From: Ruminococcus sp.
GTDB lineage: Bacteria > Bacillota > Clostridia > Oscillospirales > Acutalibacteraceae
DNA length: 64,000 nt
Assembly (NCBI GenBank): GCA_017416065.1
Contig: JAFQDM010000016.1
Coordinates: 47,241-111,240 of the forward strand
Reading direction: 5' to 3'
Shown: positions 1-64,000 of the stretch, piece after piece
How the letters are laid out: every line of letters begins with the position of its first letter
Position numbering within the stretch: position 1 is the stretch's first letter
The notes under the pieces: generated by a model
Seen by the model: only the letters and a program-made list of their open reading frames with translations
Told to the model about the DNA's origin: nothing
The model's database searches: none
Translations under genes and position numbers: made by a program

Positions 1-327
1 AAACGCATCAAAATAGCTCAGAAGCCCGATGGCAAGTACTTCTCCTGCGGTAAGTCCCGCAAGACAGGATAAATATTCGTGCTTGCCCAAACGGGTCCAG
101 AAAAAGGCATACGCCCCTGAAACATACAGGCTGAAAAAACACAAAAGAGCCTGAACCCCCACCACAAGGGTAAGAGTTGACCAGCTCACCTGAAGCATAC
201 CCGCTTCAGTCACGTCCCTGCTAATGTCATACCACATCAGAATGAGGTTAACAATAAATCCGAATATGCTGATGATCAGCACATCTGCTATCATAAGTAT
301 TAGTTTTTTTGCATTAAATCTGGTCAT
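1..327 (-). CDS. N-terminal part of a membrane protein, probably FlaA1/CapD-type nucleotide-sugar dehydratase (runs off the left edge)
   Basis: The reverse frame is open from an ATG at 327 to the window edge (109 codons). A GGAGCG ribosome site lies just upstream. The visible part has three hydrophobic stretches, around residues 10-30, 46-68 and 86-104. It begins MTRFNAKKLILMIADVLIIS and later reads YAFFWTRLGKHEYLS. This layout resembles the N-terminal membrane region of polymer-biosynthesis NDP-sugar epimerase/dehydratases (FlaA1, CapD, EpsC-like), where a basic start and a first helix with an Ala-Asp pair are usual. The catalytic Rossmann part would lie outside the window, so the assignment is inference. 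Being divergent from a polysaccharide operon supports it. Another multi-spanning membrane protein is possible. Confidence 0.55.
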   Translation of the reverse strand, partial: MTRFNAKKLILMIADVLIISIFGFIVNLILMWYDISRDVTEAGMLQVSWSTLTLVVGVQALLCFFSLYVSGAYAFFWTRLGKHEYLSCLAGLTAGEVLAIGLLSYFDAF

Positions 328-411
328 AATACGCTCCAAATTATATCTGAATCCTGAATGCGTCGGTGCAAAACCACGCACCAACTCACTATGCACAATA
401 ACTCATTTAAA

Positions 412-440
412 ATTATAATACACAAAAGGACCAAAGTCAA
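412..440 (-). promoter_or_regulatory. Sigma-A promoter of the leftward membrane protein
   Basis: On the minus strand a TTGACT -35 (440-435) and a perfect TATAAT -10 (417-412) are separated by 17 bases. Transcription would start near 405, giving a leader of about 80 bases before the ATG at 327. Confidence 0.75.
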
Positions 441-556
441 CAAAAATTACCTGAACAGTACGCTTTTTTTATAATAAGAAAAGCATCGAAAACGCAAGAG
501 AAGCCGCAGACAAAGCAGAATTTTATGTTTTTATTCATTGTTTTTTGTAAATTCAA

Positions 557-584
557 TTGATTTTTTATTATTATATGATATAAT
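557..584 (+). promoter_or_regulatory. Sigma-A promoter of the rightward polysaccharide operon
   Basis: TTGATT (557-562) and TATAAT (579-584) are spaced by 16 bases and sit about 75 bases upstream of the first gene. A second TATAAT at 593-598 has no convincing -35. No terminator-like hairpin or obvious operator is visible between it and the start codon. The 328-658 gap otherwise holds only AT-rich sequence and the divergent promoter. Confidence 0.65.
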
Positions 585-658
585 TAGTCTGTTATAATAG
601 GTTTATAGTGTGCATTTATGCCTTTTTCAGATTTGGGTATTTTGAGAGGAGAAAACCG

Positions 659-1321
659 ATGTACAGATTTTTTAAAAGAGCTATTGATATCCTCATTTCA
701 TTTTTGGCTCTGCTCATACTTTTCCCCGTACTTCTCATTACGGCTGCGGCAATCAAGCTTGAGTCCAAAGGACCTGTGATTTTTAAGCAGGACAGATTGG
801 GACTGGATGCAAAGGTTTTCAAGATCTACAAATTCCGCAGTATGTGCGTAGGCGCTGAGCACACAGGCTCAGGAGTATACTCCGGCAAGGGGGATGCCCG
901 CGTTACAAAAGTAGGCAGGATCATCCGTGCCACCAGCATTGACGAACTGCCTCAGCTTGTGAACATCCTCAAGGGTGATATGAGCCTCATAGGCCCCCGT
1001 CCCCCGCTTACATACCATCCCTGGCCCGTAGAGGAATACACAGAGGATCAGCTCAGAATGTTCTCTGTCCGCCCGGGAGTGACCGGCTGGGCACAGGTAA
1101 ACGGCAGAAAGGACGTTGAATGGAACAGACGCATTGAGCTCAACTGCTGGTACACGGAAAACCTCTCTTTCTGGCTCGATCTGAAAATTTTCTTTATATC
1201 CATATTTAAGGTATTCACAAACGCAGACAACGAAAACACAAAAGAAACAGCAACAAGAAAAGCTCCCTCTGCAGAAACATCGGCAAAAGAAACCGAATTG
1301 CAGGAAGCTCTGACAAAATAA
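659..1321 (+). CDS. Polyprenyl-phosphate sugar-1-phosphate transferase (initiating bacterial sugar transferase)
   Basis: This 220-residue protein should start the repeat unit by moving a sugar-1-phosphate from a UDP-sugar to undecaprenyl phosphate at the inner face of the membrane. It has one hydrophobic segment (about 9-30) and then the family core: GPVIFKQDRLG (38-48), KFRSM (58-62), DELPQL (95-100), IGPRP (111-115) and RPGVTGWAQVNGR (138-150). It matches the short, single-membrane-segment type of the family rather than the long WbaP type. The C-terminal 30 residues are polar, rich in Thr, Glu and Ala, and not part of the family core. The ATG at 659 is chosen because GAGAGGAG lies 8 bases before it; an upstream in-frame ATG at 608 has no such site and falls within a few bases of the likely transcription start. 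It is the only initiating transferase in the window. Confidence 0.92.
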   Translation: MYRFFKRAIDILISFLALLILFPVLLITAAAIKLESKGPVIFKQDRLGLDAKVFKIYKFRSMCVGAEHTGSGVYSGKGDARVTKVGRIIRATSIDELPQLVNILKGDMSLIGPRPPLTYHPWPVEEYTEDQLRMFSVRPGVTGWAQVNGRKDVEWNRRIELNCWYTENLSFWLDLKIFFISIFKVFTNADNENTKETATRKAPSAETSAKETELQEALTK

Positions 1322-1353
1322 ACTTTCAAAACCTCAGACCAAAGGTGCTATTT

Positions 1354-2274
1354 ATGAAACTTCTTCTGACAGGTGCATTCAACTACACCGAAGAACAACT
1401 GAACACCCTCAGAGCAAGAGGATTTGAAACTATGTTCGTGCAAAACGAGCTGGAAGAACTACAGATCGACTGTTCAGAGTTTGATGCTGTGGTATGCAAC
1501 AACCTTTTTAAGTCAAATCCCCCTGAAAAGTTCACCTCCCTCAAGGCGGTACAGCTTACAAGCGCCGGCTTTGACAGAGCGCCGGTAGGCTACTTTGCCT
1601 CAAAGGGAATTGCCCTTTTCAATGCAAGAGGGGTCTACAGCACTCCCATGGCTGAATGGGTAATACTTAAAATTCTTGAGATATACAAACGCTCCCATAC
1701 CTTTTTTGCTCAGCAAAAAAAGAAGCTATGGCAAAAGCACAGAGACCTGCAGGAGCTTGCAGGCAAAAGGGTGCTCATAGTGGGCACGGGCTCTGTGGGA
1801 CTTGAATGTGCAAAGCGCCTGAAGGCCTTTGATGCAAAGGTACTGGGTACAGATATTTACGACAACAGCTCTCCCTTTGTGGATGAGTTTTACCCTATGG
1901 AAGCACTATCTGACGTACTCCCCACAGCAGATGTTGTGGTGCTCACCCTGCCCCTGACAGAAAAGACCAGAGGCCTATTTAGCGCAGACGTGCTCTCTCT
2001 TATGAAGGACACAAGCATCCTCGTAAATGTAGCCCGAGGCCCGATCATTGATGAGCAGGCTCTTACGGAGAAGCTCTCGGAAGGAAAATTCATGGGTGTG
2101 GCTCTTGACGTATTTGAGGAGGAGCCCTTGTCCGAGGCAAGCCCCCTATGGAGCATCCCACGAGTAATAATCACCCCGCACAACAGCTTTGTTTCTGACG
2201 GAAATTCAGACAGGATGTTCTCTCTTATCCTCAGAAATCTTACAGAGTTCGACTTTGGAAAGGCAACAAGATGA
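1354..2274 (+). CDS. D-isomer-specific 2-hydroxyacid dehydrogenase
   Basis: A 306-residue NAD-dependent dehydrogenase that interconverts a 2-keto acid and a D-2-hydroxy acid. The nucleotide-binding GTGSVG is at 144-149. The catalytic set is in place: Arg228 in NVARG, Glu257 in VFEEEP and His276 in ITPHNS. The N-terminal substrate domain is short and divergent. The family includes D-lactate, phosphoglycerate and hydroxypyruvate enzymes, and the substrate cannot be read from sequence. The ATG at 1354 has AAAGG 8 bases before it; a GTG at 1345 would overlap that site. It overlaps the next gene by ATGA, so the two are likely translationally coupled. In this setting it may make a hydroxy-acid substituent, but that is inference. 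Confidence 0.85.
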   Translation: MKLLLTGAFNYTEEQLNTLRARGFETMFVQNELEELQIDCSEFDAVVCNNLFKSNPPEKFTSLKAVQLTSAGFDRAPVGYFASKGIALFNARGVYSTPMAEWVILKILEIYKRSHTFFAQQKKKLWQKHRDLQELAGKRVLIVGTGSVGLECAKRLKAFDAKVLGTDIYDNSSPFVDEFYPMEALSDVLPTADVVVLTLPLTEKTRGLFSADVLSLMKDTSILVNVARGPIIDEQALTEKLSEGKFMGVALDVFEEEPLSEASPLWSIPRVIITPHNSFVSDGNSDRMFSLILRNLTEFDFGKATR

Positions 2275-3872
2275 AAAATACACAGGTTTACAAAAACGAT
2301 ATAAAATCCGTGCTGGATAAGGACCCTAAGTACCGTTCCTTTTTGTTCAAGCGTGGGTACCTTATCACGGACAATACAGAGCTTAACACAGAGGCCTATC
2401 CCTTCTACGGACTCTGGGAGGTACACTCTGCAGGCAAATACAGCATAATTGTTCATAAGGAGCAGGATTTTTCCATATGCCGAAAGGGCGACGTTACTGC
2501 AGTGATGATCGGTCACGCTTATGACCCTTTCCTGATGAAGCACGATGACAAAGAAATCCTGAGTGACTGCCTCAAGGCTTACCTTGAAGGCAAGGAGGCT
2601 TACTTTGACAAAATCAATTCCATCTCAGGTATGCATCTAATTGTAGTATTTGAGGGGGATAATTTCAGCGCCGTGCAGGATTGCGGAGGTATGCGCTCCT
2701 GCTATTTCGGCAATGCAAAGGGCAACCTTTACGTCACCTCTCACCCTCAGCTTGTGGCTGACCTGTGCTCGTTGAGCTTCGACCCGGATGTAGAGCTTCT
2801 TTTCTCCAAAAAGTTCTACACAATAGGTACACGATATATGCCCGGCAACATCACTCCCTACAAGGAGCTCAAGCGCCTGGGCGCCAACACCTACTTAAAC
2901 TTTGACGGCAGTTTCCGTATTGTTCGTTTTTATCCCGACAAGGTACTGCATGAAATTCCCAAGGAAAAATTTGATGAATATATAGACGAGATCGGCAGAC
3001 TTCTGCACAACAACATTGAGCTTTGCTCAAGAAAATGGGAAAGACCTGCCATCTCCCTCTCCGGCGGTACAGACAGCAAGACCACCCTTGCCTGTGCCAA
3101 CGGTCTTTACGACAAATTCTACTACTACAGCTTCCACGCAAAAAGTCAGGAGAAGGTGGATGCAACAGCAGCCCGCACTCTTTGTGAGCGCATAGGCGCC
3201 AAGCACAACACCTATCCCATCCCCGAGGACAACAGCGAGCTTGAAGATTTTGACTTCCTCAAAAAAATGCTCAATCACAACACCTCCTATGTTTCCCGTC
3301 CTGACGACCACGAAGCAAGAAAGTTCATATATATGTCCAAAGTCAACGACTTTGACGTTGAGCTTAAATCCTGGATTTCTGAAATAGGCAGAGCCTTCTG
3401 GAGCCGCAAGTACGGCCTGGAGCTGCCTAAGAAGCTTCACGAGAGACACTTCTCCATCTTCCAGAAGCGTTACTTCGGAAGCCCCTACCTTCTGCGCTGG
3501 GCAGACAGAATACACCGGGACTTCCTGCGGGAGATCGACCTTGTGGAGGCTCCCGAGGGTTATGAGCATCAGGATATGTTCTATTGGGAGGTACGCTTTG
3601 CCTCCTGGGGCACTATGGTTGAAAGTATGCACGACTTCTTTAACCTTGTGACTATGCCCTTTAACAACAGAAAGCTTATGGAGCTCTTCCTTGTGTTCCC
3701 TCACCATATGCGCAAGTCAGACACGGTCCACGCAATGGTAATTGACAAGATGAACAAGGAAATAAACGACTCGGGTATTGCCGTGCACAACAAATATTTG
3801 GGCGGCAAGAGAATCATCCTTGAGCATATATATTATAGATGGAGAACCATGTTCTTCCGTTCAAAGCTATGA
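2271..3872 (+). CDS. Asparagine synthase-like amidotransferase/ligase without the N-terminal nucleophile
   Basis: This 533-residue protein has the AsnB-type adenylating domain from about residue 230. The ATP pyrophosphatase loop is SLSGGTDSK (262-270), inside the family's SGGxDS pattern. The N-terminal half (about 50-210) looks like a degraded class II glutamine amidotransferase domain, with a recognisable PGNITPYKELKRL segment (191-203), but there is no Cys at position 2. It therefore cannot use glutamine as the standard enzyme does and might use free ammonia or join another amine. The protein is a plausible amide-forming enzyme for an acidic sugar or amino acid. It starts in the ATGA overlap with the dehydrogenase. 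The exact substrate is unknown. Confidence 0.8.
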   Translation: MKNTQVYKNDIKSVLDKDPKYRSFLFKRGYLITDNTELNTEAYPFYGLWEVHSAGKYSIIVHKEQDFSICRKGDVTAVMIGHAYDPFLMKHDDKEILSDCLKAYLEGKEAYFDKINSISGMHLIVVFEGDNFSAVQDCGGMRSCYFGNAKGNLYVTSHPQLVADLCSLSFDPDVELLFSKKFYTIGTRYMPGNITPYKELKRLGANTYLNFDGSFRIVRFYPDKVLHEIPKEKFDEYIDEIGRLLHNNIELCSRKWERPAISLSGGTDSKTTLACANGLYDKFYYYSFHAKSQEKVDATAARTLCERIGAKHNTYPIPEDNSELEDFDFLKKMLNHNTSYVSRPDDHEARKFIYMSKVNDFDVELKSWISEIGRAFWSRKYGLELPKKLHERHFSIFQKRYFGSPYLLRWADRIHRDFLREIDLVEAPEGYEHQDMFYWEVRFASWGTMVESMHDFFNLVTMPFNNRKLMELFLVFPHHMRKSDTVHAMVIDKMNKEINDSGIAVHNKYLGGKRIILEHIYYRWRTMFFRSKL

Positions 3873-3943
3873 TAAAAAGATCTTATTTTGGTTCATTAGG
3901 ATTCTTTAATTAAATTCAGCAATCTCACGAAAGGTTTGTTTTT

Positions 3944-5002
3944 GTGAACAAAAAAAGTATTCTTATTATTTTCGGAGGCAACTCCACGGAACACGAAGTT
4001 TCCTGCAGATCCGTTATGAATTTTGTAAATAACGTATCCTGTGAAAAATACGAAAAGCACTATGTGGGCATTAAGAAAAACGGCGACTGGGTTTACTACA
4101 CAGGCGACACAGCTTTGATTCCCACCGGTGAGTGGGTAAATGAGCCCTCAAACATTCCCTGCGTGCTCTCCCCCAACAAAAGTGCAAAGGGACTTCTGCT
4201 CCTTAACAAAAACAATACAATTATTAATATAGATGTGATCATTCCCGTGCTCCACGGCAAAAACGGAGAAGACGGCACCATTCAGGGACTATTTGAGCTT
4301 TGTGAGATCCCCTATGTAGGCTGCGGCGTTGTTGCCTCCGGTACCTCTATGGACAAAGCCTTCACAAAAATCATCGTAGACAGTCTTGGGAATATTCCTC
4401 AGGCAGACTATGTGCTTGTGCGCCAGGGAGACGACAACAGCTATGCTGAAAAAGCAGAAAACAAGCTGGGATATCCTATGTTTGTAAAGCCCTGCAAATC
4501 AGGCTCTTCCCAGGGAGTATCCAAGGCAGAAAACCGCTTGGAGCTTATAAAAGCAGTTGAGCTTGCTCTGACCCACGATTCCAAGGTGCTCATCGAGGAA
4601 GCCATCACAGGCCGCGAGCTTGAGTGTGCCGTGCTGGAAACCAAAGACGGCATAGTCTGCTCCAACGCAGGCGAGGCGGTAGCGGGAGATGTGTTTTACA
4701 GCTACGAAGCCAAGTACAACAACTCAGATTCAAAAACCGTCACAGCCCCACAGCTTCCCGAGGGAATCAACGAAAAGGTCAGGCAGTATGCCTCTGATAT
4801 ATTCAAGGTCCTTGGCGGAAACGGCCTGTCCCGAATCGACTTTTTCCTTGAGAAAGGCACAGACCGGGTAATTTTTAATGAGATAAATACTCTCCCTGGC
4901 TTTACCTCTATCAGTATGTATCCTATGATGATGGAGGTTGTGGGATACCCCATAGAAAAGCTTATGGACACGCTCATTGAAAATGCAGCTTACTCAAAAT
5001 AA
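3944..5002 (+). CDS. ddl: D-alanine--D-alanine ligase family ATP-grasp enzyme
   Basis: A 352-residue ATP-grasp ligase. It begins with FGGNSTEHEVS (10-20), has VLHGKNGEDGTIQG (102-115), and ends its metal site with NEINTLPGF (312-320). Specificity residues point to D-Ala-D-Ala: the loop reads YEAKY with Tyr258 where VanA has His, and TSISMYP (321-327) has Met325 where D-Ala-D-Ser ligases usually have Arg. The N-terminal half nevertheless resembles VanG-type ligases in style. The start is GTG at 3944, with AAAGG about 10 bases upstream. There is a 71-base gap to the previous gene with no clear promoter. Its place in a polysaccharide operon is unusual, because ddl normally sits with cell-wall genes; it could serve peptidoglycan or supply a D-Ala dipeptide to the polymer. 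Confidence 0.9.
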   Translation: MNKKSILIIFGGNSTEHEVSCRSVMNFVNNVSCEKYEKHYVGIKKNGDWVYYTGDTALIPTGEWVNEPSNIPCVLSPNKSAKGLLLLNKNNTIINIDVIIPVLHGKNGEDGTIQGLFELCEIPYVGCGVVASGTSMDKAFTKIIVDSLGNIPQADYVLVRQGDDNSYAEKAENKLGYPMFVKPCKSGSSQGVSKAENRLELIKAVELALTHDSKVLIEEAITGRELECAVLETKDGIVCSNAGEAVAGDVFYSYEAKYNNSDSKTVTAPQLPEGINEKVRQYASDIFKVLGGNGLSRIDFFLEKGTDRVIFNEINTLPGFTSISMYPMMMEVVGYPIEKLMDTLIENAAYSK

Positions 5003-5014
5003 CCGAAGCAGAAA

Positions 5015-5029
5015 ATAGCAAATTGCTAT
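5015..5029. repeat. Small perfect inverted repeat between ddl and a glycosyltransferase
   Basis: ATAGCAA and TTGCTAT are separated by a single base in the 56-base gap. It is followed by AT-rich sequence and then the AGCAGGA ribosome site. It could be a weak RNA hairpin or chance; there is no U-run. Confidence 0.3.
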
Positions 5030-5058
5030 ACATTATATATTGAAAGCAGGAACACGTT

Positions 5059-6177
5059 TTGAAATTTGTACTGATTTCGCCAAAGAACAGAACTGCGTGG
5101 AACTTCAGAGGAGACCTTATCAAGGACATCATAGCCATGGGTAATGAGGTTATAGTCACGGGTCCCAACGATATTGACGTTGAAAAAATAGAGGCTCTGG
5201 GGGCTCGGTTTGTAAGGATCCCCATGGAGAAGACAGGCGTCAATGCCCTCTCTGACCTGAAGTACATAAATGCTCTGAAAAAACTGTTTAAAGCAGAAAA
5301 GCCGGACATAACCTTCGGCTACACAATAAAGCCCGTAATCTACGGAGCCATTGCCGCAAAGCTTGCAAAGGTAAAGCGGAGATACTCTATGATAGCAGGT
5401 GCAGGCTACGTGTTTGTGGCAAAAACCGCAAAGGCAAAGGTCATCCGAATGATCGTAAAGACCCTCTACCGCATCGGCTTTGCCTGTGCACATAAGGTCG
5501 TATTTATGAATCCCGACGATATGAACGATTTTGTATCGCAAAGGCTTCTGAAAAAAGAGAAGTGCTGTATGGTCAACGGCTCGGGAGTCAACATGGAGCG
5601 CTTTGCCCGTGAGGAACTGCCAAAGGAGCCCGTGTTCTTTATGCTCTCCCGTGCACTAAGGTGCAAAGGAGTTGCAGAATATCTTGAGGCAGCGCAGATC
5701 GTTCATGATAAATATCCGGATGTACGGATTATGTTTTTGGGCGAGATCGATGAATCCATGCAGGATTCCTTAAAACAGCAAGAGGTTCAGAAGTACATAG
5801 ATTCAGGGGCTATTGAGTATTACCCCGAGCATCCTGACGTAAGAGTCTACTACCGCCAATGCTCCGTGTTCGTGCTGCCCTCCCACAGAGAGGGTATTCC
5901 CCGAACGGTGCAGGAAGCCATGGCTATGGGCAGACCGGTTATAGTCACAGATGCTCCCGGCTGCAGAGAAACAGTCAAAGACGGAGAAACAGGCTTCCTT
6001 GTTCCTGTTGAAGACCCGCAGGCTCTGGCTGACACTATGTGCAGGTTCATAGAGGAGCCTGAGCTGATTTCCAAATTCGGCCATGCAGGCTACGAATATT
6101 GTAAAGAAAAATTTGATGTACGCAAGGTAAACAAAGCCTTACTAACTCATCTTGATATGATAGAAACGGAGGAATAA
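5059..6177 (+). CDS. Glycosyltransferase family 4 (PglA/EpsD-like)
   Basis: A 372-residue GT-B glycosyltransferase that adds a sugar from a nucleotide donor to the growing lipid-linked repeat at the cytoplasmic face. The C-terminal donor domain shows the family signature [17 protein letters not shown] near residues 278-294, with the conserved Glu pair positions, followed by [10 protein letters not shown]. The N-terminal acceptor domain begins [20 protein letters not shown], as in EpsD/PglA/WfgS-type enzymes that often act on HexNAc acceptors. The start is TTG at 5059, chosen because AGCAGGA precedes it by 8 bases and the family N-terminus begins exactly there. Sugar specificity cannot be read. 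Confidence 0.88.
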
Positions 6178-6179
6178 AA

Positions 6180-7493
6180 ATGTCACTCTATCAGAAAATC
6201 GTAAACAAAGAAGAAAAAATATCCCTTGTCGGTCTTGGCTACGTGGGAATGCCCATTGCCGTCTCCTTCTCAAAAAAGGTGGACGTAATCGGTTTTGACG
6301 TTAACAAAGCAAAAATCGACCTTTATAAAAGCGGCATCGACCCCACTAAGGAGGTTGGTGACGAGGCTATCAAGAACTGTAAGGTAGACTTTACCTGCGA
6401 TCCCGAAAGACTCAGAGAAGCAAAGTTCCACATTGTTGCAGTTCCTACTCCCGTAAACGCAGACCACACACCCGACCTGTCCCCTGTTGAGGGTGCAAGC
6501 CATATCCTGGGCAAGCACCTGACCAAAGGCTCCATCGTTGTGTACGAATCCACGGTTTATCCCGGAGTTACGGAGGACGTTTGTGTTCCTATCCTTGAGG
6601 CAGAATCAGGCCTTAAGTGCGGAGTTGACTTTAAGATCGGCTATTCTCCCGAGCGTATTAACCCCGGTGACAAGGTGCACAGACTCGAGACCATCGTAAA
6701 AATCGTTTCAGGTATGGATGCAGAGACCCTGGAGGAGGTAGCACAGGTTTACGAGCTCGTTGTTGAGGCAGGAGTTCACAGAGCAGAGAGCATCAAGGTT
6801 GCAGAAGCTGCTAAGGTTATAGAAAATTCCCAGCGCGACATCAACATTGCATTTATGAACGAGCTTTCCATCATCTTCAACAAGATGAACATAGATACAA
6901 AGGCTGTGCTTGAGGCTGCAGGCACAAAGTGGAACTTCCTTAAGTTCTTCCCCGGTCTTGTTGGCGGACACTGCATCGGAGTTGACCCCTACTACCTTAC
7001 CTATAAGGCAGAGCAGATGGGCTACCACTCACAGATCATCCTCTCCGGCAGAAGAATCAACGACGATATGGGCAAATACGTTGTTGAATCCCTGGTAAAG
7101 AAGCTTATACAGGCAGACATCCCCGTTAAATCAGCTAAGGTCGCCATCCTGGGCTTTACCTTCAAGGAGAACTGCCCTGACACAAGAAACACAAGAATCA
7201 TTGATATAGTAAACGAGCTCAAGGAATACGGCATTACTCCCGTGATCGCAGATCCCGTTGCTGATGCAGACGAAGCAAAGCACGAGTATGGTATGGAGTT
7301 TGTTGATATGAACACGATCAAGGATATGGATGCAGTTATCCTTGCTGTATCCCACGAGGAGTTCTCCTCTCTTACCATGGAGGATATGGCAAAGTTCTAC
7401 TCAGGAGAGCACACAAAGGTGCTCCTTGACATCAAGGGACTTCTGAACAGAAAAGAATATGAAAACGCTGGCTATATTTATTGGAGGCTTTAA
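6180..7493 (+). CDS. tviB: UDP-N-acetylhexosamine 6-dehydrogenase (TviB/WbpO type)
   Basis: A 437-residue nucleotide-sugar dehydrogenase that oxidises C6 of a UDP-HexNAc to the uronic acid with two NAD molecules. The NAD site is GLGYVG (18-23). The catalytic Cys265 lies in [12 protein letters not shown]. Other family signatures are [13 protein letters not shown] and ESTVYPGV. The sequence style matches TviB/WbpO (UDP-GlcNAc or UDP-GalNAc oxidation) better than WecC, though WecC-like activity on UDP-ManNAc is possible because a 2-epimerase is encoded downstream. It begins 2 bases after the previous stop, and the partner 4-epimerase follows directly, the arrangement known from Vi-antigen-type loci. 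The product would give the polymer amino-uronic acids. Confidence 0.9.
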
Positions 7494-7495
7494 TA

Positions 7496-8470
7496 ATGGG
7501 TTATAAACATCTTAAATTCCCCGAAGATTCAGTTTTCCTCGTAACAGGCGGAGCAGGCTTTATCGGCTCCAACCTGTGTGAGGCTATACTCGATATGGGA
7601 TACACAGTCCGCTGCCTGGACAACCTTTCCACAGGCAAAATGCAGAATATGGACAGCTTTATCAACAATCCCCGTTTTACTTTTATAGAGGGAGACATCC
7701 GCGACCTTGATACTTGTATGAAGGCTTGCGAGGGTGTAGACTTTGTGCTGAATCAGGCAGCATGGGGCAGTGTTCCCCGTTCTATTGAAATGCCTCTTCT
7801 TTATGAAGATATTAACATAGGCGGCACACTTAATATGATGGAAGCCGCAAGACAGCAGGGAGTCAAGAAATTTGTATACGCTTCCTCTTCCTCCGTATAC
7901 GGAGACGAACCCAATCTGCCTAAAAAGGAAGGCAGAGAAGGCAACCTTCTCTCTCCCTACGCTCTTACAAAGATGGTAGACGAGGAATACGGCAAGCTCT
8001 ACACAAAGCTCTACGGACTCGATACCTACGGAATGCGCTACTTCAACGTTTTCGGCAGAAGACAGGATCCTGACGGCGCCTACGCTGCCGTTATTCCCAA
8101 ATTCATCAAGCAGCTCCTCCGCGGCGAGGTTCCCACCATCAACGGCGACGGAAAGCAGTCCAGAGACTTCACCTACATTGAAAACGTTGTTGAGGCTAAC
8201 CTGAAGGCCTGCCTTGCTCCCTCAGAGGCAGCAGGCGAAGCATTCAACGTAGCCTATGGCGGCAGAGAATTCCTCATTGATATTTACTACGGTCTTACCA
8301 AGGCACTCGGAAAAGACGTAGAGCCTAACTTCGGACCCGACAGAGCAGGCGATATCAAGCATTCCAACGCCGATATTTCCAAAGCCCGCGAGCTTCTGGG
8401 CTACGACCCTGACTACAGCTTTGAGCGCGGTATTGCTCTGGCTATTGAGTGGTACAAAGAAAACCTGTAA
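7496..8470 (+). CDS. tviC: UDP-N-acetylglucosamine (uronic acid) 4-epimerase, TviC/WbpP type
   Basis: A 324-residue extended short-chain dehydrogenase/reductase. The NAD motif GGAGFIG is at 18-24 and the catalytic YxxxK is Tyr155-Lys159 in SPYALTK, with the ASSSSVYG segment upstream. Family members invert C4 of UDP-GlcNAc or UDP-GlcNAcA to the galacto form. The N-terminus is extended by a few residues before the first beta strand, as in WbpP. The ATG at 7496 is preferred over TTG at 7481, because GGAGG at 7483-7487 sits right before it; the TTG would lie inside the ribosome site. It follows the dehydrogenase by 2 bases. Together they should make UDP-GalNAcA. Confidence 0.88.
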   Translation: MGYKHLKFPEDSVFLVTGGAGFIGSNLCEAILDMGYTVRCLDNLSTGKMQNMDSFINNPRFTFIEGDIRDLDTCMKACEGVDFVLNQAAWGSVPRSIEMPLLYEDINIGGTLNMMEAARQQGVKKFVYASSSSVYGDEPNLPKKEGREGNLLSPYALTKMVDEEYGKLYTKLYGLDTYGMRYFNVFGRRQDPDGAYAAVIPKFIKQLLRGEVPTINGDGKQSRDFTYIENVVEANLKACLAPSEAAGEAFNVAYGGREFLIDIYYGLTKALGKDVEPNFGPDRAGDIKHSNADISKARELLGYDPDYSFERGIALAIEWYKENL

Positions 8471-8509
8471 TTAACATATCAATACTACCGATTGGGGGTG
8501 GCACGATAA

Positions 8510-9547
8510 ATGAAAATTGCAATTCATCAGAACGAAAAAATGTTTAAGCATGAAAGTGTATGGATTCCCGAATGCAAGGAATACTGCAGGGAACACGGTA
8601 TTGAATGTGATATTATAAGTTGCTATAGCTCAGATATTATAAACAAGCTCAAGAACTACGACGCTGTGCTGTGGACAATACAGAACTACGTTAAGGCTGA
8701 CACCATGGAAGCTCGCAGTATCCTCAACAGCGCAAAGGAAATAGGACTTAAGGTTTTCCCGGATTTCAGCACCTCGTGGCATTTTGACGATAAAATTGCA
8801 GAAACCTATCTTCTCCAGGCAATTGGTGCTCCCATACCTAAAAGCTGGGTGTTCTATATGGAGGAAGAGTGCATCAACTGGCTGGAAAAAGAGGCTAAGT
8901 ACCCTCTTGTAGCCAAGCTCAGATGCGGCTCAGGCTCAAATAACGTAAAGCTGCTGAAAAACTTTGCAGAAGCAAAAAAGTATGCCCACACCATGTTTAC
9001 AAAAGGGCTCAATCCCACTCCCGGTGTGCTATACAAGGCTTACTCTAAGATGCAATCCTCAAAAAGCATTAAAATGGCAATAAGCCGCATCAAAAAACTG
9101 CCTGATTTTTTGCGCACCCGCAAAAATGCAAAAAGAATGGGTACAGAATCCGGTTATTGCTACTTTCAGGAATTTATTGAGAACAACGGCTACGATATGA
9201 AGATAGTTGTTATCGGAGACAAGCTCATCCCCCTTTGCCGAAACACCAGAAAGGGCGACTGGAGAGCCTCCGGAGGCGGAGATGTATACACAGATATCTC
9301 TATGGTTACAGAGCAGATCCTCAACTCTGCCTTTGAAACCTACGACAAATGCAGGTTCCAATGTATCGGACTTGACTACGTTGTTAACAAAAACACAGGC
9401 AAAGGCCTTATTATTGAGATGTGCTACGGCTTTGACTTCCGTGCACTATCCCAGGTTGGCGGATACTTTGACCGTGAGGGTAATTGGCACGAGGACAAAA
9501 ACCTCAGCATCCCCAGAGAAATCATACACTATGTTCTGAATCACTGA
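8510..9547 (+). CDS. RimK-like ATP-grasp protein of unknown substrate
   Basis: A 345-residue protein with an ATP-grasp fold. The ATP-binding strand is YPLVAKLRCGSGSNNV (about 138-153). A RimK-like block follows: QEFIENNGYDMKIVVIGDKL (about 222-241) and then RKGDWRASGGG. A C-terminal LIIEMCYGFDFR provides the metal-binding acid region. Members of this fold join a carboxylate, via an acyl phosphate, to an amine. The acceptor is not known, but a uronic acid carboxylate made by the two genes just upstream is an attractive candidate. GGGGGTGG at about 8493-8500 serves as the ribosome site. A methyl or acyl transfer role cannot be excluded. Confidence 0.75.
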   Translation: MKIAIHQNEKMFKHESVWIPECKEYCREHGIECDIISCYSSDIINKLKNYDAVLWTIQNYVKADTMEARSILNSAKEIGLKVFPDFSTSWHFDDKIAETYLLQAIGAPIPKSWVFYMEEECINWLEKEAKYPLVAKLRCGSGSNNVKLLKNFAEAKKYAHTMFTKGLNPTPGVLYKAYSKMQSSKSIKMAISRIKKLPDFLRTRKNAKRMGTESGYCYFQEFIENNGYDMKIVVIGDKLIPLCRNTRKGDWRASGGGDVYTDISMVTEQILNSAFETYDKCRFQCIGLDYVVNKNTGKGLIIEMCYGFDFRALSQVGGYFDREGNWHEDKNLSIPREIIHYVLNH

Positions 9548-9573
9548 TCTGCTTGTCTGACGGGAGGATTATT

Positions 9574-10413
9574 ATGAAAAAAAATATGATATCAGTAATA
9601 ATGGCAGTCTATAACTGCGCTCCCACTCTCAGAGAGGCTATTGACTCGATTCTGAATCAAACGTACACAAATTGGGAATTTATAATCTGCGACGATTGCT
9701 CTACAGACAACACTATGGAAATCGTCAGGGAGTACAAGGCAAAGTTCCCTGACAAATTCAAGATAATTCAGAATGAGGTCAACTCCAAGCTATCCTTCTC
9801 ACTTAATCATTGCCTTAAATACGCAGAAGGTGAATTCATTGCCAGAATGGACGGAGATGACATTTCCGTACCCACACGGTTTGAAACTCAGGTAAAATAC
9901 CTGAGGGAGCATCCGGATGTAGACTTGTGCAGCACACTTGTGCAAAGATTTGACGAAAACGGCCTTTCTGACATTATTGTCAAGCCGGAATTCCCTGACC
10001 GATATACCCAGAGAAATCACGTTGCATTTAACCACGCAACGATTATGACCTATAAATACGTTTACGACAAATGCGGTGGCTACACAGTTTCAAAGCGCAC
10101 TGTCAGAGCTCAGGATTACGACCTTTGGTTCAGGTTCTTTTACCACGAGTTCAAGGGTGTTAACCTACAAGAGCCCCTGTATCTTATGCGTGAAGACAAA
10201 AACGCAGTCAAACGCCGCACCTTCAAGGTACGCTTCAACGCTTACCGCACAACTGTAAAAGGCTTCAGATTACTGAGGTATCCTATTAAATGGTATATTA
10301 AACCAACCGTTACATTCATCATCAAAGGACTCACCCCAAGCTTCATAGCATACAGGCACAGACAGAATCAAGCTGCAAAAAGCCGCAGTGAAGCCACAAA
10401 AAAGGAGCAGTAA
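9574..10413 (+). CDS. Glycosyltransferase family 2
   Basis: A 279-residue GT-A glycosyltransferase. The donor site has SVIMAVYNCAPTLREAIDSI (7-26), the paired acids at Asp40-Asp41, and the metal-binding DGDD at 93-96. The C-terminal third is basic and has no membrane helix strong enough for a processive synthase, so single sugar transfer to the lipid-linked intermediate is likely. The ATG at 9574 is chosen because GGGAGG precedes it; upstream in-frame codons overlap the previous gene and lack a ribosome site. The sugar is unknown. Confidence 0.88.
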   Translation: MKKNMISVIMAVYNCAPTLREAIDSILNQTYTNWEFIICDDCSTDNTMEIVREYKAKFPDKFKIIQNEVNSKLSFSLNHCLKYAEGEFIARMDGDDISVPTRFETQVKYLREHPDVDLCSTLVQRFDENGLSDIIVKPEFPDRYTQRNHVAFNHATIMTYKYVYDKCGGYTVSKRTVRAQDYDLWFRFFYHEFKGVNLQEPLYLMREDKNAVKRRTFKVRFNAYRTTVKGFRLLRYPIKWYIKPTVTFIIKGLTPSFIAYRHRQNQAAKSRSEATKKEQ

Positions 10414-10414
10414 A

Positions 10415-11374
10415 ATGTCACTCAAAAACACTCTCAGAAAATTCGGCAAGAAAATCCAGAAATCCGATGCAGGTAAATGGTTTTTTCATCGCGTGCGCAT
10501 AAATATGGGCAAAAAAAGCGAAAAAAAGGTTACCGATTTTGAATATATCACGACCGAATACAAACGCAGAACAGGCGAGGAGATCAATCTGAAGGATCCT
10601 CAGCGTTATTCAGAAAAGCTCCAGTGGCTGAAGCTTTTCTACAGAAACGATGCTATGCCCATCTGCTCCGATAAGCTCAAAGTTCGTGAATATATGGAGG
10701 AAAGAGGCTACGGTCACCTGCTCAACAATCTTATTGCCGTTTACGACGACGGAATGGATATAAACACTTCAGAGCTTCCTGACCGCTTTGCCATGAAAAC
10801 AAACCACGGCTCCAGCTGGAACCTTATCTGCACAGACAAAAGCAAGGTGAACTGGTTCTGGTGGAAGCGGATATTTAACTGCTGGCTCAGACGAAACCTC
10901 TACACATTCGGCAGAGAGTGGAACTACAAACACATCGAGCCTAAGATCATTGTTGAGGAATTCCTTGACCATACTCCCCTTGTAGACTACAAGTTTATGT
11001 GCTTTAACGGCGAACCTAAGTACATGCAGATCAACCACGACATTGACGGAAAGCACTACGTTGACTTTCTTAACATAGATTGGGAGAAGCAAGGCTTCAC
11101 CTACCGCAACTACACTATGTCAGATATCCTTGTTCCCAAGCCCGAGCAGTTTGAGGAAATGAAAAAGATTGCACGGGACCTTGCGCAGGATTTCCCCTAT
11201 GTAAGAGTAGATTTTTATAACTTCGAAGGAAGAATAATCTTCGGAGAACTCACCTTCTTCCCGGGCGGAGGCTTCCAATATCCCATCCCCATAGAATACG
11301 ACTACATTCTGGGCAAGGAGCTGAAGCTTCCCGAGGCTAACTTCAATTTGGATATTCTCAACAGCCTGAAGTAA
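10415..11374 (+). CDS. TupA-like ATP-grasp protein
   Basis: A 319-residue member of the TupA-like ATP-grasp family. That family is named for a protein needed to make teichuronopeptide, a glucuronate-glutamate wall polymer of alkaliphilic Bacillus. Visible hallmarks are the opening ITTEYKRRTGEEINLKDP, SEKLQWLKLFYR, then KTNHGSSWNLIC, IIVEEFLDHTPLVDYKFMCF and the acidic end VDFYNFEGRIIFGELTF. Such proteins are thought to ligate an amino acid or similar to a sugar chain, though some relatives in polysaccharide loci act as glycosyltransferase partners and the chemistry is not settled. AAAGGAG sits 7 bases before the ATG at 10415, which is preferred over an in-frame ATG at 10388. It follows the glycosyltransferase by one base. 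Confidence 0.85.
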   Translation: MSLKNTLRKFGKKIQKSDAGKWFFHRVRINMGKKSEKKVTDFEYITTEYKRRTGEEINLKDPQRYSEKLQWLKLFYRNDAMPICSDKLKVREYMEERGYGHLLNNLIAVYDDGMDINTSELPDRFAMKTNHGSSWNLICTDKSKVNWFWWKRIFNCWLRRNLYTFGREWNYKHIEPKIIVEEFLDHTPLVDYKFMCFNGEPKYMQINHDIDGKHYVDFLNIDWEKQGFTYRNYTMSDILVPKPEQFEEMKKIARDLAQDFPYVRVDFYNFEGRIIFGELTFFPGGGFQYPIPIEYDYILGKELKLPEANFNLDILNSLK

Positions 11375-11426
11375 AACACAACCTTTTTAAGACAGACAGA
11401 TAAACAATAGAAAGGAGGCGCATAAA

Positions 11427-12539
11427 ATGAGTGTATTGGTTACAACTGCAATTGTAGCTTGTATTCTTGCCGCTTTGGCAACACATCAATATAATATATC
11501 GTTTGAAACAAGTGACCTTTCCTCAAAGAGTAAAAAAGCAAATCTAACCACATATTATTTCTTCGTATTTTTATGCGCCGTTCTTTTGGTGTGTGTATCT
11601 GGATTTAGATACTACGTAGGTACTGACTTCGGCTCCTATTACTGGGCTTATCCCAGATGGGAGAGTCAGTTTGCAGAACGATGGGAAAAATGGGACGAGC
11701 CCGGACTTTCCACTCTTGCAAAGCTTTTGTACCCCATTTCTCAGGACGGAGCTATATTTATTTTTGCAACAGCTGCCATCACAGTTTCTATCTTTGTATT
11801 CACAATCGCAAAGCATACTGATGACTTCTTTTTCACTATGGCTCTGTATGTGGGAACCTGTTGGGTCGGTTGCTTTAACGGAGTTCGTCAGTTCCTGGCT
11901 GCCTCCATCCTCTTTGCAGGGCACAAGCTGATTTTAGAGCGTAAGTTTATTAAATTCTGCATCGTTGTTTTCATCGCTTCTTCGTTCCACGTAACAGCCC
12001 TTATAATGTTGCCAATGTATTTTCTTATCACCCAGGTGCTTGACCTGAAAAAGATCACCTTCATTCTTGTTTCAGGTGTAGCAATGATATATTCCTACGA
12101 TTTCTTTTTCCAGGTCCTGGGAGTTATGAAGGACAGCGAAACAGGCGGCGCCGATACAAACTATGCACAGAGTGAAATCCATCCCTTAAGAATAGTTATT
12201 GCCTTTGCTCCTATTGTGCTGTATTTCTTCCTGCTTCTTCAGAAAAAAGGCTTTACAGGAAAAGAAAACTTCTATATGGGCTTTATTTTTGTCCGTGCGG
12301 CTGTAATTTTCGGCACAGCAAACAGTGCGTATCTGAACCGAGCCAGCATCTACTTTACTCCTTTTATTCCGATGGCACTGCCATTACTTGTAAAGAAATT
12401 TCCTAAGAATCAACAACTTTTACTGAAGGTTATAATACTTGCACTCTATTTTATTGTATGGTACTACGTTGATGCTTCCGGAGTAAAATGGTACTGGGTA
12501 TGGGAAAGAGACACACCGTTCTATAACAGATACATCTAA
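11427..12539 (+). CDS. EpsG-family polysaccharide polymerase (Wzy-like)
   Basis: A 370-residue integral membrane protein with about ten hydrophobic segments. The EpsG hallmark is GFRYYVGTDFGSYYWAYPRW (about 58-77), an arginine-containing turn followed by Gly-Thr-Asp. Further signals are CWVGCFNGVRQFLAASILFA and a C-terminal aromatic helix. EpsG proteins are thought to polymerise repeat units on the outer face of the membrane after flipping. AAAGGAGG precedes the ATG. A second, different EpsG-like gene occurs at 33148-34230 on the other strand. The repeat-unit specificity cannot be deduced. Confidence 0.8.
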   Translation: MSVLVTTAIVACILAALATHQYNISFETSDLSSKSKKANLTTYYFFVFLCAVLLVCVSGFRYYVGTDFGSYYWAYPRWESQFAERWEKWDEPGLSTLAKLLYPISQDGAIFIFATAAITVSIFVFTIAKHTDDFFFTMALYVGTCWVGCFNGVRQFLAASILFAGHKLILERKFIKFCIVVFIASSFHVTALIMLPMYFLITQVLDLKKITFILVSGVAMIYSYDFFFQVLGVMKDSETGGADTNYAQSEIHPLRIVIAFAPIVLYFFLLLQKKGFTGKENFYMGFIFVRAAVIFGTANSAYLNRASIYFTPFIPMALPLLVKKFPKNQQLLLKVIILALYFIVWYYVDASGVKWYWVWERDTPFYNRYI

Positions 12540-12568
12540 TAATTAAAATCACAAGCAGGAGGTCTGCA

Positions 12569-13759
12569 ATGAACATTGGAATTATTACCATCTCAGGCTC
12601 AGATAATTACGGTTGCTCGCTGCAAACCTATGCTGTTATAAAGGCCTATGAGAAATTAGGTCATAAGGCTCTGCTTATTCCCGATACCACAAGAGTCGGA
12701 GGGGTCAAAGCTACATATCAAAGGCAAAGCAAGCTGTCAAAACTTTCACCTGCATATATGACATCTGTGCTGAAGGTAAGACTCAGCAACAAATATATGC
12801 TCAAAAATCAAAGGGATAGGCTACTCTCTGCCATAATCAATCATAAAAACAATGCTCCTCTCTTTGCAAAGGCAAAGAAAGAACGCAGAGAAGCTTTCAA
12901 TAAGTTTTCGGACACTTATATTCCCAAAACAGATTATTCCGTAAGTAAAGACGAACTTCCCATGGAGAGGCTTTCGGAGTTTGACTTTTTCTCTGTTGGA
13001 TCCGATCAGGTCTGGAATCCCACCTATCCCCACACATCAGAGCTCAGATTTCTAACCTTTGCAAAAAGCAGTCAAAAGCTCTGCTTTGCACCCTCTTTCG
13101 GAATTTCTGAGCTCCCGGAATACGTAAAAGAGCCCTACTCAGAATGGCTCTCTGATTTTCCATCCCTGTCCGTCAGGGAAGAAAAGGGAGCCGAGATCAT
13201 AAAGGAACTTACGGGAAAAGAAGCAGAGGTCATCTGTGACCCCACCCTCACCCTTTCAAGGGAAGAATGGGAAGCCATAGAAAAAAAACCTGACTTCACC
13301 ACAAACAACCCCTACGCACTCACATATTTTCTCGGCAATGAAACAAACGAATACAGAAAATATATAGAAAAAATCACAAAAGAGAAAGGCCTTGAGGTCA
13401 TTAACCTCTTTGACATAAGGGAGCCTCAGCACTACTGCGTTGACCCTGCAGAGTTTGTATATCTTGTTCACCACGCAGATTCCGTGTTCACGGATTCCTT
13501 TCACTGCGCAGTGTTCTCCATCATTTTTGAGAAAAGCTTCGTAGTGTTTGACCGTGTGGAAAACGGCAGATCTATGGGATCAAGGCTCAAGACCCTCCTT
13601 GGGAAATTTGACCTTACGGACAGACTTTTTACATCTGTAAAAAACAATAACACTTTTGATCCCATCAATTTTAACAGCAGCCGGCTCGTTATTGATAACG
13701 AAAGAGAGAAAGCCCTCGGCTTTCTGGCTGAGTCGATCCGCAAAAACACAGCCCTGTAA
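12569..13759 (+). CDS. Polysaccharide pyruvyl transferase family protein
   Basis: A 396-residue protein with the family opening TISGSDNYGCSLQTYAVIKA (7-26) and the central signature FFSVGSDQVWNPTY (about 140-153), followed by LCFAPSFGISELP. Family members move pyruvate from phosphoenolpyruvate onto a sugar hydroxyl to form a ketal, giving the polymer an acid group. The C-terminal half holds a FTDSFHCAVF segment typical of the GT-B-like fold. It sits 29 bases after the polymerase, with AGGAGG before the ATG. The fold alone does not prove pyruvylation; some relatives act as glycosyltransferases. Confidence 0.82.
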   Translation: MNIGIITISGSDNYGCSLQTYAVIKAYEKLGHKALLIPDTTRVGGVKATYQRQSKLSKLSPAYMTSVLKVRLSNKYMLKNQRDRLLSAIINHKNNAPLFAKAKKERREAFNKFSDTYIPKTDYSVSKDELPMERLSEFDFFSVGSDQVWNPTYPHTSELRFLTFAKSSQKLCFAPSFGISELPEYVKEPYSEWLSDFPSLSVREEKGAEIIKELTGKEAEVICDPTLTLSREEWEAIEKKPDFTTNNPYALTYFLGNETNEYRKYIEKITKEKGLEVINLFDIREPQHYCVDPAEFVYLVHHADSVFTDSFHCAVFSIIFEKSFVVFDRVENGRSMGSRLKTLLGKFDLTDRLFTSVKNNNTFDPINFNSSRLVIDNEREKALGFLAESIRKNTAL

Positions 13760-13789
13760 CTCATCCCTGATGCTGATTGGAGGCATAAA

Positions 13790-15103
13790 ATGGATACTAA
13801 CACCCGCAAAGCATACATAGACAAAGTCGTAGACCTTGATAAAAGATCCGCAAAACCTCTCCACAAAGCAACCGTAATACTGCGCAGGGTATTTAAAGAG
13901 TTATTCTCAGGCGATAAGGCCTTGCGTAAGGATCTCAAGAATTTTCTTCAAAAGAATTTATTTAAAAAGAATGTAAAGCACAAGAAGAATTATGAGTTTG
14001 ATAACCTTTTTAAGGAAAAGCAAAAACTCATTTCCGAATACATAGATAAAAATCGAGCCGATAACAAGAGTATGCCCTGTGTTATCTTTTTCGGATACCC
14101 CGACTTCAGAACCAGCGGCGGAGGCCAGAGAAGCTGGCAGATGGCAAAATCCTTCTTCCGCACAGGCTACCACGTAGAGTACTACCACGAGGGCACTTTG
14201 CAAAAAGACGACGTTAATTGGCCGGCACAGATAGCATTTCCTCTCTACTATACAGATATTGACACAATATTCCGCAATATTCCCGAGGATGCAACCATAA
14301 TCTTTGAAGCTCCGTCTTATAAATACGCAGATATTCTTCGCAAGGCACACGAAAAAAGAATTTATACTATTTACGAGCATATTGACAATTGGGAGACCTC
14401 CCTTGGCAGCGGCTTCTTTGAGCCGGAGCTGTTCAAAGAATTTCTGAACACTTGCAACTGCATTGTTGCAACGTGCAAAGGACTTGTGGATTTAATCGCA
14501 AAATATACAGACAGACATGTCCTTTATTCTCCCAACGCCGTAGATAATCATCTATATAAAAAAGAGGTAGATTATGACCGTCCGTCTGACTTAGTCTGCG
14601 GCAGAAAAACTCTCCTCTATTTCGGCGCACTCACCGGTGAATGGCACAATTGGGAAATTGTAAGAAAAACCGCATTGGAATGTCCTGATTGTACCTTTAA
14701 TCTTATCGGCCGAGGTATACCCGAGGCTTTCAAGTCAGAAAAGCCCCACAATATCCACTTGCTGGGACCAAAAAAACAGACAGAGCTTCCTGCCTATCTG
14801 GCAAACTGCGATTTTGCACTTTTACCCTTTGATACAGGAGAGATCAGCAGATACGTATCCCCTTTGAAAATATTTGAGTATCTGGCTCTTCAAGTCCCTG
14901 TTCTTGCAACTCCCTTGGATGATATCATAGGTTACCCCAACACTGTGATCTCCAACGACTACAAAGAATGGGTCAAAACAATAAACAGCGATTTTAAGGC
15001 TACGGATACCACAGCCTTTACTGAAAACAACTGCTGGGATGCCAGATGCAGGCAACTTATTGAGTACAAAGAGAAGTATTTTTCAGAAAGCAAAAAGGAA
15101 TGA
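13790..15103 (+). CDS. Glycosyltransferase, GT-B fold (family 4-like)
   Basis: A 437-residue protein. After a basic, poorly conserved N-terminal arm of about 95 residues comes the acceptor domain, starting VIFFGYPDFRTSGGGQRSWQ. The donor domain ends with RYVSPLKIFEYLALQVPVLA (about 357-376), where the conserved Glu of family 4 lies in KIFEYLA, then TPLDDIIGYPNTV. This signature supports a retaining GT-B enzyme. GGAGG is 7 bases upstream of the ATG. The N-terminal arm is long compared with relatives and rich in Lys and Arg (Asn-Phe-Leu-Gln-Lys type repeats), suggesting membrane association by charge. The sugar is unknown. Confidence 0.8.
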   Translation: MDTNTRKAYIDKVVDLDKRSAKPLHKATVILRRVFKELFSGDKALRKDLKNFLQKNLFKKNVKHKKNYEFDNLFKEKQKLISEYIDKNRADNKSMPCVIFFGYPDFRTSGGGQRSWQMAKSFFRTGYHVEYYHEGTLQKDDVNWPAQIAFPLYYTDIDTIFRNIPEDATIIFEAPSYKYADILRKAHEKRIYTIYEHIDNWETSLGSGFFEPELFKEFLNTCNCIVATCKGLVDLIAKYTDRHVLYSPNAVDNHLYKKEVDYDRPSDLVCGRKTLLYFGALTGEWHNWEIVRKTALECPDCTFNLIGRGIPEAFKSEKPHNIHLLGPKKQTELPAYLANCDFALLPFDTGEISRYVSPLKIFEYLALQVPVLATPLDDIIGYPNTVISNDYKEWVKTINSDFKATDTTAFTENNCWDARCRQLIEYKEKYFSESKKE

Positions 15104-15114
15104 GCGTGTAGTTT

Positions 15115-16218
15115 ATGAAAATTATGATGGTTTTCGGAACAAGACCGGAAGCAATAAAAATGTGTCCCCTTGTAAACGAACTCAAATCCAGAAAAGAAGT
15201 TGAGGTTATAGTTTGCGTTACGGGCCAGCACCGTCAGATGTTAGACCAGGTGCTCTCTGCTTTCTCTGTTGTGCCTGATTATGACCTTTCAATAATGAAG
15301 GAAAAGCAGACACTTTTTGATATCACTGTCTCCATTCTTAACAAAATCAAAACCGTTCTGGAGAAGGAAAGACCTGACACTGTACTTGTTCACGGAGATA
15401 CCACCTCAGCATTTGTAACCGCACTTGCTTGTTTTTATATGCAAATTCCTGTAGGTCACGTAGAGGCAGGCCTCAGAACCTACAACATATACTCCCCTTA
15501 CCCGGAGGAGTTCAATCGAGAGGCAATCAGCCTTGTCTCCAAATACAACTTTGCTCCCACCGAAAAGGCTAAACAGCACCTTATTAATGAAAACAAAGAT
15601 ATAAACAGCATCTATGTAACAGGAAATACCGCCATAGATGCTCTTAAAACAACCGTAACAAACGACTATCAGAATGAAATATTGGATTGGTGCAAGGATT
15701 CACGTATGATCCTCATAACTGCTCACAGAAGAGAGAATCTGGGCGAGCCTATGCACAATATGTTCAGGGCGATTCGCCGTATAGTTGACGAAAACCCGGA
15801 CGTAAAGGCTGTATATCCCATTCACAAAAATCCTGTGGTGCGCGAAGCCGCAAACAAAGAGCTCAGCGGATGCGAACGAATCCGACTTATTGAGCCTTTG
15901 GATGTATTTGATTTTCATAACTTTATAGCAAGAAGCTTCTTTGTGATAACCGATAGCGGCGGAATTCAGGAGGAGGCTCCCTCTTTAGGCAAGCCTGTGC
16001 TGGTTATGCGCGATACTACCGAACGCCCTGAAGGCATAGAAGCAGGAACTCTCAAGCTTGTGGGAACAGATGAGGAGCCCATTTATAATAATTGCAGCAT
16101 CTTGCTAAACGATCCTGCTCAGTATGAAAAAATGAGCAAAGCCTCAAATCCCTACGGAGACGGATTTGCCAGCAAAAGAATTGCCGATATTCTTATTTAC
16201 GGCAAAACAGATATCTAA
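15115..16218 (+). CDS. wecB: UDP-N-acetylglucosamine 2-epimerase (non-hydrolysing)
   Basis: A 367-residue enzyme that reversibly converts UDP-GlcNAc to UDP-ManNAc in the cytoplasm. The family motifs are intact: FGTRPEAIKM (8-17), VTGQHRQMLDQVL (41-53), HGDTTSAF (96-103), GHVEAGLRTYN (115-125), PYPEEFNREA (129-138) and TDSGGIQEEAPSLGKPVLVM. The length is normal for MnaA/WecB. The ribosome site is weak: AAAAAGGAATG lies about 15 bases upstream. Combined with the TviB-like dehydrogenase, UDP-ManNAcA is a possible product as well as UDP-GalNAcA. It could also feed teichoic-acid linkage units, because MnaA is often shared between pathways. Confidence 0.93.
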   Translation: MKIMMVFGTRPEAIKMCPLVNELKSRKEVEVIVCVTGQHRQMLDQVLSAFSVVPDYDLSIMKEKQTLFDITVSILNKIKTVLEKERPDTVLVHGDTTSAFVTALACFYMQIPVGHVEAGLRTYNIYSPYPEEFNREAISLVSKYNFAPTEKAKQHLINENKDINSIYVTGNTAIDALKTTVTNDYQNEILDWCKDSRMILITAHRRENLGEPMHNMFRAIRRIVDENPDVKAVYPIHKNPVVREAANKELSGCERIRLIEPLDVFDFHNFIARSFFVITDSGGIQEEAPSLGKPVLVMRDTTERPEGIEAGTLKLVGTDEEPIYNNCSILLNDPAQYEKMSKASNPYGDGFASKRIADILIYGKTDI

Positions 16219-16242
16219 TTTTGTAAATTTCAGGTACATCTT

Positions 16243-17259
16243 ATGAATAACGATATTATGGTCAGCATCTGCTGCCTTGTGTTTAACCACAAAGATTACA
16301 TCAGACAGGCTTTAGACAGCTTCCTGATGCAAAAGACAAATTTCAAATTTGAAGTCCTCATAAACGACGACTGCTCCACAGACGGCACAACTGACATAAT
16401 CAGAGAATACGAAGCCAAATATCCGGACATAATCAGACCCCTATACCACGAAGAAAACCAGTATTCAAAAAGTACCCGCACAGGTAATATGATGTCCATC
16501 CTCTTTAATTTCCCAAGAGTCAGGGGCAAATACGTTGCCATGTGCGAGGGTGACGACTTCTGGACAGATGAGAATAAGCTTCAGAAGCAATTTGACATTA
16601 TGGAGCAGAATCCTGACTGTGCCTTTGCAGCCCATACAGTCAGATGTACCAACGAAAAGGGCGAGCCTTTAACGGAGATAATCCCACTAAAGGGTGATGT
16701 AAAATCCGGAATGCTCACAAGTAAAGAAGCAATTAGCGGAATTTGCCGTCTGCCTTATATGTTCCAGACCTCAAGCTATTTCTTCAGAAGCGAGTATATT
16801 CCCGAAATAACAGAGCAGACGCCTGAATTCTTTGAGTACTCCTCTTCCATGGACGTGCTCTTTATGCTTTATTTTTCCTCCAAAGGCTGTGTCTACTTTG
16901 CAGACGAGGAAATGTCCTGCTACAGACTGCAGAGCTCATCCAGCATTATGAGTGCACTGAACGCCAAAGATAAAGCAAAAAATCAGAAGATGATAGATCA
17001 CTATACAAACCATCTTAAAAGCCTCAGAGCTTACGATGAATACACAGGCAAACTGTATCAGGAAAGCATCGGCTTTGCCGTGCGCCGAGCAGAATACCAC
17101 CTGATGCTTCAAAAGGGCGACTACAAGCACCTTTTCAGCAAAAAATATAAGGATGTGGCACCCTTGTTTCTCTCAAAATCAAGCAAAAAGGAACTGCTTC
17201 AGCTGAGGCTCTTCTCTGTTTGCCCGTGGCTTGTCAAACTCAAAAAACACAAAGGATAA
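16243..17259 (+). CDS. Glycosyltransferase family 2
   Basis: A 338-residue GT-A glycosyltransferase. Motifs are MVSICCLVFNHKDYIRQALD (6-25), NDDCSTDGTTD (41-51), and the metal site MCEGDDFWTD (100-109). The EGDDFWTD variant is common in capsular loci of gut Firmicutes and Streptococcus. The family signature in the middle is FFRSEYIPEI, and the C-terminus is basic. It lies 24 bases after the epimerase gene and 5 bases before the flippase gene, so it is clearly within the operon. Sugar specificity is not visible. Confidence 0.87.
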   Translation: MNNDIMVSICCLVFNHKDYIRQALDSFLMQKTNFKFEVLINDDCSTDGTTDIIREYEAKYPDIIRPLYHEENQYSKSTRTGNMMSILFNFPRVRGKYVAMCEGDDFWTDENKLQKQFDIMEQNPDCAFAAHTVRCTNEKGEPLTEIIPLKGDVKSGMLTSKEAISGICRLPYMFQTSSYFFRSEYIPEITEQTPEFFEYSSSMDVLFMLYFSSKGCVYFADEEMSCYRLQSSSSIMSALNAKDKAKNQKMIDHYTNHLKSLRAYDEYTGKLYQESIGFAVRRAEYHLMLQKGDYKHLFSKKYKDVAPLFLSKSSKKELLQLRLFSVCPWLVKLKKHKG

Positions 17260-17264
17260 AGGCT

Positions 17265-18878
17265 ATGAACGAAAACAACAGCTCCCCAAATATATCTGAA
17301 GACAGCAACGCAGATTCTATTTTGCAATCCGCAAGTGTTAACACAAAAGAAAAAACTATCAAGGGTCTCTTCTGGGGATATCTTGAAAAATTAGGCGGAG
17401 AGCTTGTGGCTCTTGTAGTTTCCGTTGTTCTTGCCAGACTCTTAGGCCCTGAAGCCTACGGAATTATTCCGCTTATTATTGTGTTCACCTCTATTCTTGG
17501 GGTTATTGTGCAGGGTGGATTCGGCTCTGCACTCATTCAGAAAAAGGATGCAGATAAAATAGATTTCTCCACTGTATTTTACTTTCAGTTGACGCTTTCT
17601 GCTCTGCTGTACACAGGTATGTTCTTTGCAGCACCCCTTATTTCTGCTTTCTACAACAACCCGTATCTTACCTCTATGGTCAGGGTACTGTCCTTATCCC
17701 TCATTATAGGCGCGATAAACAACGTTCAGCACGCGTATATCTCCAAAACCATGCAGTTTAAGAAATTCTTCTTTGCCTCCTTTACGGGTACTGTAGTTTC
17801 CGGAATCGTTGGAGTCGTGCTGGCATTTGTTATTACAAGCAGCACGGGTAACCCAGTGTACGGCGCATGGGCACTTATTGCCCAGAAGCTTACAGACCAC
17901 ATCATAGATACGGTCTTTCTGTGGTTTACGGTTAAATGGAGACCTGCTCTCAAATTCTCCTTTAAAAGGCTCAAGTCCCTTTTTTCCTACGGATGGAAGA
18001 TACTTGTTTCAAGCTTTATAGATACTGTCTACAAGGATATCAACACACTTATCATCGGCAAGGCATACACATCCTCAGACCTTGCATACTACAACAAGGG
18101 TAACGCTTACCCTAAGCTTATAATGAACAACCTGAACCAGGCGATTCAGCACGTGCTTTTCCCTGCCCTTTCAAGCCATCAGGAAAACACGGAAAAGGTC
18201 AAAAGTATGACCCGCCGTGCAATGAAAACAAGCTCTTACCTTGTTTTCCCTGCTATGATGGGTTTTGCCGCAATTGCAGAATCCTTCCTCTACATTTTGC
18301 TGGGTGAGGCCTGGCTTCCTGCAGTACCCTTTATGTGGATAGCCTGCTTTAACTTTGCAATGTGGCCCATACACACAACAAATCTGCAGGCAATTCAGGC
18401 AATGGGCAAAAGCGGAACCTTTCTTGTTGCAGAGATCATCAAGAAAACTTCAAACCTTTTGTTCCTTGCAGCAGGTGTATTTATTGCCTGGTCCCTTGCT
18501 TTTGAAAGCACAACGGACTCCGTAATAGTAATTGCACTCAGCTCTGTTTTTGCAGAGATCGTCTGTGTGTTTGTAAACGCCTGGCCAAACAAAAAGATCA
18601 TAGGCTACGGCTTTTTGCAACAGTTCAGGGACGTACTCCCTGCCGTGCTTATGTCCGTTATAATGGGTGCGGCTGTGTTCGCCGTAAACCTCATTCCCTT
18701 TTCTGCGCTTATTGCAGATCCTTTTGCAACTGCGGTCATAAAGCTCATAGCTCAGACCCTCACCGGTGTTGGAGTATATCTGCTTCTGTCCGTTGTGTTT
18801 AAAGTTGACAGCTTCAGATACATCCTTGCAACAATAAAGGAATTCAAGAATAAAAAGAAAAAGAAGTCTACCAATTAA
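17265..18878 (+). CDS. Wzx-type flippase, MOP superfamily
   Basis: A 537-residue membrane protein with about 14 hydrophobic segments and a polar N-terminal tail of roughly 40 residues. It should move lipid-linked repeat units across the cytoplasmic membrane. The start of the conserved part reads KTIKGLFWGYLEKLGGELVA, followed by LARLLGPEAYGIIPL, which is the TuaB/RfbX-like pattern. The C-terminus ends in a Lys-rich tail. The ATG at 17265 is preferred over earlier in-frame codons, because AAAGG is 10 bases before it and the upstream frame overlaps the preceding gene. A second, dissimilar flippase is at 29297-30811. Confidence 0.9.
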   Translation: MNENNSSPNISEDSNADSILQSASVNTKEKTIKGLFWGYLEKLGGELVALVVSVVLARLLGPEAYGIIPLIIVFTSILGVIVQGGFGSALIQKKDADKIDFSTVFYFQLTLSALLYTGMFFAAPLISAFYNNPYLTSMVRVLSLSLIIGAINNVQHAYISKTMQFKKFFFASFTGTVVSGIVGVVLAFVITSSTGNPVYGAWALIAQKLTDHIIDTVFLWFTVKWRPALKFSFKRLKSLFSYGWKILVSSFIDTVYKDINTLIIGKAYTSSDLAYYNKGNAYPKLIMNNLNQAIQHVLFPALSSHQENTEKVKSMTRRAMKTSSYLVFPAMMGFAAIAESFLYILLGEAWLPAVPFMWIACFNFAMWPIHTTNLQAIQAMGKSGTFLVAEIIKKTSNLLFLAAGVFIAWSLAFESTTDSVIVIALSSVFAEIVCVFVNAWPNKKIIGYGFLQQFRDVLPAVLMSVIMGAAVFAVNLIPFSALIADPFATAVIKLIAQTLTGVGVYLLLSVVFKVDSFRYILATIKEFKNKKKKKSTN

Positions 18879-18904
18879 ACCTTTAGTGAAGGGCGGCGAG
18901 CCTC

Positions 18905-19825
18905 TTGCTGTGTAATTCTCCCATAGAGTTTATTGACAATCTTTATGATAATCAAATATACATAAAGCGCGAGGACAAGCTTCCTTTCTCCTTTGGAGGC
19001 AACAAGGTGCGCTTTGCCCATGCCTTTGTACGGGATATGCGTGCTCAGGGTAAAAATGCCCTCATTGCCTACGGCTCAAAAAGCTCAAACCTGTGCCGCG
19101 TACTGGCACAGCTTTGCTTTGACGAAAGCATACCCTGTTCGGTTGTATTCAGCGAGTCGGAAAATCACATCACAAACAACTCAAAAATTGTGAACACCCT
19201 GGGTGTGCGTGAATATTGTTGCGAGAAATCAGAGGTTGCAAAAACCGTGGCAAAAGCCATCAATGACTTTGAGCAGGAGGGCTACAAGCCTTATTATATT
19301 TACGGCACAACCCTCGGCACAGGCAACGAGCTTACTCCGGTAAGAGCCTACACAGCTGTTTATGATGAAATTTCCGAATACGAAAAATCAGAAGCTGTAA
19401 GCTTTGACTACATATTCCTTGCAACAGGTACCGCCGCCTCTTACTCAGGGCTTATGTGCGGTGCTGCTCAAAAAGGGCATAGCCCCAATATTATAGGAAT
19501 TTCCGTTGCAAGGGATGCAAACAGGTGCAAGGAGATAATCAAAGAAAACACAAGGCTTTTCTTTGGAAAAGATCTGCACCTTTCCCCCGTTATTACCGAC
19601 AAATATCTCTTTGGAGGATACTCCTTCACCTGCGACGAAGAGCTTTCGGAAATTGATTTTATCTTTGACAAATATCAAATTCCCCTTGACCCCACCTACA
19701 CAGGCAAGGCGTTCTTCGGAATGAAGGAGTATCTGAAGAGTCATAACATAAAAGATAAAAACATTCTGTTTATCCACACAGGAGGTTATCCTATCTTCTG
19801 TGACTATAAAAACATTAAGCTTTGA
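18905..19825 (+). CDS. Pyridoxal-phosphate enzyme, ACC deaminase / D-cysteine desulfhydrase type
   Basis: A 306-residue fold-type II PLP protein. The cofactor lysine lies in KREDKLPFSFGGNKVRFAHA (22-41), in the GGNK motif of ACC deaminases and D-cysteine desulfhydrases. A Ser/Asn segment GSKSSNLCRVLAQL follows, and the C-terminal HTGGYPIF (about 289-296) matches the family end. Relatives act on D-amino acids or small cyclic amino acids, and the substrate is not readable here. The start is TTG at 18905, with GGGCGG about 8 bases upstream; no ATG fits the family N-terminus. It opens a three-gene block with an ATP-grasp protein and an aminotransferase, consistent with making and attaching an unusual amino acid. 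Confidence 0.75.
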   Translation: MLCNSPIEFIDNLYDNQIYIKREDKLPFSFGGNKVRFAHAFVRDMRAQGKNALIAYGSKSSNLCRVLAQLCFDESIPCSVVFSESENHITNNSKIVNTLGVREYCCEKSEVAKTVAKAINDFEQEGYKPYYIYGTTLGTGNELTPVRAYTAVYDEISEYEKSEAVSFDYIFLATGTAASYSGLMCGAAQKGHSPNIIGISVARDANRCKEIIKENTRLFFGKDLHLSPVITDKYLFGGYSFTCDEELSEIDFIFDKYQIPLDPTYTGKAFFGMKEYLKSHNIKDKNILFIHTGGYPIFCDYKNIKL

Positions 19826-19837
19826 GGCTGATATTCT

Positions 19838-20863
19838 ATGAACATACTACTCACCTCTGCAGGCAGACGAAGCTATCTGGTCAAATACTTCAAGGAAGCT
19901 CTGGGCGACTGCGGACTTGTCCACGCGGCAAACTCCACCCCTCTTTCCACAGCTTTTCTCTATGCAGACAAAACCGTCGTCACTCCTCTTATCTATGACG
20001 ATGAATACATTCCCTTCCTCCTTGACTACTGCAAAAATAACAGCATCAATGCCATAATAAGCCTTTTTGACATAGACCTTATGGTGCTTGCTCAAAACAA
20101 GTCAGCTTTTGAGGCACAGGGAATCCGCGTTATTGTTGCAGATGAAAATGCAATCGATACCTGCAACGACAAGTGGAACACCTACCGCTTCTGCCTTGAA
20201 AACTCCATCAACACTCCCAAAACATATATAAGCACAGACTCCGCTTTGGAAGATATAAGAAATGGCAAGCTTGCATTTCCTTTATATGTAAAGCCTCGCT
20301 GGGGTATGGGCTCTCTCTCCGTTTTCTGTGCAGAAAATGAGGAGGAGTTGCGCATTTTCTACAGCAAATCAAAGCGAGAGATAGAAAACAGCTATCTGAA
20401 ATATGAATCTGCGGCAAACCGTGCCGAGTGCGTGCTTATACAGGAGTCCCTTAAGGGTCAGGAATACGGCATAGACGTTATTAACGACCTTGACGGAAAC
20501 TACCAAAACACCATCATCAGGCAAAAATATGCAATGCGCTCCGGCGAGACAGATGCGGCAATCATTGCAGAAAACGATGCCATCAAAGCTTTGGGAAAAA
20601 AGATCAGCCGCAAGCTGCGCCACCCTGCCAACCTGGATGCCGATGTTTTCCTTGTTGACGGTGTGCCTTATCTTCTGGAGATGAATGCACGCTTTGGAGG
20701 CGGATACCCCTTCTCTCACGTAGCAGGAGTCAATATGCCTCTTGCAATAATCCGTTGGCTCAGCAAAGCTTATGTTTCTCCTGATATCCTATCCGCTAAA
20801 GTAGGCGTTATGGCATCCAAGGAACTTGTCATCAGCGTCTTTCCTCAAGATTTTTTGAAATGA
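19838..20863 (+). CDS. CarB-like ATP-grasp protein
   Basis: A 341-residue protein with a small N-terminal Rossmann-like part (LTSAGRRSYLVKYFKEAL, 5-22) and an ATP-grasp domain. Visible ATP-grasp features are PLYVKPRWGMGSLSV (about 147-161), VLIQESLKGQEYGIDVINDL (about 201-220), and the terminal metal site LLEMNARFGGGYPFS. This is the architecture of PylC-like and carbamoyl-phosphate-synthetase-like ligases that are common in capsule loci. It should join a carboxylate to an amine, with ATP. Thirteen bases separate it from the PLP gene, and the aminotransferase follows within a few bases. The substrate is unknown. Confidence 0.8.
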   Translation: MNILLTSAGRRSYLVKYFKEALGDCGLVHAANSTPLSTAFLYADKTVVTPLIYDDEYIPFLLDYCKNNSINAIISLFDIDLMVLAQNKSAFEAQGIRVIVADENAIDTCNDKWNTYRFCLENSINTPKTYISTDSALEDIRNGKLAFPLYVKPRWGMGSLSVFCAENEEELRIFYSKSKREIENSYLKYESAANRAECVLIQESLKGQEYGIDVINDLDGNYQNTIIRQKYAMRSGETDAAIIAENDAIKALGKKISRKLRHPANLDADVFLVDGVPYLLEMNARFGGGYPFSHVAGVNMPLAIIRWLSKAYVSPDILSAKVGVMASKELVISVFPQDFLK

Positions 20864-20873
20864 GGTGTCCTCT

Positions 20874-21977
20874 TTGAGTGACAAAATTTTGGTAACACGC
20901 TCCTCCATTCCTTCCGTTTCTGAGTATATGGAGGAAGTGTCCTCTGTTTTTGAATCGCATTTCCTTACAAATATGGGGCCAAAGCACGACAAACTGTGCG
21001 AGGGGCTCACTGAATATCTGGGTGTGCCGAACATTTCTCTATTCTCAAACGGCCATATGGCGCTGGAGCTTTGCCTGCAGGCCTTCGACCTGAAGGGTGA
21101 GGTAATTACCACCCCCTTCACCTTTGCATCCACCACCCATGCTATTGTGCGCTGCGGGCTCACCCCCGTATTTTGCGACATTGACCCTGTAACATATACT
21201 ATCGACGCCTCCAAAATCGAGGCGCTAATTACAGATAAGACCTGTGCCATTGTACCCGTTCACGTTTACGGTAACCTTTGCGACACAGAAAAAATAGAAG
21301 AAATTGCAAAAAAGTACAACCTGAAGGTCATCTATGATGCCGCCCACGCCTTTGGGGTAAAAAAAGACGGAATCGGTGCAGGCAATTTCGGAGATGCCTC
21401 TATGTTCAGCTTTCACGCTACAAAGGTATTCAACACCATTGAAGGCGGTGCCGTAACCTACAAGGACAAGGCTCTGGGAGAAAAGCTCCACATACTGCGC
21501 AACTTCGGAATTCTTGACCAGGAAACGGTCTGCGACGTGGGCGCAAATGCCAAGATGAACGAATTCCAGGCAGCTATGGGTATTTGTAACCTCCGTCATA
21601 TTGACGAAGAGATCGCAAAGCGCAAAGCTGTATATGACCGATATATGGAACACCTTGAGGGCATAAAGGGACTGACCCTGTGCAAGATCCCCTCAGATGT
21701 AAAATCAAACTACGCATATCTGCCTATAGTTTTTGACGAAGCTAAGTTTAATAAAACAAGAGATGAGGTTTTTGCAGATCTTGCAAGCGAGAATATCTTT
21801 GCAAGAAAGTACTTCTACCCCTTGGTGCAGGACTATGATTGCTATAAGAGCATCTACGATTCAAGCAAAACCCCGGTTGCAAAATTCATCGCAGACAGAG
21901 TGCTCACCCTGCCAATGTACGCAGACCTGAGCTTTGAAGCAGTAGATAAGATCTGCTCCATCATCCTGAACAAATAA
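20874..21977 (+). CDS. DegT/DnrJ/EryC1-type aminotransferase
   Basis: A 367-residue PLP aminotransferase of the sugar-aminotransferase family. Motifs are TTPFTFASTTHAIVRCGL (82-99), DAAHAFG (155-161, with the cofactor-contacting Asp) and FSFHATKVFNTIEGG, with the Schiff-base Lys in HATK. Members usually convert a keto-deoxy nucleotide sugar to the amino sugar. TTG at 20874 is preferred, with GAGGTG ending 6 bases before it; a GTG at 20865 would lie inside that ribosome site. With RmlA and RmlB downstream, the dTDP-4-keto-6-deoxyglucose intermediate could be its substrate, giving an amino-deoxy sugar. Confidence 0.85.
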   Translation: MSDKILVTRSSIPSVSEYMEEVSSVFESHFLTNMGPKHDKLCEGLTEYLGVPNISLFSNGHMALELCLQAFDLKGEVITTPFTFASTTHAIVRCGLTPVFCDIDPVTYTIDASKIEALITDKTCAIVPVHVYGNLCDTEKIEEIAKKYNLKVIYDAAHAFGVKKDGIGAGNFGDASMFSFHATKVFNTIEGGAVTYKDKALGEKLHILRNFGILDQETVCDVGANAKMNEFQAAMGICNLRHIDEEIAKRKAVYDRYMEHLEGIKGLTLCKIPSDVKSNYAYLPIVFDEAKFNKTRDEVFADLASENIFARKYFYPLVQDYDCYKSIYDSSKTPVAKFIADRVLTLPMYADLSFEAVDKICSIILNK

Positions 21978-21989
21978 GAGGTGAATTCT

Positions 21990-22970
21990 ATGACAAAGCC
22001 CCTTGTAAGCATAATCACTCCCTGCTACAACGGAGAGAAGTCTGCTCACAGGATGATAGAATCTATTCTCAATCAGACCTATTCTCCCATTGAGTATATA
22101 TTTATCAATGACGGCTCCACGGATAAAACCGAGGAACTTTTCAACTCTTATTTCCCTCAGTTTGAGGAAAAGGGAATCAAGGTTATTTACAGATATCAGG
22201 AAAACGCAGGGCAGTCAACTGCTGTAAATCTGGGACTCAAGCTTTTTACGGGGGATTACCTCTGCTGGACAGATGCAGACGATATCCTCTTCCCGGATTC
22301 TGTTGAAAAAAGGGTTAAATTCCTGGAGGGTCACCCCGAGTACGGATGCGTGCAGTCCGATGCCTACATTGTCAGGGAAGATGATTTAGACACACCCGTA
22401 AAAAAAATCTCCGAGGGTTTTCCAAAATCAGCAGAAGAAGATCAGTTTGAGCTGTGCTTGCGTGGAGAAAGCTTTATCTGCTGCCATTGCTTTATGGTCA
22501 GAACAAGCGCCTTAGTTGACGTACTTCCCTCCAAAGCGATTTACACCGGCAGAAGAGAACAAAACATACAGCTGATGCTACCTGTTTATTATAAATACAA
22601 ACGGTATTTCTTAAGTGAACCCTTATGCAGCTACGTTGTGTCTGCAGAGAGTCATTCTCACGGCCAAGAAGGTAAGGCCGAGCGCCTTCTTAAGCAGACG
22701 GACGGGTATATTGATATCTTTACAACTACATTAAATGGTATTGATATGCCGGAAAGCGAGCGCAAAAAATATATTGATATAATTATGAATATATACGCCC
22801 ACAGAAAGCTCAGCTTAAGTGTTAAGCTTAAAGATAAAGTTCTTGCCAAAGAGCAGTTGAGAATATTAAAAGACATAGGTACAGACAGAGCCCGTGATCA
22901 TTTTGCGGCCTTAGCTGCAGGCTCTGTTATTCTGACACCTTTATATAAAATTATCAAAAAGTTTTTCTGA
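21990..22970 (+). CDS. Glycosyltransferase family 2
   Basis: A 326-residue GT-A glycosyltransferase. It has [20 protein letters not shown] (6-25), [14 protein letters not shown] (38-51) and the metal site WTDADD (93-98), then LFPDSVEKR. The C-terminus contains a weak hydrophobic segment ([15 protein letters not shown]) that may contact the membrane. The ATG at 21990 has GAGGTG 7 bases upstream; a GTG at 21981 is part of that site. The gene ends 47 bases before rmlA. The donor is unknown; its place next to the dTDP-sugar genes hints at a deoxy-sugar donor. Confidence 0.87.
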
Positions 22971-23017
22971 GATCCTTACCCAAAGCACACAGGAGTATTT
23001 ATAAGGAGTGGAGTACA

Positions 23018-23902
23018 ATGAAAGGTATAATCCTTGCCGGCGGAGCCGGAACCAGACTATATCCCCTGACACAGGTGACCTCCAAACAGCTTTTGCCTGT
23101 TTACGACAAACCTATGATCTTCTATCCTCTGTCAACGCTTATGCTGGCAGGAATACGGGATATTCTTATAATCTCCACCCCTCAGGATACCCCAAACTTT
23201 GAACGCTTACTGGGAGACGGATCAAGATACGGAATCAACCTTTCCTATAAGGTTCAGCCTTCACCTGACGGATTGGCTCAGGCCTTTATTCTGGGAGAAG
23301 ATTTCATAGGAGACGACTCCTGTGCAATGATTCTGGGAGACAACATATTTTACGGCAACGGCCTCTCCAGGCTTCTGAAGGAAGCAAAGCTTAGTGCCGA
23401 AAACGGTAAAGCCACCATCTTCGGCTACTATGTAAACGATCCGGAACGCTTCGGAATCGTTGAATTTGACAAAGACGGCAGAGTTATATCCGTTGAAGAA
23501 AAGCCTCAGAACCCCAAATCCAACTACTGTATCACCGGCCTTTATTTCTATGACAACAGAGTTGTAAAAATGGCAAAGCAAATCAAGCCCTCAGCAAGAG
23601 GAGAGCTGGAAATAACAGACCTGAACCGCCTCTACCTTGAGCAAAAGGATCTTAACGTTCAGATTATGGGCAGAGGATTTGCCTGGCTGGATACAGGCAC
23701 AATGGACTCTCTTATTGATGCATCAAACTTTGTTCAGATTACGGAAACACGTCAGTCACTTATGATCTCCGTGCCTGAGGAGATCGCTTTTATTAATAAA
23801 TGGATAACCAAAGAAGAGCTCCTTGAGGCTGCCGAACAATACGGCAAAAGCCCCTACGGAGAATATCTGAAAAAGGTTGCGCAGGAGCGCTACAGATACT
23901 GA
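23018..23902 (+). CDS. rmlA: Glucose-1-phosphate thymidylyltransferase
   Basis: A 294-residue enzyme making dTDP-glucose from dTTP and glucose-1-phosphate. The nucleotide loop is [13 protein letters not shown] (6-18), followed by [29 protein letters not shown] and the product-site segment [19 protein letters not shown] are conserved. The length is normal for RmlA. AAGGAG lies 10 bases before the ATG. It begins the A-C-B block of the dTDP-deoxy-sugar pathway. Confidence 0.97.
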
Positions 23903-23928
23903 GATAACATAACCGAGAGGTTTAGCAT

Positions 23929-24483
23929 ATGAGTAATTTTACCTTTGAAAAAACATTCATAGACGGAGTATACATAATCACCCCAAAAGTGTTTGGAGAT
24001 GAACGTGGGTACTTTATGGAGACCTACAAAGAGTCCGACTTTAAGGAGGGAGGCATCGATTGCCACTTTCTGCAGGACAACCAATCCAAATCCCGCAAGG
24101 GTGTGCTGAGGGGTCTGCATTTTCAAAAGCAGTATCCCCAGGCAAAGCTTGTGCGCGTTATAAGCGGTGAGGTCTACGACGTTGCTGTTGACCTGAGGAA
24201 ATCAAGTCCTACTTACGGCAAATTTGTGGGAGTTGTGCTTTCTGCAGAAAACAAAAAGCAATTCTTTGTGCCCCGAGGCTTTGCCCACGGCTTCCTTGTG
24301 CTTTCAGATGAAGCGGAATTTGTTTATAAATGCGACAACCTCTATCATCCCGAAGACGAGGGTGGACTTATATACAATGATAAAACCATCGGAATTGATT
24401 GGCCTGAAGGGTACGATGTGATCCTCAGCGAAAAAGACAAGCACTTCCCGAGTTTTGAAGCCCTTGATTTCTACTACGATTAA
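23929..24483 (+). CDS. rmlC: dTDP-4-dehydrorhamnose 3,5-epimerase
   Basis: A 184-residue cupin-type epimerase acting on dTDP-4-keto-6-deoxyglucose. Key motifs are DERGYFMETYKESDF (24-38), LQDNQSKSRKGVLRGLHFQK (47-66, with the catalytic His after GL) and FVPRGFAHGFLVLSD (about 112-126). The length matches the family. GAGAGG is about 11 bases upstream of the ATG. It lies between rmlA and rmlB, 26 and 21 bases apart. Confidence 0.96.
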   Translation: MSNFTFEKTFIDGVYIITPKVFGDERGYFMETYKESDFKEGGIDCHFLQDNQSKSRKGVLRGLHFQKQYPQAKLVRVISGEVYDVAVDLRKSSPTYGKFVGVVLSAENKKQFFVPRGFAHGFLVLSDEAEFVYKCDNLYHPEDEGGLIYNDKTIGIDWPEGYDVILSEKDKHFPSFEALDFYYD

Positions 24484-24504
24484 TCCACATACGGAGGTAA
24501 GACC

Positions 24505-25524
24505 ATGAATATTCTTGTAACAGGCGGTGCTGGCTTTATCGGCGCAAACTTTGTATATTACGAGCTTAAGAATCATCCCGAGGACCGCATCGTATGTCTT
24601 GATAAGCTCACCTATGCAGGCAATCTGCAAACCCTTGACGATGCAATGAAGTGCTCAAACTTCAGATTTGTAAAGGGAGACATTGCAGACAGAGAATGTG
24701 TATTCAAGCTTTTTGAAGAAGAGCATTTTGATATTGTAGTCAACTTTGCTGCAGAAAGTCACGTTGACCGTTCCGTTGAAAATCCCGAGATCTTTCTTAA
24801 AACCAACATCCTTGGCACACAGACTCTTATGGATGCCTGCCGCGAATACGGAATAGTGCGCTATCACCAGGTTTCCACAGATGAGGTTTACGGTGACCTT
24901 CCTCTTGACAGACCCGACCTGTTCTTTACGGAGGAAACACCCATCCACACCTCTTCACCCTACAGCGCCTCCAAGGCTTCTGCAGACCTGCTGGTGCTTG
25001 CCTATGCCCGCACCTTTAAGCTGCCTGTATCAATTACGCGCTGCTCTAACAACTACGGACCTTACCATTTCCCCGAAAAGCTCATTCCTCTGATGATATC
25101 CCGTGCTCTTGCAGATGAAAGCCTGCCCGTGTACGGCAAAGGAGAGAACGTCCGTGATTGGCTCTACGTTGAAGACCACTGCTCCGCTATTGACCTTGTT
25201 ATCCGCAAGGGCAGAGTAGGAGAGGTTTATAACATAGGCGGACACAACGAACGCACAAACCTTGAGGTCGTAAAGACCATTCTCAGGCTTCTTAATAAGC
25301 CCGAGAGCCTTATTACATACGTAACAGACAGACCCGGACACGATATGCGCTATGCCATTGACCCCACCAAGATCCACACAGAGCTTGGCTGGCTGCCTGA
25401 AACCTCCTTTGACGAGGGTATAAAGCGCACCATTCAGTGGTATCTTGATAATGAGGATTGGTGGCAGAATATCCTTAAGGGAGATTATCAGAACTACTAT
25501 GAGAGAATGTACTCAAACAGATAA
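24505..25524 (+). CDS. rmlB: dTDP-glucose 4,6-dehydratase
   Basis: A 339-residue extended short-chain dehydrogenase/reductase. The NAD motif [11 protein letters not shown] is at 6-16. [19 protein letters not shown] with the Thr-Asp-Glu catalytic set, and YSASKAS (YxxxK) are all present, then [20 protein letters not shown]. It converts dTDP-glucose to dTDP-4-keto-6-deoxyglucose. GGAGG precedes the ATG. No rmlD reductase is found in the window, so L-rhamnose is not assured. The last 26 bases overlap the next gene. Confidence 0.97.
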
Positions 25525-26362
25525 AAAGCGCTTTTTCTCCAAAAGCAGGGTTTTGCTTATGGTTCTTGCAGCTCTTCTGGTTGCTTTCTTAATAAGCCTC
25601 TATGTGAGCAATTCCTGCATCAAGATCACCCGGCATACCCTGGAGAGTGAAAAGATCACAGCCCCCGTGCGACTGGCCGTTATCTCTGACCTGCACTCAA
25701 AGGAATTTGCAAACAGCAATGCAGATCTTTACTCAAAAATCGCAAAGGCAAAGCCTGACCTTATTCTGACTGTGGGAGATATGATCTCCGACAAGAATTG
25801 TGATGCGCAGGGCATTGAATATCACAAGGAAGTTCTGACGAAGCTTTGCGATATAGCTCCCGTTTATTGCTCGCTGGGGAATCACGAAAGACATTCCACA
25901 CAGCTTGAAAGCATCAAGGAATCTATTGCGCAAGCAGGCGCTGTTTTGCTGGAGAGATCCTATGCAGATGTTGAACTAAACGGCAACAAGCTTCGATTGT
26001 TTGGCCTGAGCTACTACCTTTCCTGGGACGAAGAAGCAAACGGCTTTATCTCAGAGGCACTGCTGACGGATTCTGATGTTTTCAGTCTGCTTTTGTGCCA
26101 CAACCCGGAGTTTTATGTGTGGGGAATCAAAAACTATCCCATTGACCTTATGGTCAGCGGTCACACCCACGGCGGTATGCTGAAGCTCCCCTTGTTAGGA
26201 CCCGTCTATGCTCCCGAGCAAGGATGGTTTCCCGAATATGCGGCAGGGTTTTACAAGGAAGAAAACGGATACCTTGCAGTTACCACGGGATTGGGCTCCT
26301 CTCCTGAATATATGCCCAGGGTATTTAACCGCCCCGAGATTATGATAATAGATGTGAAGTAA
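25499..26362 (+). CDS. Membrane-anchored metallophosphoesterase
   Basis: A 287-residue calcineurin-like phosphoesterase. One N-terminal membrane helix (about 17-36) anchors it. The metal-binding motifs are ISDLH (about 62-66), GDM (about 91-93), GNHER (about 124-128), LCHNPE and SGHTHGG (about 217-223). The order and spacing fit the YkuE/YaeI-like lipid or nucleotide phosphoesterases, with the active site probably outside the cell. The ATG at 25499 lies inside rmlB; AAGGGAG is 14 bases before it, so the start is not fully certain. Its role in the locus could be to remove a phosphate from a lipid carrier, but that is inference. Confidence 0.82.
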
Positions 26363-26363
26363 A

Positions 26364-26888
26364 ATGGACAAACCTTTAGAAATAGAATACAAATATCTGA
26401 TCTCCTATCCCAATATTTCAGAGCTTCAGACTCAGCCTGAATACAAGGTTGAAGAAATGTGTCAGGTTTACGTAGAGCTTCCCGAGGGCACAGACGAAAA
26501 CGGCAGATACTGCCGAATCAGAAGTGTCAGAGGCAAGGACGGAATTAAATACATCAAAACCTTTAAGGAAACCATCTCCCATATGACACGGATAGAGATC
26601 GAATCTGAAATTACGGAAGAAGAATTCAAAACACTTCTGAATTACAGGCGCAGAGGCTACTCCCCCATATATAAGCACAGGCACACCTTCTGCCTCTTTG
26701 GCTTTACCTACGAGGTAGATGTGTTCCCCTTTTGGGATGACAGAGCCTACCTGGAGATCGAGGTGGACTCCGAAGACACAAAGCCTCCCATCCCGGATTT
26801 TATCCGTATTATCAAGGACGTAACGGAGGACATAAGATACCGCAACACAGCCCTTGCACAAAAAATCATAACAGAAGATATAAACTAA
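26364..26888 (+). CDS. CYTH-domain protein (triphosphate tunnel metalloenzyme)
   Basis: A 174-residue protein with the family's ExExK motif as EIEYKYLI at residues 6-13. Basic strand signals follow: RCRIRSVRG-like RYCRIRSVRG (about 48-57), YIKTFKE (63-69), and an acidic strand YLEIEVDSED (about 130-139). The CYTH fold forms a tunnel that binds triphosphates, as in thiamine triphosphatase, polyphosphatases or class IV adenylate cyclase. The start follows the previous stop by 1 base and has only a weak ribosome site, so coupling with the phosphoesterase is likely. The substrate is unknown. It is the last gene before the convergent terminator. Confidence 0.8.
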   Translation: MDKPLEIEYKYLISYPNISELQTQPEYKVEEMCQVYVELPEGTDENGRYCRIRSVRGKDGIKYIKTFKETISHMTRIEIESEITEEEFKTLLNYRRRGYSPIYKHRHTFCLFGFTYEVDVFPFWDDRAYLEIEVDSEDTKPPIPDFIRIIKDVTEDIRYRNTALAQKIITEDIN

Positions 26889-26891
26889 AAA

Positions 26892-26919
26892 ATGCTTCAC
26901 GGCAATTGCCGTGAAGCAT
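26892..26919. terminator. Bidirectional terminator between the two polysaccharide operons
   Basis: A perfect 28-base palindrome with arms of 14 bases (ATGCTTCACGGCAA and its complement). It is flanked by A-rich sequence on the left and T-rich sequence on the right, so it can end transcription from both sides. It lies between the stops of two convergent genes only 49 bases apart. Confidence 0.9.
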
Positions 26920-26937
26920 TTCTATTTTAATTGTTTA

Positions 26938-28122
26938 TTACTCTCTTGTGGATCCGATACTGCGCAGGAAATCCTTCTGTGCAGATGCATCGTCAACACT
27001 CACGGTGGTGATCTCCTTCACCTTTGAAAGCTTGCCGCCTTTTAAGAAGCCTATAACGTGGCGCATCCATGCTACAGGTGCCAGCAAGGGCTTGCCGCTG
27101 AAACAGGGATAAAGCCTGCAAAGCTCTGTAAAGGGCGGAAATACTCTGCGCATAAAGATCCTCAGGCGCACGGCCTTCTTTCCGCTTTCAAGCTCTCTGC
27201 GCACCGCAAGTTCGATCCTTTTGCCCTGGCAACGCTCTCCAAACACTCCGCCGTCAAGAGTAAACATACACATTTTGTCGTAAACATCATCTGACAAAGG
27301 TGTTACCCAAGCAGGCACAGCCAAATCAAACCAACGGCTGCACACATACAGCACAGTACTGAAAAACTCGCCCAAGCCGCAATCGGTCAGGGTGTTCTTC
27401 ACTGCATTCAGGTCTATTTCCTCAGAATACTTGCTTATGTAAAGAGCAATGTCAAGATACATTCTGAGTCCTGCACCTCTGCCGTGCACGTGCTTCTCCA
27501 GATGAGTTATAAGGTAGCTCAGGTGAAAATTATGGTTAAAGCCGAAGCTGCAGCCCTGTATCTCGACCGTATTCTCCCACATCTGAGAGAAATATCGGGA
27601 ATCTGAAACGTCTGACACGTTCAGATTTGTGTGGAACTCATAATGCTCACGATTCTTCTTAAACTCGTTAACAACCCCTGCATCGGCAACGTTATGTGAA
27701 TATCCCTGAGAAATAAGCAGCTCACAAAGCCGCTTTTCGTCCTCCTTGCGGATTATGATATCCACATCTCCGTAGGTACGAAGCTCCGCAACGGGATATG
27801 CCTCGCTTACTTTCATTCCCTTGAAAAGGATATGAGGAATATTCTCTGACCTCAGCTGTTCAATAACCCTTGCAGCAGAAAACTCTCTGCTGGACATCTG
27901 CATTATTGTGCGGTCGTATTCGTGCATATATTTCTGCCCAAGCTCCCCTTCGGGAAGGCAGGAGTGTTTGTTCAGAATATAGGCCACTATTCCAATGACG
28001 CTGTGCATCTTTGCAAGGGAAAAAAGCGCCCTCAAATCTACACTCTCTGTATTAAATTCAGGTTTTGAATCCGTGGCAAAAGCCTTCAGGATTCCAATAA
28101 GTGCTGATTCTGTAATGTTCAA
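26938..28122 (-). CDS. Nucleotidyltransferase-like protein (uncharacterised MNT-fold family)
   Basis: A 394-residue protein resembling the NTP_transf_5 family often found in polysaccharide loci. The recognisable core is IPHILFKGMKVSEAYPVAEL (about 100-119), then RTYGDVDIIIRKEDE, with the GDVDI acid pair expected of nucleotidyltransferases. A His-rich HLSYLITHLEKHVHGRGAGL segment follows. The real substrate is unknown for the family. TTG at 28122 is preferred, because GCAGGAG lies 6 bases upstream of it; an earlier TTG at 28137 would overlap that site. It is the last gene of the leftward operon, ending at the shared terminator. Confidence 0.7.
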   Translation of the reverse strand: MNITESALIGILKAFATDSKPEFNTESVDLRALFSLAKMHSVIGIVAYILNKHSCLPEGELGQKYMHEYDRTIMQMSSREFSAARVIEQLRSENIPHILFKGMKVSEAYPVAELRTYGDVDIIIRKEDEKRLCELLISQGYSHNVADAGVVNEFKKNREHYEFHTNLNVSDVSDSRYFSQMWENTVEIQGCSFGFNHNFHLSYLITHLEKHVHGRGAGLRMYLDIALYISKYSEEIDLNAVKNTLTDCGLGEFFSTVLYVCSRWFDLAVPAWVTPLSDDVYDKMCMFTLDGGVFGERCQGKRIELAVRRELESGKKAVRLRIFMRRVFPPFTELCRLYPCFSGKPLLAPVAWMRHVIGFLKGGKLSKVKEITTVSVDDASAQKDFLRSIGSTRE

Positions 28123-28169
28123 TGTAATCTCCTGCAAGCCGTTATTGGCGGCTTGTCTTTATTAAGTCT

Positions 28170-29300
28170 TTAGCGTGCTCTTAGCTTAGCAATCAAACGT
28201 CTGAGCTTTGCGGCATATGAACTGCCGCAGTATTTTTCCGTAAGTTTATTGATTTCCAATCTGTCCATATCCCTCAGAAACTTCTCTCTCAGAGGATTCT
28301 TTTTCACACTTGCACAAAGGCAGGGATTCTTCTTTACTGCTTCCTCAAGCTTTCTGCAATCTGTTTCCAAAGAACTGCTTATACTGTCAAAGGCAGCTTT
28401 GCCCCTTTCGGTATTAATAAGCACAAGGCTTACACCGGGCTTTTCTGCCAAGGGACTGTTGGTTTCATCTATCCCCCAGAAATCTCCCAGGGTCAGGTCT
28501 GCGACAGAGTGCAGATCCTTTGAAAAGCACCCATAACAGCTTGCTCGCAGAGAAATGTCCTGAGCAAACGCCATCATATACGGATCCTTTGCAACCTTGC
28601 TTCTGTACACAGTTGAGTCTGCAAAATCCAGACCCATCTCGTACCCTCCGCTGTCCTTCAGCTTACAGCGAAAGTTTACCTTTGCAATTTCCTTGCCGCC
28701 GCTTATTTCCTGAAGGTACTTTTTATAATGCTTAGGTGACGGCACTCCGTGGCATACAAAATCCACGACAAGCAGATTTTTATACTCTTTCCCCAGGAAG
28801 GCTTTCAGCCCTGCACATTGGCACGGGGTACCCACAAACATAACCTGTCTGCCCAAATCAAGCTCTTCCCGAATCCTTTTGAATGAGTCTCCAATGCGGG
28901 ACTGAACGTATTTTGAGCCCGTAAGCTGAGGGATATCCTCCGCTTTGTCTACAAACTTATGCACAACGGAAAAGTCTGCATCAAACCCTGCACCGCACAC
29001 AGTGCCTGCTCTCTCAAGAGTAAGCCGTGCAAGCAGAGAGAAAACCCCTCCGGAGGAGCTGAGCCGCAGAATCTCCTCGTCCTTTGCCCGTGCCCCATAC
29101 ACCAGAGGTTCAACCCTTTGGGGAAAGTGTTCCACGGGACAAACGCTCAAGCATTTTTTGCAGGAAATACAGGCATCCCGTGAGATCACGGGAACAAGAA
29201 ACCCTTCCCTGCCAAATTCCATTGTGATTGCGCCTGTGGGACAAGCCGCAGCACAGCCTGCACAGCCTGTACATTTCAGTTCATCTGTAAGATTTATCAC
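28170..29300 (-). CDS. FrhB/F420-hydrogenase beta-subunit-like iron-sulfur flavoprotein
   Basis: A 376-residue protein with two [4Fe-4S] ferredoxin motifs: Cys10, 13, 16 and 20, and Cys44, 47, 50 and 54. The FrhB/FdhB fold follows, with SSSGGVFSLLARL (about 81-93), LTGSKYVQSRIG and MFVGTPCQCAGLKAFLG (about 154-170). These proteins use flavin and ferredoxin-type electrons. They are often fused or adjacent to pyruvyl transferases in polysaccharide loci. The start is GTG at 29300 inside a GTGA overlap with the flippase gene. Its substrate in the pathway is not known; a reductive step on a sugar or lipid intermediate is possible. Confidence 0.85.
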   Translation of the reverse strand: MINLTDELKCTGCAGCAAACPTGAITMEFGREGFLVPVISRDACISCKKCLSVCPVEHFPQRVEPLVYGARAKDEEILRLSSSGGVFSLLARLTLERAGTVCGAGFDADFSVVHKFVDKAEDIPQLTGSKYVQSRIGDSFKRIREELDLGRQVMFVGTPCQCAGLKAFLGKEYKNLLVVDFVCHGVPSPKHYKKYLQEISGGKEIAKVNFRCKLKDSGGYEMGLDFADSTVYRSKVAKDPYMMAFAQDISLRASCYGCFSKDLHSVADLTLGDFWGIDETNSPLAEKPGVSLVLINTERGKAAFDSISSSLETDCRKLEEAVKKNPCLCASVKKNPLREKFLRDMDRLEINKLTEKYCGSSYAAKLRRLIAKLRAR

Positions 29301-30811
29301 TTTTTACCACTTCTTTTGAATGGTTTAAGCACCAGATTTTTTTCTTCCTTATTAAATCCAAAAAGCATAAGTGTGCCAAAAAGCACCAGCACAAATATTC
29401 CGCCCTTTACCAAAAGTCCCACAAATCCTACGGGAACAAGCAAAGCCGCAGGCAACGCGGCAACAGATGCCAGCAACAGGCAGGGCAGGATTCCCTTGAA
29501 TATGCCGCCAAACAGCATCCCAAGCTTTATGCCGATTGCTTTTTGATAATATATATTCATTATGACAAGTGAGCCAACCACCGTTGCAATTGCAGTACCT
29601 ATGGGGGCACCCATCTCACCGGTTGTATGTACGAGTAAAATACTGATGCCTATGTTCGCCGCCGCAATAAGGGTCAGCACCACGGAGCGCACCAGGCGCT
29701 TTTGCATTGCATCAAGCACAGATACCACAACTCCGTTTGTATACACAAGGAAATTAGGCACCATTATAATCACGGCGATCCACCAGGAAAGGTTATATCC
29801 CTCTCCCATCCATGCGCGGATAAAATCCCTTCCGCACAACAAAAAACCAAACATTATTGCACCCGACACAAGGGTCTGCACTCGACTGGGAGCAATCATC
29901 TCTTTGGTAATAACTGTACCGTTTACATCCCCTGATGCCACAAGCTTTGTAAACTTGGGCAGATAAATTGCAATTGCAGCCGTTGAAAGGGTTGAAAAAA
30001 CAGAGAACACCTGCATTGCAACGGAATACCTTGTTACGCTTTCGGGGCTTACCATAATGCCCAGTATGGTAACGTCTACTCTTGTATTCACCTGATTCAC
30101 AACTGCCTGGAGCATAATTGCAAGGGAGAATACCGCAGAGGATGCAAAAATCTTTTTATCGAATTTATAAAGCTTAGGGGTTGCTTTAAGCTTTACGCTG
30201 TATCCTGCACACAAAAGCAAATACAAGCAGGATATCCCCAGGTCTACCGCCGCAATTACAACGGAATCCTTCCAGATAAAGAAAATAGAAACCAGAAGAA
30301 CTACCTTCAGCAGGGTCTTCGCAATATGCCATATGCCTGTGAAGTTGAATTTTTCATAAGCGGTAACGATTCCCTGGAACGCCTGAGCACAAAGCATCAC
30401 AATCACGTTTGATGCAATGAGAATAAACAGGGTCTTTGACTTCTGTATTTGCGCAGGGGTAAGGGTTGCCGCGTAAATATTGTCAATGAAAATAAAGAGT
30501 ACCGCCGCCACAAGTGCGATCAGCACAACGAGCACACCTGTAATTATCAGGCACATTGCAATGTAATTCCGTTCGCCCTTTTTGTCGCCTTTGCCCAGAT
30601 ACATAGAAACGTATCTGGTCATAACCGTACCCGTGCCGAAATTTATCAGCACCAGGTAACCTGCAAAGGAGGACATCATCTGATAAACACCGTACTCTGC
30701 ATCTCCCAGAGAGCCTACAAGAAAGGGTGTCAGGAAAATATTGACTGCCACAAGCAGCAGACTGCTTGCATAAGACAGCAGCATTCCCGTTTTTCTTTGA
30801 GATTTAGCCAT
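29297..30811 (-). CDS. Wzx-type flippase, MOP superfamily (second copy)
   Basis: A 504-residue membrane protein with about 12-14 hydrophobic segments. It starts MAKSQRKTGMLLSYASSLLL and continues FLVGSLGDAEYGVYQMMSSF (about 31-50), the usual opening of this transporter family. It should translocate the leftward operon's lipid-linked oligosaccharide. Its sequence is unlike the flippase at 17265, so it is not a recent duplicate. GGAGC lies 6 bases before the ATG. The gene ends in a GTGA overlap with the FrhB-like gene. Confidence 0.88.
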   Translation of the reverse strand: MAKSQRKTGMLLSYASSLLLVAVNIFLTPFLVGSLGDAEYGVYQMMSSFAGYLVLINFGTGTVMTRYVSMYLGKGDKKGERNYIAMCLIITGVLVVLIALVAAVLFIFIDNIYAATLTPAQIQKSKTLFILIASNVIVMLCAQAFQGIVTAYEKFNFTGIWHIAKTLLKVVLLVSIFFIWKDSVVIAAVDLGISCLYLLLCAGYSVKLKATPKLYKFDKKIFASSAVFSLAIMLQAVVNQVNTRVDVTILGIMVSPESVTRYSVAMQVFSVFSTLSTAAIAIYLPKFTKLVASGDVNGTVITKEMIAPSRVQTLVSGAIMFGFLLCGRDFIRAWMGEGYNLSWWIAVIIMVPNFLVYTNGVVVSVLDAMQKRLVRSVVLTLIAAANIGISILLVHTTGEMGAPIGTAIATVVGSLVIMNIYYQKAIGIKLGMLFGGIFKGILPCLLLASVAALPAALLVPVGFVGLLVKGGIFVLVLFGTLMLFGFNKEEKNLVLKPFKRSGKK

Positions 30812-30827
30812 TATAGCTCCTTATTGA

Positions 30828-32003
30828 TTATCCTAAGAATTTTTTGAGTATTAATTCTGCTGTGTCCTGCACGGACTTTGAATACTCCGGCAGGATCTCC
30901 TTATAGCGGGCTTTGATCTGCTCCTCATTCTCAATAATTGCAGAGAAAGGAAGCCACAAAGCGTCTTTTTTCTCTATGTCCGTATAAGGCACCACGTAAC
31001 CCTCATCAGTACCAAACAAGTCCTTTGCAATTCCTCTGGACTTTATGGAATATCCAACCGTCAGGGTGGGAACGGATGTAGAATACGCCGCAATGGTGGT
31101 GTGAGTTCTTGCACCCACAAAGAATCTGCAATTGCTGATAATATACTTGATCTCCTCGCAGGAAAGTGCCTTATCCACCACAGAAACCCTGCCTGATTGT
31201 GAGTACTTTTCATAAAACTCACGCATCAGAAGCAGGTCGTCCGTGTCAGGCTCAACCGTATATACATGGGGGATAAAGCAGATGCTCATATCCGTTTTAC
31301 TCAGGATATTTTCCACCATATATTCTGCCGCTTCCATAGACTTCTCGTTCTTAACAAATCCGCTGAAATTAATTCCGACGGTGTTGCCGGCAACAAAGCC
31401 CTCGGGAAGCTCACATTCTTTTACATCAAGCCTGAAGGCAGGGTCACAGCATTTGAGTATTTTGTCCTTGCTTATTTCTGCCTTTAATAGGTTTTCATAA
31501 GTATAGGCTTCTCTTGCAACTATAAGGGTATAATTCTCCAGATCCTTTTTTACCTTATCAGTAATGAAATCCTCGCCAACAGAGCAGCACCAAAGCACAC
31601 TGGGAACACCCAGCTTCTTCATCTTTGCATTATGTGCCACAAATCCCGTGGGTACGTTGTAGCAGTATGTATCTCCGCCTATGGAAAGGCTCAGATCTGA
31701 AGAATCGATCCTCTGCCAGATATCCTTATGGATAACGCTCTGTCCTATTAAAGGATTCTTCAGAAGCTTTCTCATACCTGCGTAGAACATACGGCTCAGC
31801 TTTGAATCATAGCTTCTGTATGCTATCAGCTGAGCAACCTTATTCACTCCCGCATTTTCATCCTGACGGGGGTTGTAGGTTGCAAGGTAGGGCTTATCCT
31901 TATATCCTGCCTGTGTAAATATTTTGATCGTACTGCGGACTATAGCCTCACAGCCACGGTTATCCGAGCCTGTGTGCCCGCACAAAAACAAATTTTTGCT
32001 CAT
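30828..32003 (-). CDS. Polysaccharide pyruvyl transferase family protein (second copy)
   Basis: A 391-residue protein. The opening FLCGHTGSDNRGCEAIVRST (6-25) matches the family's Gly-Asp-Asn-like N-terminal loop. The SIGGDTYCYN segment (about 106-115) and the C-terminal FVGARTHTTIAAYSTSVPTL (about 312-331, with the conserved Arg-Thr-His) are diagnostic. It belongs to a different subfamily from the gene at 12569. It overlaps the preceding glycosyltransferase by ATGA, so the pair is coupled. The pyruvyl activity is inferred from the family. Confidence 0.82.
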   Translation of the reverse strand: MSKNLFLCGHTGSDNRGCEAIVRSTIKIFTQAGYKDKPYLATYNPRQDENAGVNKVAQLIAYRSYDSKLSRMFYAGMRKLLKNPLIGQSVIHKDIWQRIDSSDLSLSIGGDTYCYNVPTGFVAHNAKMKKLGVPSVLWCCSVGEDFITDKVKKDLENYTLIVAREAYTYENLLKAEISKDKILKCCDPAFRLDVKECELPEGFVAGNTVGINFSGFVKNEKSMEAAEYMVENILSKTDMSICFIPHVYTVEPDTDDLLLMREFYEKYSQSGRVSVVDKALSCEEIKYIISNCRFFVGARTHTTIAAYSTSVPTLTVGYSIKSRGIAKDLFGTDEGYVVPYTDIEKKDALWLPFSAIIENEEQIKARYKEILPEYSKSVQDTAELILKKFLG

Positions 32004-33151
32004 ACGTTATACCATCTGTTCTCTAAAACAGGAGCCTTTGTCATAGGTCCTGACTCGTAAGTTTCGTTAAGCCTGCAGCCGTTCCTCACAAATTCAACCA
32101 ATCTGTAGGCCGCAACCCGTGCATTATAATCATTTTTTATGGTATTGAATGCATTTTCTCCCAATTTCTTGCGAAGCTCTGCATCCTCTGAGAGGATCCT
32201 AAGCTTTGCTTCAAAATCTTCCTTGTTTCCATATTGGTAAATAAGTCCGTTTTGCTTATCGTTTATCAGGAAGGGAACGCTTCCCACCGCACTTGAGGCA
32301 AGCACCGCACAGCCCGAACCCATGGATTCGTTCACAACTGCACCCCAGCCTTCGTTGAAATCAGAGGTCATAAGGAAAATATCTGCCTTCTGCATATTCT
32401 CCAAAACCTCAGAAGGGCTCATAGATCCCTGAAACCTGACCTTCTCCTGCAGCTTATGATTTTTGGCAACAGCCTTTAATCTTCTCTCCATTTTGCCTAT
32501 CCCAATAAAATCAAGGGTAAAGTCTATCCCCTGTCTGTGAAGATTCACCGCAGCTTGCAGGGCATCGTCGGGATGCTTCCAGTCAATGAGTCTGCCTGTC
32601 CAAAGAATTCTGACAGGCTTTTTGCCTTGATGCCGGTGAGGCTTGGGAGCATTAACCTGTGGGAAATACCCCCACTTAAGGCACTTCTCCTCGCTGAATC
32701 CCATCAGCTTCAGATCGGCTGATGCAAACCCGCTTGCGCACAGCACGTAGAGGTTTTTGTCCTTGAAGTTCAGTACCCTGCGCTTAATAAGGTTTCTTAT
32801 CTTCGGAATATACCGTCTCCACGTGCCTTTTTTGAAGCACCTTTCATTGTAAAGAAAAGAGGGCTTATTGAATTTCATTCTGTGCTCAACATACCTCACG
32901 GGAGAGTTGCCGAAGATAACTATATCGCTCTCTTCAAGCAGCTCGGCTATCCTCTCCTCGCTTGTGCTGCCGTCGTAGGACCTGAGCACAAAATCATACG
33001 CCGTGTTCAGATCCTCATAGCCCATCTGCAATCTGTCCTCAGGGATGGGTGCCGTTGCTACAAAATAGAACTCATCGCTGTTTTTCTTGAGCTCCTCGCA
33101 AAGGGGCAACTGGTGATGATTCATAAAATAAGAAAAAAACGTGATAATCAT
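32000..33151 (-). CDS. Glycosyltransferase family 4
   Basis: A 383-residue GT-B glycosyltransferase. It begins MIITFFSYFMNHHQLPLCEE and has the domain linker RILWTGRLIDWKHPDDALQA. The donor domain holds GWGAVVNESMGSGCAVLASS (about 279-298) with the conserved Glu. The ATG at 33151 is chosen because it forms an ATGA overlap with the upstream polymerase gene, and because the frame further upstream is the polymerase itself read out of frame. Sugar and linkage are unknown. Confidence 0.86.
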   Translation of the reverse strand: MIITFFSYFMNHHQLPLCEELKKNSDEFYFVATAPIPEDRLQMGYEDLNTAYDFVLRSYDGSTSEERIAELLEESDIVIFGNSPVRYVEHRMKFNKPSFLYNERCFKKGTWRRYIPKIRNLIKRRVLNFKDKNLYVLCASGFASADLKLMGFSEEKCLKWGYFPQVNAPKPHRHQGKKPVRILWTGRLIDWKHPDDALQAAVNLHRQGIDFTLDFIGIGKMERRLKAVAKNHKLQEKVRFQGSMSPSEVLENMQKADIFLMTSDFNEGWGAVVNESMGSGCAVLASSAVGSVPFLINDKQNGLIYQYGNKEDFEAKLRILSEDAELRKKLGENAFNTIKNDYNARVAAYRLVEFVRNGCRLNETYESGPMTKAPVLENRWYNV

Positions 33152-34230
33152 TCTATCGGAACCAGTCCTTCCCAATATTCCCAGAAGAAGTGGTACTCGG
33201 TATTGGACATACGATGCATAAACAAAACTGCACTGAGTGCCAGGCACAATACCACCATAACGTTTCGGTTTACCTTATTCTTCTGCAAAGATACTGCGTT
33301 GGCAAGCACCACGGATGCAACGGGAGTAAAGTAAAAGCTTATTCTCTCAAATATACCTACCTTATACCTCAGAACATATATTAGCAAGCCTACAAACAGC
33401 ATCGCAATCTCAGTTTTCATATCATATACTTCTTTGACCTTATCCTTATACAGCATATAGCAGAAGGTGAGCGCCATGGTGTAAATAGCAATGGGCACAA
33501 TTCCGCCCAGTGCATTGCCTATATATGCGCCGATGTAGTCTCTTTCAAAGGTGTCATTGAGCCAACCCAGCAGGTCCTTTGCAAAGATAAAACCTATTAT
33601 AGTAATTATAAGTCCAATAATGACCGTCTGCTTGTTGATCTTCATATACCTTATAAAGAACACAGACAAAAAGACGATTGCCGTAGTGTGCATAGAATAT
33701 GCCAGAAGTATCAAGCCCAAAGCTGTCAGGTCCCACCCCAAAGACATCTTCTTCAGAAGCTCAAAGGCAATCAGACACAGACATATGGAAAAGCCCTGCC
33801 TGAATCCTGCCAGAAAAAAGCTCCAGGGGCCAACGCAGATATAGAGAATGACCGACATAACTATGTTCTTGGAATTTCTGTAGAAATACCAGAATATCAC
33901 TCCCGTGCAAAATGCAGCCTCAAAATAAAGGATAGAGTATTCCCAAGGGAAAAACCATGCCAATATCTTATTTAAAATAAGATACCCGTCCTCAAATCTA
34001 TAGGTAAGCCGCATCTGGTTGATACCCAAGGACAGCGCGTTCTTGTAGCACTTAAAGTACGCCGTTACGTCGCCTTCCATAAGATAAGGGCATCTGCTTC
34101 CTGCAAAAAACACAACGATACCCCAGACGAGAAATAAATATATTAGATTTTTCTTTTTGTCGCCCAAAGCGTCAGGAATCATAAATCTGATTCCTATTAC
34201 CAAGGCAAGCATTATAGTCCAAATCCACAT
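33148..34230 (-). CDS. EpsG-like polymerase (second copy, Wzy-like)
   Basis: A 360-residue protein with about ten membrane helices. It has the EpsG-type early loop FAGSRCPYLMEGDVTAYFKC (about 42-61), where Ser-Arg and Gly-Asp stand in the positions usual for the family, then FLAGFRQGFSICLCLIAFE in the middle. Polymerisation outside the membrane is the expected role. TTGGAG lies 6 bases before the ATG. It is clearly different from the polymerase at 11427. With flippase, pyruvyl transferase and three glycosyltransferases around it, it defines a second complete assembly set. Confidence 0.75.
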   Translation of the reverse strand: MWIWTIMLALVIGIRFMIPDALGDKKKNLIYLFLVWGIVVFFAGSRCPYLMEGDVTAYFKCYKNALSLGINQMRLTYRFEDGYLILNKILAWFFPWEYSILYFEAAFCTGVIFWYFYRNSKNIVMSVILYICVGPWSFFLAGFRQGFSICLCLIAFELLKKMSLGWDLTALGLILLAYSMHTTAIVFLSVFFIRYMKINKQTVIIGLIITIIGFIFAKDLLGWLNDTFERDYIGAYIGNALGGIVPIAIYTMALTFCYMLYKDKVKEVYDMKTEIAMLFVGLLIYVLRYKVGIFERISFYFTPVASVVLANAVSLQKNKVNRNVMVVLCLALSAVLFMHRMSNTEYHFFWEYWEGLVPIE

Positions 34231-34260
34231 ATTTTACTCCAATAGTTTACTGAATAAAAA

Positions 34261-35454
34261 TCAATCAATTAATGAGTTGTATACTCCCATATAATCTTCA
34301 AATCTCTGTTCTCTTGTGAACTCAAGGCCTCTGCTTCTGCAGGCATCAGGCGTAAATCCGCCCTCTTTTATCCGGAGTATGGCCTTGTAAAGCTCCTCCG
34401 TATTGCCCTGAGGTACAACAATACCGCAATCCTCCCTCAGGGATTCCTTGCTGCCGCCCGTGTCAAAGGTGACCACAGGGGTACCGCAGGAGAGAGCCTC
34501 CAGATTAACCGTAGGGAAAGTATCCTCCAAGGTGGGGTTTACAAATACGTCCACGCAGGAGTATATCTGAGCAAGCTCTTCTTTACTGTTTGTTCTGGGA
34601 ATAGCGGTTATATTCTCAGGCAGCTCCGATGCATTTCCCTCGTAGGACAGCAGAATGATGTGCTCGTCTTCAGAAAGCTTTTCTGAAAGCTTTTTGAAGT
34701 ATTCTCCGCCTTTTCTGCCGGAAAGTGAGGTCACGATTCCCAGTATCAGGAATTTATCCTTAAGCCCCAGCCTCTCCTTGATATCTGAGCAGGTAGGGCT
34801 GAATGCCTTGGTATCCACTCCGTTGTGAACGACAGTCACGGGATATTTTCCCAGATAAGACTCCTTTACCAGGTCAGCAAGCCACTTGGAAGGAGTAACT
34901 ATATGCATCCTCTGTACAGAGGTAAAAAGCTTCTTTTTGACTTTATAATTCCCCTTTGACCTGTCAAAGAACCAGGAGTCCGGGTAGCCCCTTCTTTGTG
35001 AGCAGTCGTGGCATCCTGTCCGCCATTTTTCACAGCCTATATAGTCAAAATGAGGACAATGCCCCGTAAAGGACCAGCAATCGTGCAGAGTCCAGGCAAC
35101 GGGGATACTGTGCTTTACAATATATGAAAAAAGCATTCTGATATTCAGGTAATGACCGTGAACATTGTGCAGATGAATTATGTCGGGCTTTACGCTGTCA
35201 ATATACTTTATAAGCCGTCTTGTGGCCGCTTTATTGTAGAATCCGTGTTTGCCAAAAAGCCTTGTGAGCATAATGTTCGCTTTGTCGTAAAGCTTGCTGT
35301 TGCTCATACTGAAGACGTTTTTGTCACACACATCCGTTGACGAACAGGCAACAAAGGCTTCTGCCCCGTGTTTTTTCTGAAGTTTAACCAAATCAGCAGC
35401 GATTCTTCCCGTGCTTTTTATTCCGTACACGGAATTTATCTGCAAAACCTTCAT
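34261..35454 (-). CDS. Glycosyltransferase family 4
   Basis: A 397-residue GT-B enzyme. The N-terminal domain has QINSVYGIKSTGRIAADLVK (5-24), HLHNVHGHYLN (about 96-106) and WTLHDCWSFTGHCPHFDYIG (about 122-141). The last block is typical of capsule glycosyltransferases from gut bacteria. It includes several cysteines around GCEKWRTGCHDC that may bind a metal. The donor domain reads NPTLEDTFPTVNLEALSCGT (about 312-331) with the conserved Glu. Ribosome site GGAGGACAGGAG lies just before the ATG. The sugar is unknown. Confidence 0.88.
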   Translation of the reverse strand: MKVLQINSVYGIKSTGRIAADLVKLQKKHGAEAFVACSSTDVCDKNVFSMSNSKLYDKANIMLTRLFGKHGFYNKAATRRLIKYIDSVKPDIIHLHNVHGHYLNIRMLFSYIVKHSIPVAWTLHDCWSFTGHCPHFDYIGCEKWRTGCHDCSQRRGYPDSWFFDRSKGNYKVKKKLFTSVQRMHIVTPSKWLADLVKESYLGKYPVTVVHNGVDTKAFSPTCSDIKERLGLKDKFLILGIVTSLSGRKGGEYFKKLSEKLSEDEHIILLSYEGNASELPENITAIPRTNSKEELAQIYSCVDVFVNPTLEDTFPTVNLEALSCGTPVVTFDTGGSKESLREDCGIVVPQGNTEELYKAILRIKEGGFTPDACRSRGLEFTREQRFEDYMGVYNSLID

Positions 35455-35481
35455 TCTCCTGTCCTCCTTTTTTAAGAATCT

Positions 35482-36792
35482 TTATTTTTCCCGGGCAACC
35501 TTGCACATTGTATCCATAAACGAAGAGTAGACCACCTTATCGTTATGGTTGCGGTTTCCGCATTCAAAGGCTTTCTTGCCGTATTCCTTTATAAGCTCGG
35601 GGTTGTCGCAGAGCTTTCTCAGCGCCGCTTCAATATCTGCATAGTCAGTTACCGCAACGGCAGCATCCTCTTTTATGAGATAATCCATGGGAGCTATCTC
35701 TCTGCTTCCCAAAGCAAAGATGCATCTGCCGCTTGCAAAATATTCCGTAATTTTTGTGGAGAAAGAGATCCTTGCAGTGTTGATGTTCTCTTTGTCCAGA
35801 GATTCTGCAAACACCACAATATCCGCTTCCTTCTGCAGGCGCTCCGTTTCCTCTCTGTCTACCTCTCCCCTGAAGTGAACTCCCTTGCACTCAAGCTCCT
35901 TCAGGATATCCTCCGAAAGGTTATCAGAGGAGTATATATCCAGAGTTATCCTAATTCCTTCTGCATTTATGTTCTCTATAGCCCTTGCAATGTGTATAAG
36001 GGCATTGGCTCTGCCGATAACAAGCCTGCCCGTGTAAAGCATTTTGATGGGCTCAGACACCTGAGCCTCGCTGTACGTAAGCTTGCTGTAGTCCAGAGCC
36101 TTGGTAAGGATCGCACATTGGGTATTGAACATCTCAGAGCAGATCTCTGCCGCCTTGGGAGACATAACAAAAAGCTTGTTGCAGTTTTTCATCATCCTTC
36201 TGATCTGCTTTCTGAGGCAAAATCTGTGAGCCATGGCAAGCAGATTGCCCTTGCAGTTAACGTAGCTGTAGCTGTCATCGGTAAGATAGCACACCACAGG
36301 CTTTTTGGCATATTTCACTATGTAATTCTGTATTTTGGACATATAGATCACGGAATGCATCTGCAAAAAGATAACGTCAGGAGAAAACTCATCCACAAAA
36401 TCTCTGAGCTCCTGAGTCTTCCACTTGCCCAAGGACCACACCATCTCACGCATAATAGCCTTTGGCCAGCTGTATTTTTTGCGTCTTTTGCCATAGCGCT
36501 TCTGCTCCTCAAGCAGCTCCGCCATTTCCTGAGCATCCATCTCGCCGGTACAGTTGTGCACTTCCTTTGCGGTCTTCAGATTCCTTTTCAGAACACTTTT
36601 GATAACAGCGTTCTCGTTGATCTTAAGAAATTTGTCGCACACCTTTGTTGAGGGAACACCTGCACGTATGTATATGTGTGCAAGCTTGTCCCTGTCCCAC
36701 CAAGAAAAAATATCGGATAATGTATGATTAGGGCTCTGATCCTGCCATGCGTTAATGGAAAGTATCAGCACCTTCGGCATTTTTTCACTCAT
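35482..36792 (-). CDS. Glycosyltransferase, GT-B fold
   Basis: A 436-residue protein. The N-terminal part has ILSINAWQDQSPNHTLSDIF (9-28), and the C-terminal donor domain has KMLYTGRLVIGRANALIHIA (about 260-279), ADIVVFAESLDKENINTA and KITEYFASGRCIFALGSREI (about 362-381), where KITEYFASGR carries the conserved Glu. Such proteins add sugars in the cytoplasm. CGGAGG precedes the ATG at 36792; a second in-frame ATG four codons later is less well spaced. The protein is more divergent than its neighbours, so family placement is moderate. Confidence 0.78.
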   Translation of the reverse strand: MSEKMPKVLILSINAWQDQSPNHTLSDIFSWWDRDKLAHIYIRAGVPSTKVCDKFLKINENAVIKSVLKRNLKTAKEVHNCTGEMDAQEMAELLEEQKRYGKRRKKYSWPKAIMREMVWSLGKWKTQELRDFVDEFSPDVIFLQMHSVIYMSKIQNYIVKYAKKPVVCYLTDDSYSYVNCKGNLLAMAHRFCLRKQIRRMMKNCNKLFVMSPKAAEICSEMFNTQCAILTKALDYSKLTYSEAQVSEPIKMLYTGRLVIGRANALIHIARAIENINAEGIRITLDIYSSDNLSEDILKELECKGVHFRGEVDREETERLQKEADIVVFAESLDKENINTARISFSTKITEYFASGRCIFALGSREIAPMDYLIKEDAAVAVTDYADIEAALRKLCDNPELIKEYGKKAFECGNRNHNDKVVYSSFMDTMCKVAREK

Positions 36793-36806
36793 TTTTATCC
36801 TCCGAA

Positions 36807-36826
36807 AATCACGTCACAGCGTGATT
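36807..36826 (-). terminator. Weak hairpin between the lyase gene and the first glycosyltransferase
   Basis: AATCACG and CGTGATT pair across a 6-base loop and overlap the lyase stop codon. On the minus strand only TTTT follows. It may trim expression of the downstream genes or protect the upstream message. Confidence 0.35.
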
Positions 36827-37709
36827 ACTTTTTGCTTTCAACTATTGCAGCTACCGCACTGATGACTCTTTGCCTGTTTTCCTCAAAGCGGGCATCATCC
36901 CACAGAGAAACTTCAAATTCTCTGTTGCGCAAAAGGTCGATCTCTTTTGCAAAATCATCTATGGGACGGCTGGCATCCACCTCATTGCGGAAGGTTCTGG
37001 AAAGAATGGCACAAGTGGAGCCCAGACGCTTATGCTCTGCAACAACGTCATCACTCAAAAGCATACCTTCGCCTATCTTAGCCACTCCGCCAAAGCCGTA
37101 GGGTACTCCTCTGTCGCTGAACTTCCTGCACATACGCTCAACCGTACCGTCTGCCAGAAGCTCAAACATAAACTTCATATTATAGCTCAGATGCAGATCA
37201 TTGAGCCCTATGTAGACCTCATCAATTCCATCAAGAGAGAGGATCTCGTCAATATTCTCAACAGCCTCTGCGGTTTCAAACAAAAGCACCGTCTTCACCC
37301 TGCCGTCAACCATGCTCAAAAAGCTGCGCACATCCTCGGCAGTTTTAAAGTACGGCAGCATTATAACGTCTGCCCCGTCAAGAATTATTCTGTCGATCTC
37401 ACACTTGAGCCCAGGATGAACAGGGTTACATCTTACAAGAAGCTCTGCTTTTGTAACTGCTGCTCTGAGCCTGCTTACATCCTCAAGGCTTGAGTGAGAC
37501 ACCACCGTGTCCAGATGACCCTGCCGTTCTTCCTTACCCAGGATCTCAAGGTCAAGGAATATTCTGTCAACTCCGGCAGCCTCCGCACGCCTTGCGGCAT
37601 CAGGGTCGCAGGTAAGATACATATATTTGATTTTTCCGCAAGCCTCCTGCAAGGTTTGCTTGCCTTCCTGGATTGCTTCTTTAGTAGCACGTGGTAAAGT
37701 GTTCTGCAT
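36825..37709 (-). CDS. HpcH/HpaI aldolase / citrate-lyase-like family protein
   Basis: A 294-residue TIM-barrel protein. Clear features are FLDLEILGKE (about 50-59), ADVIMLPYFKTAEDVRSFLS (about 113-132), VLLFETAEAVENIDEIL (about 141-157) and YIGLNDLHLSYN (about 166-177), the metal-binding Glu and Asp of this class. Members cleave or form C-C bonds using pyruvate or acetyl units, with a divalent metal. It is the first gene of the leftward operon, directly after the promoter. A link to making a pyruvate-derived acid sugar or substituent is tempting but not shown. GGAGA is 8 bases before the ATG. Confidence 0.83.
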   Translation of the reverse strand: MQNTLPRATKEAIQEGKQTLQEACGKIKYMYLTCDPDAARRAEAAGVDRIFLDLEILGKEERQGHLDTVVSHSSLEDVSRLRAAVTKAELLVRCNPVHPGLKCEIDRIILDGADVIMLPYFKTAEDVRSFLSMVDGRVKTVLLFETAEAVENIDEILSLDGIDEVYIGLNDLHLSYNMKFMFELLADGTVERMCRKFSDRGVPYGFGGVAKIGEGMLLSDDVVAEHKRLGSTCAILSRTFRNEVDASRPIDDFAKEIDLLRNREFEVSLWDDARFEENRQRVISAVAAIVESKK

Positions 37710-37831
37710 AGTAGTTCTCCGATAAATAGCTTTAAATAATCTTTAAATATCAGGCTGAATTTGCTTTTAAAAAATCCAATGATTTTCAATTAAGCATACT
37801 AATACTATTTTAATTATAAAAATCCAATGTT

Positions 37832-37860
37832 ATAATACCACAAATCATCAGGAATGTAAA
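37832..37860 (-). promoter_or_regulatory. Sigma-A promoter of the leftward polysaccharide operon
   Basis: On the minus strand TTTACA (37860-37855) and TATTAT (37837-37832) are 17 bases apart. Transcription would begin near 37825, leaving an AT-rich leader of about 115 bases. No terminator hairpin is visible in it. Confidence 0.7.
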
Positions 37861-37894
37861 CATAATATTTCCTACTTTTTGCAACTTTTTACTG

Positions 37895-37923
37895 TTATAA
37901 CCACAGGCTTTACCGCATATACT
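37895..37923 (+). promoter_or_regulatory. Likely sigma-E promoter of spoIIID
   Basis: TTATAAC (37895-37901), a 14-base spacer and CATATACT (37916-37923) resemble the sporulation sigma-E pattern of an ATA-containing -35 and a CATA-type -10. In Bacillus subtilis spoIIID is a sigma-E gene, which supports this. The match is by eye. Confidence 0.55.
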
Positions 37924-37937
37924 TGAGTATTACGTAC

Positions 37938-37957
37938 AGAGTGAGCAAGCTCACTCT
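37938..37957 (+). promoter_or_regulatory. Hairpin at the 5' end of the spoIIID message
   Basis: AGAGTGAGC and its exact complement are separated by two bases. The structure lies between the probable start of transcription and the GGAGG ribosome site, ending 3 bases before it. It may protect the 5' end or affect translation. It could instead be a protein site on DNA. Confidence 0.5.
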
Positions 37958-37972
37958 TCTGGAGGCAAGGTT

Positions 37973-38251
37973 ATGAAGGGCACAGTAGAGGAACGCGCCG
38001 TTAAATTGGGAGAATTCATTGCTCAGAACAAGGCAACTGTACGACTTGCAGCAAAGAAGTACGGAATAAGCAAAAGCACCGTACATAAGGATGTGAGCCA
38101 ACGTCTGCACTCCCTTAATCCATCCCTTTACGCACAGGTAAAGGCTGTTTTGGAGCATAACAAAGCCCAACGCCATCTGCGCGGCGGAGAGGCTACAAAG
38201 AACAAATACCTCCTGCTTTCAGAGGCAAAAAACACCTCATATAAAAAATAG
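37973..38251 (+). CDS. spoIIID: Stage III sporulation transcription factor SpoIIID
   Basis: A 92-residue DNA-binding protein of the sporulation mother cell, which in Bacillus switches genes on and off between the sigma-E and sigma-K stages. The helix-turn-helix reads TVRLAAKKYGISKSTVHKDV (22-41), followed by RLHSLNPSLYAQVKAVLEHN and HLRGGEATKNKYL (about 68-80), the basic C-terminal extension. Both parts and the length match SpoIIID. GGAGG lies 8 bases before the ATG. It stands alone between two convergent or co-directional units. It marks the organism as a spore former. Confidence 0.96.
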   Translation: MKGTVEERAVKLGEFIAQNKATVRLAAKKYGISKSTVHKDVSQRLHSLNPSLYAQVKAVLEHNKAQRHLRGGEATKNKYLLLSEAKNTSYKK

Positions 38252-38253
38252 AC

Positions 38254-38282
38254 TTTACATAACAAAACAAATGTAGTATAAT
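38254..38282 (+). promoter_or_regulatory. Sigma-A promoter of the DegT-type aminotransferase gene
   Basis: TTTACA (38254-38259) and TATAAT (38277-38282) are 17 bases apart. It begins directly after the spoIIID stop codon, with no terminator between, so read-through from spoIIID is possible. The start of the aminotransferase is about 100 bases downstream. Confidence 0.75.
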
Positions 38283-38385
38283 TCATAGTGATTTAGAGTG
38301 AGTAAAAATGTCCGTATGCCAAAAACTACGGATAAACACCACCCCTAAAGTTCCAAATTTCTTTTTAAGGAATCAGGAGATTACT

Positions 38386-39591
38386 ATGAGAAATATACCT
38401 TTTTCACCGCCTGACATCACTCAGGCAGAAATAGACTCTGTTGTGTCTGTGCTTGAGTCCGGCTGGATAACCACAGGCCCCAAAACAAAGCTTTTTGAAC
38501 AGAAGATTGCAGAATTCTGCCATACGGAAAAGGCAGTTTGCCTCTCTTCACAGACAGCTTGTGCAGAGATGACCCTGCGTATTCTGGGGGTAGGCCCCGG
38601 AGATGAGGTAATCGTCCCTGCTTACACATACACCGCCACGGCCTCCATCGTTTGCCACATAGGTGCAACCCCTGTCATCATCGACTGTGCACCCGGCAGC
38701 TTTGAGATGGATTACGATAAAATGGAGGCGGCCATCAACGAGCGCACAAAGGTTATCGTGCCCGTTGACCTTGCAGGAGTTATGTGTGACTATGACCGCA
38801 TTTACGCTGCGGTAGAACGCAAGAAGCATCTTTTTAAGCCTTCAAGCGACCTTCAGCGCACCTACGGCAGAGTTATCGTTATGTGTGACGGAGCTCACGC
38901 TCTGGGCGCACAGAGAAACGGCAAAATGTGCGGAGAAACTGCAGACTTCACAAACTTCAGCTTCCACGCTGTTAAGAATCTGACAACAGGTGAGGGCGGC
39001 GCCGTTACCTGGCGGAATATGGAAGGCGTTGACAACGACCAGCTTTACCGCCAGTATATGCTCTTCTCCCTCCACGGTCAGACCAAGGATACCTACACAA
39101 AAAACAAAGGCACCTCTTGGGAATATGACGTAGTAAAGACCCAGTACAAATGCAATATGCCCGACATTCTTGCAGCTCTGGGACTTGCTCAGCTTGAGAG
39201 ATACGAGGCTACCCTCGATCGCCGTCACGAGCTTATTGAGCGCTACAATCAAGCCTTCGCAGACCTGCCCGTTTCCGTACTTGACCACGCATCAGACAAT
39301 CACAGAAGCTCAGGTCACCTTTACTTTGTCCGCTTTGACGGCAAGGATGAGGACTACAGAAACACCTTCTTCAAGCGTATGGCTCAAAACGGTGTCATCT
39401 GCAACGTACACTTCAAGCCTCTTCCCCTGCTTACTGCATACAAGGAGCTTGGATTTGACATCAAGGATTATCCCAATGCCTATGAGATGTACAGAAATCA
39501 GCTGACCCTTCCCCTTAACACCACACTTACAGACGATGATGTAAAATATATTTTGGACACCTTCCGCAGGTGTATTGCTCAGCCTTACTGA
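38386..39591 (+). CDS. DegT/DnrJ/EryC1-type aminotransferase (stand-alone)
   Basis: A 401-residue PLP sugar aminotransferase. It has SGWITTGPKTKLFEQKIAEF (24-43), PAYTYTATASIVCHIGATPV (about 80-99), CDGAHALGAQRNG (about 167-179) and FTNFSFHAVKNLTTGEGGAV, where the cofactor Lys is in HAVKN. This pattern fits PseC/ArnB/WbpE-like enzymes on UDP- or dTDP-keto sugars. It is about 30 residues longer than the gene at 20874, and only distantly similar. ATG at 38386 has CAGGAG 8 bases before it; an upstream in-frame ATG at 38308 lacks a site. It has its own promoter and terminator, so it is a single-gene unit next to the polysaccharide operons. Confidence 0.88.
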   Translation: MRNIPFSPPDITQAEIDSVVSVLESGWITTGPKTKLFEQKIAEFCHTEKAVCLSSQTACAEMTLRILGVGPGDEVIVPAYTYTATASIVCHIGATPVIIDCAPGSFEMDYDKMEAAINERTKVIVPVDLAGVMCDYDRIYAAVERKKHLFKPSSDLQRTYGRVIVMCDGAHALGAQRNGKMCGETADFTNFSFHAVKNLTTGEGGAVTWRNMEGVDNDQLYRQYMLFSLHGQTKDTYTKNKGTSWEYDVVKTQYKCNMPDILAALGLAQLERYEATLDRRHELIERYNQAFADLPVSVLDHASDNHRSSGHLYFVRFDGKDEDYRNTFFKRMAQNGVICNVHFKPLPLLTAYKELGFDIKDYPNAYEMYRNQLTLPLNTTLTDDDVKYILDTFRRCIAQPY

Positions 39592-39628
39592 TAGTTCAGT
39601 AAAGCGAACATATATGTATACAGACGTT

Positions 39629-39667
39629 GCCCTGCAGAGGTACCTATCTCCGCAGGGCCTTTTTTAT
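39629..39667 (+). terminator. Terminator after the stand-alone aminotransferase
   Basis: GCCCTGC and GCAGGGC close a 16-base loop containing a smaller GGTACC palindrome. CTTTTTTATATTTTTT follows. A typical intrinsic terminator. Confidence 0.85.
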
Positions 39668-39752
39668 ATTTTTTCACCGTTTCTTCATGGAAAATTCAGA
39701 CTTTTGATGGCTTTGTTTCTAATTTATTCACTAATTCCATATAAAGATGGTA

Positions 39753-39758
39753 TATAAT
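39753..39758 (+). promoter_or_regulatory. Possible -10 box of the two-component operon
   Basis: A TATAAT lies 42 bases before the response regulator start. No good -35 is at the usual distance (TTCACT is 20 bases away), so activator control or another site is possible. Confidence 0.35.
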
Positions 39759-39799
39759 AAAAACATAATATTAATACAAAACAAACGGAGGTATAAGTT

Positions 39800-40489
39800 A
39801 TGGGAGTTAACAAAGTTCTTATAGTTGATGACGACAGCAATATATGCAACCTGCTTCGCCTTTATCTGGAGAAGGAGGGCTTTGAGACAGCCACCGCAGA
39901 AGACGGAGAAAAAGCCCTTGAGCTCTTTGAAAGCGAAAAGCCCGACCTTGTTCTCCTGGATATTATGCTCCCCAAGCTTGACGGATGGCAGATATGCAGA
40001 GAGATCAGAAAAACTTCCCAATGCCCCATTATTATGATAACCGCAAAGGACGAAACCTTTGACAAGGTGCTGGGACTTGAGCTTGGAGCAGACGACTACA
40101 TAGTTAAGCCCTTTGAAACAAAAGAGGTGGTTGCCCGAGTACGTGCCGTGCTCAGACGAACCTCCACACCCGAGGCAGGACCTGTAAAGGAAGTCAGATA
40201 CGACAACCTGGTAATAAACCTGACAAACTACGAGCTTAAGGTAAAAGGCGAGCTTATCAGCACTCCTCCCAAGGAGCTGGAGCTTCTTTACCATCTGGCA
40301 AGCAATCCCAATCAGATGTTCTCAAGAGATCAGCTTCTCGATGAGGTTTGGGGCTTTGACTATTGCGGAGAAAGCCGCACCATTGACGTGCACATTAAAC
40401 GTATCCGCGAAAAAATTGACGGAGCCTCCGACAAATGGGAGCTCCGCACCGTATGGGCAAGAGGATATAAATTTGTTACCATTGAATAA
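39800..40489 (+). CDS. OmpR/PhoB-family response regulator
   Basis: A 229-residue two-domain regulator. The receiver has the acidic pocket DDD at 10-12, the phosphorylated Asp54 in LLDIMLPKLDG, Thr in MITAKDE and Lys in DDYIVKPFE. The winged-helix output domain begins around residue 130 (LVINLTNYELKVKGE) and contains PPKELELLYHLASNPNQMFS and DVHIKRIREKID. It should be phosphorylated by the kinase encoded 12 bases downstream. GGAGG precedes the ATG. The presence of an HtrA protease gene in the same operon suggests a cell-envelope stress response. Confidence 0.95.
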   Translation: MGVNKVLIVDDDSNICNLLRLYLEKEGFETATAEDGEKALELFESEKPDLVLLDIMLPKLDGWQICREIRKTSQCPIIMITAKDETFDKVLGLELGADDYIVKPFETKEVVARVRAVLRRTSTPEAGPVKEVRYDNLVINLTNYELKVKGELISTPPKELELLYHLASNPNQMFSRDQLLDEVWGFDYCGESRTIDVHIKRIREKIDGASDKWELRTVWARGYKFVTIE

Positions 40490-40501
40490 CAGAGGAAACG
40501 T

Positions 40502-41977
40502 ATGACCAAATCCGTATTCAGACGGTTCCTGTTTTTCAGTGTTTCCATCGCCCTTGTATGTGTTATCGTCATCTGCGGAATCCTTGTGTTTCCTGTTTCC
40601 AGCTATATGGGAAATCTGAAGCGCTCAACCCTTGAGAAAAACGCACAATCCATTGCAGAATACGTGGGTAACGCTTCAGGAGACAGCATACACCATCTTG
40701 ACAGCTCAGAGGTAAGGATCATGTGCTCCTCTCTGAACGCTATGGCAAGCTCCACACATACCCTCATATTCATTACGGACACACAAGGGCAGGTGCTCCA
40801 TTCCACCGACGGAACCCTCATAAGGCAGAATTCTTATCTGACTCAATCGGTTATGGAGCTGGTATCCCAAGGAAGCCACTACGAACACGGAACCCTGCAG
40901 AATTTTTACAATAAACAATATCATACCTATGCCATTCCCTTCACTGCCAACAACCAAGGTGAGGTAGTGCTGGGTTATTGCTTTGTGGCCCAATCCTCAC
41001 TGTGGACCTCAGACTACGCTCCCAACGTGTACAAAATCCTTATGTGGACGGTGCTCATTGCGGCAGCCGTGGTGTTTCTTCTTTCAGCAGTATATGCCTA
41101 CAACACAACCCGCCCCCTCAAGCAGATGGCAGAAGCTGCCAAGCGCTTTGCAAAGGGCGATTTTGAAAGCCGAGGTCACATCAAATCCAACGACGAAATG
41201 GGCGAGCTTGCCGCCGCCTTCAACGAGATGGCAGACTTTCTTGCCTCGTCCGAAGGTATGCGAAGAAACTTCATTGCCAATGTTTCTCACGAGCTGAAGA
41301 CACCTATGACCAACATAGCAGGCTACATTGACGGAATTCTTGACGGAACGGTGCCCCCGGAGGAGCAAAAGCACTATCTGAGCATAATATCTCAGGAGAT
41401 AAAGCGGCTCAACCGACTTGTCACCTCTATGATCTCGCTCTCAAAAATAGACAGCGGAGAGATAACCGTAAAAAAAGCCCCATTTGTAATTCAGGACACG
41501 GTTTTCAACGTGCTCCTGGGATTTGAGCAGGAAATTGAAAAAAACAATTTCAGCATAGAAGGCTTAGACACAGAGCAAGATATCATTGCCTTCGGAGATA
41601 AAGACCTCATTCATCAGGTGATTTACAACCTTGTGGAGAACGCAGTCAAATTCACAAACCACGGCGGCTACATCCGCTTTGGCTTCTCCCATAAGAACAA
41701 TAAAGTTTACCTTTACGTAGAAAACAGCGGTGAGGGCATCCTCCCTGAAGATCTGCGTCTTGTATTTGACAAATTCTACAAGGCAGATAAATCCCGAAGC
41801 ATTAACAAAAAGAGCATGGGGCTGGGGCTCTACATCGTGCGCTCCATCATCCATCTGCACTCAGGTAACATTACCGTTGAAAGCGAGCCTGGCAAGTACT
41901 GCAGATTTATCTTCTGGCTTCCCGATGCTCCGAAAAAACAAAAAGAACTCCCCGAAAATATAAAGGAGAAAAGATAA
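40502..41977 (+). CDS. Membrane sensor histidine kinase
   Basis: A 491-residue kinase. A first membrane helix (about 9-31) and a second (about 181-200) bracket an extracellular sensor of roughly 150 residues. A HAMP domain (about 200-252) leads to the phospho-accepting His263 in NVSHELKTPMTN. The ATPase domain has the N-box NLVENAVKFTNHGG, GEGILPEDLRLVFDKFYKAD, and GLGLYIV. The layout and the operon with an OmpR-type regulator fit the PhoR/WalK-like class. The extracellular domain has no recognised ligand motif. The ribosome site is a weak AGAGGAA. The next gene starts on the base after its stop. Confidence 0.94.
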   Translation: MTKSVFRRFLFFSVSIALVCVIVICGILVFPVSSYMGNLKRSTLEKNAQSIAEYVGNASGDSIHHLDSSEVRIMCSSLNAMASSTHTLIFITDTQGQVLHSTDGTLIRQNSYLTQSVMELVSQGSHYEHGTLQNFYNKQYHTYAIPFTANNQGEVVLGYCFVAQSSLWTSDYAPNVYKILMWTVLIAAAVVFLLSAVYAYNTTRPLKQMAEAAKRFAKGDFESRGHIKSNDEMGELAAAFNEMADFLASSEGMRRNFIANVSHELKTPMTNIAGYIDGILDGTVPPEEQKHYLSIISQEIKRLNRLVTSMISLSKIDSGEITVKKAPFVIQDTVFNVLLGFEQEIEKNNFSIEGLDTEQDIIAFGDKDLIHQVIYNLVENAVKFTNHGGYIRFGFSHKNNKVYLYVENSGEGILPEDLRLVFDKFYKADKSRSINKKSMGLGLYIVRSIIHLHSGNITVESEPGKYCRFIFWLPDAPKKQKELPENIKEKR

Positions 41978-43681
41978 ATGAACTATAATCCCTTTGACCC
42001 GGAAAACACACCTGTTATTCCCACAAATGAAGAACCCGAGGCAGCAGTGCAGGAACCTGCAAAGGAGAGCGTTGCACCTTCGTCAGAAAACGACGCAATA
42101 GACACGGCTGCATCAGACATTGCGCCTGAAATTCCCGTATCTGAGTCAGAGCCAGCACAAAGCATTTCAGCAGAGGCTATCCCTGAGCCTACTCAGGAAG
42201 ACCCCTACAGCACGCAGGATCCAGCTCAATCACAGGAAGCTGCTTCCGATGAAGCCGCAAATCACGCTCCGTATTATCACCCTGCCGCAGAGGCACCAAA
42301 GCCTAACAGCGATCAGCCCCAAGGCTTCCCGGGATATTATCCCTATATGCCGCAGGCAGGAGCCCCCGGGCAAGCCCCCCCTCAGGGCTACTACTATATG
42401 CCCTATTCCATGCAGCCTTCCATGCCCCCTGCTCCCCCAAAAAGAAAGAAAAGTGCCACTGCATTTCTTGTTATTATGTGGGTGCTCATCGGAGTATTTT
42501 CCATAGGCTTTTTCTCACTTTGCGGGTATATTATCGGCAATTCAGGCGGTCAGGGCTCCACTGCACCTACTCTGTTTGAAGAAGAGCCCGGCACCTCTGC
42601 ACAGCAGAGTGAGCCTGCATCAAGCGCACCTGAAGAGGATGACTCCCACATCATCCCCATGCCTGATTCAGATAAGAACGAATACTACTCAGGTGACGCC
42701 TCTATAAGCCTTAAAAAGCTCCCTACCGACAAAGATAACGCAGCAAAATACACTACTCAATATGCCTACAAAAAGGTTGCAAAGTCTACTATAGGAGTCG
42801 TCTGCTACGAAGCAGGCTTCTCAGGCGACGACCCCGCATCTCAGGGCACGGGAATCGTGCTTACTGAGGACGGATACGTGGCCACAAACAGCCACGTTAT
42901 CGGCGACAGTCGCAGTCGCTACGACGTAAGAGTCGTTGTAAGCGACGGCACGATTTACGAGGCAAAGGTCATCGGCTACGACACAAGAACAGACCTTGCC
43001 GTTTTGAAGATCAATGCAAAAAATCTGACCCCTGCAGAATTCTGTGATTCAAAGTACGCAGAAGTAGGCCAGGATGTTATTGCCGTCGGCAACCCCGGCG
43101 GAATTGAGTTCCAGAATTCCCTCACAAGGGGTGTTGTATCTGCCCTTGACCGAGAGCTTTCACTCTCTGCTCAGGTTTCTTACATCCAGACAGATGCCGC
43201 AATAAACCCCGGCAACTCAGGCGGTCCCCTGTGCAATATGTACGGTCAGGTTATCGGCATAAACACAGCAAAGATCAGCGCCAGCTCCTACGAGGGAATG
43301 GGCTTTGCAATTCCCAGTGCAACGGTTAAAGAGATCGTGGACGACCTTACCTCACAGGGATACGTAAACAACCGTGTGCGCCTGGGCATTTCAGGCCAGG
43401 AGGTTTCCTCACAGATGCAGCAGTACTACGGCATCCCCAAGGGAATCCTTATTGGTGAAATTGCAAAGGATGGCCCCTGCGACGGCACAGGCATCATGGT
43501 AAACGACGTTCTCACTAAGATGGACGACACAGAAATCACCACCTTCGCCGAGGTGTTCGGCATCCTTGCTGAGCATAAACCCGGCGACAAGGTAAAGCTT
43601 ACTCTTTATCGCATGGATACTCAGGAAACCATAGAGGTCACCGTAACCCTTATGGCGGACCAGGGTGAAACCCAGCAGTAA
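41978..43681 (+). CDS. HtrA/DegP-type membrane serine protease
   Basis: A 567-residue protease. The first 155 residues are cytoplasmic, rich in Pro, Glu, Gln and Ser, and end in PKRKKS; a membrane helix follows (about 159-186). The trypsin-like domain outside the membrane has the triad His306 (TNSHVIG), Asp339 (RTDLAVLKI) and Ser414 (PGNSGGPL). A C-terminal PDZ domain (about 470-560) carries GILIGEIAKDGPCDGTGIMV. Such proteases remove misfolded envelope proteins. The extremely long acidic N-terminal tail is not usual in HtrA and may bind partners. Its ATG directly follows the kinase stop, with AAAGGAG inside that gene. Confidence 0.94.
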   Translation: MNYNPFDPENTPVIPTNEEPEAAVQEPAKESVAPSSENDAIDTAASDIAPEIPVSESEPAQSISAEAIPEPTQEDPYSTQDPAQSQEAASDEAANHAPYYHPAAEAPKPNSDQPQGFPGYYPYMPQAGAPGQAPPQGYYYMPYSMQPSMPPAPPKRKKSATAFLVIMWVLIGVFSIGFFSLCGYIIGNSGGQGSTAPTLFEEEPGTSAQQSEPASSAPEEDDSHIIPMPDSDKNEYYSGDASISLKKLPTDKDNAAKYTTQYAYKKVAKSTIGVVCYEAGFSGDDPASQGTGIVLTEDGYVATNSHVIGDSRSRYDVRVVVSDGTIYEAKVIGYDTRTDLAVLKINAKNLTPAEFCDSKYAEVGQDVIAVGNPGGIEFQNSLTRGVVSALDRELSLSAQVSYIQTDAAINPGNSGGPLCNMYGQVIGINTAKISASSYEGMGFAIPSATVKEIVDDLTSQGYVNNRVRLGISGQEVSSQMQQYYGIPKGILIGEIAKDGPCDGTGIMVNDVLTKMDDTEITTFAEVFGILAEHKPGDKVKLTLYRMDTQETIEVTVTLMADQGETQQ

Positions 43682-43826
43682 GAAGCTCCGAGCACCGTCG
43701 CCCTCGACTTTTCGAGTGCGACCTTGGATTTACTAAACAATGCAGCTTTCGTCATTCACAAATCTGCATAAGCAATGCATAATCAAGCATAACGCAGAAA
43801 ATCAATAAAGATCAATAAATAAACAA

Positions 43827-43864
43827 AAGCGTCTGCTTCACTGTAAAAAGTGAAGCAGACGCTT
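43827..43864. terminator. Bidirectional terminator between htrA and the LRR protein gene
   Basis: Two exactly complementary 16-base arms (starting AAGCGTCTGCTTC) enclose a 6-base loop. It lies between convergent genes and has A/T-rich flanks. The 43682-43826 stretch upstream holds only a small CTCGACTTTTCGAG hairpin and no gene. Confidence 0.9.
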
Positions 43865-43898
43865 CTTGTATGATTGAATCTTATTCAATCTGCAAAGA

Positions 43899-46800
43899 TT
43901 ATTCTTTTGTAGCCTCGACCATATCGGAATAAACCGTGATAAGCTGACCTTCGGCATCTCTGTACTGAACGTAAGCTTTTGCTACCCAGGTCTGACCTGA
44001 GGCAACGTTTGACTTAGTCCAAGTGAAGGTGTTTACAGGCTTCAGGTTATCTCCTGAGGGGCTTCTGTCGTAAACATTTGCGTCTGAGGAGCCTGCAACG
44101 AAGGTTGCTTCGTTGTAGTTATCCTTGTTAACTGCCACGATTCCTGCCTTAACAAAGGTATATTCCTCAGGGCAGTACCAGCTGTAAGTAAACACGTTCT
44201 TGCCGGCAACTGTTGTGGTATCAATAGAATCCATGCTTACCAGGATCTGATAATCAATTGCCTCGTCTGCATCAACAAACACAGCAGTAACAGTTGTGTC
44301 CGTTGCAGGGAAGAATGTATATTCTGCGTTGTAGCTTCTGATGTTACCCTGTGCGTCTGTCCAGTATGCAAACTTTTTGCCTGTCTCGGCCTCGTTTGCG
44401 GTAACTGTTACCGCATTGTTTGCATAGTAGGTGCCTGAGCCTGTGCCGCCGTTAACTGTAATCTCTACGGGCACAAGTGACTTTGTCCACTTTGCCACTA
44501 CAGTTACGTCCTCACCATTTGCAATAGCGGACTTAATCTCTGCTTCGGTCATAGACCAGCCTGCAAAGTCGTATCCTACCTGAGTAGGTGCATCGGGGAA
44601 GGTTACTACATCTGCAGATGAATAATACTGAGAATCAAGAATTCTGTTTGACTTGTCATTCTTGAAGGTTACAACCTGTACGCCTTCTATCTGAGTTGTA
44701 AACACAGCGTTAAAGGAATCGTTACCGGATGCCGTAAACGTGTACACGTAATCAGAGGAGAGAACCACTCCTGTTATAGGATTCATCCAACCTACAAAGG
44801 TAGAGTTTGCGGTTTCTCTCGCTGTAACAGTGACCACAGAACCAATCTCTATTTTAGAGTTACGATATACGGAACCCTGAGGCCTTGCATTACTTCCGTT
44901 AATCGAAATGGTGAATCCCGTGCCGCCTGTTACTTCAATTTTAAGGGTTCCCTTAGGAGCAACCCTTGTGTATTGAGCTGTCACCGTTGTGTTTTCTGTA
45001 ATGTTTGAGAAATCTTTATCCCAACCTTTGAAAGTATATCCATCTCGTGTAGGTGCGGTAGGTGCTATTGCAGCAGTGCCATACTCAATCGTCTGCTCGT
45101 CAAGAACTGTACCGTCGTAGTCTACAAAGGTTACGGTGAATATTTCATCTGCTGAGCTGAGAGCATAGTGCATTGTTGCGCTTGCAAGTGCATCGTTACC
45201 CTCTGCTATTGAAACATCGCTCCATCTGAGTTCAGAGCCGCCGTAGTAAACGTCAGCAAGTTTTGAACAAGCATAAAACGCCTTTTCGCCTATGCTCTCT
45301 ATGCTCTTGGGGAGAGATACCTCTCTGAGCACAGAGCATCCACGGAATGCACTTACTCCGATACTATTCAATCCCTCAGGAAGTTCAACATCTCTGAGCG
45401 CTAAGCAACCTCTGAACGCAAAATCTCCAATATGAGTTACGCTCGAAGGAATGTAAACATTCTGCAAAGCTTCGCAATAAATAAACGCTTGGTTTCCGAT
45501 CCTCTCAACTCCGTCGGGAATTGTTATCTCAACCAACGATGTACATCCGTAGAATGCGTTTGCACTTATTTCCGTGATACTCTCGGGGAGTACCATGCTT
45601 GTTATACCCTTGCAATACTTAAAAGCACCTTCTCCGATGCTTGTTATAGTCTCAGGAAGCTTAATGCTCAAAAGATTTGTGCGACTGTCAAAAGCATTGG
45701 CGCCGATAGCTGTAACGGGATAGCCCTCGATAGTTTGGGGGATATCAAGGATCGCATTGCTTCCTGTGTAACCTGTGATGGTCACAGCACCATTTGCAAC
45801 CGTGTACTCAAGTCCCAAAGGAACGTTTTTGCTGTTGTAATGAATAGTTGCTGTGGTCAAAGGCTCATTGTAAGCCGCAATTGTAATTGTTGCCCATTCG
45901 GTACTTGTTCCGCCGTAATACACGTCATCAAGCTCAGCACAACCATAGAAGGCTCTTTCTTCAACGCTTGTTACACTCTTGGGGATTACAACTGTTGTAA
46001 GCTCAAGGCAGCCTCTGAATGCATAGGAACCGATAGCTTCAACGCCCTCGCTGATCTCTGCACTTGTTAAGCCTTCACAGAAGACAAATGCTTCGTCACC
46101 AATGCGGTTAACGGTGGAGGGAATTGTGATGCCTGTGAGTGCTGTACAGCCATAGAAAGCAGATTTGCCGATAACCTCAACTCCTTCGGGAATTCTGATG
46201 CCGGCAAGTGTCTTGCAGTACTTAAACGCAGTTTCACCGATATCCTTAAGAGTTGAGGGAAGCTCTACACTCGCAAGGCTTTGGCAATAAGAGAACGCAT
46301 CCTTGCCAAGCTTTGCAACGGGATAACCGTCGATATATTCGGGGACAACAAGGTTGGTAGCAGAACCTGTGTAGTCTGTGATGGTAACCTCACCATTTGA
46401 AACTGTATACTCAAAATCTCCACTTATCAGCGTTAAATAATTATATGTAGCGGTAACAACAAGGTCGGACTGCACATCACTAAAGTCCGTGTCCCAACCT
46501 GTGAACTCATAGCCATCTCTGTAGGGTGTTTCGGGTTCCACAGCAGAAGTTCCCTGCTCAACAGTCTGAGTGCTGAGCACTGTGCCGTCGTAGTCCACGA
46601 AGGTTACGCTATAAGATTGGGTAGCACAGTGGATGGTAGCACCAGTAAGGTACTCGTTGCCGGAAGCAATATCGACAGCGATCCATTGTGCCTCAGTGCC
46701 GCCATAGTACACATCTTTAAGCGCCTTACAACCGCTGAAAGCATAACCGTCGATATTTGTTAATCCTTTGGGAAGTGTTATGCATTCCAGGCTCCAACAA

Positions 46801-48827
46801 GCAACAAATGCACTTTCTCCTATGCTTGTCACACTGTTGGCAATAGTAACATTTTTCAGTGCCACGCAGCACATAAAGGCTTCTTTACCAATGCTTGTTA
46901 CTCCATCGGGAATGATTATTTCTTCAATAATTCCACAAGAATGAAATGCACCTTCTCCTATGCTTGTTACCGTAGACGGAATAACAGTATAGGCACAGCC
47001 GGTTAACAAGGTATTGGTTGCGGTTTCAATGATTGCGTTACAGTTATTTCTACTGTCGTATACGGTGTTGCTTTCGTCAACGACAATGTTTTCTAACAAA
47101 CCGCAAGCGGCAAAAGCTAACGCGCCAATATTGGTTACATTCTGTGGAACATATAAATCCTTAAGCTCGGCACAATTATAGAAAGCACGACTTCCTATAT
47201 CGGTCACGCTCTCAGGAATCGTTATACTCTCAAGTTCCTGACAATATTCAAAAGCAGCATCACCAATAACGGTTACAGGACAACCCTCGATGGTTGAGGG
47301 AATCTCAAGCTCAGTTGCAGAGCCTGTATAGTCTGTGATGGTAACTTTACCGTCTGTGATCTCGTATTCAAGCCCTTCAGGGATAGTTTTGGGGTATTCG
47401 CAGATGAAGCCGAGGTAACCGCCATAAGTGTTTGCAATATCGTTCCAACCGAAGTTAACCGTATATATAGCAACATAGTCTTCGTTTCTGTTATTGTCGG
47501 GGAGTTCAGCAGTCATCCAATTATAATACGATACATCTTCACCTGTAACAGCCTTCCACACGTCCTCCGTTTCCTCATCAGTAATACCTATCCAGTAAGC
47601 ACCTCTATCTCCTCCACCAAACAGTTCTTCTATAAGATTCTGCTCTTCCTGTGAAGTTATAACTGCAAGGTGACCACCTAGCTCCTCGCACTTTGCCTTT
47701 GCTTCTGTCCAAGGCAAAGCAATATCATAGAGTTCATACCTCGACTCTTCACCTTCAATGGAATTTACAAGTTCAAATTCAGCTTCTTCAACGGTAAAAT
47801 TAACCACATTACTTATCCTGTAATGGTAGTCAGTGACTAATTTCAACGCATTGCTACAGGCAGTAGCATTAGCATAATATCTTCCTGGTTCGAGTTTCAC
47901 CTGATGATTTAGGTAGTTAATATTTGACATAAAATATATTCGTTCATCTGTATCGGCATTATAAATGTTAACTCCATAGTAATCTGTATTTACCGTTTCA
48001 TCCCATCGGAGTTGAGTGTATTCAACTGAAGATCCGGGTATTACCGTTAATGCAGGGGTTCCAGGTACACACTGGGAGCAAGCATCTGACGCACCAGTTT
48101 TAGTAGTATCAACATTTAATGCGCCACATGCACATTTATAATAAGAATAATGAGGGTGAGATGCACCATAATATGCAAAAGTTTCATAGGTACATGTGTG
48201 TCCAGAAACCGAATCATAATTATTTGCACGGAAGACTTTCATACTACCGCCGCCATAGTAACTGTTCATATTAGAATATGTCCAAGTTCCACAGTTAACT
48301 TTTGGCACTCCACCGAAGTTAGCCTGATAGAATGTAGCATTTGATGAAGTAGATGTACCCATGTATACAGCATAATGTTGAAATTCACCTGATGAATTAT
48401 AAAAACCTATAATATCTCCTTTCTTCGCAACAGAAAGAGTGCTTTGAGAGAAAGAACCAGATGCTACCTGAGAATAGTTGGAAGTTGAAAACATTTTGCC
48501 ATATATATACCTAAAAGCAAAATTTGCAAATGCAACACAAGTCCATGAGCCTGAATAATCTGTACCCTTCACATATCCTAATCCGGACAAATCACTTCTT
48601 TTTAAGATATTAGGCAGATAGCAATTGTCACATGAATATTTAGCGGCGTGACTACAAGCACTACCATTTTGTGTAAAATATGAACCGCTGGGGAATAGAT
48701 TTAGCAATGAATTAATCTTACTGTCTATTCCATTTGCCGCTGATACATTCATCGGCACCACACAGAATATACTGAAAACCATAATCAGGGAGATCAGCAG
48801 GCTCAAGGCTCGTCTTGTTTTCCTCAT
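43899..48827 (-). CDS. Giant secreted LRR protein with CHAP-like, C-type-lectin and BspA-type repeats
   Basis: A 1642-residue surface or secreted protein. A signal peptide (1-30, cut near VSA-AN) is followed by a CHAP/NlpC-like domain with Cys97 in GSWTCVAFANFAF and His151 in GEFQHYAVYMG, the Cys-His pair of a papain-like peptidase or amidase. A fibronectin-like part (about 257-348) precedes a C-type lectin domain (about 353-477, AYWIGITDEETEDVW and WNDI). Three blocks of BspA-type leucine-rich repeats (about 500-745, 805-1000 and 1010-1260; repeats like LPEGLNSIGVSAFRGC) alternate with InlB-type repeats (VTFVDYDGTVL). No sorting motif or membrane helix ends it. AGGAGG precedes the ATG. It likely binds host or plant surfaces; peptidoglycan cleavage is possible. 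Confidence 0.88.
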   Translation of the reverse strand: MRKTRRALSLLISLIMVFSIFCVVPMNVSAANGIDSKINSLLNLFPSGSYFTQNGSACSHAAKYSCDNCYLPNILKRSDLSGLGYVKGTDYSGSWTCVAFANFAFRYIYGKMFSTSNYSQVASGSFSQSTLSVAKKGDIIGFYNSSGEFQHYAVYMGTSTSSNATFYQANFGGVPKVNCGTWTYSNMNSYYGGGSMKVFRANNYDSVSGHTCTYETFAYYGASHPHYSYYKCACGALNVDTTKTGASDACSQCVPGTPALTVIPGSSVEYTQLRWDETVNTDYYGVNIYNADTDERIYFMSNINYLNHQVKLEPGRYYANATACSNALKLVTDYHYRISNVVNFTVEEAEFELVNSIEGEESRYELYDIALPWTEAKAKCEELGGHLAVITSQEEQNLIEELFGGGDRGAYWIGITDEETEDVWKAVTGEDVSYYNWMTAELPDNNRNEDYVAIYTVNFGWNDIANTYGGYLGFICEYPKTIPEGLEYEITDGKVTITDYTGSATELEIPSTIEGCPVTVIGDAAFEYCQELESITIPESVTDIGSRAFYNCAELKDLYVPQNVTNIGALAFAACGLLENIVVDESNTVYDSRNNCNAIIETATNTLLTGCAYTVIPSTVTSIGEGAFHSCGIIEEIIIPDGVTSIGKEAFMCCVALKNVTIANSVTSIGESAFVACWSLECITLPKGLTNIDGYAFSGCKALKDVYYGGTEAQWIAVDIASGNEYLTGATIHCATQSYSVTFVDYDGTVLSTQTVEQGTSAVEPETPYRDGYEFTGWDTDFSDVQSDLVVTATYNYLTLISGDFEYTVSNGEVTITDYTGSATNLVVPEYIDGYPVAKLGKDAFSYCQSLASVELPSTLKDIGETAFKYCKTLAGIRIPEGVEVIGKSAFYGCTALTGITIPSTVNRIGDEAFVFCEGLTSAEISEGVEAIGSYAFRGCLELTTVVIPKSVTSVEERAFYGCAELDDVYYGGTSTEWATITIAAYNEPLTTATIHYNSKNVPLGLEYTVANGAVTITGYTGSNAILDIPQTIEGYPVTAIGANAFDSRTNLLSIKLPETITSIGEGAFKYCKGITSMVLPESITEISANAFYGCTSLVEITIPDGVERIGNQAFIYCEALQNVYIPSSVTHIGDFAFRGCLALRDVELPEGLNSIGVSAFRGCSVLREVSLPKSIESIGEKAFYACSKLADVYYGGSELRWSDVSIAEGNDALASATMHYALSSADEIFTVTFVDYDGTVLDEQTIEYGTAAIAPTAPTRDGYTFKGWDKDFSNITENTTVTAQYTRVAPKGTLKIEVTGGTGFTISINGSNARPQGSVYRNSKIEIGSVVTVTARETANSTFVGWMNPITGVVLSSDYVYTFTASGNDSFNAVFTTQIEGVQVVTFKNDKSNRILDSQYYSSADVVTFPDAPTQVGYDFAGWSMTEAEIKSAIANGEDVTVVAKWTKSLVPVEITVNGGTGSGTYYANNAVTVTANEAETGKKFAYWTDAQGNIRSYNAEYTFFPATDTTVTAVFVDADEAIDYQILVSMDSIDTTTVAGKNVFTYSWYCPEEYTFVKAGIVAVNKDNYNEATFVAGSSDANVYDRSPSGDNLKPVNTFTWTKSNVASGQTWVAKAYVQYRDAEGQLITVYSDMVEATKE

Positions 48828-48840
48828 AGAAAAACCTCCT

Positions 48841-48907
48841 AAAATAAAAAAGTGCGCAGCCGAAGCTACGCACTAAAAATACATTGCTCCAACTGTCGCC
48901 AAGCAAT
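48841..48907 (-). promoter_or_regulatory. Structured leader with internal terminator upstream of the LRR gene
   Basis: Read on the minus strand, a stem-loop (48907-48883, arms ATTGCT and AGCAAT) is followed by a hairpin with ten-pair arms around a TTCG loop (48874-48851). That hairpin leads into TTTTTTATTTT, a textbook intrinsic terminator, only 3 bases before the AGGAGG site of the 1642-residue gene. The promoter is upstream, so the terminator lies inside the message's 5' leader. This is the layout of an attenuator or riboswitch. No known riboswitch class was recognised by eye. Confidence 0.6.
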
Positions 48908-49007
48908 TTCCGGACACCATATCAGTATGCAGAAAAGAGCATGCATTTTTTCATAATAAAAAACGCACATTGACATGGTGAATTATTAAAAATTGTTTGG
49001 CACTTTC

Positions 49008-49036
49008 AGTATATCATCCTAAAACTTATAAATCAA
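49008..49036 (-). promoter_or_regulatory. Sigma-A promoter of the LRR gene
   Basis: TTGATT (49036-49031) and TATACT (49013-49008) are 17 bases apart on the minus strand. Transcription should start near 49001, giving a leader of about 174 bases. Confidence 0.75.
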
Positions 49037-49238
49037 CAGAATTTACCAAATTAAACAGATAAAATGGGAGGTGCTCCTGCACACCACCCACAGCAAAAGA
49101 AGTCCTAAAACGCCTTACCTGCGCAAAGGCGTCTGCAAAGCTGCAAAGCTTTGACAGGATGACCGTACTCCCCTGAATGGCTCTGCTGTTTCTTCTGCTT
49201 GATGCAAGGGGAACTGTGCAGTTTTCGGCAATTAGCAA
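49037..49238. other. Intergenic stretch with several short self-complementary segments
   Basis: No convincing gene on either strand; an open 91-codon frame on the minus strand (49301-49026) lacks a ribosome site and looks random. Several local hairpins are visible, including ACGCCTT with AAGGCGT (49109-49133) and CAAAGC with GCTTTG nearby, plus a pairing of AGTCCT with AGGAT-type sequence. A small RNA is possible but unproven. Confidence 0.3.
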
Positions 49239-49274
49239 CAAAAAGCCACACGTCGGATATGGTCGACGGTGGCT
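49239..49274 (-). terminator. Terminator after the MecA-like gene
   Basis: On the minus strand AGCCAC/GTGGCT closes a long stem with an inner CGTCG/CGACG pair and an unpaired loop, followed by TTTTTG. It ends the 49902-49315 gene. Confidence 0.8.
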
Positions 49275-49314
49275 TCTCGCTTCTGCTTTTGCAGATATCA
49301 TTATTCGTTATTGT

Positions 49315-49902
49315 TTAGTGAAGGTCTTCGGGGCTTTGCCCACTGATGGCTCTGCCGATATGCTCCAGGGCATTGCCCTCGTGCAGAAGCCTTCCTGTCT
49401 CTTTTATTCTGGATATCTGAACCTCTGTGCATCTGCACTCTCTGCCAAAGGCTGTTGCAATCTCGCTTATCCCCCTGTGCACCCGAGGATAGTCAAACAC
49501 CAGGTAGTATCTGCCCTCTGAGAGCCACAGGCTGTTGCTCCTGATTTTTTCTCTGCTGAAGAACAGCTCCTGCACAGCACTAAGCATTGCTTCTGCATCT
49601 TCAAACACAAAGCAGACCCGGTTTGTGACCCTCTTCACCTTGTAGGTCTTGGGTCGTTTATCCTCCAGCATAGTCACAAGCAACAGGCATCCACTCCCGT
49701 GAGGAAGTGCCTCCATAAGCACGGACTTGCTCCTTGGGCTTACGCCCGCCTTCATACACGCAAGCCGCAAAAGCCTCAGCAGTACCTTCTTTGAATGCTC
49801 GCTGTAAAAGCTCATGGAGCCAAAATCCAGCTCAAAGCTTTTCATGTCCTCACTGCCAAGAGATATGAGCACCTTTGAGGCATCCAACTGCTCTATGGTC
49901 AT
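49315..49902 (-). CDS. mecA: MecA-like adaptor protein
   Basis: A 195-residue protein resembling MecA, the adaptor that delivers substrates such as ComK to the ClpC protease. The N-terminal domain begins MTIEQLDASKVLISLGSEDM, with a short helix-strand pattern typical of the family, and the C-terminal domain carries FEDAEAMLSAVQELFFSREK (about 99-118) and a YYLVFDYP strand. It is slightly short compared with the Bacillus protein (about 218), and the middle acidic linker is reduced. AAGGAGG lies before the ATG. Targets cannot be inferred. Confidence 0.75.
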   Translation of the reverse strand: MTIEQLDASKVLISLGSEDMKSFELDFGSMSFYSEHSKKVLLRLLRLACMKAGVSPRSKSVLMEALPHGSGCLLLVTMLEDKRPKTYKVKRVTNRVCFVFEDAEAMLSAVQELFFSREKIRSNSLWLSEGRYYLVFDYPRVHRGISEIATAFGRECRCTEVQISRIKETGRLLHEGNALEHIGRAISGQSPEDLH

Positions 49903-49935
49903 AGCTTCCCCTCCTTAAGGCTGTACCCTAATAAC

Positions 49936-49964
49936 ATATTATTCGCAAAGCCTGTACTTTGCAA
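49936..49964 (-). promoter_or_regulatory. Promoter of the MecA-like gene
   Basis: TTGCAA (49964-49959) and TAATAT (49941-49936) are 17 bases apart on the minus strand, about 35 bases before the start codon. It is back to back with the promoter of the GH13 gene. Confidence 0.55.
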
Positions 49965-50000
49965 GTGATTGTTTTTGGAAGCCGTTTTTTAACTTTTTTA

Positions 50001-50029
50001 TTGAAATAATACAGCAATCGTGGTACACT
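50001..50029 (+). promoter_or_regulatory. Promoter of the intracellular GH13 gene
   Basis: TTGAAA (50001-50006) and TACACT (50024-50029) are spaced by 17 bases. The start codon is 43 bases downstream. No operator palindrome is obvious. Confidence 0.6.
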
Positions 50030-50071
50030 AAATATGTATGATAAAATCTATTTCCAAGGAGGAATTTTACT

Positions 50072-51622
50072 ATGCCGAAATGGCTTGAAACCGCAGTTTT
50101 TTACGAAATTTATCCCCAGAGCTACTATGACACCAACGGCGACGGAATCGGTGACCTGCAGGGCATCATCGAGAAGCTCCCCTACGTTAAGTCCCTGGGT
50201 TGTAACGCACTTTGGATCAACCCCTGCTACGACTCCCCCTTTATGGATGCAGGCTACGACGTGAGAAATCACAAGCAGGTGGCAGAGCGCTACGGCACCA
50301 ACGAGGATATGAAGCGTCTGCTTGACACCGCACACGATATGGGCATCAAGGTTCTTCTTGACCTTGTTCCCGGCCATACGTCAGACACTAACCCCTGGTT
50401 TCAGGAGGCTAAAAAAGCCGCAAAGAGTGAGTTTTCCAACCGCTATATCTTCACTGATTCCGTTTGGGAGGCCCCTGCTGACTACCGCCTGATGTGCGGC
50501 ATCTGCGAGCGAGACGGCAACTATCTTGTTAACTACTTCTCCTCTCAGCCTGCGCTCAACTACGGCTTCCATGAGGTTAAGTACCCCAAATGGCAGCTGC
50601 CTGCAGACCATCCCGACTGCAAAGCGACTGCAGAGGCGCTCAAAGATATTATGCGCTTCTGGATGGATATGGGCGCCGACGGCTTCCGCGTTGATATGGC
50701 AGACTCCCTTGTTAAGGAAGACAAGGACAAGATCTCCACGGCAAAGATCTGGAAAGACATCAGAGAAATGATGGATAAAGACTACCCAGAGTGTGCATTG
50801 GTTGCAGAGTGGTGCTACCCTGAGAGAGCAATCATTGACGGCGGATTCCATATGGACTTCTACCTTGACCACTACGGCAACGGCTACTCCAAGCTTTTCC
50901 GCTATCTTGACGAGAACCGCACCAACAAGGCATTCTTCCACAAAAGCGGCAAGGGCGACATTATGGAGTTCCTTGACGAATACCTTCCCAACTATGAGCT
51001 GACAAAGGACAAGGGCTACATCTCCTTTATGACCAACAACCACGATATGCCCCGTGCTACCTGGTATATGGACAAAGAAACCATCAAGCTCTCTCACGCT
51101 ATGATCTTCACCATGCCCGGTGTGCCCTTCCTCTACTACGGCGACGAGCTGGGTATGCGCTATCAGGAGGAGCTTGTGAGCAAAGAAGGCGGCTACTCCA
51201 GAACAGGCTCACGTACCCCCATGCAGTGGGATTCAAGCCCCAATATGGGCTTCTCCACCGCGCAGAGCGACAAGCTTTATCTGCCTGTTGACAGCGCCCC
51301 GAATGCACCCACGGTTGAGAACCAGAAGGATGACCCCGACTCCATCTTTAAAGTAGTGACGGATATCATCAATCTGCGTCACACCATCCCTCAGCTTGGC
51401 AACGGCTCAGGCTTTGAGGTTGTATATGCAGAAAAAGAAAAGTACCCCTTCGTTTACCGCAGAGGAGACTACGTTATCTTTGTTAACCCCTCGGGCAAAG
51501 ACGAAACCATCCCCTTTGCAGAGGAGATCAAGGAGACAGTTTACACCATCGGCAAGGTTGAGTTCACAGGCAAAGAGGCAACAGTCTGCGCTTCCTCCTT
51601 CGCCATTGTCCGCACAAAGTAA
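50072..51622 (+). CDS. Cytoplasmic alpha-glucosidase, GH13 (oligo-1,6-glucosidase / trehalose-type)
   Basis: A 516-residue glycoside hydrolase without a signal peptide. It begins AVFYEIYPQSYYDTNGDGIG (8-27), the usual GH13 subfamily start. The catalytic residues are Asp208 in GADGFRVDMAD, Glu246 in CALVAEW and Asp325 in TNNHDMPR. The beta-sandwich C-terminal domain is intact. Relatives hydrolyse short alpha-glucans (maltose, isomaltose, trehalose), and the exact specificity needs assay. AAGGAGG precedes the ATG. It would process sugar delivered by the transporter encoded at 57063-60952. Confidence 0.9.
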   Translation: MPKWLETAVFYEIYPQSYYDTNGDGIGDLQGIIEKLPYVKSLGCNALWINPCYDSPFMDAGYDVRNHKQVAERYGTNEDMKRLLDTAHDMGIKVLLDLVPGHTSDTNPWFQEAKKAAKSEFSNRYIFTDSVWEAPADYRLMCGICERDGNYLVNYFSSQPALNYGFHEVKYPKWQLPADHPDCKATAEALKDIMRFWMDMGADGFRVDMADSLVKEDKDKISTAKIWKDIREMMDKDYPECALVAEWCYPERAIIDGGFHMDFYLDHYGNGYSKLFRYLDENRTNKAFFHKSGKGDIMEFLDEYLPNYELTKDKGYISFMTNNHDMPRATWYMDKETIKLSHAMIFTMPGVPFLYYGDELGMRYQEELVSKEGGYSRTGSRTPMQWDSSPNMGFSTAQSDKLYLPVDSAPNAPTVENQKDDPDSIFKVVTDIINLRHTIPQLGNGSGFEVVYAEKEKYPFVYRRGDYVIFVNPSGKDETIPFAEEIKETVYTIGKVEFTGKEATVCASSFAIVRTK

Positions 51623-51645
51623 TAGAGTGTTTCAGCAAAAAGCCA

Positions 51646-51688
51646 AGAGCGTGCAGAGTTTTATACCCTGCACGCTCTGTTTTTATTT
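51646..51688 (+). terminator. Terminator after the GH13 gene
   Basis: AGAGCGTGCAG pairs with CTGCACGCTCT around an 11-base loop and is followed by GTTTTTATTT. The convergent dockerin gene ends 27 bases beyond it. Confidence 0.9.
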
Positions 51689-51714
51689 AGTCTAAGCTTC
51701 AATTAAATAATCAT

Positions 51715-52386
51715 TCAATACGGAAGCCCTGCTATGTGCTTCTGAATCGCCGTGGCATCCTTGATGTTTACACTCTCGTCTTTATTAAAATCAAATACAA
51801 ATTCCGGTTCCCAAAATGAATGAGAGGGTACATCTAATTCTGCAATATACTTTTGCACATATGTTGCATCCTTAACGTTAACTTCATAGTTACCATCGCA
51901 ATCCCCAACTATCGCTACCTCCACCGAAAGAAATTTTAGAGCTTCCTCTATTCCGTGCACTCCTGAGTTGTACGCTTCCTCAAGGGTATACACTTTATCC
52001 TCAGCAGGAACATAGATGTGGTATCCGTGGAGGTAAGGACTGTACGGTCCCGTAGAAATAACATATTCTCCAAAATAACTATGAACAAGAATATCCGGTA
52101 CAGGATTCAAGAAAACTTTCGCCATTACATAATCAGGAGTTGCTTCATCATTTGTAGAGGCATCTTCACAACTATAGTACTCATAGCTCTCACGGTAATA
52201 TAAAATTTCCCAATTAGGCTCTTCACCATCATCAACAGGAAGTGCTTTTGGAATAACCATCTCCTCATACTTGTACTTATTATCAGGATCTATTTCCGAT
52301 ACACTCATTCCCGAAACAGAAACTATTCCCAACAAAAGCACCATTATCAAAATAAAAGATAACGTTTTAATCTTATTTTTCTTCAT
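51715..52386 (-). CDS. Secreted dockerin-domain protein
   Basis: A 223-residue exported protein. A hydrophobic signal sequence covers residues 5-26. The middle (about 30-150) is unrecognised, acidic and aromatic. The C-terminal 65 residues are a type I dockerin: two calcium-binding helices, GDCDGNYEVNVKDATYVQKY and DFNKDESVNIKDATAIQKHI, with the Asp-x-Asn/Asp loops and hydrophobic Ala-Thr positions that set cohesin binding. The second ends ...AGLPY. Such proteins dock onto scaffoldins of cellulosomes or related complexes. No scaffoldin is in the window. The signal peptide has no clear lipobox. GAGGTGA precedes the ATG. Confidence 0.85.
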   Translation of the reverse strand: MKKNKIKTLSFILIMVLLLGIVSVSGMSVSEIDPDNKYKYEEMVIPKALPVDDGEEPNWEILYYRESYEYYSCEDASTNDEATPDYVMAKVFLNPVPDILVHSYFGEYVISTGPYSPYLHGYHIYVPAEDKVYTLEEAYNSGVHGIEEALKFLSVEVAIVGDCDGNYEVNVKDATYVQKYIAELDVPSHSFWEPEFVFDFNKDESVNIKDATAIQKHIAGLPY

Positions 52387-52513
52387 AAAATCACCTCTTT
52401 TTTTAATTTAAGATTTCGGCAAAACACACGAAAGCCAAAAGTCATTGTATACACTTTCACTATATTTATAGGATTTTTTTGCTCATTTTTATACATCTAT
52501 TCCATCTATTTAC

Positions 52514-52542
52514 ATAATATCATCCGTATTATTATTTGTCAA
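52514..52542 (-). promoter_or_regulatory. Sigma-A promoter of the dockerin protein gene
   Basis: A consensus TTGACA (52542-52537) and TATTAT (52519-52514) are 17 bases apart on the minus strand. Transcription starts near 52507, so the leader is about 120 bases. The rest of the 52387-52616 region is AT-rich and shows no gene. Confidence 0.8.
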
Positions 52543-52612
52543 TCATATTTTGTGTATTTTAGTATTTGGTTTGGTGCTATGGTTACCCATACTATTCATT
52601 CAGCTGTAACCG

Positions 52613-52666
52613 AAAAAAACAAGCCTTTGGAGTTTCAGCCTACAAGGCAACCCCAAAAGCTTGTTT
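52613..52666 (-). terminator. Terminator after spoIIE
   Basis: On the minus strand AAACAAGC-TTTTGGGG pairs with CTCCAAAG-GCTTGTTT across a short loop, then TTTTTTT follows. It ends the spoIIE message. Confidence 0.8.
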
Positions 52667-52683
52667 TAAGCTCTGCTTTCCTT

Positions 52684-55011
52684 TTATCCGTTTTCCACCA
52701 TACGTATGGCAATGGCGGTTATGTCGTCATCGTGAGTTTGCTTTCTGCGCTTCATTGCCTCGTTCACCACCAGGGAGGCAAAATCCTGAGCCGATGCCTC
52801 GTGCCAGGAGCGAAGCATATCCTCCAGCCACTTATCCTCCCCCGTAAGCACCCCATCAGACACCATAAGGAGCACGTCTCCCTCGTGCAGGGTCATCATA
52901 TCCTTTGCAAAATGAATATCGTTGAGGATGCCCACAGGCAAAGAAGGGAACTCCCTGCGGTGCACTCTGCCACCTTTTCTGACAAAGGTCACGGGTGCCC
53001 CTGCTTTGAGCAGGCTTACCTTGCCTGTAAACAGGTTGATATCTGCAACGTCAAGGGTCGCCATAGATTCCTCCTCACTTTTGACCATAAGCGCTGAGTT
53101 CACAACCGTGAGGGCACAATCGTAGGAGAGTCCTGCTTTTATAAGCTTTGTGAGCACAGACACCGCCATATTGGAATCTACAGCTGCAGCGCCGCCTGAG
53201 CCCATTCCGTCGCTGATTACCGCCACCATACTGCCCATACCGTTCAGAAAATAATCTATGCAATCTCCGCACAGCTTGCCGTTTTCTGCAATGTGAGAGG
53301 AAGAGCCTATCTCCACGTCGTAGTCTGATATTTCGCTCATAGTAAGCCTCTGCCTGTCAGCGGCTAAGCTTTCTGCCGCTTTTTCAAATCTTCTGCCGCA
53401 GCACCTTGCTACTATGCGCTGTATCTCCTGCACCTCAAGCTCCTGTTTGGGGTCTCTTGCAAGCTCCAGCTCTACCGTCATTCCTCTGCCCTTGTCAACT
53501 CTGCAGCAGCAATCCACCACCACGGCACCCATATTCTGAAGAGCATCGGTTATAAGCTCTGCGGTGTCTGTGTCAAAATTATCACAACTCTCAAACTCTG
53601 CAGAAAGGTCCCAAAGCATATCACTCAGACCCGAGAATTGCCCTGCCACCACAGAGCGCACAGAGGTAATTCGTCGTTGCGCCTCAAGTGTACTGAGGTA
53701 CTCCCTGTAGCTTCTGTTGATGCTGTCTGCAAGCTCCCTCTGCTTACAACACTTCTTCACAAAATTCTCAGAGATGTCCTTTTCGCTCACGTAGCCCACC
53801 GACCGCAAAACCTCCGTAAGCTTAGAGAAATCATCTCTTGTGAGGGCACTTTGCTTGTCCCAGCAGTAAGCTCGCAGGCCACAGCCTGCACAGGTCGACC
53901 TTACTGCAGATTCATACATCTCTACGTCGGAATCCTCTGAGCACATCCGCCCAAGCTTTTCAGATACCTTCACCACGCAATCAGACACTCCTTGCAAAGC
54001 ATAAGCCGCATGGTCCAGCCGAGAGGTCACGCTTCGGCGCACAGCCTCGCTTTTATCTTTGTCTGAAGAGGGTGAAAAAGCGGCCCTGATGCTGTTGCCC
54101 ATATCAGAGGGTATCACCATAAAAACTCCAGTACCCAGGAGGCTCTCAATCAACAAAGAAAGAATAAGCCTGTTGTTTGAGCTCGCAAAGGAAAGCACCG
54201 TATTGCATATTGTGAATGCCGCACCAACGGGAAGCCTGCCAACCGTGGAAAAGATTCCGCCCACAAGTCCGCCAAAGGCGTATCCTCCCGTAATAAATGC
54301 CATATCCGTTGAGCCTAAGCTGAATACTACCCCGGTTGCAATTCCGCTGACACTTCCTCCCGCAACTCCTCCGTACCTTGCGCACATAAGCACAACTATC
54401 ACCGCAATCAGGCGCCCGATGGATATGCCGATTATGCTGACTGAGGCAAAAGACAGCATCAATATGCAGAGCGAAACCGCAAGGCAGGCAACCTCCTGCT
54501 GAGTAAAAGAAGCAAGTCCGCGGCTTGTGGACATAAGCTGTGCCGACCTGTGTATAAAATAAGCCGCCGCAGAGGATATGAGCGCCTCAACAAGGCAAAC
54601 TCCCAGTTCTGTCATTCTGCTGGTGCTCACAAACATCAGCGCTACCCCCGTTGCCACCATGGGCACAAAGGCTATGAGTGGAGCAAACACCCTGCTCCCT
54701 GATATTTTGGAAAAATCGCTGAGCAACCACTTAAGTGCGGCAATCGCCAGAACCACCGCAATATATCTGAATGAGTCCGCAGGGGACAACAGTATGTATC
54801 CAAGCACACATCCTGCGGCAGAAACTGCGGTAGAGCCTTTGGGAACTGCCGCAACAAACGCAGGACCAAAGGGAGACAGCTCCCCCAGCACCGCCCCGCG
54901 GGATATAAGCACTCCAAGCAGGAAGTACACACCCTTCAAAGCAACCGCCCTGATAAGAGGTTTAAGTCCGTATTCCTCCCTGTTTTCCCGTGCGATCTTT
55001 GTTGCTTCCAT
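52684..55011 (-). CDS. spoIIE: Stage II sporulation protein E, membrane PP2C phosphatase
   Basis: A 775-residue protein. The first 310 residues hold about ten membrane helices; the middle 250 residues form the family's central region; the last 200 form a PP2C-type serine phosphatase with GDCIDYFLNGMGSMVAVISD (about 583-602, with the metal-binding Asp in ISDGMGSG), LKAGAPVTFVRKGG and VSDGVLTGEDKWLEDMLRSW. In Bacillus this enzyme removes phosphate from SpoIIAA and so activates sigma-F in the forespore, and it also acts at the division septum. The N-terminal ATG has CAGGAAG 9 bases before it. It is a second sign of endospore formation. Confidence 0.95.
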   Translation of the reverse strand: MEATKIARENREEYGLKPLIRAVALKGVYFLLGVLISRGAVLGELSPFGPAFVAAVPKGSTAVSAAGCVLGYILLSPADSFRYIAVVLAIAALKWLLSDFSKISGSRVFAPLIAFVPMVATGVALMFVSTSRMTELGVCLVEALISSAAAYFIHRSAQLMSTSRGLASFTQQEVACLAVSLCILMLSFASVSIIGISIGRLIAVIVVLMCARYGGVAGGSVSGIATGVVFSLGSTDMAFITGGYAFGGLVGGIFSTVGRLPVGAAFTICNTVLSFASSNNRLILSLLIESLLGTGVFMVIPSDMGNSIRAAFSPSSDKDKSEAVRRSVTSRLDHAAYALQGVSDCVVKVSEKLGRMCSEDSDVEMYESAVRSTCAGCGLRAYCWDKQSALTRDDFSKLTEVLRSVGYVSEKDISENFVKKCCKQRELADSINRSYREYLSTLEAQRRITSVRSVVAGQFSGLSDMLWDLSAEFESCDNFDTDTAELITDALQNMGAVVVDCCCRVDKGRGMTVELELARDPKQELEVQEIQRIVARCCGRRFEKAAESLAADRQRLTMSEISDYDVEIGSSSHIAENGKLCGDCIDYFLNGMGSMVAVISDGMGSGGAAAVDSNMAVSVLTKLIKAGLSYDCALTVVNSALMVKSEEESMATLDVADINLFTGKVSLLKAGAPVTFVRKGGRVHRREFPSLPVGILNDIHFAKDMMTLHEGDVLLMVSDGVLTGEDKWLEDMLRSWHEASAQDFASLVVNEAMKRRKQTHDDDITAIAIRMVENG

Positions 55012-55068
55012 AACTTCAACTTCCTGTCTTTTTTGATATTTTCAGGTCATAGCTTAACCTGCAAAAAC

Positions 55069-55102
55069 ATTATATTCCTCCGGCTTCTTTTCTTTTGTCG
55101 GT
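55069..55102 (-). promoter_or_regulatory. spoIIE promoter with 21-base spacing and an overlapping 0A-like box
   Basis: On the minus strand a TATAAT -10 (55074-55069) is preceded at 21 bases by CCGACA (55101-55096). Overlapping the latter on the plus strand is TTGTCGGT (55095-55102), six of eight bases of the Spo0A-box consensus. Bacillus spoIIE and spoIIG promoters also have about 21-22 base spacing with an 0A box at the -35. The resemblance supports Spo0A control. The match is by eye. Confidence 0.55.
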
Positions 55103-55132
55103 GTTTGGATGTATCTTTCTATTCTCTTTTGT

Positions 55133-55169
55133 AAAAAAAGGAGCAAAACCCGAAGGCTTTACTCCTTTT
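55133..55169 (-). terminator. Terminator after the GH13 lipoprotein gene
   Basis: On the minus strand AAAAGGAGTAAAGCC pairs with GGTTTTGCTCCTTTT around a TTCG loop, followed by TTT. It isolates the upstream GH13 gene from spoIIE. Confidence 0.85.
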
Positions 55170-55193
55170 GAATCGAAATGTTAAGTTTTGATT

Positions 55194-56867
55194 TTACTCT
55201 GCGCTTCCAAGCACAGCCGTTGAATGAGGAGGCATTTTAAGCTCAGCTTTGGAGAAGGTTACATCTGTTATTTCTGCCTCACTCTGAGCCTGCTGGGGCT
55301 GAGTCTGAGTCAGAGCGCAGAGCTTGCCGCGAAGCACGGGAGACCTGAGCATATCCTCCGTGAGGGTCAGGGTCTTGCCCTCGTCGTCGCTGAGGTTGTG
55401 CACTACAATAGTTTCTTTGCCCTCATACTCTACTTTAAAAGCACAGACCGATGAATCGCCAAAGGAGATGACCTGTGTAATGTCTCCTCTTGCAATCTGA
55501 GGATTCTGATTCTTCACTTTGATGGCATCACGGTAAAAGCTGAGAAGTGAATCGGGGTCCTTAGTCTGCTGTTCAACTCCGCCGTAAGGACAATCAGAGT
55601 AGGCCTCTGCCGTGCACCAGATAGGATTGGGATTCTCCTCATCCCAGTTCATTGCACCGCGATAGAAGGCATCGTTGTCTGAGCATCCCTCGGGCACCTC
55701 CATTCCAATCTCTTCTCCGTAATAGGTGAAGGAGTTGCCCGGTGTAAGCAGATACACAGCCGCCGCCATCTTTTGGTCGGCAAGTCCGTTGGCAAAATAG
55801 TTTCCGCTTCGCACCATATCATGGTTTGAAAGGAAGAAAGCGTTTATGGCATCAGGGTTTGCTTCCTTGGATTTTTCGTCAAACTTCTTGAGCTGGTTTG
55901 CAAGGTTTTCTCCTCTGCCTGCTATGGTGTAGGAGGGGAAATATCCCGAACCCGTTGCAAACGAAAAGGCAAACTGACTGTCTATTCCACTTTTATAAGT
56001 ATTATATATCTCAGGATTGCTCTGCCAGTTTTCACCTACCATATAAACGTCGGGATTGTACTTCTGAGCAGTTTTGTAGAACCAATTCAGGAACTCCGTA
56101 CCATCCGTAGTTTCATCCGTCATATACATAACGGCATCAAGCCTGAAGCCTGCAACGCCGCGCTCCAGCCAGAACTTTGCAACTTCCTCAAAGTAGGCCC
56201 TGGTGCCCTCATATTCAAGGTTCCACTCGGGCATCTCAGGGCTGAACTGACCCTCATACCACAACCTGGTCCCTCCGAGTACACTGCGCCATCCTGTTCC
56301 GGCAACGCTTCCGTCGGTGGTAAATCTGTAATACCTTGCATCTCCCTCAAGGTTGCCCGCCTTTGCCTCTGTGTAAGCACTGCGCCACAGCTCGTGACCC
56401 GTTCCGCAATGATTGAGTACAAGGTCAAGGATAACGTCAATTCCGCGCTTGTCGCACTCTTCAATAAGCCTGTCAAAGGTCTCAAGGTCCCCAAATTCGG
56501 GATCAATATCCATATAATCATCCACATCATATTTGTGATAGGAGTCTGAGGGCATAATGGGAGAAAGCCAGATAGCATCAAGTCCCAGGTCTGTATCCGT
56601 CTCAGGGTTTCCGTCGTTGATGTAATCAAGCTTATTGATGATTCCCTGCAGGTCACCCGTTTCGTCACCGTTGCTGTCCTCAAAAGCACACACCCAGATA
56701 TGGTAATAGCTTCTGAATTTATCCTCAGATACATGAACGGGAAGCTCTGCCCCCTCATTATTCTCATTTTTTTGCTCTGCTGTTGACGATTCACCCTCAC
56801 AAGCCGCAAGAGTAAAGCAAGCTAACACCATCACCAGCATAAGCATTATTGAAATTACTTTTTTCAT
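55194..56867 (-). CDS. Extracellular GH13 alpha-amylase lipoprotein
   Basis: A 557-residue secreted glycoside hydrolase. The signal peptide ends in the lipobox LAAC with the lipid-modified Cys23, then an acidic linker (24-45). The barrel starts SYYHIWVCAFEDSNGDETGD (53-72). The catalytic acid residues are Asp244 (GFRLDAV), Glu279 (MVGENW) and Asp350 (LSNHDMVR). It should cut starch-like polymers outside the cell, held at the membrane. It has its own promoter and terminator. The downstream location behind the transporter operon suggests joint regulation. Conserved GH13 regions I-IV are intact; specificity (alpha-amylase or pullulanase-like) is not known. Confidence 0.9.
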   Translation of the reverse strand: MKKVISIMLMLVMVLACFTLAACEGESSTAEQKNENNEGAELPVHVSEDKFRSYYHIWVCAFEDSNGDETGDLQGIINKLDYINDGNPETDTDLGLDAIWLSPIMPSDSYHKYDVDDYMDIDPEFGDLETFDRLIEECDKRGIDVILDLVLNHCGTGHELWRSAYTEAKAGNLEGDARYYRFTTDGSVAGTGWRSVLGGTRLWYEGQFSPEMPEWNLEYEGTRAYFEEVAKFWLERGVAGFRLDAVMYMTDETTDGTEFLNWFYKTAQKYNPDVYMVGENWQSNPEIYNTYKSGIDSQFAFSFATGSGYFPSYTIAGRGENLANQLKKFDEKSKEANPDAINAFFLSNHDMVRSGNYFANGLADQKMAAAVYLLTPGNSFTYYGEEIGMEVPEGCSDNDAFYRGAMNWDEENPNPIWCTAEAYSDCPYGGVEQQTKDPDSLLSFYRDAIKVKNQNPQIARGDITQVISFGDSSVCAFKVEYEGKETIVVHNLSDDEGKTLTLTEDMLRSPVLRGKLCALTQTQPQQAQSEAEITDVTFSKAELKMPPHSTAVLGSAE

Positions 56868-56918
56868 TTAGATTCCTCCGCAAAAAGTTTAAAACGGAGC
56901 TTGCGCTCCAACACCTCT

Positions 56919-56947
56919 ATTATACAGGAAAAGTTCCGCAACTTCAA
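56919..56947 (-). promoter_or_regulatory. Promoter of the GH13 lipoprotein gene
   Basis: TTGAAG (56947-56942) and TATAAT (56924-56919) are 17 bases apart on the minus strand. A small GGAGC-GCAA-GCTCC hairpin follows in the leader (56909-56896). Confidence 0.75.
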
Positions 56948-56982
56948 TCAGATTTTATATTATGTGCAAAATATAAGCAAAG

Positions 56983-57012
56983 AAAAAAGGCGGCTGTGAA
57001 AACACAACCGCC
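56983..57012 (-). terminator. Terminator after the second permease gene
   Basis: On the minus strand GGCGGTTGTG pairs with CACAGCCGCC around a TTTT loop, then TTTTTT. It separates the transporter operon from the GH13 lipoprotein gene. Confidence 0.85.
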
Positions 57013-57062
57013 TTAAAGTCTTTAGTTGTTCTGCAGAATTCTCTGTAAGGGAAAATTCAGAA

Positions 57063-57947
57063 TTAGCCCTTAACGCCGCCGGCTGTAACGCCTTCAACGT
57101 AGTACTTCTGCATGTAGAGGAACAGAGATGTGATGGGAATTGCAACAATAACGGAACCTGAGAGGAACCATCTGAAGGAACCATCAGACATCTGCTGTCT
57201 TCCTGTCCAGTACATCAAGCCCTTGGATACAGTCCACAGATGATCGTATTCACCGCTGCTACCCATAATGATATTAACGAGAATAAAGTCACACCAAGGA
57301 CCGATGAAGGATGTAAGAACAGTATAAACAACGATAGGCTTGGACATAGGAAGAATGATCTTCCAGAAAATCTGGTTTCTGTTTGCTCCGTCGATGGTAG
57401 CTGCCTCGTCAAGAGCTCTGGGGATAGTATCAAAGAATCCCTTTGCTACCAGATATCCAAGACCTGCACCACCACTATAGCACAAGATAAGGCCGAGCAG
57501 TGTGTGATCCAGCTTAATTACCGTAAGAATATGGTAAAGAGCAATAGTTGTCATAAATCCGGGGAACATACCCATGATCATACCAACGTTGATGAAAGGC
57601 TTACGAGCCTTAAATCTCAGACGGCTGAAGGTGTATGCAACCATCAGAACTGACAGTGTAGAAATAATACAGCTTGCAACTGATACGATAAGCGTATTCT
57701 TAAACCATATTAAGTAATCTGTTTCTTTGAAAAGACTGATATAGTTATCAAAGCCCAATTCATTGAATTTAGGGAAAATTCCATGATAGTTGATAACAGG
57801 TGCTATAGTCGGATCAAGAGGATTAATACGGAAAGAATGGAGCACCAGCCAAACCAGGGGGAAGATCCAGATAATACACATAACTGCGAGGATTATGTAA
57901 ATTAACGTATTTGCAATACCTCTTCTGAGTTTATAACTTTTTATCAT
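57063..57947 (-). CDS. malG: ABC sugar permease, MalG type
   Basis: A 294-residue inner membrane subunit with six helices, the first at about 13-33. The EAA loop that contacts the ATPase reads EAATIDGANRNQIFWKIILP (about 192-211). Family placement with MalG rather than MalF follows from length and the C-terminal pattern. It overlaps the upstream permease by ATGA, with AGGAGG before the ATG. Together with MalF and the binding protein it should import maltodextrins. The ATP-binding MalK subunit is missing here and is probably a shared protein encoded elsewhere. Confidence 0.92.
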   Translation of the reverse strand: MIKSYKLRRGIANTLIYIILAVMCIIWIFPLVWLVLHSFRINPLDPTIAPVINYHGIFPKFNELGFDNYISLFKETDYLIWFKNTLIVSVASCIISTLSVLMVAYTFSRLRFKARKPFINVGMIMGMFPGFMTTIALYHILTVIKLDHTLLGLILCYSGGAGLGYLVAKGFFDTIPRALDEAATIDGANRNQIFWKIILPMSKPIVVYTVLTSFIGPWCDFILVNIIMGSSGEYDHLWTVSKGLMYWTGRQQMSDGSFRWFLSGSVIVAIPITSLFLYMQKYYVEGVTAGGVKG

Positions 57948-59473
57948 GAGAACTCCTCCTCATTCTTAGCCGACTTGGTCATATTGAATGTTACAAGTGA
58001 AAGTGTTGCACAAACAATAAATACCAAAATACCTATAGCCGCACCAAGTCCATACAAGCCCTTGTCAACTGACAGCTTATAAAGCAATGTAATAAGCAGA
58101 TCGGTTCGACCGGCACCCTCTGCATATGCAGTGTTCACGCCGGGGCCGCCCTTTGTCAAAAGGAAGATAACGTTGAAGTTGTTAATGTTACCTATGAACT
58201 GTGTGATCAGATAAGGTGTAGTAACGAAGAGCATGTAAGGAAGTGTGATCTTTGTGAAGCTCTTAACAGGGCCTGCACCGTCGATTCTTGCACTCTCATA
58301 CAGATCCTCGGGAATATTCATAAGAATACCTGATGTCATCAGGATGGTGTAGGGAATACCTACCCAGCAGTTAACAACGATAACCATAATTCTGGGGAGC
58401 AGACCGTTGTTTGCAGTCTCGCCCAGGAAGTCAATGGCCTCTGTTGTACCAAACAATGTGCTGAAGATCAGATTCATGGGGCTGTAATCATAAGGTCCGA
58501 GAATCTGAGCCATAAGCAGAAGTGTAACGAACTGGGGAACAGCAATGGTCATAACGAACATGGTTCTCCAAAGTCCCTTGAACTTAATGCCTTTTTTGTT
58601 GATCATAAGAGCAACAACCATACCAAGAATATAGTTGGTGAAGGTTGCGGCAACTGCCCAGATGAGGGTCCAACCTGTGATTCTGAGGAAGGTTGCACCC
58701 ATTGATGCTCCTGCACCTGAAGATGTTGTTTCAAAAATACCGGAGAACTGCTCAAAGCCAACCCAACCGAAATCAGGTACTGTGCCGCGGAATCCGGTAA
58801 ATGCCATTACTATCATGAACAGCAAGGGCAGAAGAACAAACACGGAGATCAGGATAATAGGTGTTGCAAGAAGTGTGGAGTGGAATTTTGCATCAAGAAG
58901 CTCCTTGCTCTCATCACGGAACTTAGGAATTCTCTTGCCTTCTTTAGCCAGCTCGCTTACTTTTCTTGCAGACTTAACACTTACAAAATACATTGCAATA
59001 AATGCAATGGTAACCATAATGGTAAGAATACCGAACAGCAGAATCTTAACGCTGGGAACAGCTACCTGACTCTCGCCCTGCTGAGGTCCTAAGGGAGTCA
59101 TTACTACCTCAGGCTCGGTATATATTGCACGTAATGATGTGAACAGGGATAAATATCCTGTTCCGAAAAAGATCATAAAGAATATGTATCCGACTTCCAA
59201 AGCAAGGAAGAGGAAACCCTTTACTAACTGACCGCGACAAATGTTGCCAAAGCCCATGATTACATAAGAAACCTTGGTGAAAATGTCGCCGCGGATAAAG
59301 CCCATTACAAAATCTGCAATAGCTTTACCGATACCCTTAAAGAAATTGACAATTCCCATTCCGATGCCCTTAAAGAAATTGCCTAAACCCCTGGGAATAG
59401 AAACAAAAAAGTTCTTTAATTTATACCAGAAGCGCTGCAGAGGACTGAGCGCCATATATTCGGTATATTTCAT
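57944..59473 (-). CDS. malF: ABC sugar permease, MalF type, with an N-terminal extension
   Basis: A 509-residue inner membrane subunit. The C-terminal part holds the transport core with the EAA motif ESARIDGAGPVKSFTKITLP (about 393-412). The N-terminal 90 residues are unusual: two similar amphipathic stretches, GNFFKGIGMG and VNFFKGIGKA, precede a helix that starts FTKVSYVIMGFGN. MalF proteins often have extra N-terminal helices, and in clostridia this FFKGIG pattern may lie along the membrane surface. A large loop with EPEVVMTPLGPQQGE (about 121-135) lies between the early helices. It begins 120 bases after the binding-protein gene, behind an attenuator-like hairpin. It ends in the ATGA overlap. 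Confidence 0.9.
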   Translation of the reverse strand: MKYTEYMALSPLQRFWYKLKNFFVSIPRGLGNFFKGIGMGIVNFFKGIGKAIADFVMGFIRGDIFTKVSYVIMGFGNICRGQLVKGFLFLALEVGYIFFMIFFGTGYLSLFTSLRAIYTEPEVVMTPLGPQQGESQVAVPSVKILLFGILTIMVTIAFIAMYFVSVKSARKVSELAKEGKRIPKFRDESKELLDAKFHSTLLATPIILISVFVLLPLLFMIVMAFTGFRGTVPDFGWVGFEQFSGIFETTSSGAGASMGATFLRITGWTLIWAVAATFTNYILGMVVALMINKKGIKFKGLWRTMFVMTIAVPQFVTLLLMAQILGPYDYSPMNLIFSTLFGTTEAIDFLGETANNGLLPRIMVIVVNCWVGIPYTILMTSGILMNIPEDLYESARIDGAGPVKSFTKITLPYMLFVTTPYLITQFIGNINNFNVIFLLTKGGPGVNTAYAEGAGRTDLLITLLYKLSVDKGLYGLGAAIGILVFIVCATLSLVTFNMTKSAKNEEEFS

Positions 59474-59531
59474 TCCTGCATCACTCTCCTTTATCTAAAA
59501 TTTTAGATAAAATCTGACAATTGAGTTAACA

Positions 59532-59570
59532 AAAGAGCAGCCCGTGCTCCGCAAAGCCGAGCTGCCCTTT
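59532..59570 (-). terminator. Attenuator hairpin between the binding-protein and permease genes
   Basis: On the minus strand AAAGGGCAGC pairs with GCTGCTCTTT around a 19-base loop, followed by only a short T-run. Such a partial terminator is common after sugar-binding proteins, and lets the binding protein be made in excess. Confidence 0.7.
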
Positions 59571-59593
59571 TATTTGATCATTTAGCTTGCTGA

Positions 59594-60952
59594 TTATTCG
59601 TCGATAATGTTAGCAATACAAGCCTCAACCTCTGCCTTAACCTCATCGATTGAGAAGTTGTTGGAGCTTGTTCCTACATACTTGCCAAGGCTGTCAACAG
59701 CTGACCAGAATGTGGGAGAAATACCAACCTGAGGCATGGAGTTCTCAGACTGTGCAAGAATTGCTACCATGGAGGGGTTGTTCTTAACTGTGTCAAGATT
59801 CTGAGCGTTGATGTTGGAGGGACCCCACTCAAGCTGCTGTGCTCTGTCGATCTGGCACTCCTCGCCTGCGAGGTAGTGTGCAAGAAGCTGAGCTGTGTAG
59901 GGGAACTTGGAGTAGTTGTTAACACCGATATACTTGTAGCCGAACATGTTGATGATCTGCTTGTCTGTGCCGCCAACGTTGATTGTGGGCAGAATTGCAA
60001 AGCCTACGTTGTCGCCGAGAACCTGCTTAACGGAAGCAACGTCCCAAGAACCGATAACGCCTGCTGCAACTGTTGTAGGATCAGTCTTAACACCATCAGC
60101 AAAACCTGTTGTTGTTACGCTCTCAAATGTACCCTTGTACTCTTTGAAGAGGTCTGCGAAAGCCTTAACTGTTGTAGCTACCTCGTCAATGTTGTAATCG
60201 TTGAATACCTGAGTGATGCCGTCCTCTGCAAGGCCGAGAGTCTGAAGACCGCCGGTGTAGAGGTAAGAACATGCAAAGTAGCTGTTGCCGGAATCGAATG
60301 TGAACTTCTTGTCTGCTGCCTTACATGCTGCGAGAAGAGCCTCAAGGGACTTAGCCTGATCTTCTGTTACGAATCTCTTGTCGTATGCGAGGAAGTAGCT
60401 GTTGTCGCCTGTCTCGGGGTATGCCCAGATCTTCTCGCCAACAGTTGCTGCAGATACGGAAGCTGCTGTGTTAGCTGCTGCTACATCATCAGTAAATACA
60501 ACGCTTGCAAGAGCAGTTGCATCAACCAGCTCCTGGAGCTGATCGGAAGCAAAGCTGAATACGTCAGCTGCCTTGGAAGGATCGTTGATAACCTGACCCT
60601 TTACGTCGCCCTCTTCCTGCTTGGAAACAGTGATGTTAACGTTAAAGTAGTCCTTGAACATTTCTGCGAACTTTGCAGCCTCAGCCTTGAACACGTCCTG
60701 TGCCTTGCTGGGTGCCCAGATTGAAAGTGTGATGTCCTTGCCTTCGTTGTCAGCAATGAACTGACCCCACTCTGCAATGAATGCATCGTCAAATGCTACG
60801 CCTGTAGCCGCTGCACCTGTTGTGCCCTGCTCGCCGCCTGTTGCAGGTGCGTCTGTCTGATTTGTGTTGCCACCCTTGTCTCCGCAAGCTGCCATGCAAC
60901 CAAAGAGCATGAGAACAGCCATAAGGAGAGCAAGAATCTTTCTTGTCTTCAT
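59594..60952 (-). CDS. malE: Maltodextrin-type ABC solute-binding lipoprotein
   Basis: A 452-residue extracellular lipoprotein. The signal peptide has a lipobox, with FGCMAAC and Cys23 as the lipid site, then a short Gly/Thr-rich linker. The mature protein shows the family's N-terminal ITLSIWAPSKAQDVFKAEAA-like pattern (DITLSIWAP, about 74-82) and KIWAYPETGDNSYFLAYDKR (about 173-192). It should bind maltose, maltodextrins or related glucans and pass them to MalFG. AAAGGAG precedes the ATG. It has its own strong promoter and is followed by an attenuator before malF. Confidence 0.93.
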   Translation of the reverse strand: MKTRKILALLMAVLMLFGCMAACGDKGGNTNQTDAPATGGEQGTTGAAATGVAFDDAFIAEWGQFIADNEGKDITLSIWAPSKAQDVFKAEAAKFAEMFKDYFNVNITVSKQEEGDVKGQVINDPSKAADVFSFASDQLQELVDATALASVVFTDDVAAANTAASVSAATVGEKIWAYPETGDNSYFLAYDKRFVTEDQAKSLEALLAACKAADKKFTFDSGNSYFACSYLYTGGLQTLGLAEDGITQVFNDYNIDEVATTVKAFADLFKEYKGTFESVTTTGFADGVKTDPTTVAAGVIGSWDVASVKQVLGDNVGFAILPTINVGGTDKQIINMFGYKYIGVNNYSKFPYTAQLLAHYLAGEECQIDRAQQLEWGPSNINAQNLDTVKNNPSMVAILAQSENSMPQVGISPTFWSAVDSLGKYVGTSSNNFSIDEVKAEVEACIANIIDE

Positions 60953-61035
60953 GGTAAAAAACTCCTTTGCAATAATATTTTGTCAGCACAAGAGCCCTTG
61001 TGCCGAGTGCCGCCGCGTTTGCCTTTTACCACAGC

Positions 61036-61047
61036 AACCGAACGGTT
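61036..61047. promoter_or_regulatory. Palindrome near the malE transcription start (possible LacI-type operator)
   Basis: AACCG and CGGTT separated by two bases lie about +7 to +18 from the predicted malE start. LacI-family regulators often use palindromes with a central CG pair. No such regulator is encoded in this window. Confidence 0.45.
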
Positions 61048-61060
61048 TTTCACTAAAGTA

Positions 61061-61090
61061 ATAATACCACATTTGGAGTGCTTTTTTCAA
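61061..61090 (-). promoter_or_regulatory. Promoter of the maltodextrin operon
   Basis: TTGAAA (61090-61085) and TATTAT (61066-61061) are 18 bases apart on the minus strand. A GCACAAG-AGCC-CTTGTGC hairpin (60986-61003) lies in the leader, with AAAGGAG just before the start codon. Confidence 0.7.
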
Positions 61091-61405
61091 CTCCCTTTGT
61101 ACTTTTTATCTAAAAGAATAAATATTAATGAGTTTTTTAGTTAGTTTTACCCACTTAAATTTGTTTTGTGCTCATTATGCACAAACAGAAGCTCCGTGTT
61201 TTGGTTATAGTAACAAATGCGGCTTTGTGCACTTTGCCAAATCAAATGATTGCAAAAGAGTAACAATTGCTGATTTTTCAGTTTTGGGGCAAAATATACA
61301 GTAATTATACGGTGTTTTTTTACCAATTATTCAATCTATAGGGTATTTTTCACAAAAGCATCCTGAAATTAACAATATGTAGAGAATTTTTCCTGCCGCC
61401 ACACA
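61091..61405. other. AT-rich intergenic region between the divergent malE and murE genes
   Basis: No open frame with a ribosome site is visible. The region has an inverted repeat at 61165-61185 (see its own entry) and a related half-site TTTGTGC at 61224-61230. Otherwise it holds only AT-rich sequence. Confidence 0.6.
61165..61185. repeat. Inverted repeat TTTGTGC-N7-GCACAAA upstream of malE
   Basis: Two exactly complementary seven-base arms are spaced by seven bases, about 75 bases upstream of the malE -35. A third copy of the half-site follows at 61224. The spacing is suitable for a dimeric regulator, for example an activator of the maltodextrin genes. Confidence 0.45.
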
Positions 61406-61434
61406 TTGACAAGCGACAGCAAAAGTTGTAAATT
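61406..61434 (+). promoter_or_regulatory. Promoter of the MurE-family ligase gene
   Basis: A consensus TTGACA (61406-61411) stands 17 bases before TAAATT (61429-61434). A TATAAT at 61459-61464 is also present but would put the start of transcription at the ribosome site, so it is less likely. Confidence 0.6.
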
Positions 61435-61485
61435 AGCATATAGAGAACTCTTATACATTATAATATATTAAGGGAGTTGACGGTT

Positions 61486-62943
61486 ATGACACTTAAAGAC
61501 CTGCTTAAATCTCTGGAGTATTCCATTCTGAGAGGCACAGACGACGTAGAGGTCAGCGATGTTATTTACGATTCAAGAAAAGTCATCGAGGGCTGTGCCT
61601 TTGTATGCATCAAGGGCTATGCTATGGACGGCCACAGGTTTGCACAGGATGCTGTTGAAAAGGGAGCCACTTCCCTCATTGTAACGGATGACATAGATGT
61701 TGAGGGCGACGTTAACATCATCAAGGTGCAGGACGCACGCGTTGCTCTTTCCAAAATGAGCACCGAATACTTCGGCAACCCTGCAAAGGAGCTCATCACC
61801 ATTGGAGTTACAGGCACCAAGGGCAAAACCACCACCGTTGCCATGATTCGCTCTATCCTTGAGACCGCAGGCATCAAAACAGGTACCATCGGCACCCTTG
61901 GAATCATTATCGACAACAAGGTTTACAAAACCAACAACACCACCCCCGAATCCTACGAGATTCAGCAAACTATGAGAAAGCTCGTAAATAAAGGCGGCTC
62001 CGTGCTTATTATGGAAGTATCCTCCATTGGTCTTAAGCAGCACCGCACAGACAACATCCTCTTTGACTACGGTGTCTTTACAAACTTTTCTCACGACCAT
62101 ATCGGCGGCAATGAGCACGCAGATATGGAGGAATACCTGAGTTGCAAGTCTCTGCTCTTTAAGCAATGCAAGACGGGCATTGTCAACATAGACGACGAGC
62201 ACACTCAAGCCCTCCTCAAGGGATGCACCTGCAAGGTAGAAACCTACGGTTATTCTGAGGAGGCCGACCTTACAGGCTTTGACGACAGCCTCCTTGCCAG
62301 AAGCGGATATGTGGGAGTAACCTTCTGCACAAAGGGTGCAGAAGAACTGAAGGTTGACGTTGCCATTCCCGGCAGATTCAGCGTGTATAACGCACTTGCC
62401 GCTATCTCTGTCTGCCGCCATCTGAACGTCAGCACAGAAAACATCCTCAAGGGCCTTGACACAGTAAAGGTTAAAGGCAGAGTTGAGGTCGTACCCACTC
62501 CGGGCAACTACACTCTGCTCATCGATTATGCACACAACGCAGCATCTATGGAGAGTGTGCTCACCACTCTCAGGGAATATAACCCCACCCGACTTGTGAC
62601 CATGTTCGGCGCAGGAGGCGACCGCCCCAAGGCTCGCCGATATGAAATGGGCGAGGTCTCAGGCAGGCTGTCTGACCTTTCCGTTATCACGGAGGACAAC
62701 TCCAGGTTTGAAAGCGTGCACGATATAATCGCAGACATCAAAACAGGCATCGACAAAACCCAGGGTAAATACGTTGTCATTCCCAACCGTGTAGACGCCA
62801 TCCGCTATTGCATCGAAAATGCCCGAGAGGGCGACATTATCGTCCTTGCAGGCAAAGGCCACGAGGATTACCAGGAGATCAAGGGAATCAAATACCACTT
62901 TGACGAGCGAGAGATCATCGAGGATATAATCAAATCCTTGTAA
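61486..62943 (+). CDS. murE: MurE-family UDP-MurNAc-peptide ligase (possibly a clostridial MurE paralogue)
   Basis: A 485-residue Mur ligase with three domains. The ATP loop is GVTGTKGKTTT (about 107-117). Usual MurE patterns deviate in two places: EVSSIGLKQHR instead of EVSSHAL-type, and DNSR (about 404-407) instead of DNPR at the meso-diaminopimelate site. The linked Arg is kept, so diaminopimelate may still be used. SHDHIGGNEHADMEEY and YAHNAASMESV are also the clostridial type. The protein either is the cell-wall MurE or is a second Mur ligase with a shifted substrate. ATG at 61486 has AGGGAG 9 bases before it; the nearby TTG at 61477 lies in that site. Confidence 0.85.
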   Translation: MTLKDLLKSLEYSILRGTDDVEVSDVIYDSRKVIEGCAFVCIKGYAMDGHRFAQDAVEKGATSLIVTDDIDVEGDVNIIKVQDARVALSKMSTEYFGNPAKELITIGVTGTKGKTTTVAMIRSILETAGIKTGTIGTLGIIIDNKVYKTNNTTPESYEIQQTMRKLVNKGGSVLIMEVSSIGLKQHRTDNILFDYGVFTNFSHDHIGGNEHADMEEYLSCKSLLFKQCKTGIVNIDDEHTQALLKGCTCKVETYGYSEEADLTGFDDSLLARSGYVGVTFCTKGAEELKVDVAIPGRFSVYNALAAISVCRHLNVSTENILKGLDTVKVKGRVEVVPTPGNYTLLIDYAHNAASMESVLTTLREYNPTRLVTMFGAGGDRPKARRYEMGEVSGRLSDLSVITEDNSRFESVHDIIADIKTGIDKTQGKYVVIPNRVDAIRYCIENAREGDIIVLAGKGHEDYQEIKGIKYHFDEREIIEDIIKSL

Positions 62944-62986
62944 CGGATATTATCCGACAACTTTCGCTTTAAGCACAAATCACAAA

Positions 62987-63024
62987 AAGGGATGTAACCT
63001 TTGCTTCAAGCCGTTACATCCCTT
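62987..63024 (+). terminator. Hairpin after the MurE-family gene
   Basis: AAGGGATGTAAC pairs with GTTACATCCCTT across a 14-base loop. The following sequence (ATATTAATAC) is only moderately T-rich. It lies 21 bases before the next gene's start, so it may act as a terminator or leader hairpin. Confidence 0.55.
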
Positions 63025-63045
63025 ATATTAATACGGAGAAACACT

Positions 63046-63471
63046 ATGCAAAACCTCGGAATGTCAATGCTATGGTTCTGGACCTGCTACGCAGCGGTAA
63101 CAGCCGTCGGAATACTTCATACAATTTTTAATATCTATGTTTTACACATGAAGCCTATGGACGGTGACAGTATGGGAGAAGGCTACGAATGCACAAAGCC
63201 TTGGCACCCATTATATAACATCATCCTGTTTTCAGTTTTTGGCTATCTATATATGAGCAGCCTAAGCTCACCCACAATAAACGAAGCAATCATTACAGGA
63301 ATCATATGGTCAGTAATTTGTATTGTCTTTGACGTTTTCAGTTGGGTTATCATAAAGCATCCCTGGAGTCTGACTTTCAAAGAATTCTATATTGACTATC
63401 AACCTTGGATCACACTAATATACATAGCTATTTTCTTGGGTCCTGTTGTAGGCTTTCTGTTATGCCTATAA
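63046..63471 (+). CDS. Small multi-pass membrane protein of unknown function
   Basis: A 141-residue protein with four hydrophobic segments (about 8-30, 57-72, 78-98 and 117-139). Polar loops include HMKPMDGDSMGEGYECTKPW between the first and second. It is not a family I recognise. CGGAGA precedes the ATG at 63046. It lies between the MurE-family gene and tRNA-Trp. No partner gene suggests a function. A small integral membrane protein involved in lipid or cell-wall processes is one guess among many. Confidence 0.7.
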   Translation: MQNLGMSMLWFWTCYAAVTAVGILHTIFNIYVLHMKPMDGDSMGEGYECTKPWHPLYNIILFSVFGYLYMSSLSSPTINEAIITGIIWSVICIVFDVFSWVIIKHPWSLTFKEFYIDYQPWITLIYIAIFLGPVVGFLLCL

Positions 63472-63560
63472 AAACAAAAGATTCACCACTTCAATTCAAT
63501 AATCAATGCAACTTAATAAAGAAACTACACTCAATCAAGCAAAATATTAAAACAAAACTC

Positions 63561-63589
63561 TTGACACACCAATAACTTCGTGGTATTAT
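63561..63589 (+). promoter_or_regulatory. Promoter of the tRNA-Trp gene
   Basis: A consensus TTGACA (63561-63566) and TATTAT (63584-63589) are 17 bases apart, giving a leader of about 58 bases to the mature 5' end. Confidence 0.85.
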
Positions 63590-63653
63590 AATTTAGTCGC
63601 AGAAAATGCACGCCAAAAGTGTGTCCCCTCTGCACATCACAATATAATAACAT

Positions 63654-63729
63654 AGGGGTATAGCTCAGTTGGTAGAGCAGCGGTCTCCAAAACCGCGTGC
63701 CGAGGGTTCAAGTCCTTCTGCCCCTGCCA
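63654..63729 (+). tRNA. tRNA-Trp (anticodon CCA)
   Basis: A 76-base cloverleaf: acceptor AGGGGTA with TGCCCCT, D-arm GCTC with GAGC, anticodon arm GCGGT-CTCCAAA-ACCGC with CCA, variable loop GTGCC, T-arm GAGGG-TTCAAGT-CCTTC, discriminator G and encoded CCA at the 3' end. All pairs are standard or G-U. No intron is present. Confidence 0.97.
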
Positions 63730-63731
63730 AA

Positions 63732-63768
63732 ACACAGGACATCACATTTCGTGGTGTCCTGTGTCTTT
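63732..63768 (+). terminator. Terminator after tRNA-Trp
   Basis: ACACAGGACATCAC pairs with GTGGTGTCCTGTGT around ATTTC with one G-U, followed by CTTTT. Confidence 0.9.
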
Positions 63769-63775
63769 TATGTCA

Positions 63776-63807
63776 AAAGCCGCTTTAACTCTCGTTAAAA
63801 CGGCTTT
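63776..63807. terminator. Second hairpin just beyond the tRNA terminator
   Basis: AAAGCCG and CGGCTTT enclose an inner TTTAAC/GTTAAA stem with one mismatch. On the minus strand it ends in CTTTTG. It could stop transcription from the right or back up the first terminator. Confidence 0.6.
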
Positions 63808-63927
63808 ACTTGTTTCTATTCAGTTTTGTCCTCTATTGTGCCTATATATTAAACATAAGCACTACCTACTGCTTGTATACACATCCGCAGCAGGACTTTA
63901 GCAGGGGATTGAAAAAGTTTATGTTAA

Positions 63928-63956
63928 TTGAAAATGATAATTGTTTGTGATATAAT
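63928..63956 (+). promoter_or_regulatory. Sigma-A promoter at the right edge
   Basis: TTGAAA (63928-63933) and TATAAT (63951-63956) are 17 bases apart, 37 bases before an ATG with GGGTGAT upstream. The 63808-63927 stretch holds no gene. Confidence 0.75.
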
Positions 63957-63992
63957 TAATTAGATAAACTTAAATTTGATTGGGTGATAGCA

Positions 63993-64000
63993 ATGGTTAA
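63993..64000 (+). CDS. First codons of a gene that continues beyond the window
   Basis: An ATG at 63993 follows a good promoter and a GGGTGAT ribosome-site-like sequence by proper spacing. Only ATG GTT AA is visible, so nothing can be said about the product. Confidence 0.35.

Follow-up and report, generated by a model that had tools for sequence, protein, structure and literature searches.

A polysaccharide operon in a rumen Ruminococcus with candidate amide-forming enzymes, part of a recurring aldolase module and a relocated D-Ala-D-Ala ligase

A polysaccharide operon in a rumen relative of Ruminococcus bromii encodes enzymes that probably hang amide-linked groups on sugars. The operon holds two members of a three-enzyme module that recurs in Clostridia and beyond: a D-2-hydroxyacid dehydrogenase and an AsnB-like ligase, with an HpcH/HpaI-type aldolase as the third component. 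Part of the novelty of the locus is this module, which falls partly outside the gene list of an earlier note that proposed an amino-acid- or peptide-decorated polymer. The D-Ala-D-Ala ligase (Ddl) in the operon is an ordinary cell-wall enzyme that was relocated into it in replacement of the native ddl gene. The overall explanation favored here, an amide-decorating Wzx/EpsG-type operon with the module, a PALP/PylC-like pair and a housekeeping Ddl, is held with confidence that is evenly balanced between acceptance and rejection.

Gene content of the operon

The window, which is the entire 64,000-nt stretch of DNA that was analyzed, contains a run of plus-strand genes at 608–26888 in which successive chosen genes are separated by −80 to 71 bp. 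The named genes all are open, full-length reading frames. Open reading frame calls and profile matches bore out the gene content reported in the earlier note: the dehydrogenase, AsnB-like, Ddl, TviB/TviC-type, RimK-like, TupA, PylC/CarB-like, PALP and DegT genes are all present on one strand. The run begins upstream of the stretch considered previously with an initiating bacterial sugar transferase (PHPT; 608–1321; PF02397, 222.8 bits) and extends beyond its end through a GT2 glycosyltransferase (21981–22970; PF00535) and rmlA-, rmlC- and rmlB-type genes (23018–25524; PF00483, PF00908 and PF16363/PF01370). The RmlA and RmlB names were read from sequence and presumably denote the route to a dTDP-4-keto-6-deoxy sugar; homologues of the three genes were found together in locus L085.

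Further polymer assembly functions are specified by genes for a GT4 glycosyltransferase (5059–6177; PF00534), additional GT2 proteins (9571–10413, with the longest reading frame from 9484, and 16243–17259; both PF00535), a GT-B type glycosyltransferase (13790–15103; PF13692, 35.4 bits), an EpsG-family polymerase-like membrane protein (11427–12539; PF14897) and a Wzx-type flippase (17220–18878; PF13440). The operon also encodes a polysaccharide pyruvyl transferase (12569–13759; PF04230), a UDP-GlcNAc 2-epimerase (15115–16218; PF02350) and a DegT sugar aminotransferase (20865–21977) whose nearest model is DesI (315.9, below the cut-off of 650). The Vi antigen proteins TviB and TviC provide the closest curated models for a nucleotide-sugar dehydrogenase predicted to convert UDP-HexNAc to UDP-HexNAcA (6180–7493) and the overlapping C4 epimerase (7481–8470), although both scores fall below the NCBIfam equivalog cut-offs (501.4 vs. 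592 and 301 vs. 760, respectively).

The aldolase, dehydrogenase and AsnB-like module

The dehydrogenase (1345–2274, with an alternative ATG start at 1354; 2-Hacid_dh_C, PF02826, 8e-54) and AsnB-like ligase (2271–3872; asparagine-synthase type) are located in the operon, and the aldolase (36825–37709, minus strand; PF03328, 3.7e-13) lies apart, where a second polysaccharide cluster begins, and is the only match in its genome. Across 68 related loci with the AsnB-like gene, the dehydrogenase was positioned within 2.5 kb and on the same strand in 41 and the aldolase in 37, as was a GT4 gene of the type at 5059–6177 in 53. Neither aldolase nor dehydrogenase was present in the compared stretch at 22 loci. 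The aldolase was missing from this stretch at 28 loci, but was located elsewhere in 14 of the 15 genomes sampled, and overall was found for 54 of the 55 AsnB loci that were examined. Among 39 relatives, the aldolase was present in all four genomes with the AsnB-like gene compared to eight genomes overall (p = 0.0009), and in the order-level genomes it was present in all six with a strong AsnB match compared to 12 of 295 (p = 1e-9, or p = 8e-8 when all nine AsnB-type matches were counted), although these values overstate independence because the loci are related and the sets overlap (G002, G013, and G019 match L090, L101, and L064, and genomes G439 and G607 have identical aldolase coordinates). 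The association at order level was incomplete in both directions: six of the 12 genomes with the aldolase lacked AsnB, and three of the nine AsnB-type matches, all weaker, were without the aldolase. One relative (G006) carries the sugar transferase, aldolase and dehydrogenase with no AsnB match on a contig that ends just past the dehydrogenase. In four genomes the aldolase is fused to GT4 or PHPT-GT4 polypeptides. No paper on the module was found among the matches listed from the open-licence literature.

The AsnB-like protein resembles asparagine synthetase B and beta-lactam-synthetase-like ligases in its AsnB-type match and in the PP-loop [S/T]GGxDS, which is retained as SGGTDS: residues G265, G266, D268 and S269 were invariant in 44 of 44 sequences, and position 264 is serine in the window protein and threonine in the consensus. 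In contrast to these ligases, the protein, which starts MKNTQV, lacks the N-terminal nucleophile cysteine of the glutaminase domain, with no cysteine in invariant or 90% columns of the 44 sequences. It also scores below the family cut-offs (PF00733, 20.1 vs. 21; TIGR01536, 45.3 vs. 267.1) and is linked to the aldolase and dehydrogenase. Sequence searches among solved structures gave no useful match for either the AsnB-like or the TupA-like protein.

The dehydrogenase belongs with the AsnB-like and aldolase proteins and therefore points to a hydroxyacid. The module would make a 2-hydroxyacid and attach it to a sugar, with both product and linkage predicted. Dehydrogenase residues R231, E260 and H279, which we take to be the catalytic triad, were invariant in 40 of 40 sequences. 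Aldolase residues E145 and D171, presumably the metal ligands, and R93, presumably the substrate arginine, similarly were invariant in 40 of 40, and E145 and D171 are within the stretch aligned with solved aldolases. Position 56, which is outside that alignment and was equated by eye with the catalytic histidine near the N-terminal D-x-E-H motif, was tyrosine in 25, phenylalanine in six, isoleucine in five and histidine in one of the 40 sequences. The aldol reaction is not assured because the presumed catalytic position is histidine in only this one case. The loss of the presumed catalytic histidine, the fusion of the aldolase to glycosyltransferases and the pyruvyl transferase encoded in the operon each would suit a product that is not a hydroxyacid amide; an ester, an acetal of a keto acid and a modified nucleotide sugar are examples. 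Nevertheless, the invariance of the presumed metal-ligand, arginine and triad positions and of the PP-loop residues argues against such a product, which is considered doubtful while retaining a real share of the probability.

The hydroxyacid reading can be extended tentatively, at somewhat under an even chance, to an undescribed and widely shared pathway. In this pathway a 2-hydroxyacid would be made, and an AsnB relative that forms adenylates would couple it to the initial sugars of bacterial surface polysaccharides; in some cases the aldolase would be part of the glycosyltransferases that initiate the repeat. Together with a TupA-like uronamide and PALP/PylC-like amino acid ligation, the capsule of gut Clostridia would then carry three kinds of amide decoration. 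If so, sugar-based prediction would miss acyl groups on the surface glycans of Clostridia that are common in the gut and rumen. The R. bromii isolate YE282 possesses the whole module (L022 and L090) and so makes the chemistry testable.

The relocated D-Ala-D-Ala ligase

The operon Ddl (3944–5002) is a full-length protein that is not of the Van type. It exceeds the NF002528 cut-off (384.7 vs. 262 bits) and has an EAKY omega-loop, which we take to be the D-Ala type. No other full Ddl was found in its genome (G000), nor in three relatives with the operon Ddl (G039, G040 and G041). In other congeners, 20 of 23 possess a different Ddl and three gave no Ddl match. The native ddl gene of congeners adjoins a Mur ligase gene in five of the six loci that were read, whereas the window copy is inside a polysaccharide operon; four of nine native copies at order level precede a MurI-like gene (one scanned, PF01177). 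At the native site, which was read in G000 only, the orthologous Mur ligase and UPF0047 genes are 25 bp apart with no intervening ddl. The assembly is 85% complete, but this site is present in it. Operon-type and native Ddl proteins form separate clades with support of 100/100.

Thus, the operon Ddl is a housekeeping enzyme because no second full Ddl was found and ddl is gone from its native site beside the Mur ligase. The earlier note had counted Ddl among the ligases of the polymer pathway, and had regarded ligases that act in other pathways as grounds for rejecting its proposal: this is the case for Ddl, which drops out. A dual role, in which the enzyme also furnishes D-Ala-D-Ala dipeptide for the polymer, is highly improbable: the operon position is retained in three other genomes, whose copies are 77, 82 and 87% identical to that of the window, but position is the sole tie to the polymer, and Ddl is carried by only L074 and L099 among 15 TviB loci and only L099 among nine TupA loci.

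Ddl and the adjoining dehydrogenase also were considered as a VanH/VanA-like pair for D-Ala-D-lactate. This was rejected: among the best 25 models listed Ddl scored below the cut-offs of the lactate-ligase models and of VanG (344.2 vs. 495), the EAKY loop contradicts the assignment, and the dehydrogenase occurs in the module at 40 loci without Ddl (43 with dehydrogenase, three with Ddl). The location of a cell-wall Ddl within a capsule operon urges caution in counting ATP-grasp genes, and implies that switching of the capsule could affect an essential gene.

Proposed amide decoration of the polymer

The TupA-like ATP-grasp protein (10388–11374; PF14305, 154.8 bits, 3.5e-45, cut-off 25) is a predicted uronic acid amidoligase. 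In the 68 related loci TupA was present only alongside TviB (nine of nine TupA loci), and in Campylobacter a TupA-like domain is described as a glucuronate amidoligase (PMC11800379, PMC11800397). The idea of an amide-decorated uronic acid put forward in the earlier note thereby gains support, shorn of Ddl as a participant. The TupA-like and uronic acid genes fit an amide on the uronic carboxyl, by analogy with that precedent, and the attached group may be a single amino acid or a peptide, or else a hydroxyacid or a different amine. The C. jejuni HS:2 capsule locus likewise combines a TupA-like ATP-grasp domain (the C-terminal part of Cj1438, which acts with Cj1437, Cj1436 and Cj1435) with uronic acid synthesis, a likeness that is drawn from family and locus rather than alignment. 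A further similarity is that the amine is made by other enzymes of that cluster. The C. jejuni system differs in that this amine is ethanolamine-P or serinol-P, a HAD phosphatase takes part and the ligase forms a fusion with GT2; the portions of these accounts drawn on here mention no AsnB/aldolase/dehydrogenase module.

A second recurring pair comprises the PALP enzyme (18905–19825), which is near the D-cysteine desulfhydrase/CuyA group although below the cut-offs of those models, and a PylC/CarB-like ligase (19838–20863) with a PylC-like N domain and an ATP-grasp fold that bears an E-x-N motif (EMNARFGGG; NF009404, 343.3, cut-off 316). The two genes are adjacent in four of five loci, the window included. 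Both this pair and the AsnB-like module recur in other loci, in keeping with the decorating system envisaged in the earlier note.

We infer every substrate and bond in the following scheme from sequence. The Wzx/EpsG-type operon would make a repeat unit in which further amino sugars accompany an amino-uronic acid derived from TviB/TviC, the carboxyl of the uronic acid being amidated by the TupA-like ligase. The aldolase and dehydrogenase would generate a short D-2-hydroxyacid, whose carboxyl the AsnB-like enzyme would adenylate before passing the acyl group to the amine of a sugar. An amino acid would be supplied and ligated by the PALP/PylC-like pair, and the 4-amino sugar product of DegT is its likeliest acceptor. 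Ddl merely would ride in the operon while making D-Ala-D-Ala for peptidoglycan.

It is unlikely instead that all of the ligases, Ddl among them, build an amino acid or short peptide side chain on the uronic acid in the manner of teichuronopeptide. This possibility draws on the presence of a TupA family member, multiple ligases and uronic acid genes within a single operon, and on L053 and L057, where Mur-ligase-like genes adjoin the AsnB-like one; TupA is tied to the uronic acid polymer teichuronopeptide in Bacillus halodurans (PMC8153356), and linked ATP-grasp ligases reportedly often act in succession (PMC4431377). However, the B. halodurans polymer, as portrayed in the part of that source used here, combines poly-gamma-glutamate with polyglucuronate, whereas the polymer here would be a Wzx/EpsG heteropolymer with an amino-uronic acid. 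In addition, none of the 20 window genes that were profile-scanned matched a poly-glutamate synthase family. The status of Ddl as the only full copy found, with the native gene gone, also argues against a joint peptide pathway, as do the 44 of 68 module loci that were without a further ligase by the profiles used here. Ligase-profile matches besides AsnB numbered one in 17 of the remaining loci, two in five and three in two, and some were weak (e.g., 27 and 87 bits). The 25-kb window run has four (Ddl, RimK, TupA, and PylC), but the counts are not like for like as the comparison stretches were ≤17.6 kb, and the 68 loci were chosen by the AsnB-like gene and are not random capsule loci. Thus, the earlier assertion that ligases here are far above the number in a normal capsule locus stands insofar as the operon is the richest in this AsnB-selected set, and is weakened in that one of the four is the housekeeping Ddl.

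It is similarly improbable that the operon is an ordinary mosaic capsule locus in which the ligases are unrelated chance decorations with no joint pathway. Capsule loci mix freely, and the PALP and RimK-like (8510–9547) proteins are rare, but recurrence was seen for the module and for both the TupA-TviB and the PALP-PylC association. The idea that the RimK-like protein is a decorating ligase of wide distribution was rejected: a search of 39 relatives and 398 genomes of the phylum found it only in its own genome, and it was absent from the viral contigs searched. It matches PF08443 in the C-terminal part only (25.4 bits, cut-off 21). The usual ATP-grasp metal motif of RimK-type ligases is E-x-N, whereas the motif reads E-M-C both in the window protein and in its one 72% relative, in L074.

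An aldolase/dehydrogenase/AsnB-like module

The genes chosen between 608 and 26888 are all encoded on the same strand (+) with intergenic gaps of ≤71 bp, in an assembly of 1.86 Mb and 85% completeness in which the window falls within contig C13. The gene families proposed in the earlier note were generally borne out, but profile scores require that the AsnB-like, TviB/TviC and Ddl assignments be corrected. The AsnB-like protein (2271-3872) falls marginally short of the Pfam cut-off and has no amidotransferase cysteine; PP-loop residues G265, G266, D268 and S269 are kept in 44 of 44 sequences. TviB (6180-7493) and TviC (7481-8470) both score below their equivalog cut-offs. The new element is a recurring module in which the AsnB-like gene is associated with an HpcH/HpaI-type aldolase and a D-2-hydroxyacid dehydrogenase (1345-2274), and whose product we infer.

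When genome contigs were searched using the AsnB-like alignment, 68 loci were recovered; by record title these are mostly Clostridia, with one bin each from Desulfobacteraceae, Bacteroidales, Victivallales and Pacearchaeota, and Jeotgalibacillus, although the bins may contain contaminants. GT4 (53 loci), dehydrogenase (41), aldolase (37) and sugar transferase (30) genes were located within 2.5 kb on the same strand. In 55 loci the upstream sequence extended for 2.6 kb or more; of these, 40 had an aldolase or dehydrogenase ≤2.5 kb upstream and 34 had both within 3.5 kb. Neither gene was present in 22 of the 68 loci within the stretch examined, which in some cases was short. Three congeners are counted within this set. 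In G002 (L090) the genes run sugar transferase, aldolase, dehydrogenase, AsnB-like, GT4, with no Ddl among them; G019 (L064) matches this arrangement, again without Ddl and with GT4 cut by the contig end; G013 (L101) has aldolase, AsnB-like, GT4. In loci L100 (9632-11005) and L109 (9618-11003), a Na+/H+ antiporter-type gene (PF03553) is situated between the AsnB-like and GT4 genes.

The aldolase was inside the examined stretch in 40 of 68 loci. Fifteen genomes from the remaining 28 loci were searched and 14 possess an aldolase, in some cases elsewhere on the contig that carries the stretch; the exception is the Desulfobacteraceae bin. Aldolase was detected in 4/4 AsnB genomes and eight genomes overall among 39 relatives, and in 6/6 strong AsnB genomes and 12 overall among 295 genomes of the order; three weaker AsnB matches among the 295 had no aldolase. 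These genome sets overlap: G439, from the 15 genomes searched, and G607, from the 295, share identical aldolase coordinates. Thus, some genomes have the aldolase and no AsnB, but few have AsnB and no aldolase. The only aldolase match in the window's genome (36825-37709, - strand) is 33 kb from the rest of the module, in a second polysaccharide cluster (26938-37709, -) that also includes three GT4-type genes, EpsG, pyruvyl transferase, a flippase, and FrhB-type and PF14907 proteins. Parts of this cluster are conserved in G010, G020, G039, G040 and G041.

In G040 and G010 the aldolase is fused C-terminally to a GT4 domain, and in G041 and G039 to a sugar transferase-GT4 combination; these four, out of 12 stretches retrieved, were picked for their long frames. 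These fusions link the aldolase to the earliest steps in building the repeat unit. The G675 match lies in a 677-aa frame. With residue roles taken from HpaI, the presumed aldolase metal ligands and arginine are invariant in 40 sequences, but the presumed catalytic histidine is not. The dehydrogenase R/E/H triad is present in 40/40 sequences.

Replacement of the native Ddl

The Ddl in the operon (3944-5002) is bona fide by profile scores and is the single full Ddl in its genome in a PF07478 search, four other matches being weak and in other frames. Among the 39 relatives, which include the window's genome, exactly one Ddl match (30-36% identity) was found in 20 of 23 other genus members and none in three whose genomes are 75-89% complete. 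The native gene adjoins a Mur ligase in five of six loci examined, the contig stopping just beyond Ddl in the sixth. A Mur ligase gene, Ddl and a 138-aa UPF0047 gene follow one another in G016 and G009; in the window's genome the counterparts of the Mur ligase (55-56% identity) and UPF0047 (86-87%) genes are separated by 25 bp and have no Ddl between them.

The operon Ddl also occurs in three further genomes (L074, L085 and L099; 77, 82 and 87% identity), and no other full Ddl was found in any of them. The four copies form one clade (100/100) that groups toward nine order-level Ddls, separated from six native copies (100/100). Four of the nine directly precede a MurI-like gene, one of which was scanned (PF01177). 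As the sole full Ddl, with a vacant native site in the window's genome and this tree placement, the incoming Ddl displaced the native gene and now resides in the polysaccharide operon. It is a cell-wall enzyme. The suggestion that it is a peptide-decoration ligase is therefore not supported, and the peptide reading of the polymer leans on a protein outside the polymer pathway. Loci L074, L085 and L099 also encode a 36% identical AsnB-like protein near 8000-9575, positioned differently than in the window: after TviB in L074 and L099, and after GT4 in L085.

TupA and other amide-forming enzymes

The amide theme proposed for the operon is real, and one part, the TupA-like protein (10388-11374), has published precedent. 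TupA was found in nine of the 68 loci, all among the 15 with TviB, a statistic weakened by joint inheritance of blocks. The association agrees with published work on Campylobacter, in which a TupA-like domain joins serinol-P or ethanolamine-P by an amide bond to glucuronate residues of the chain (PMC11800379, PMC11800397). Our ligase profiles matched a further ligase besides AsnB-like in 24 of 68 loci. Ten proteins adjoining the module were profiled: seven are PF14397 sugar-transfer-associated ATP-grasp proteins, two are Mur-ligase-like and one is an antiporter. PF14397 proteins accompany TviB in 4/14 cases, without the preference displayed by TupA. Mur-ligase-like genes near AsnB-like occur in L053 (9661-11142), without a PF14397-type gene, and in L057 (10597-12189), beside one. 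The RimK-like protein (8510-9547) is rare and has an odd motif.

The PALP enzyme (18905-19825) occurs in five of 295 order genomes, including the window's. A PylC-like gene (19838-20863 in the window) adjoins it in four of five loci; none was seen within the 3.9-kb stretch of the fifth. The PylC-like protein has a solved relative (2pn1) and retains the E-x-N motif. In L156 (546-1982; PF13302 match) and, judged by eye, in L157 (1486-2943), the reading frame of the PALP enzyme also encodes a GNAT acetyltransferase domain at the N-terminus.
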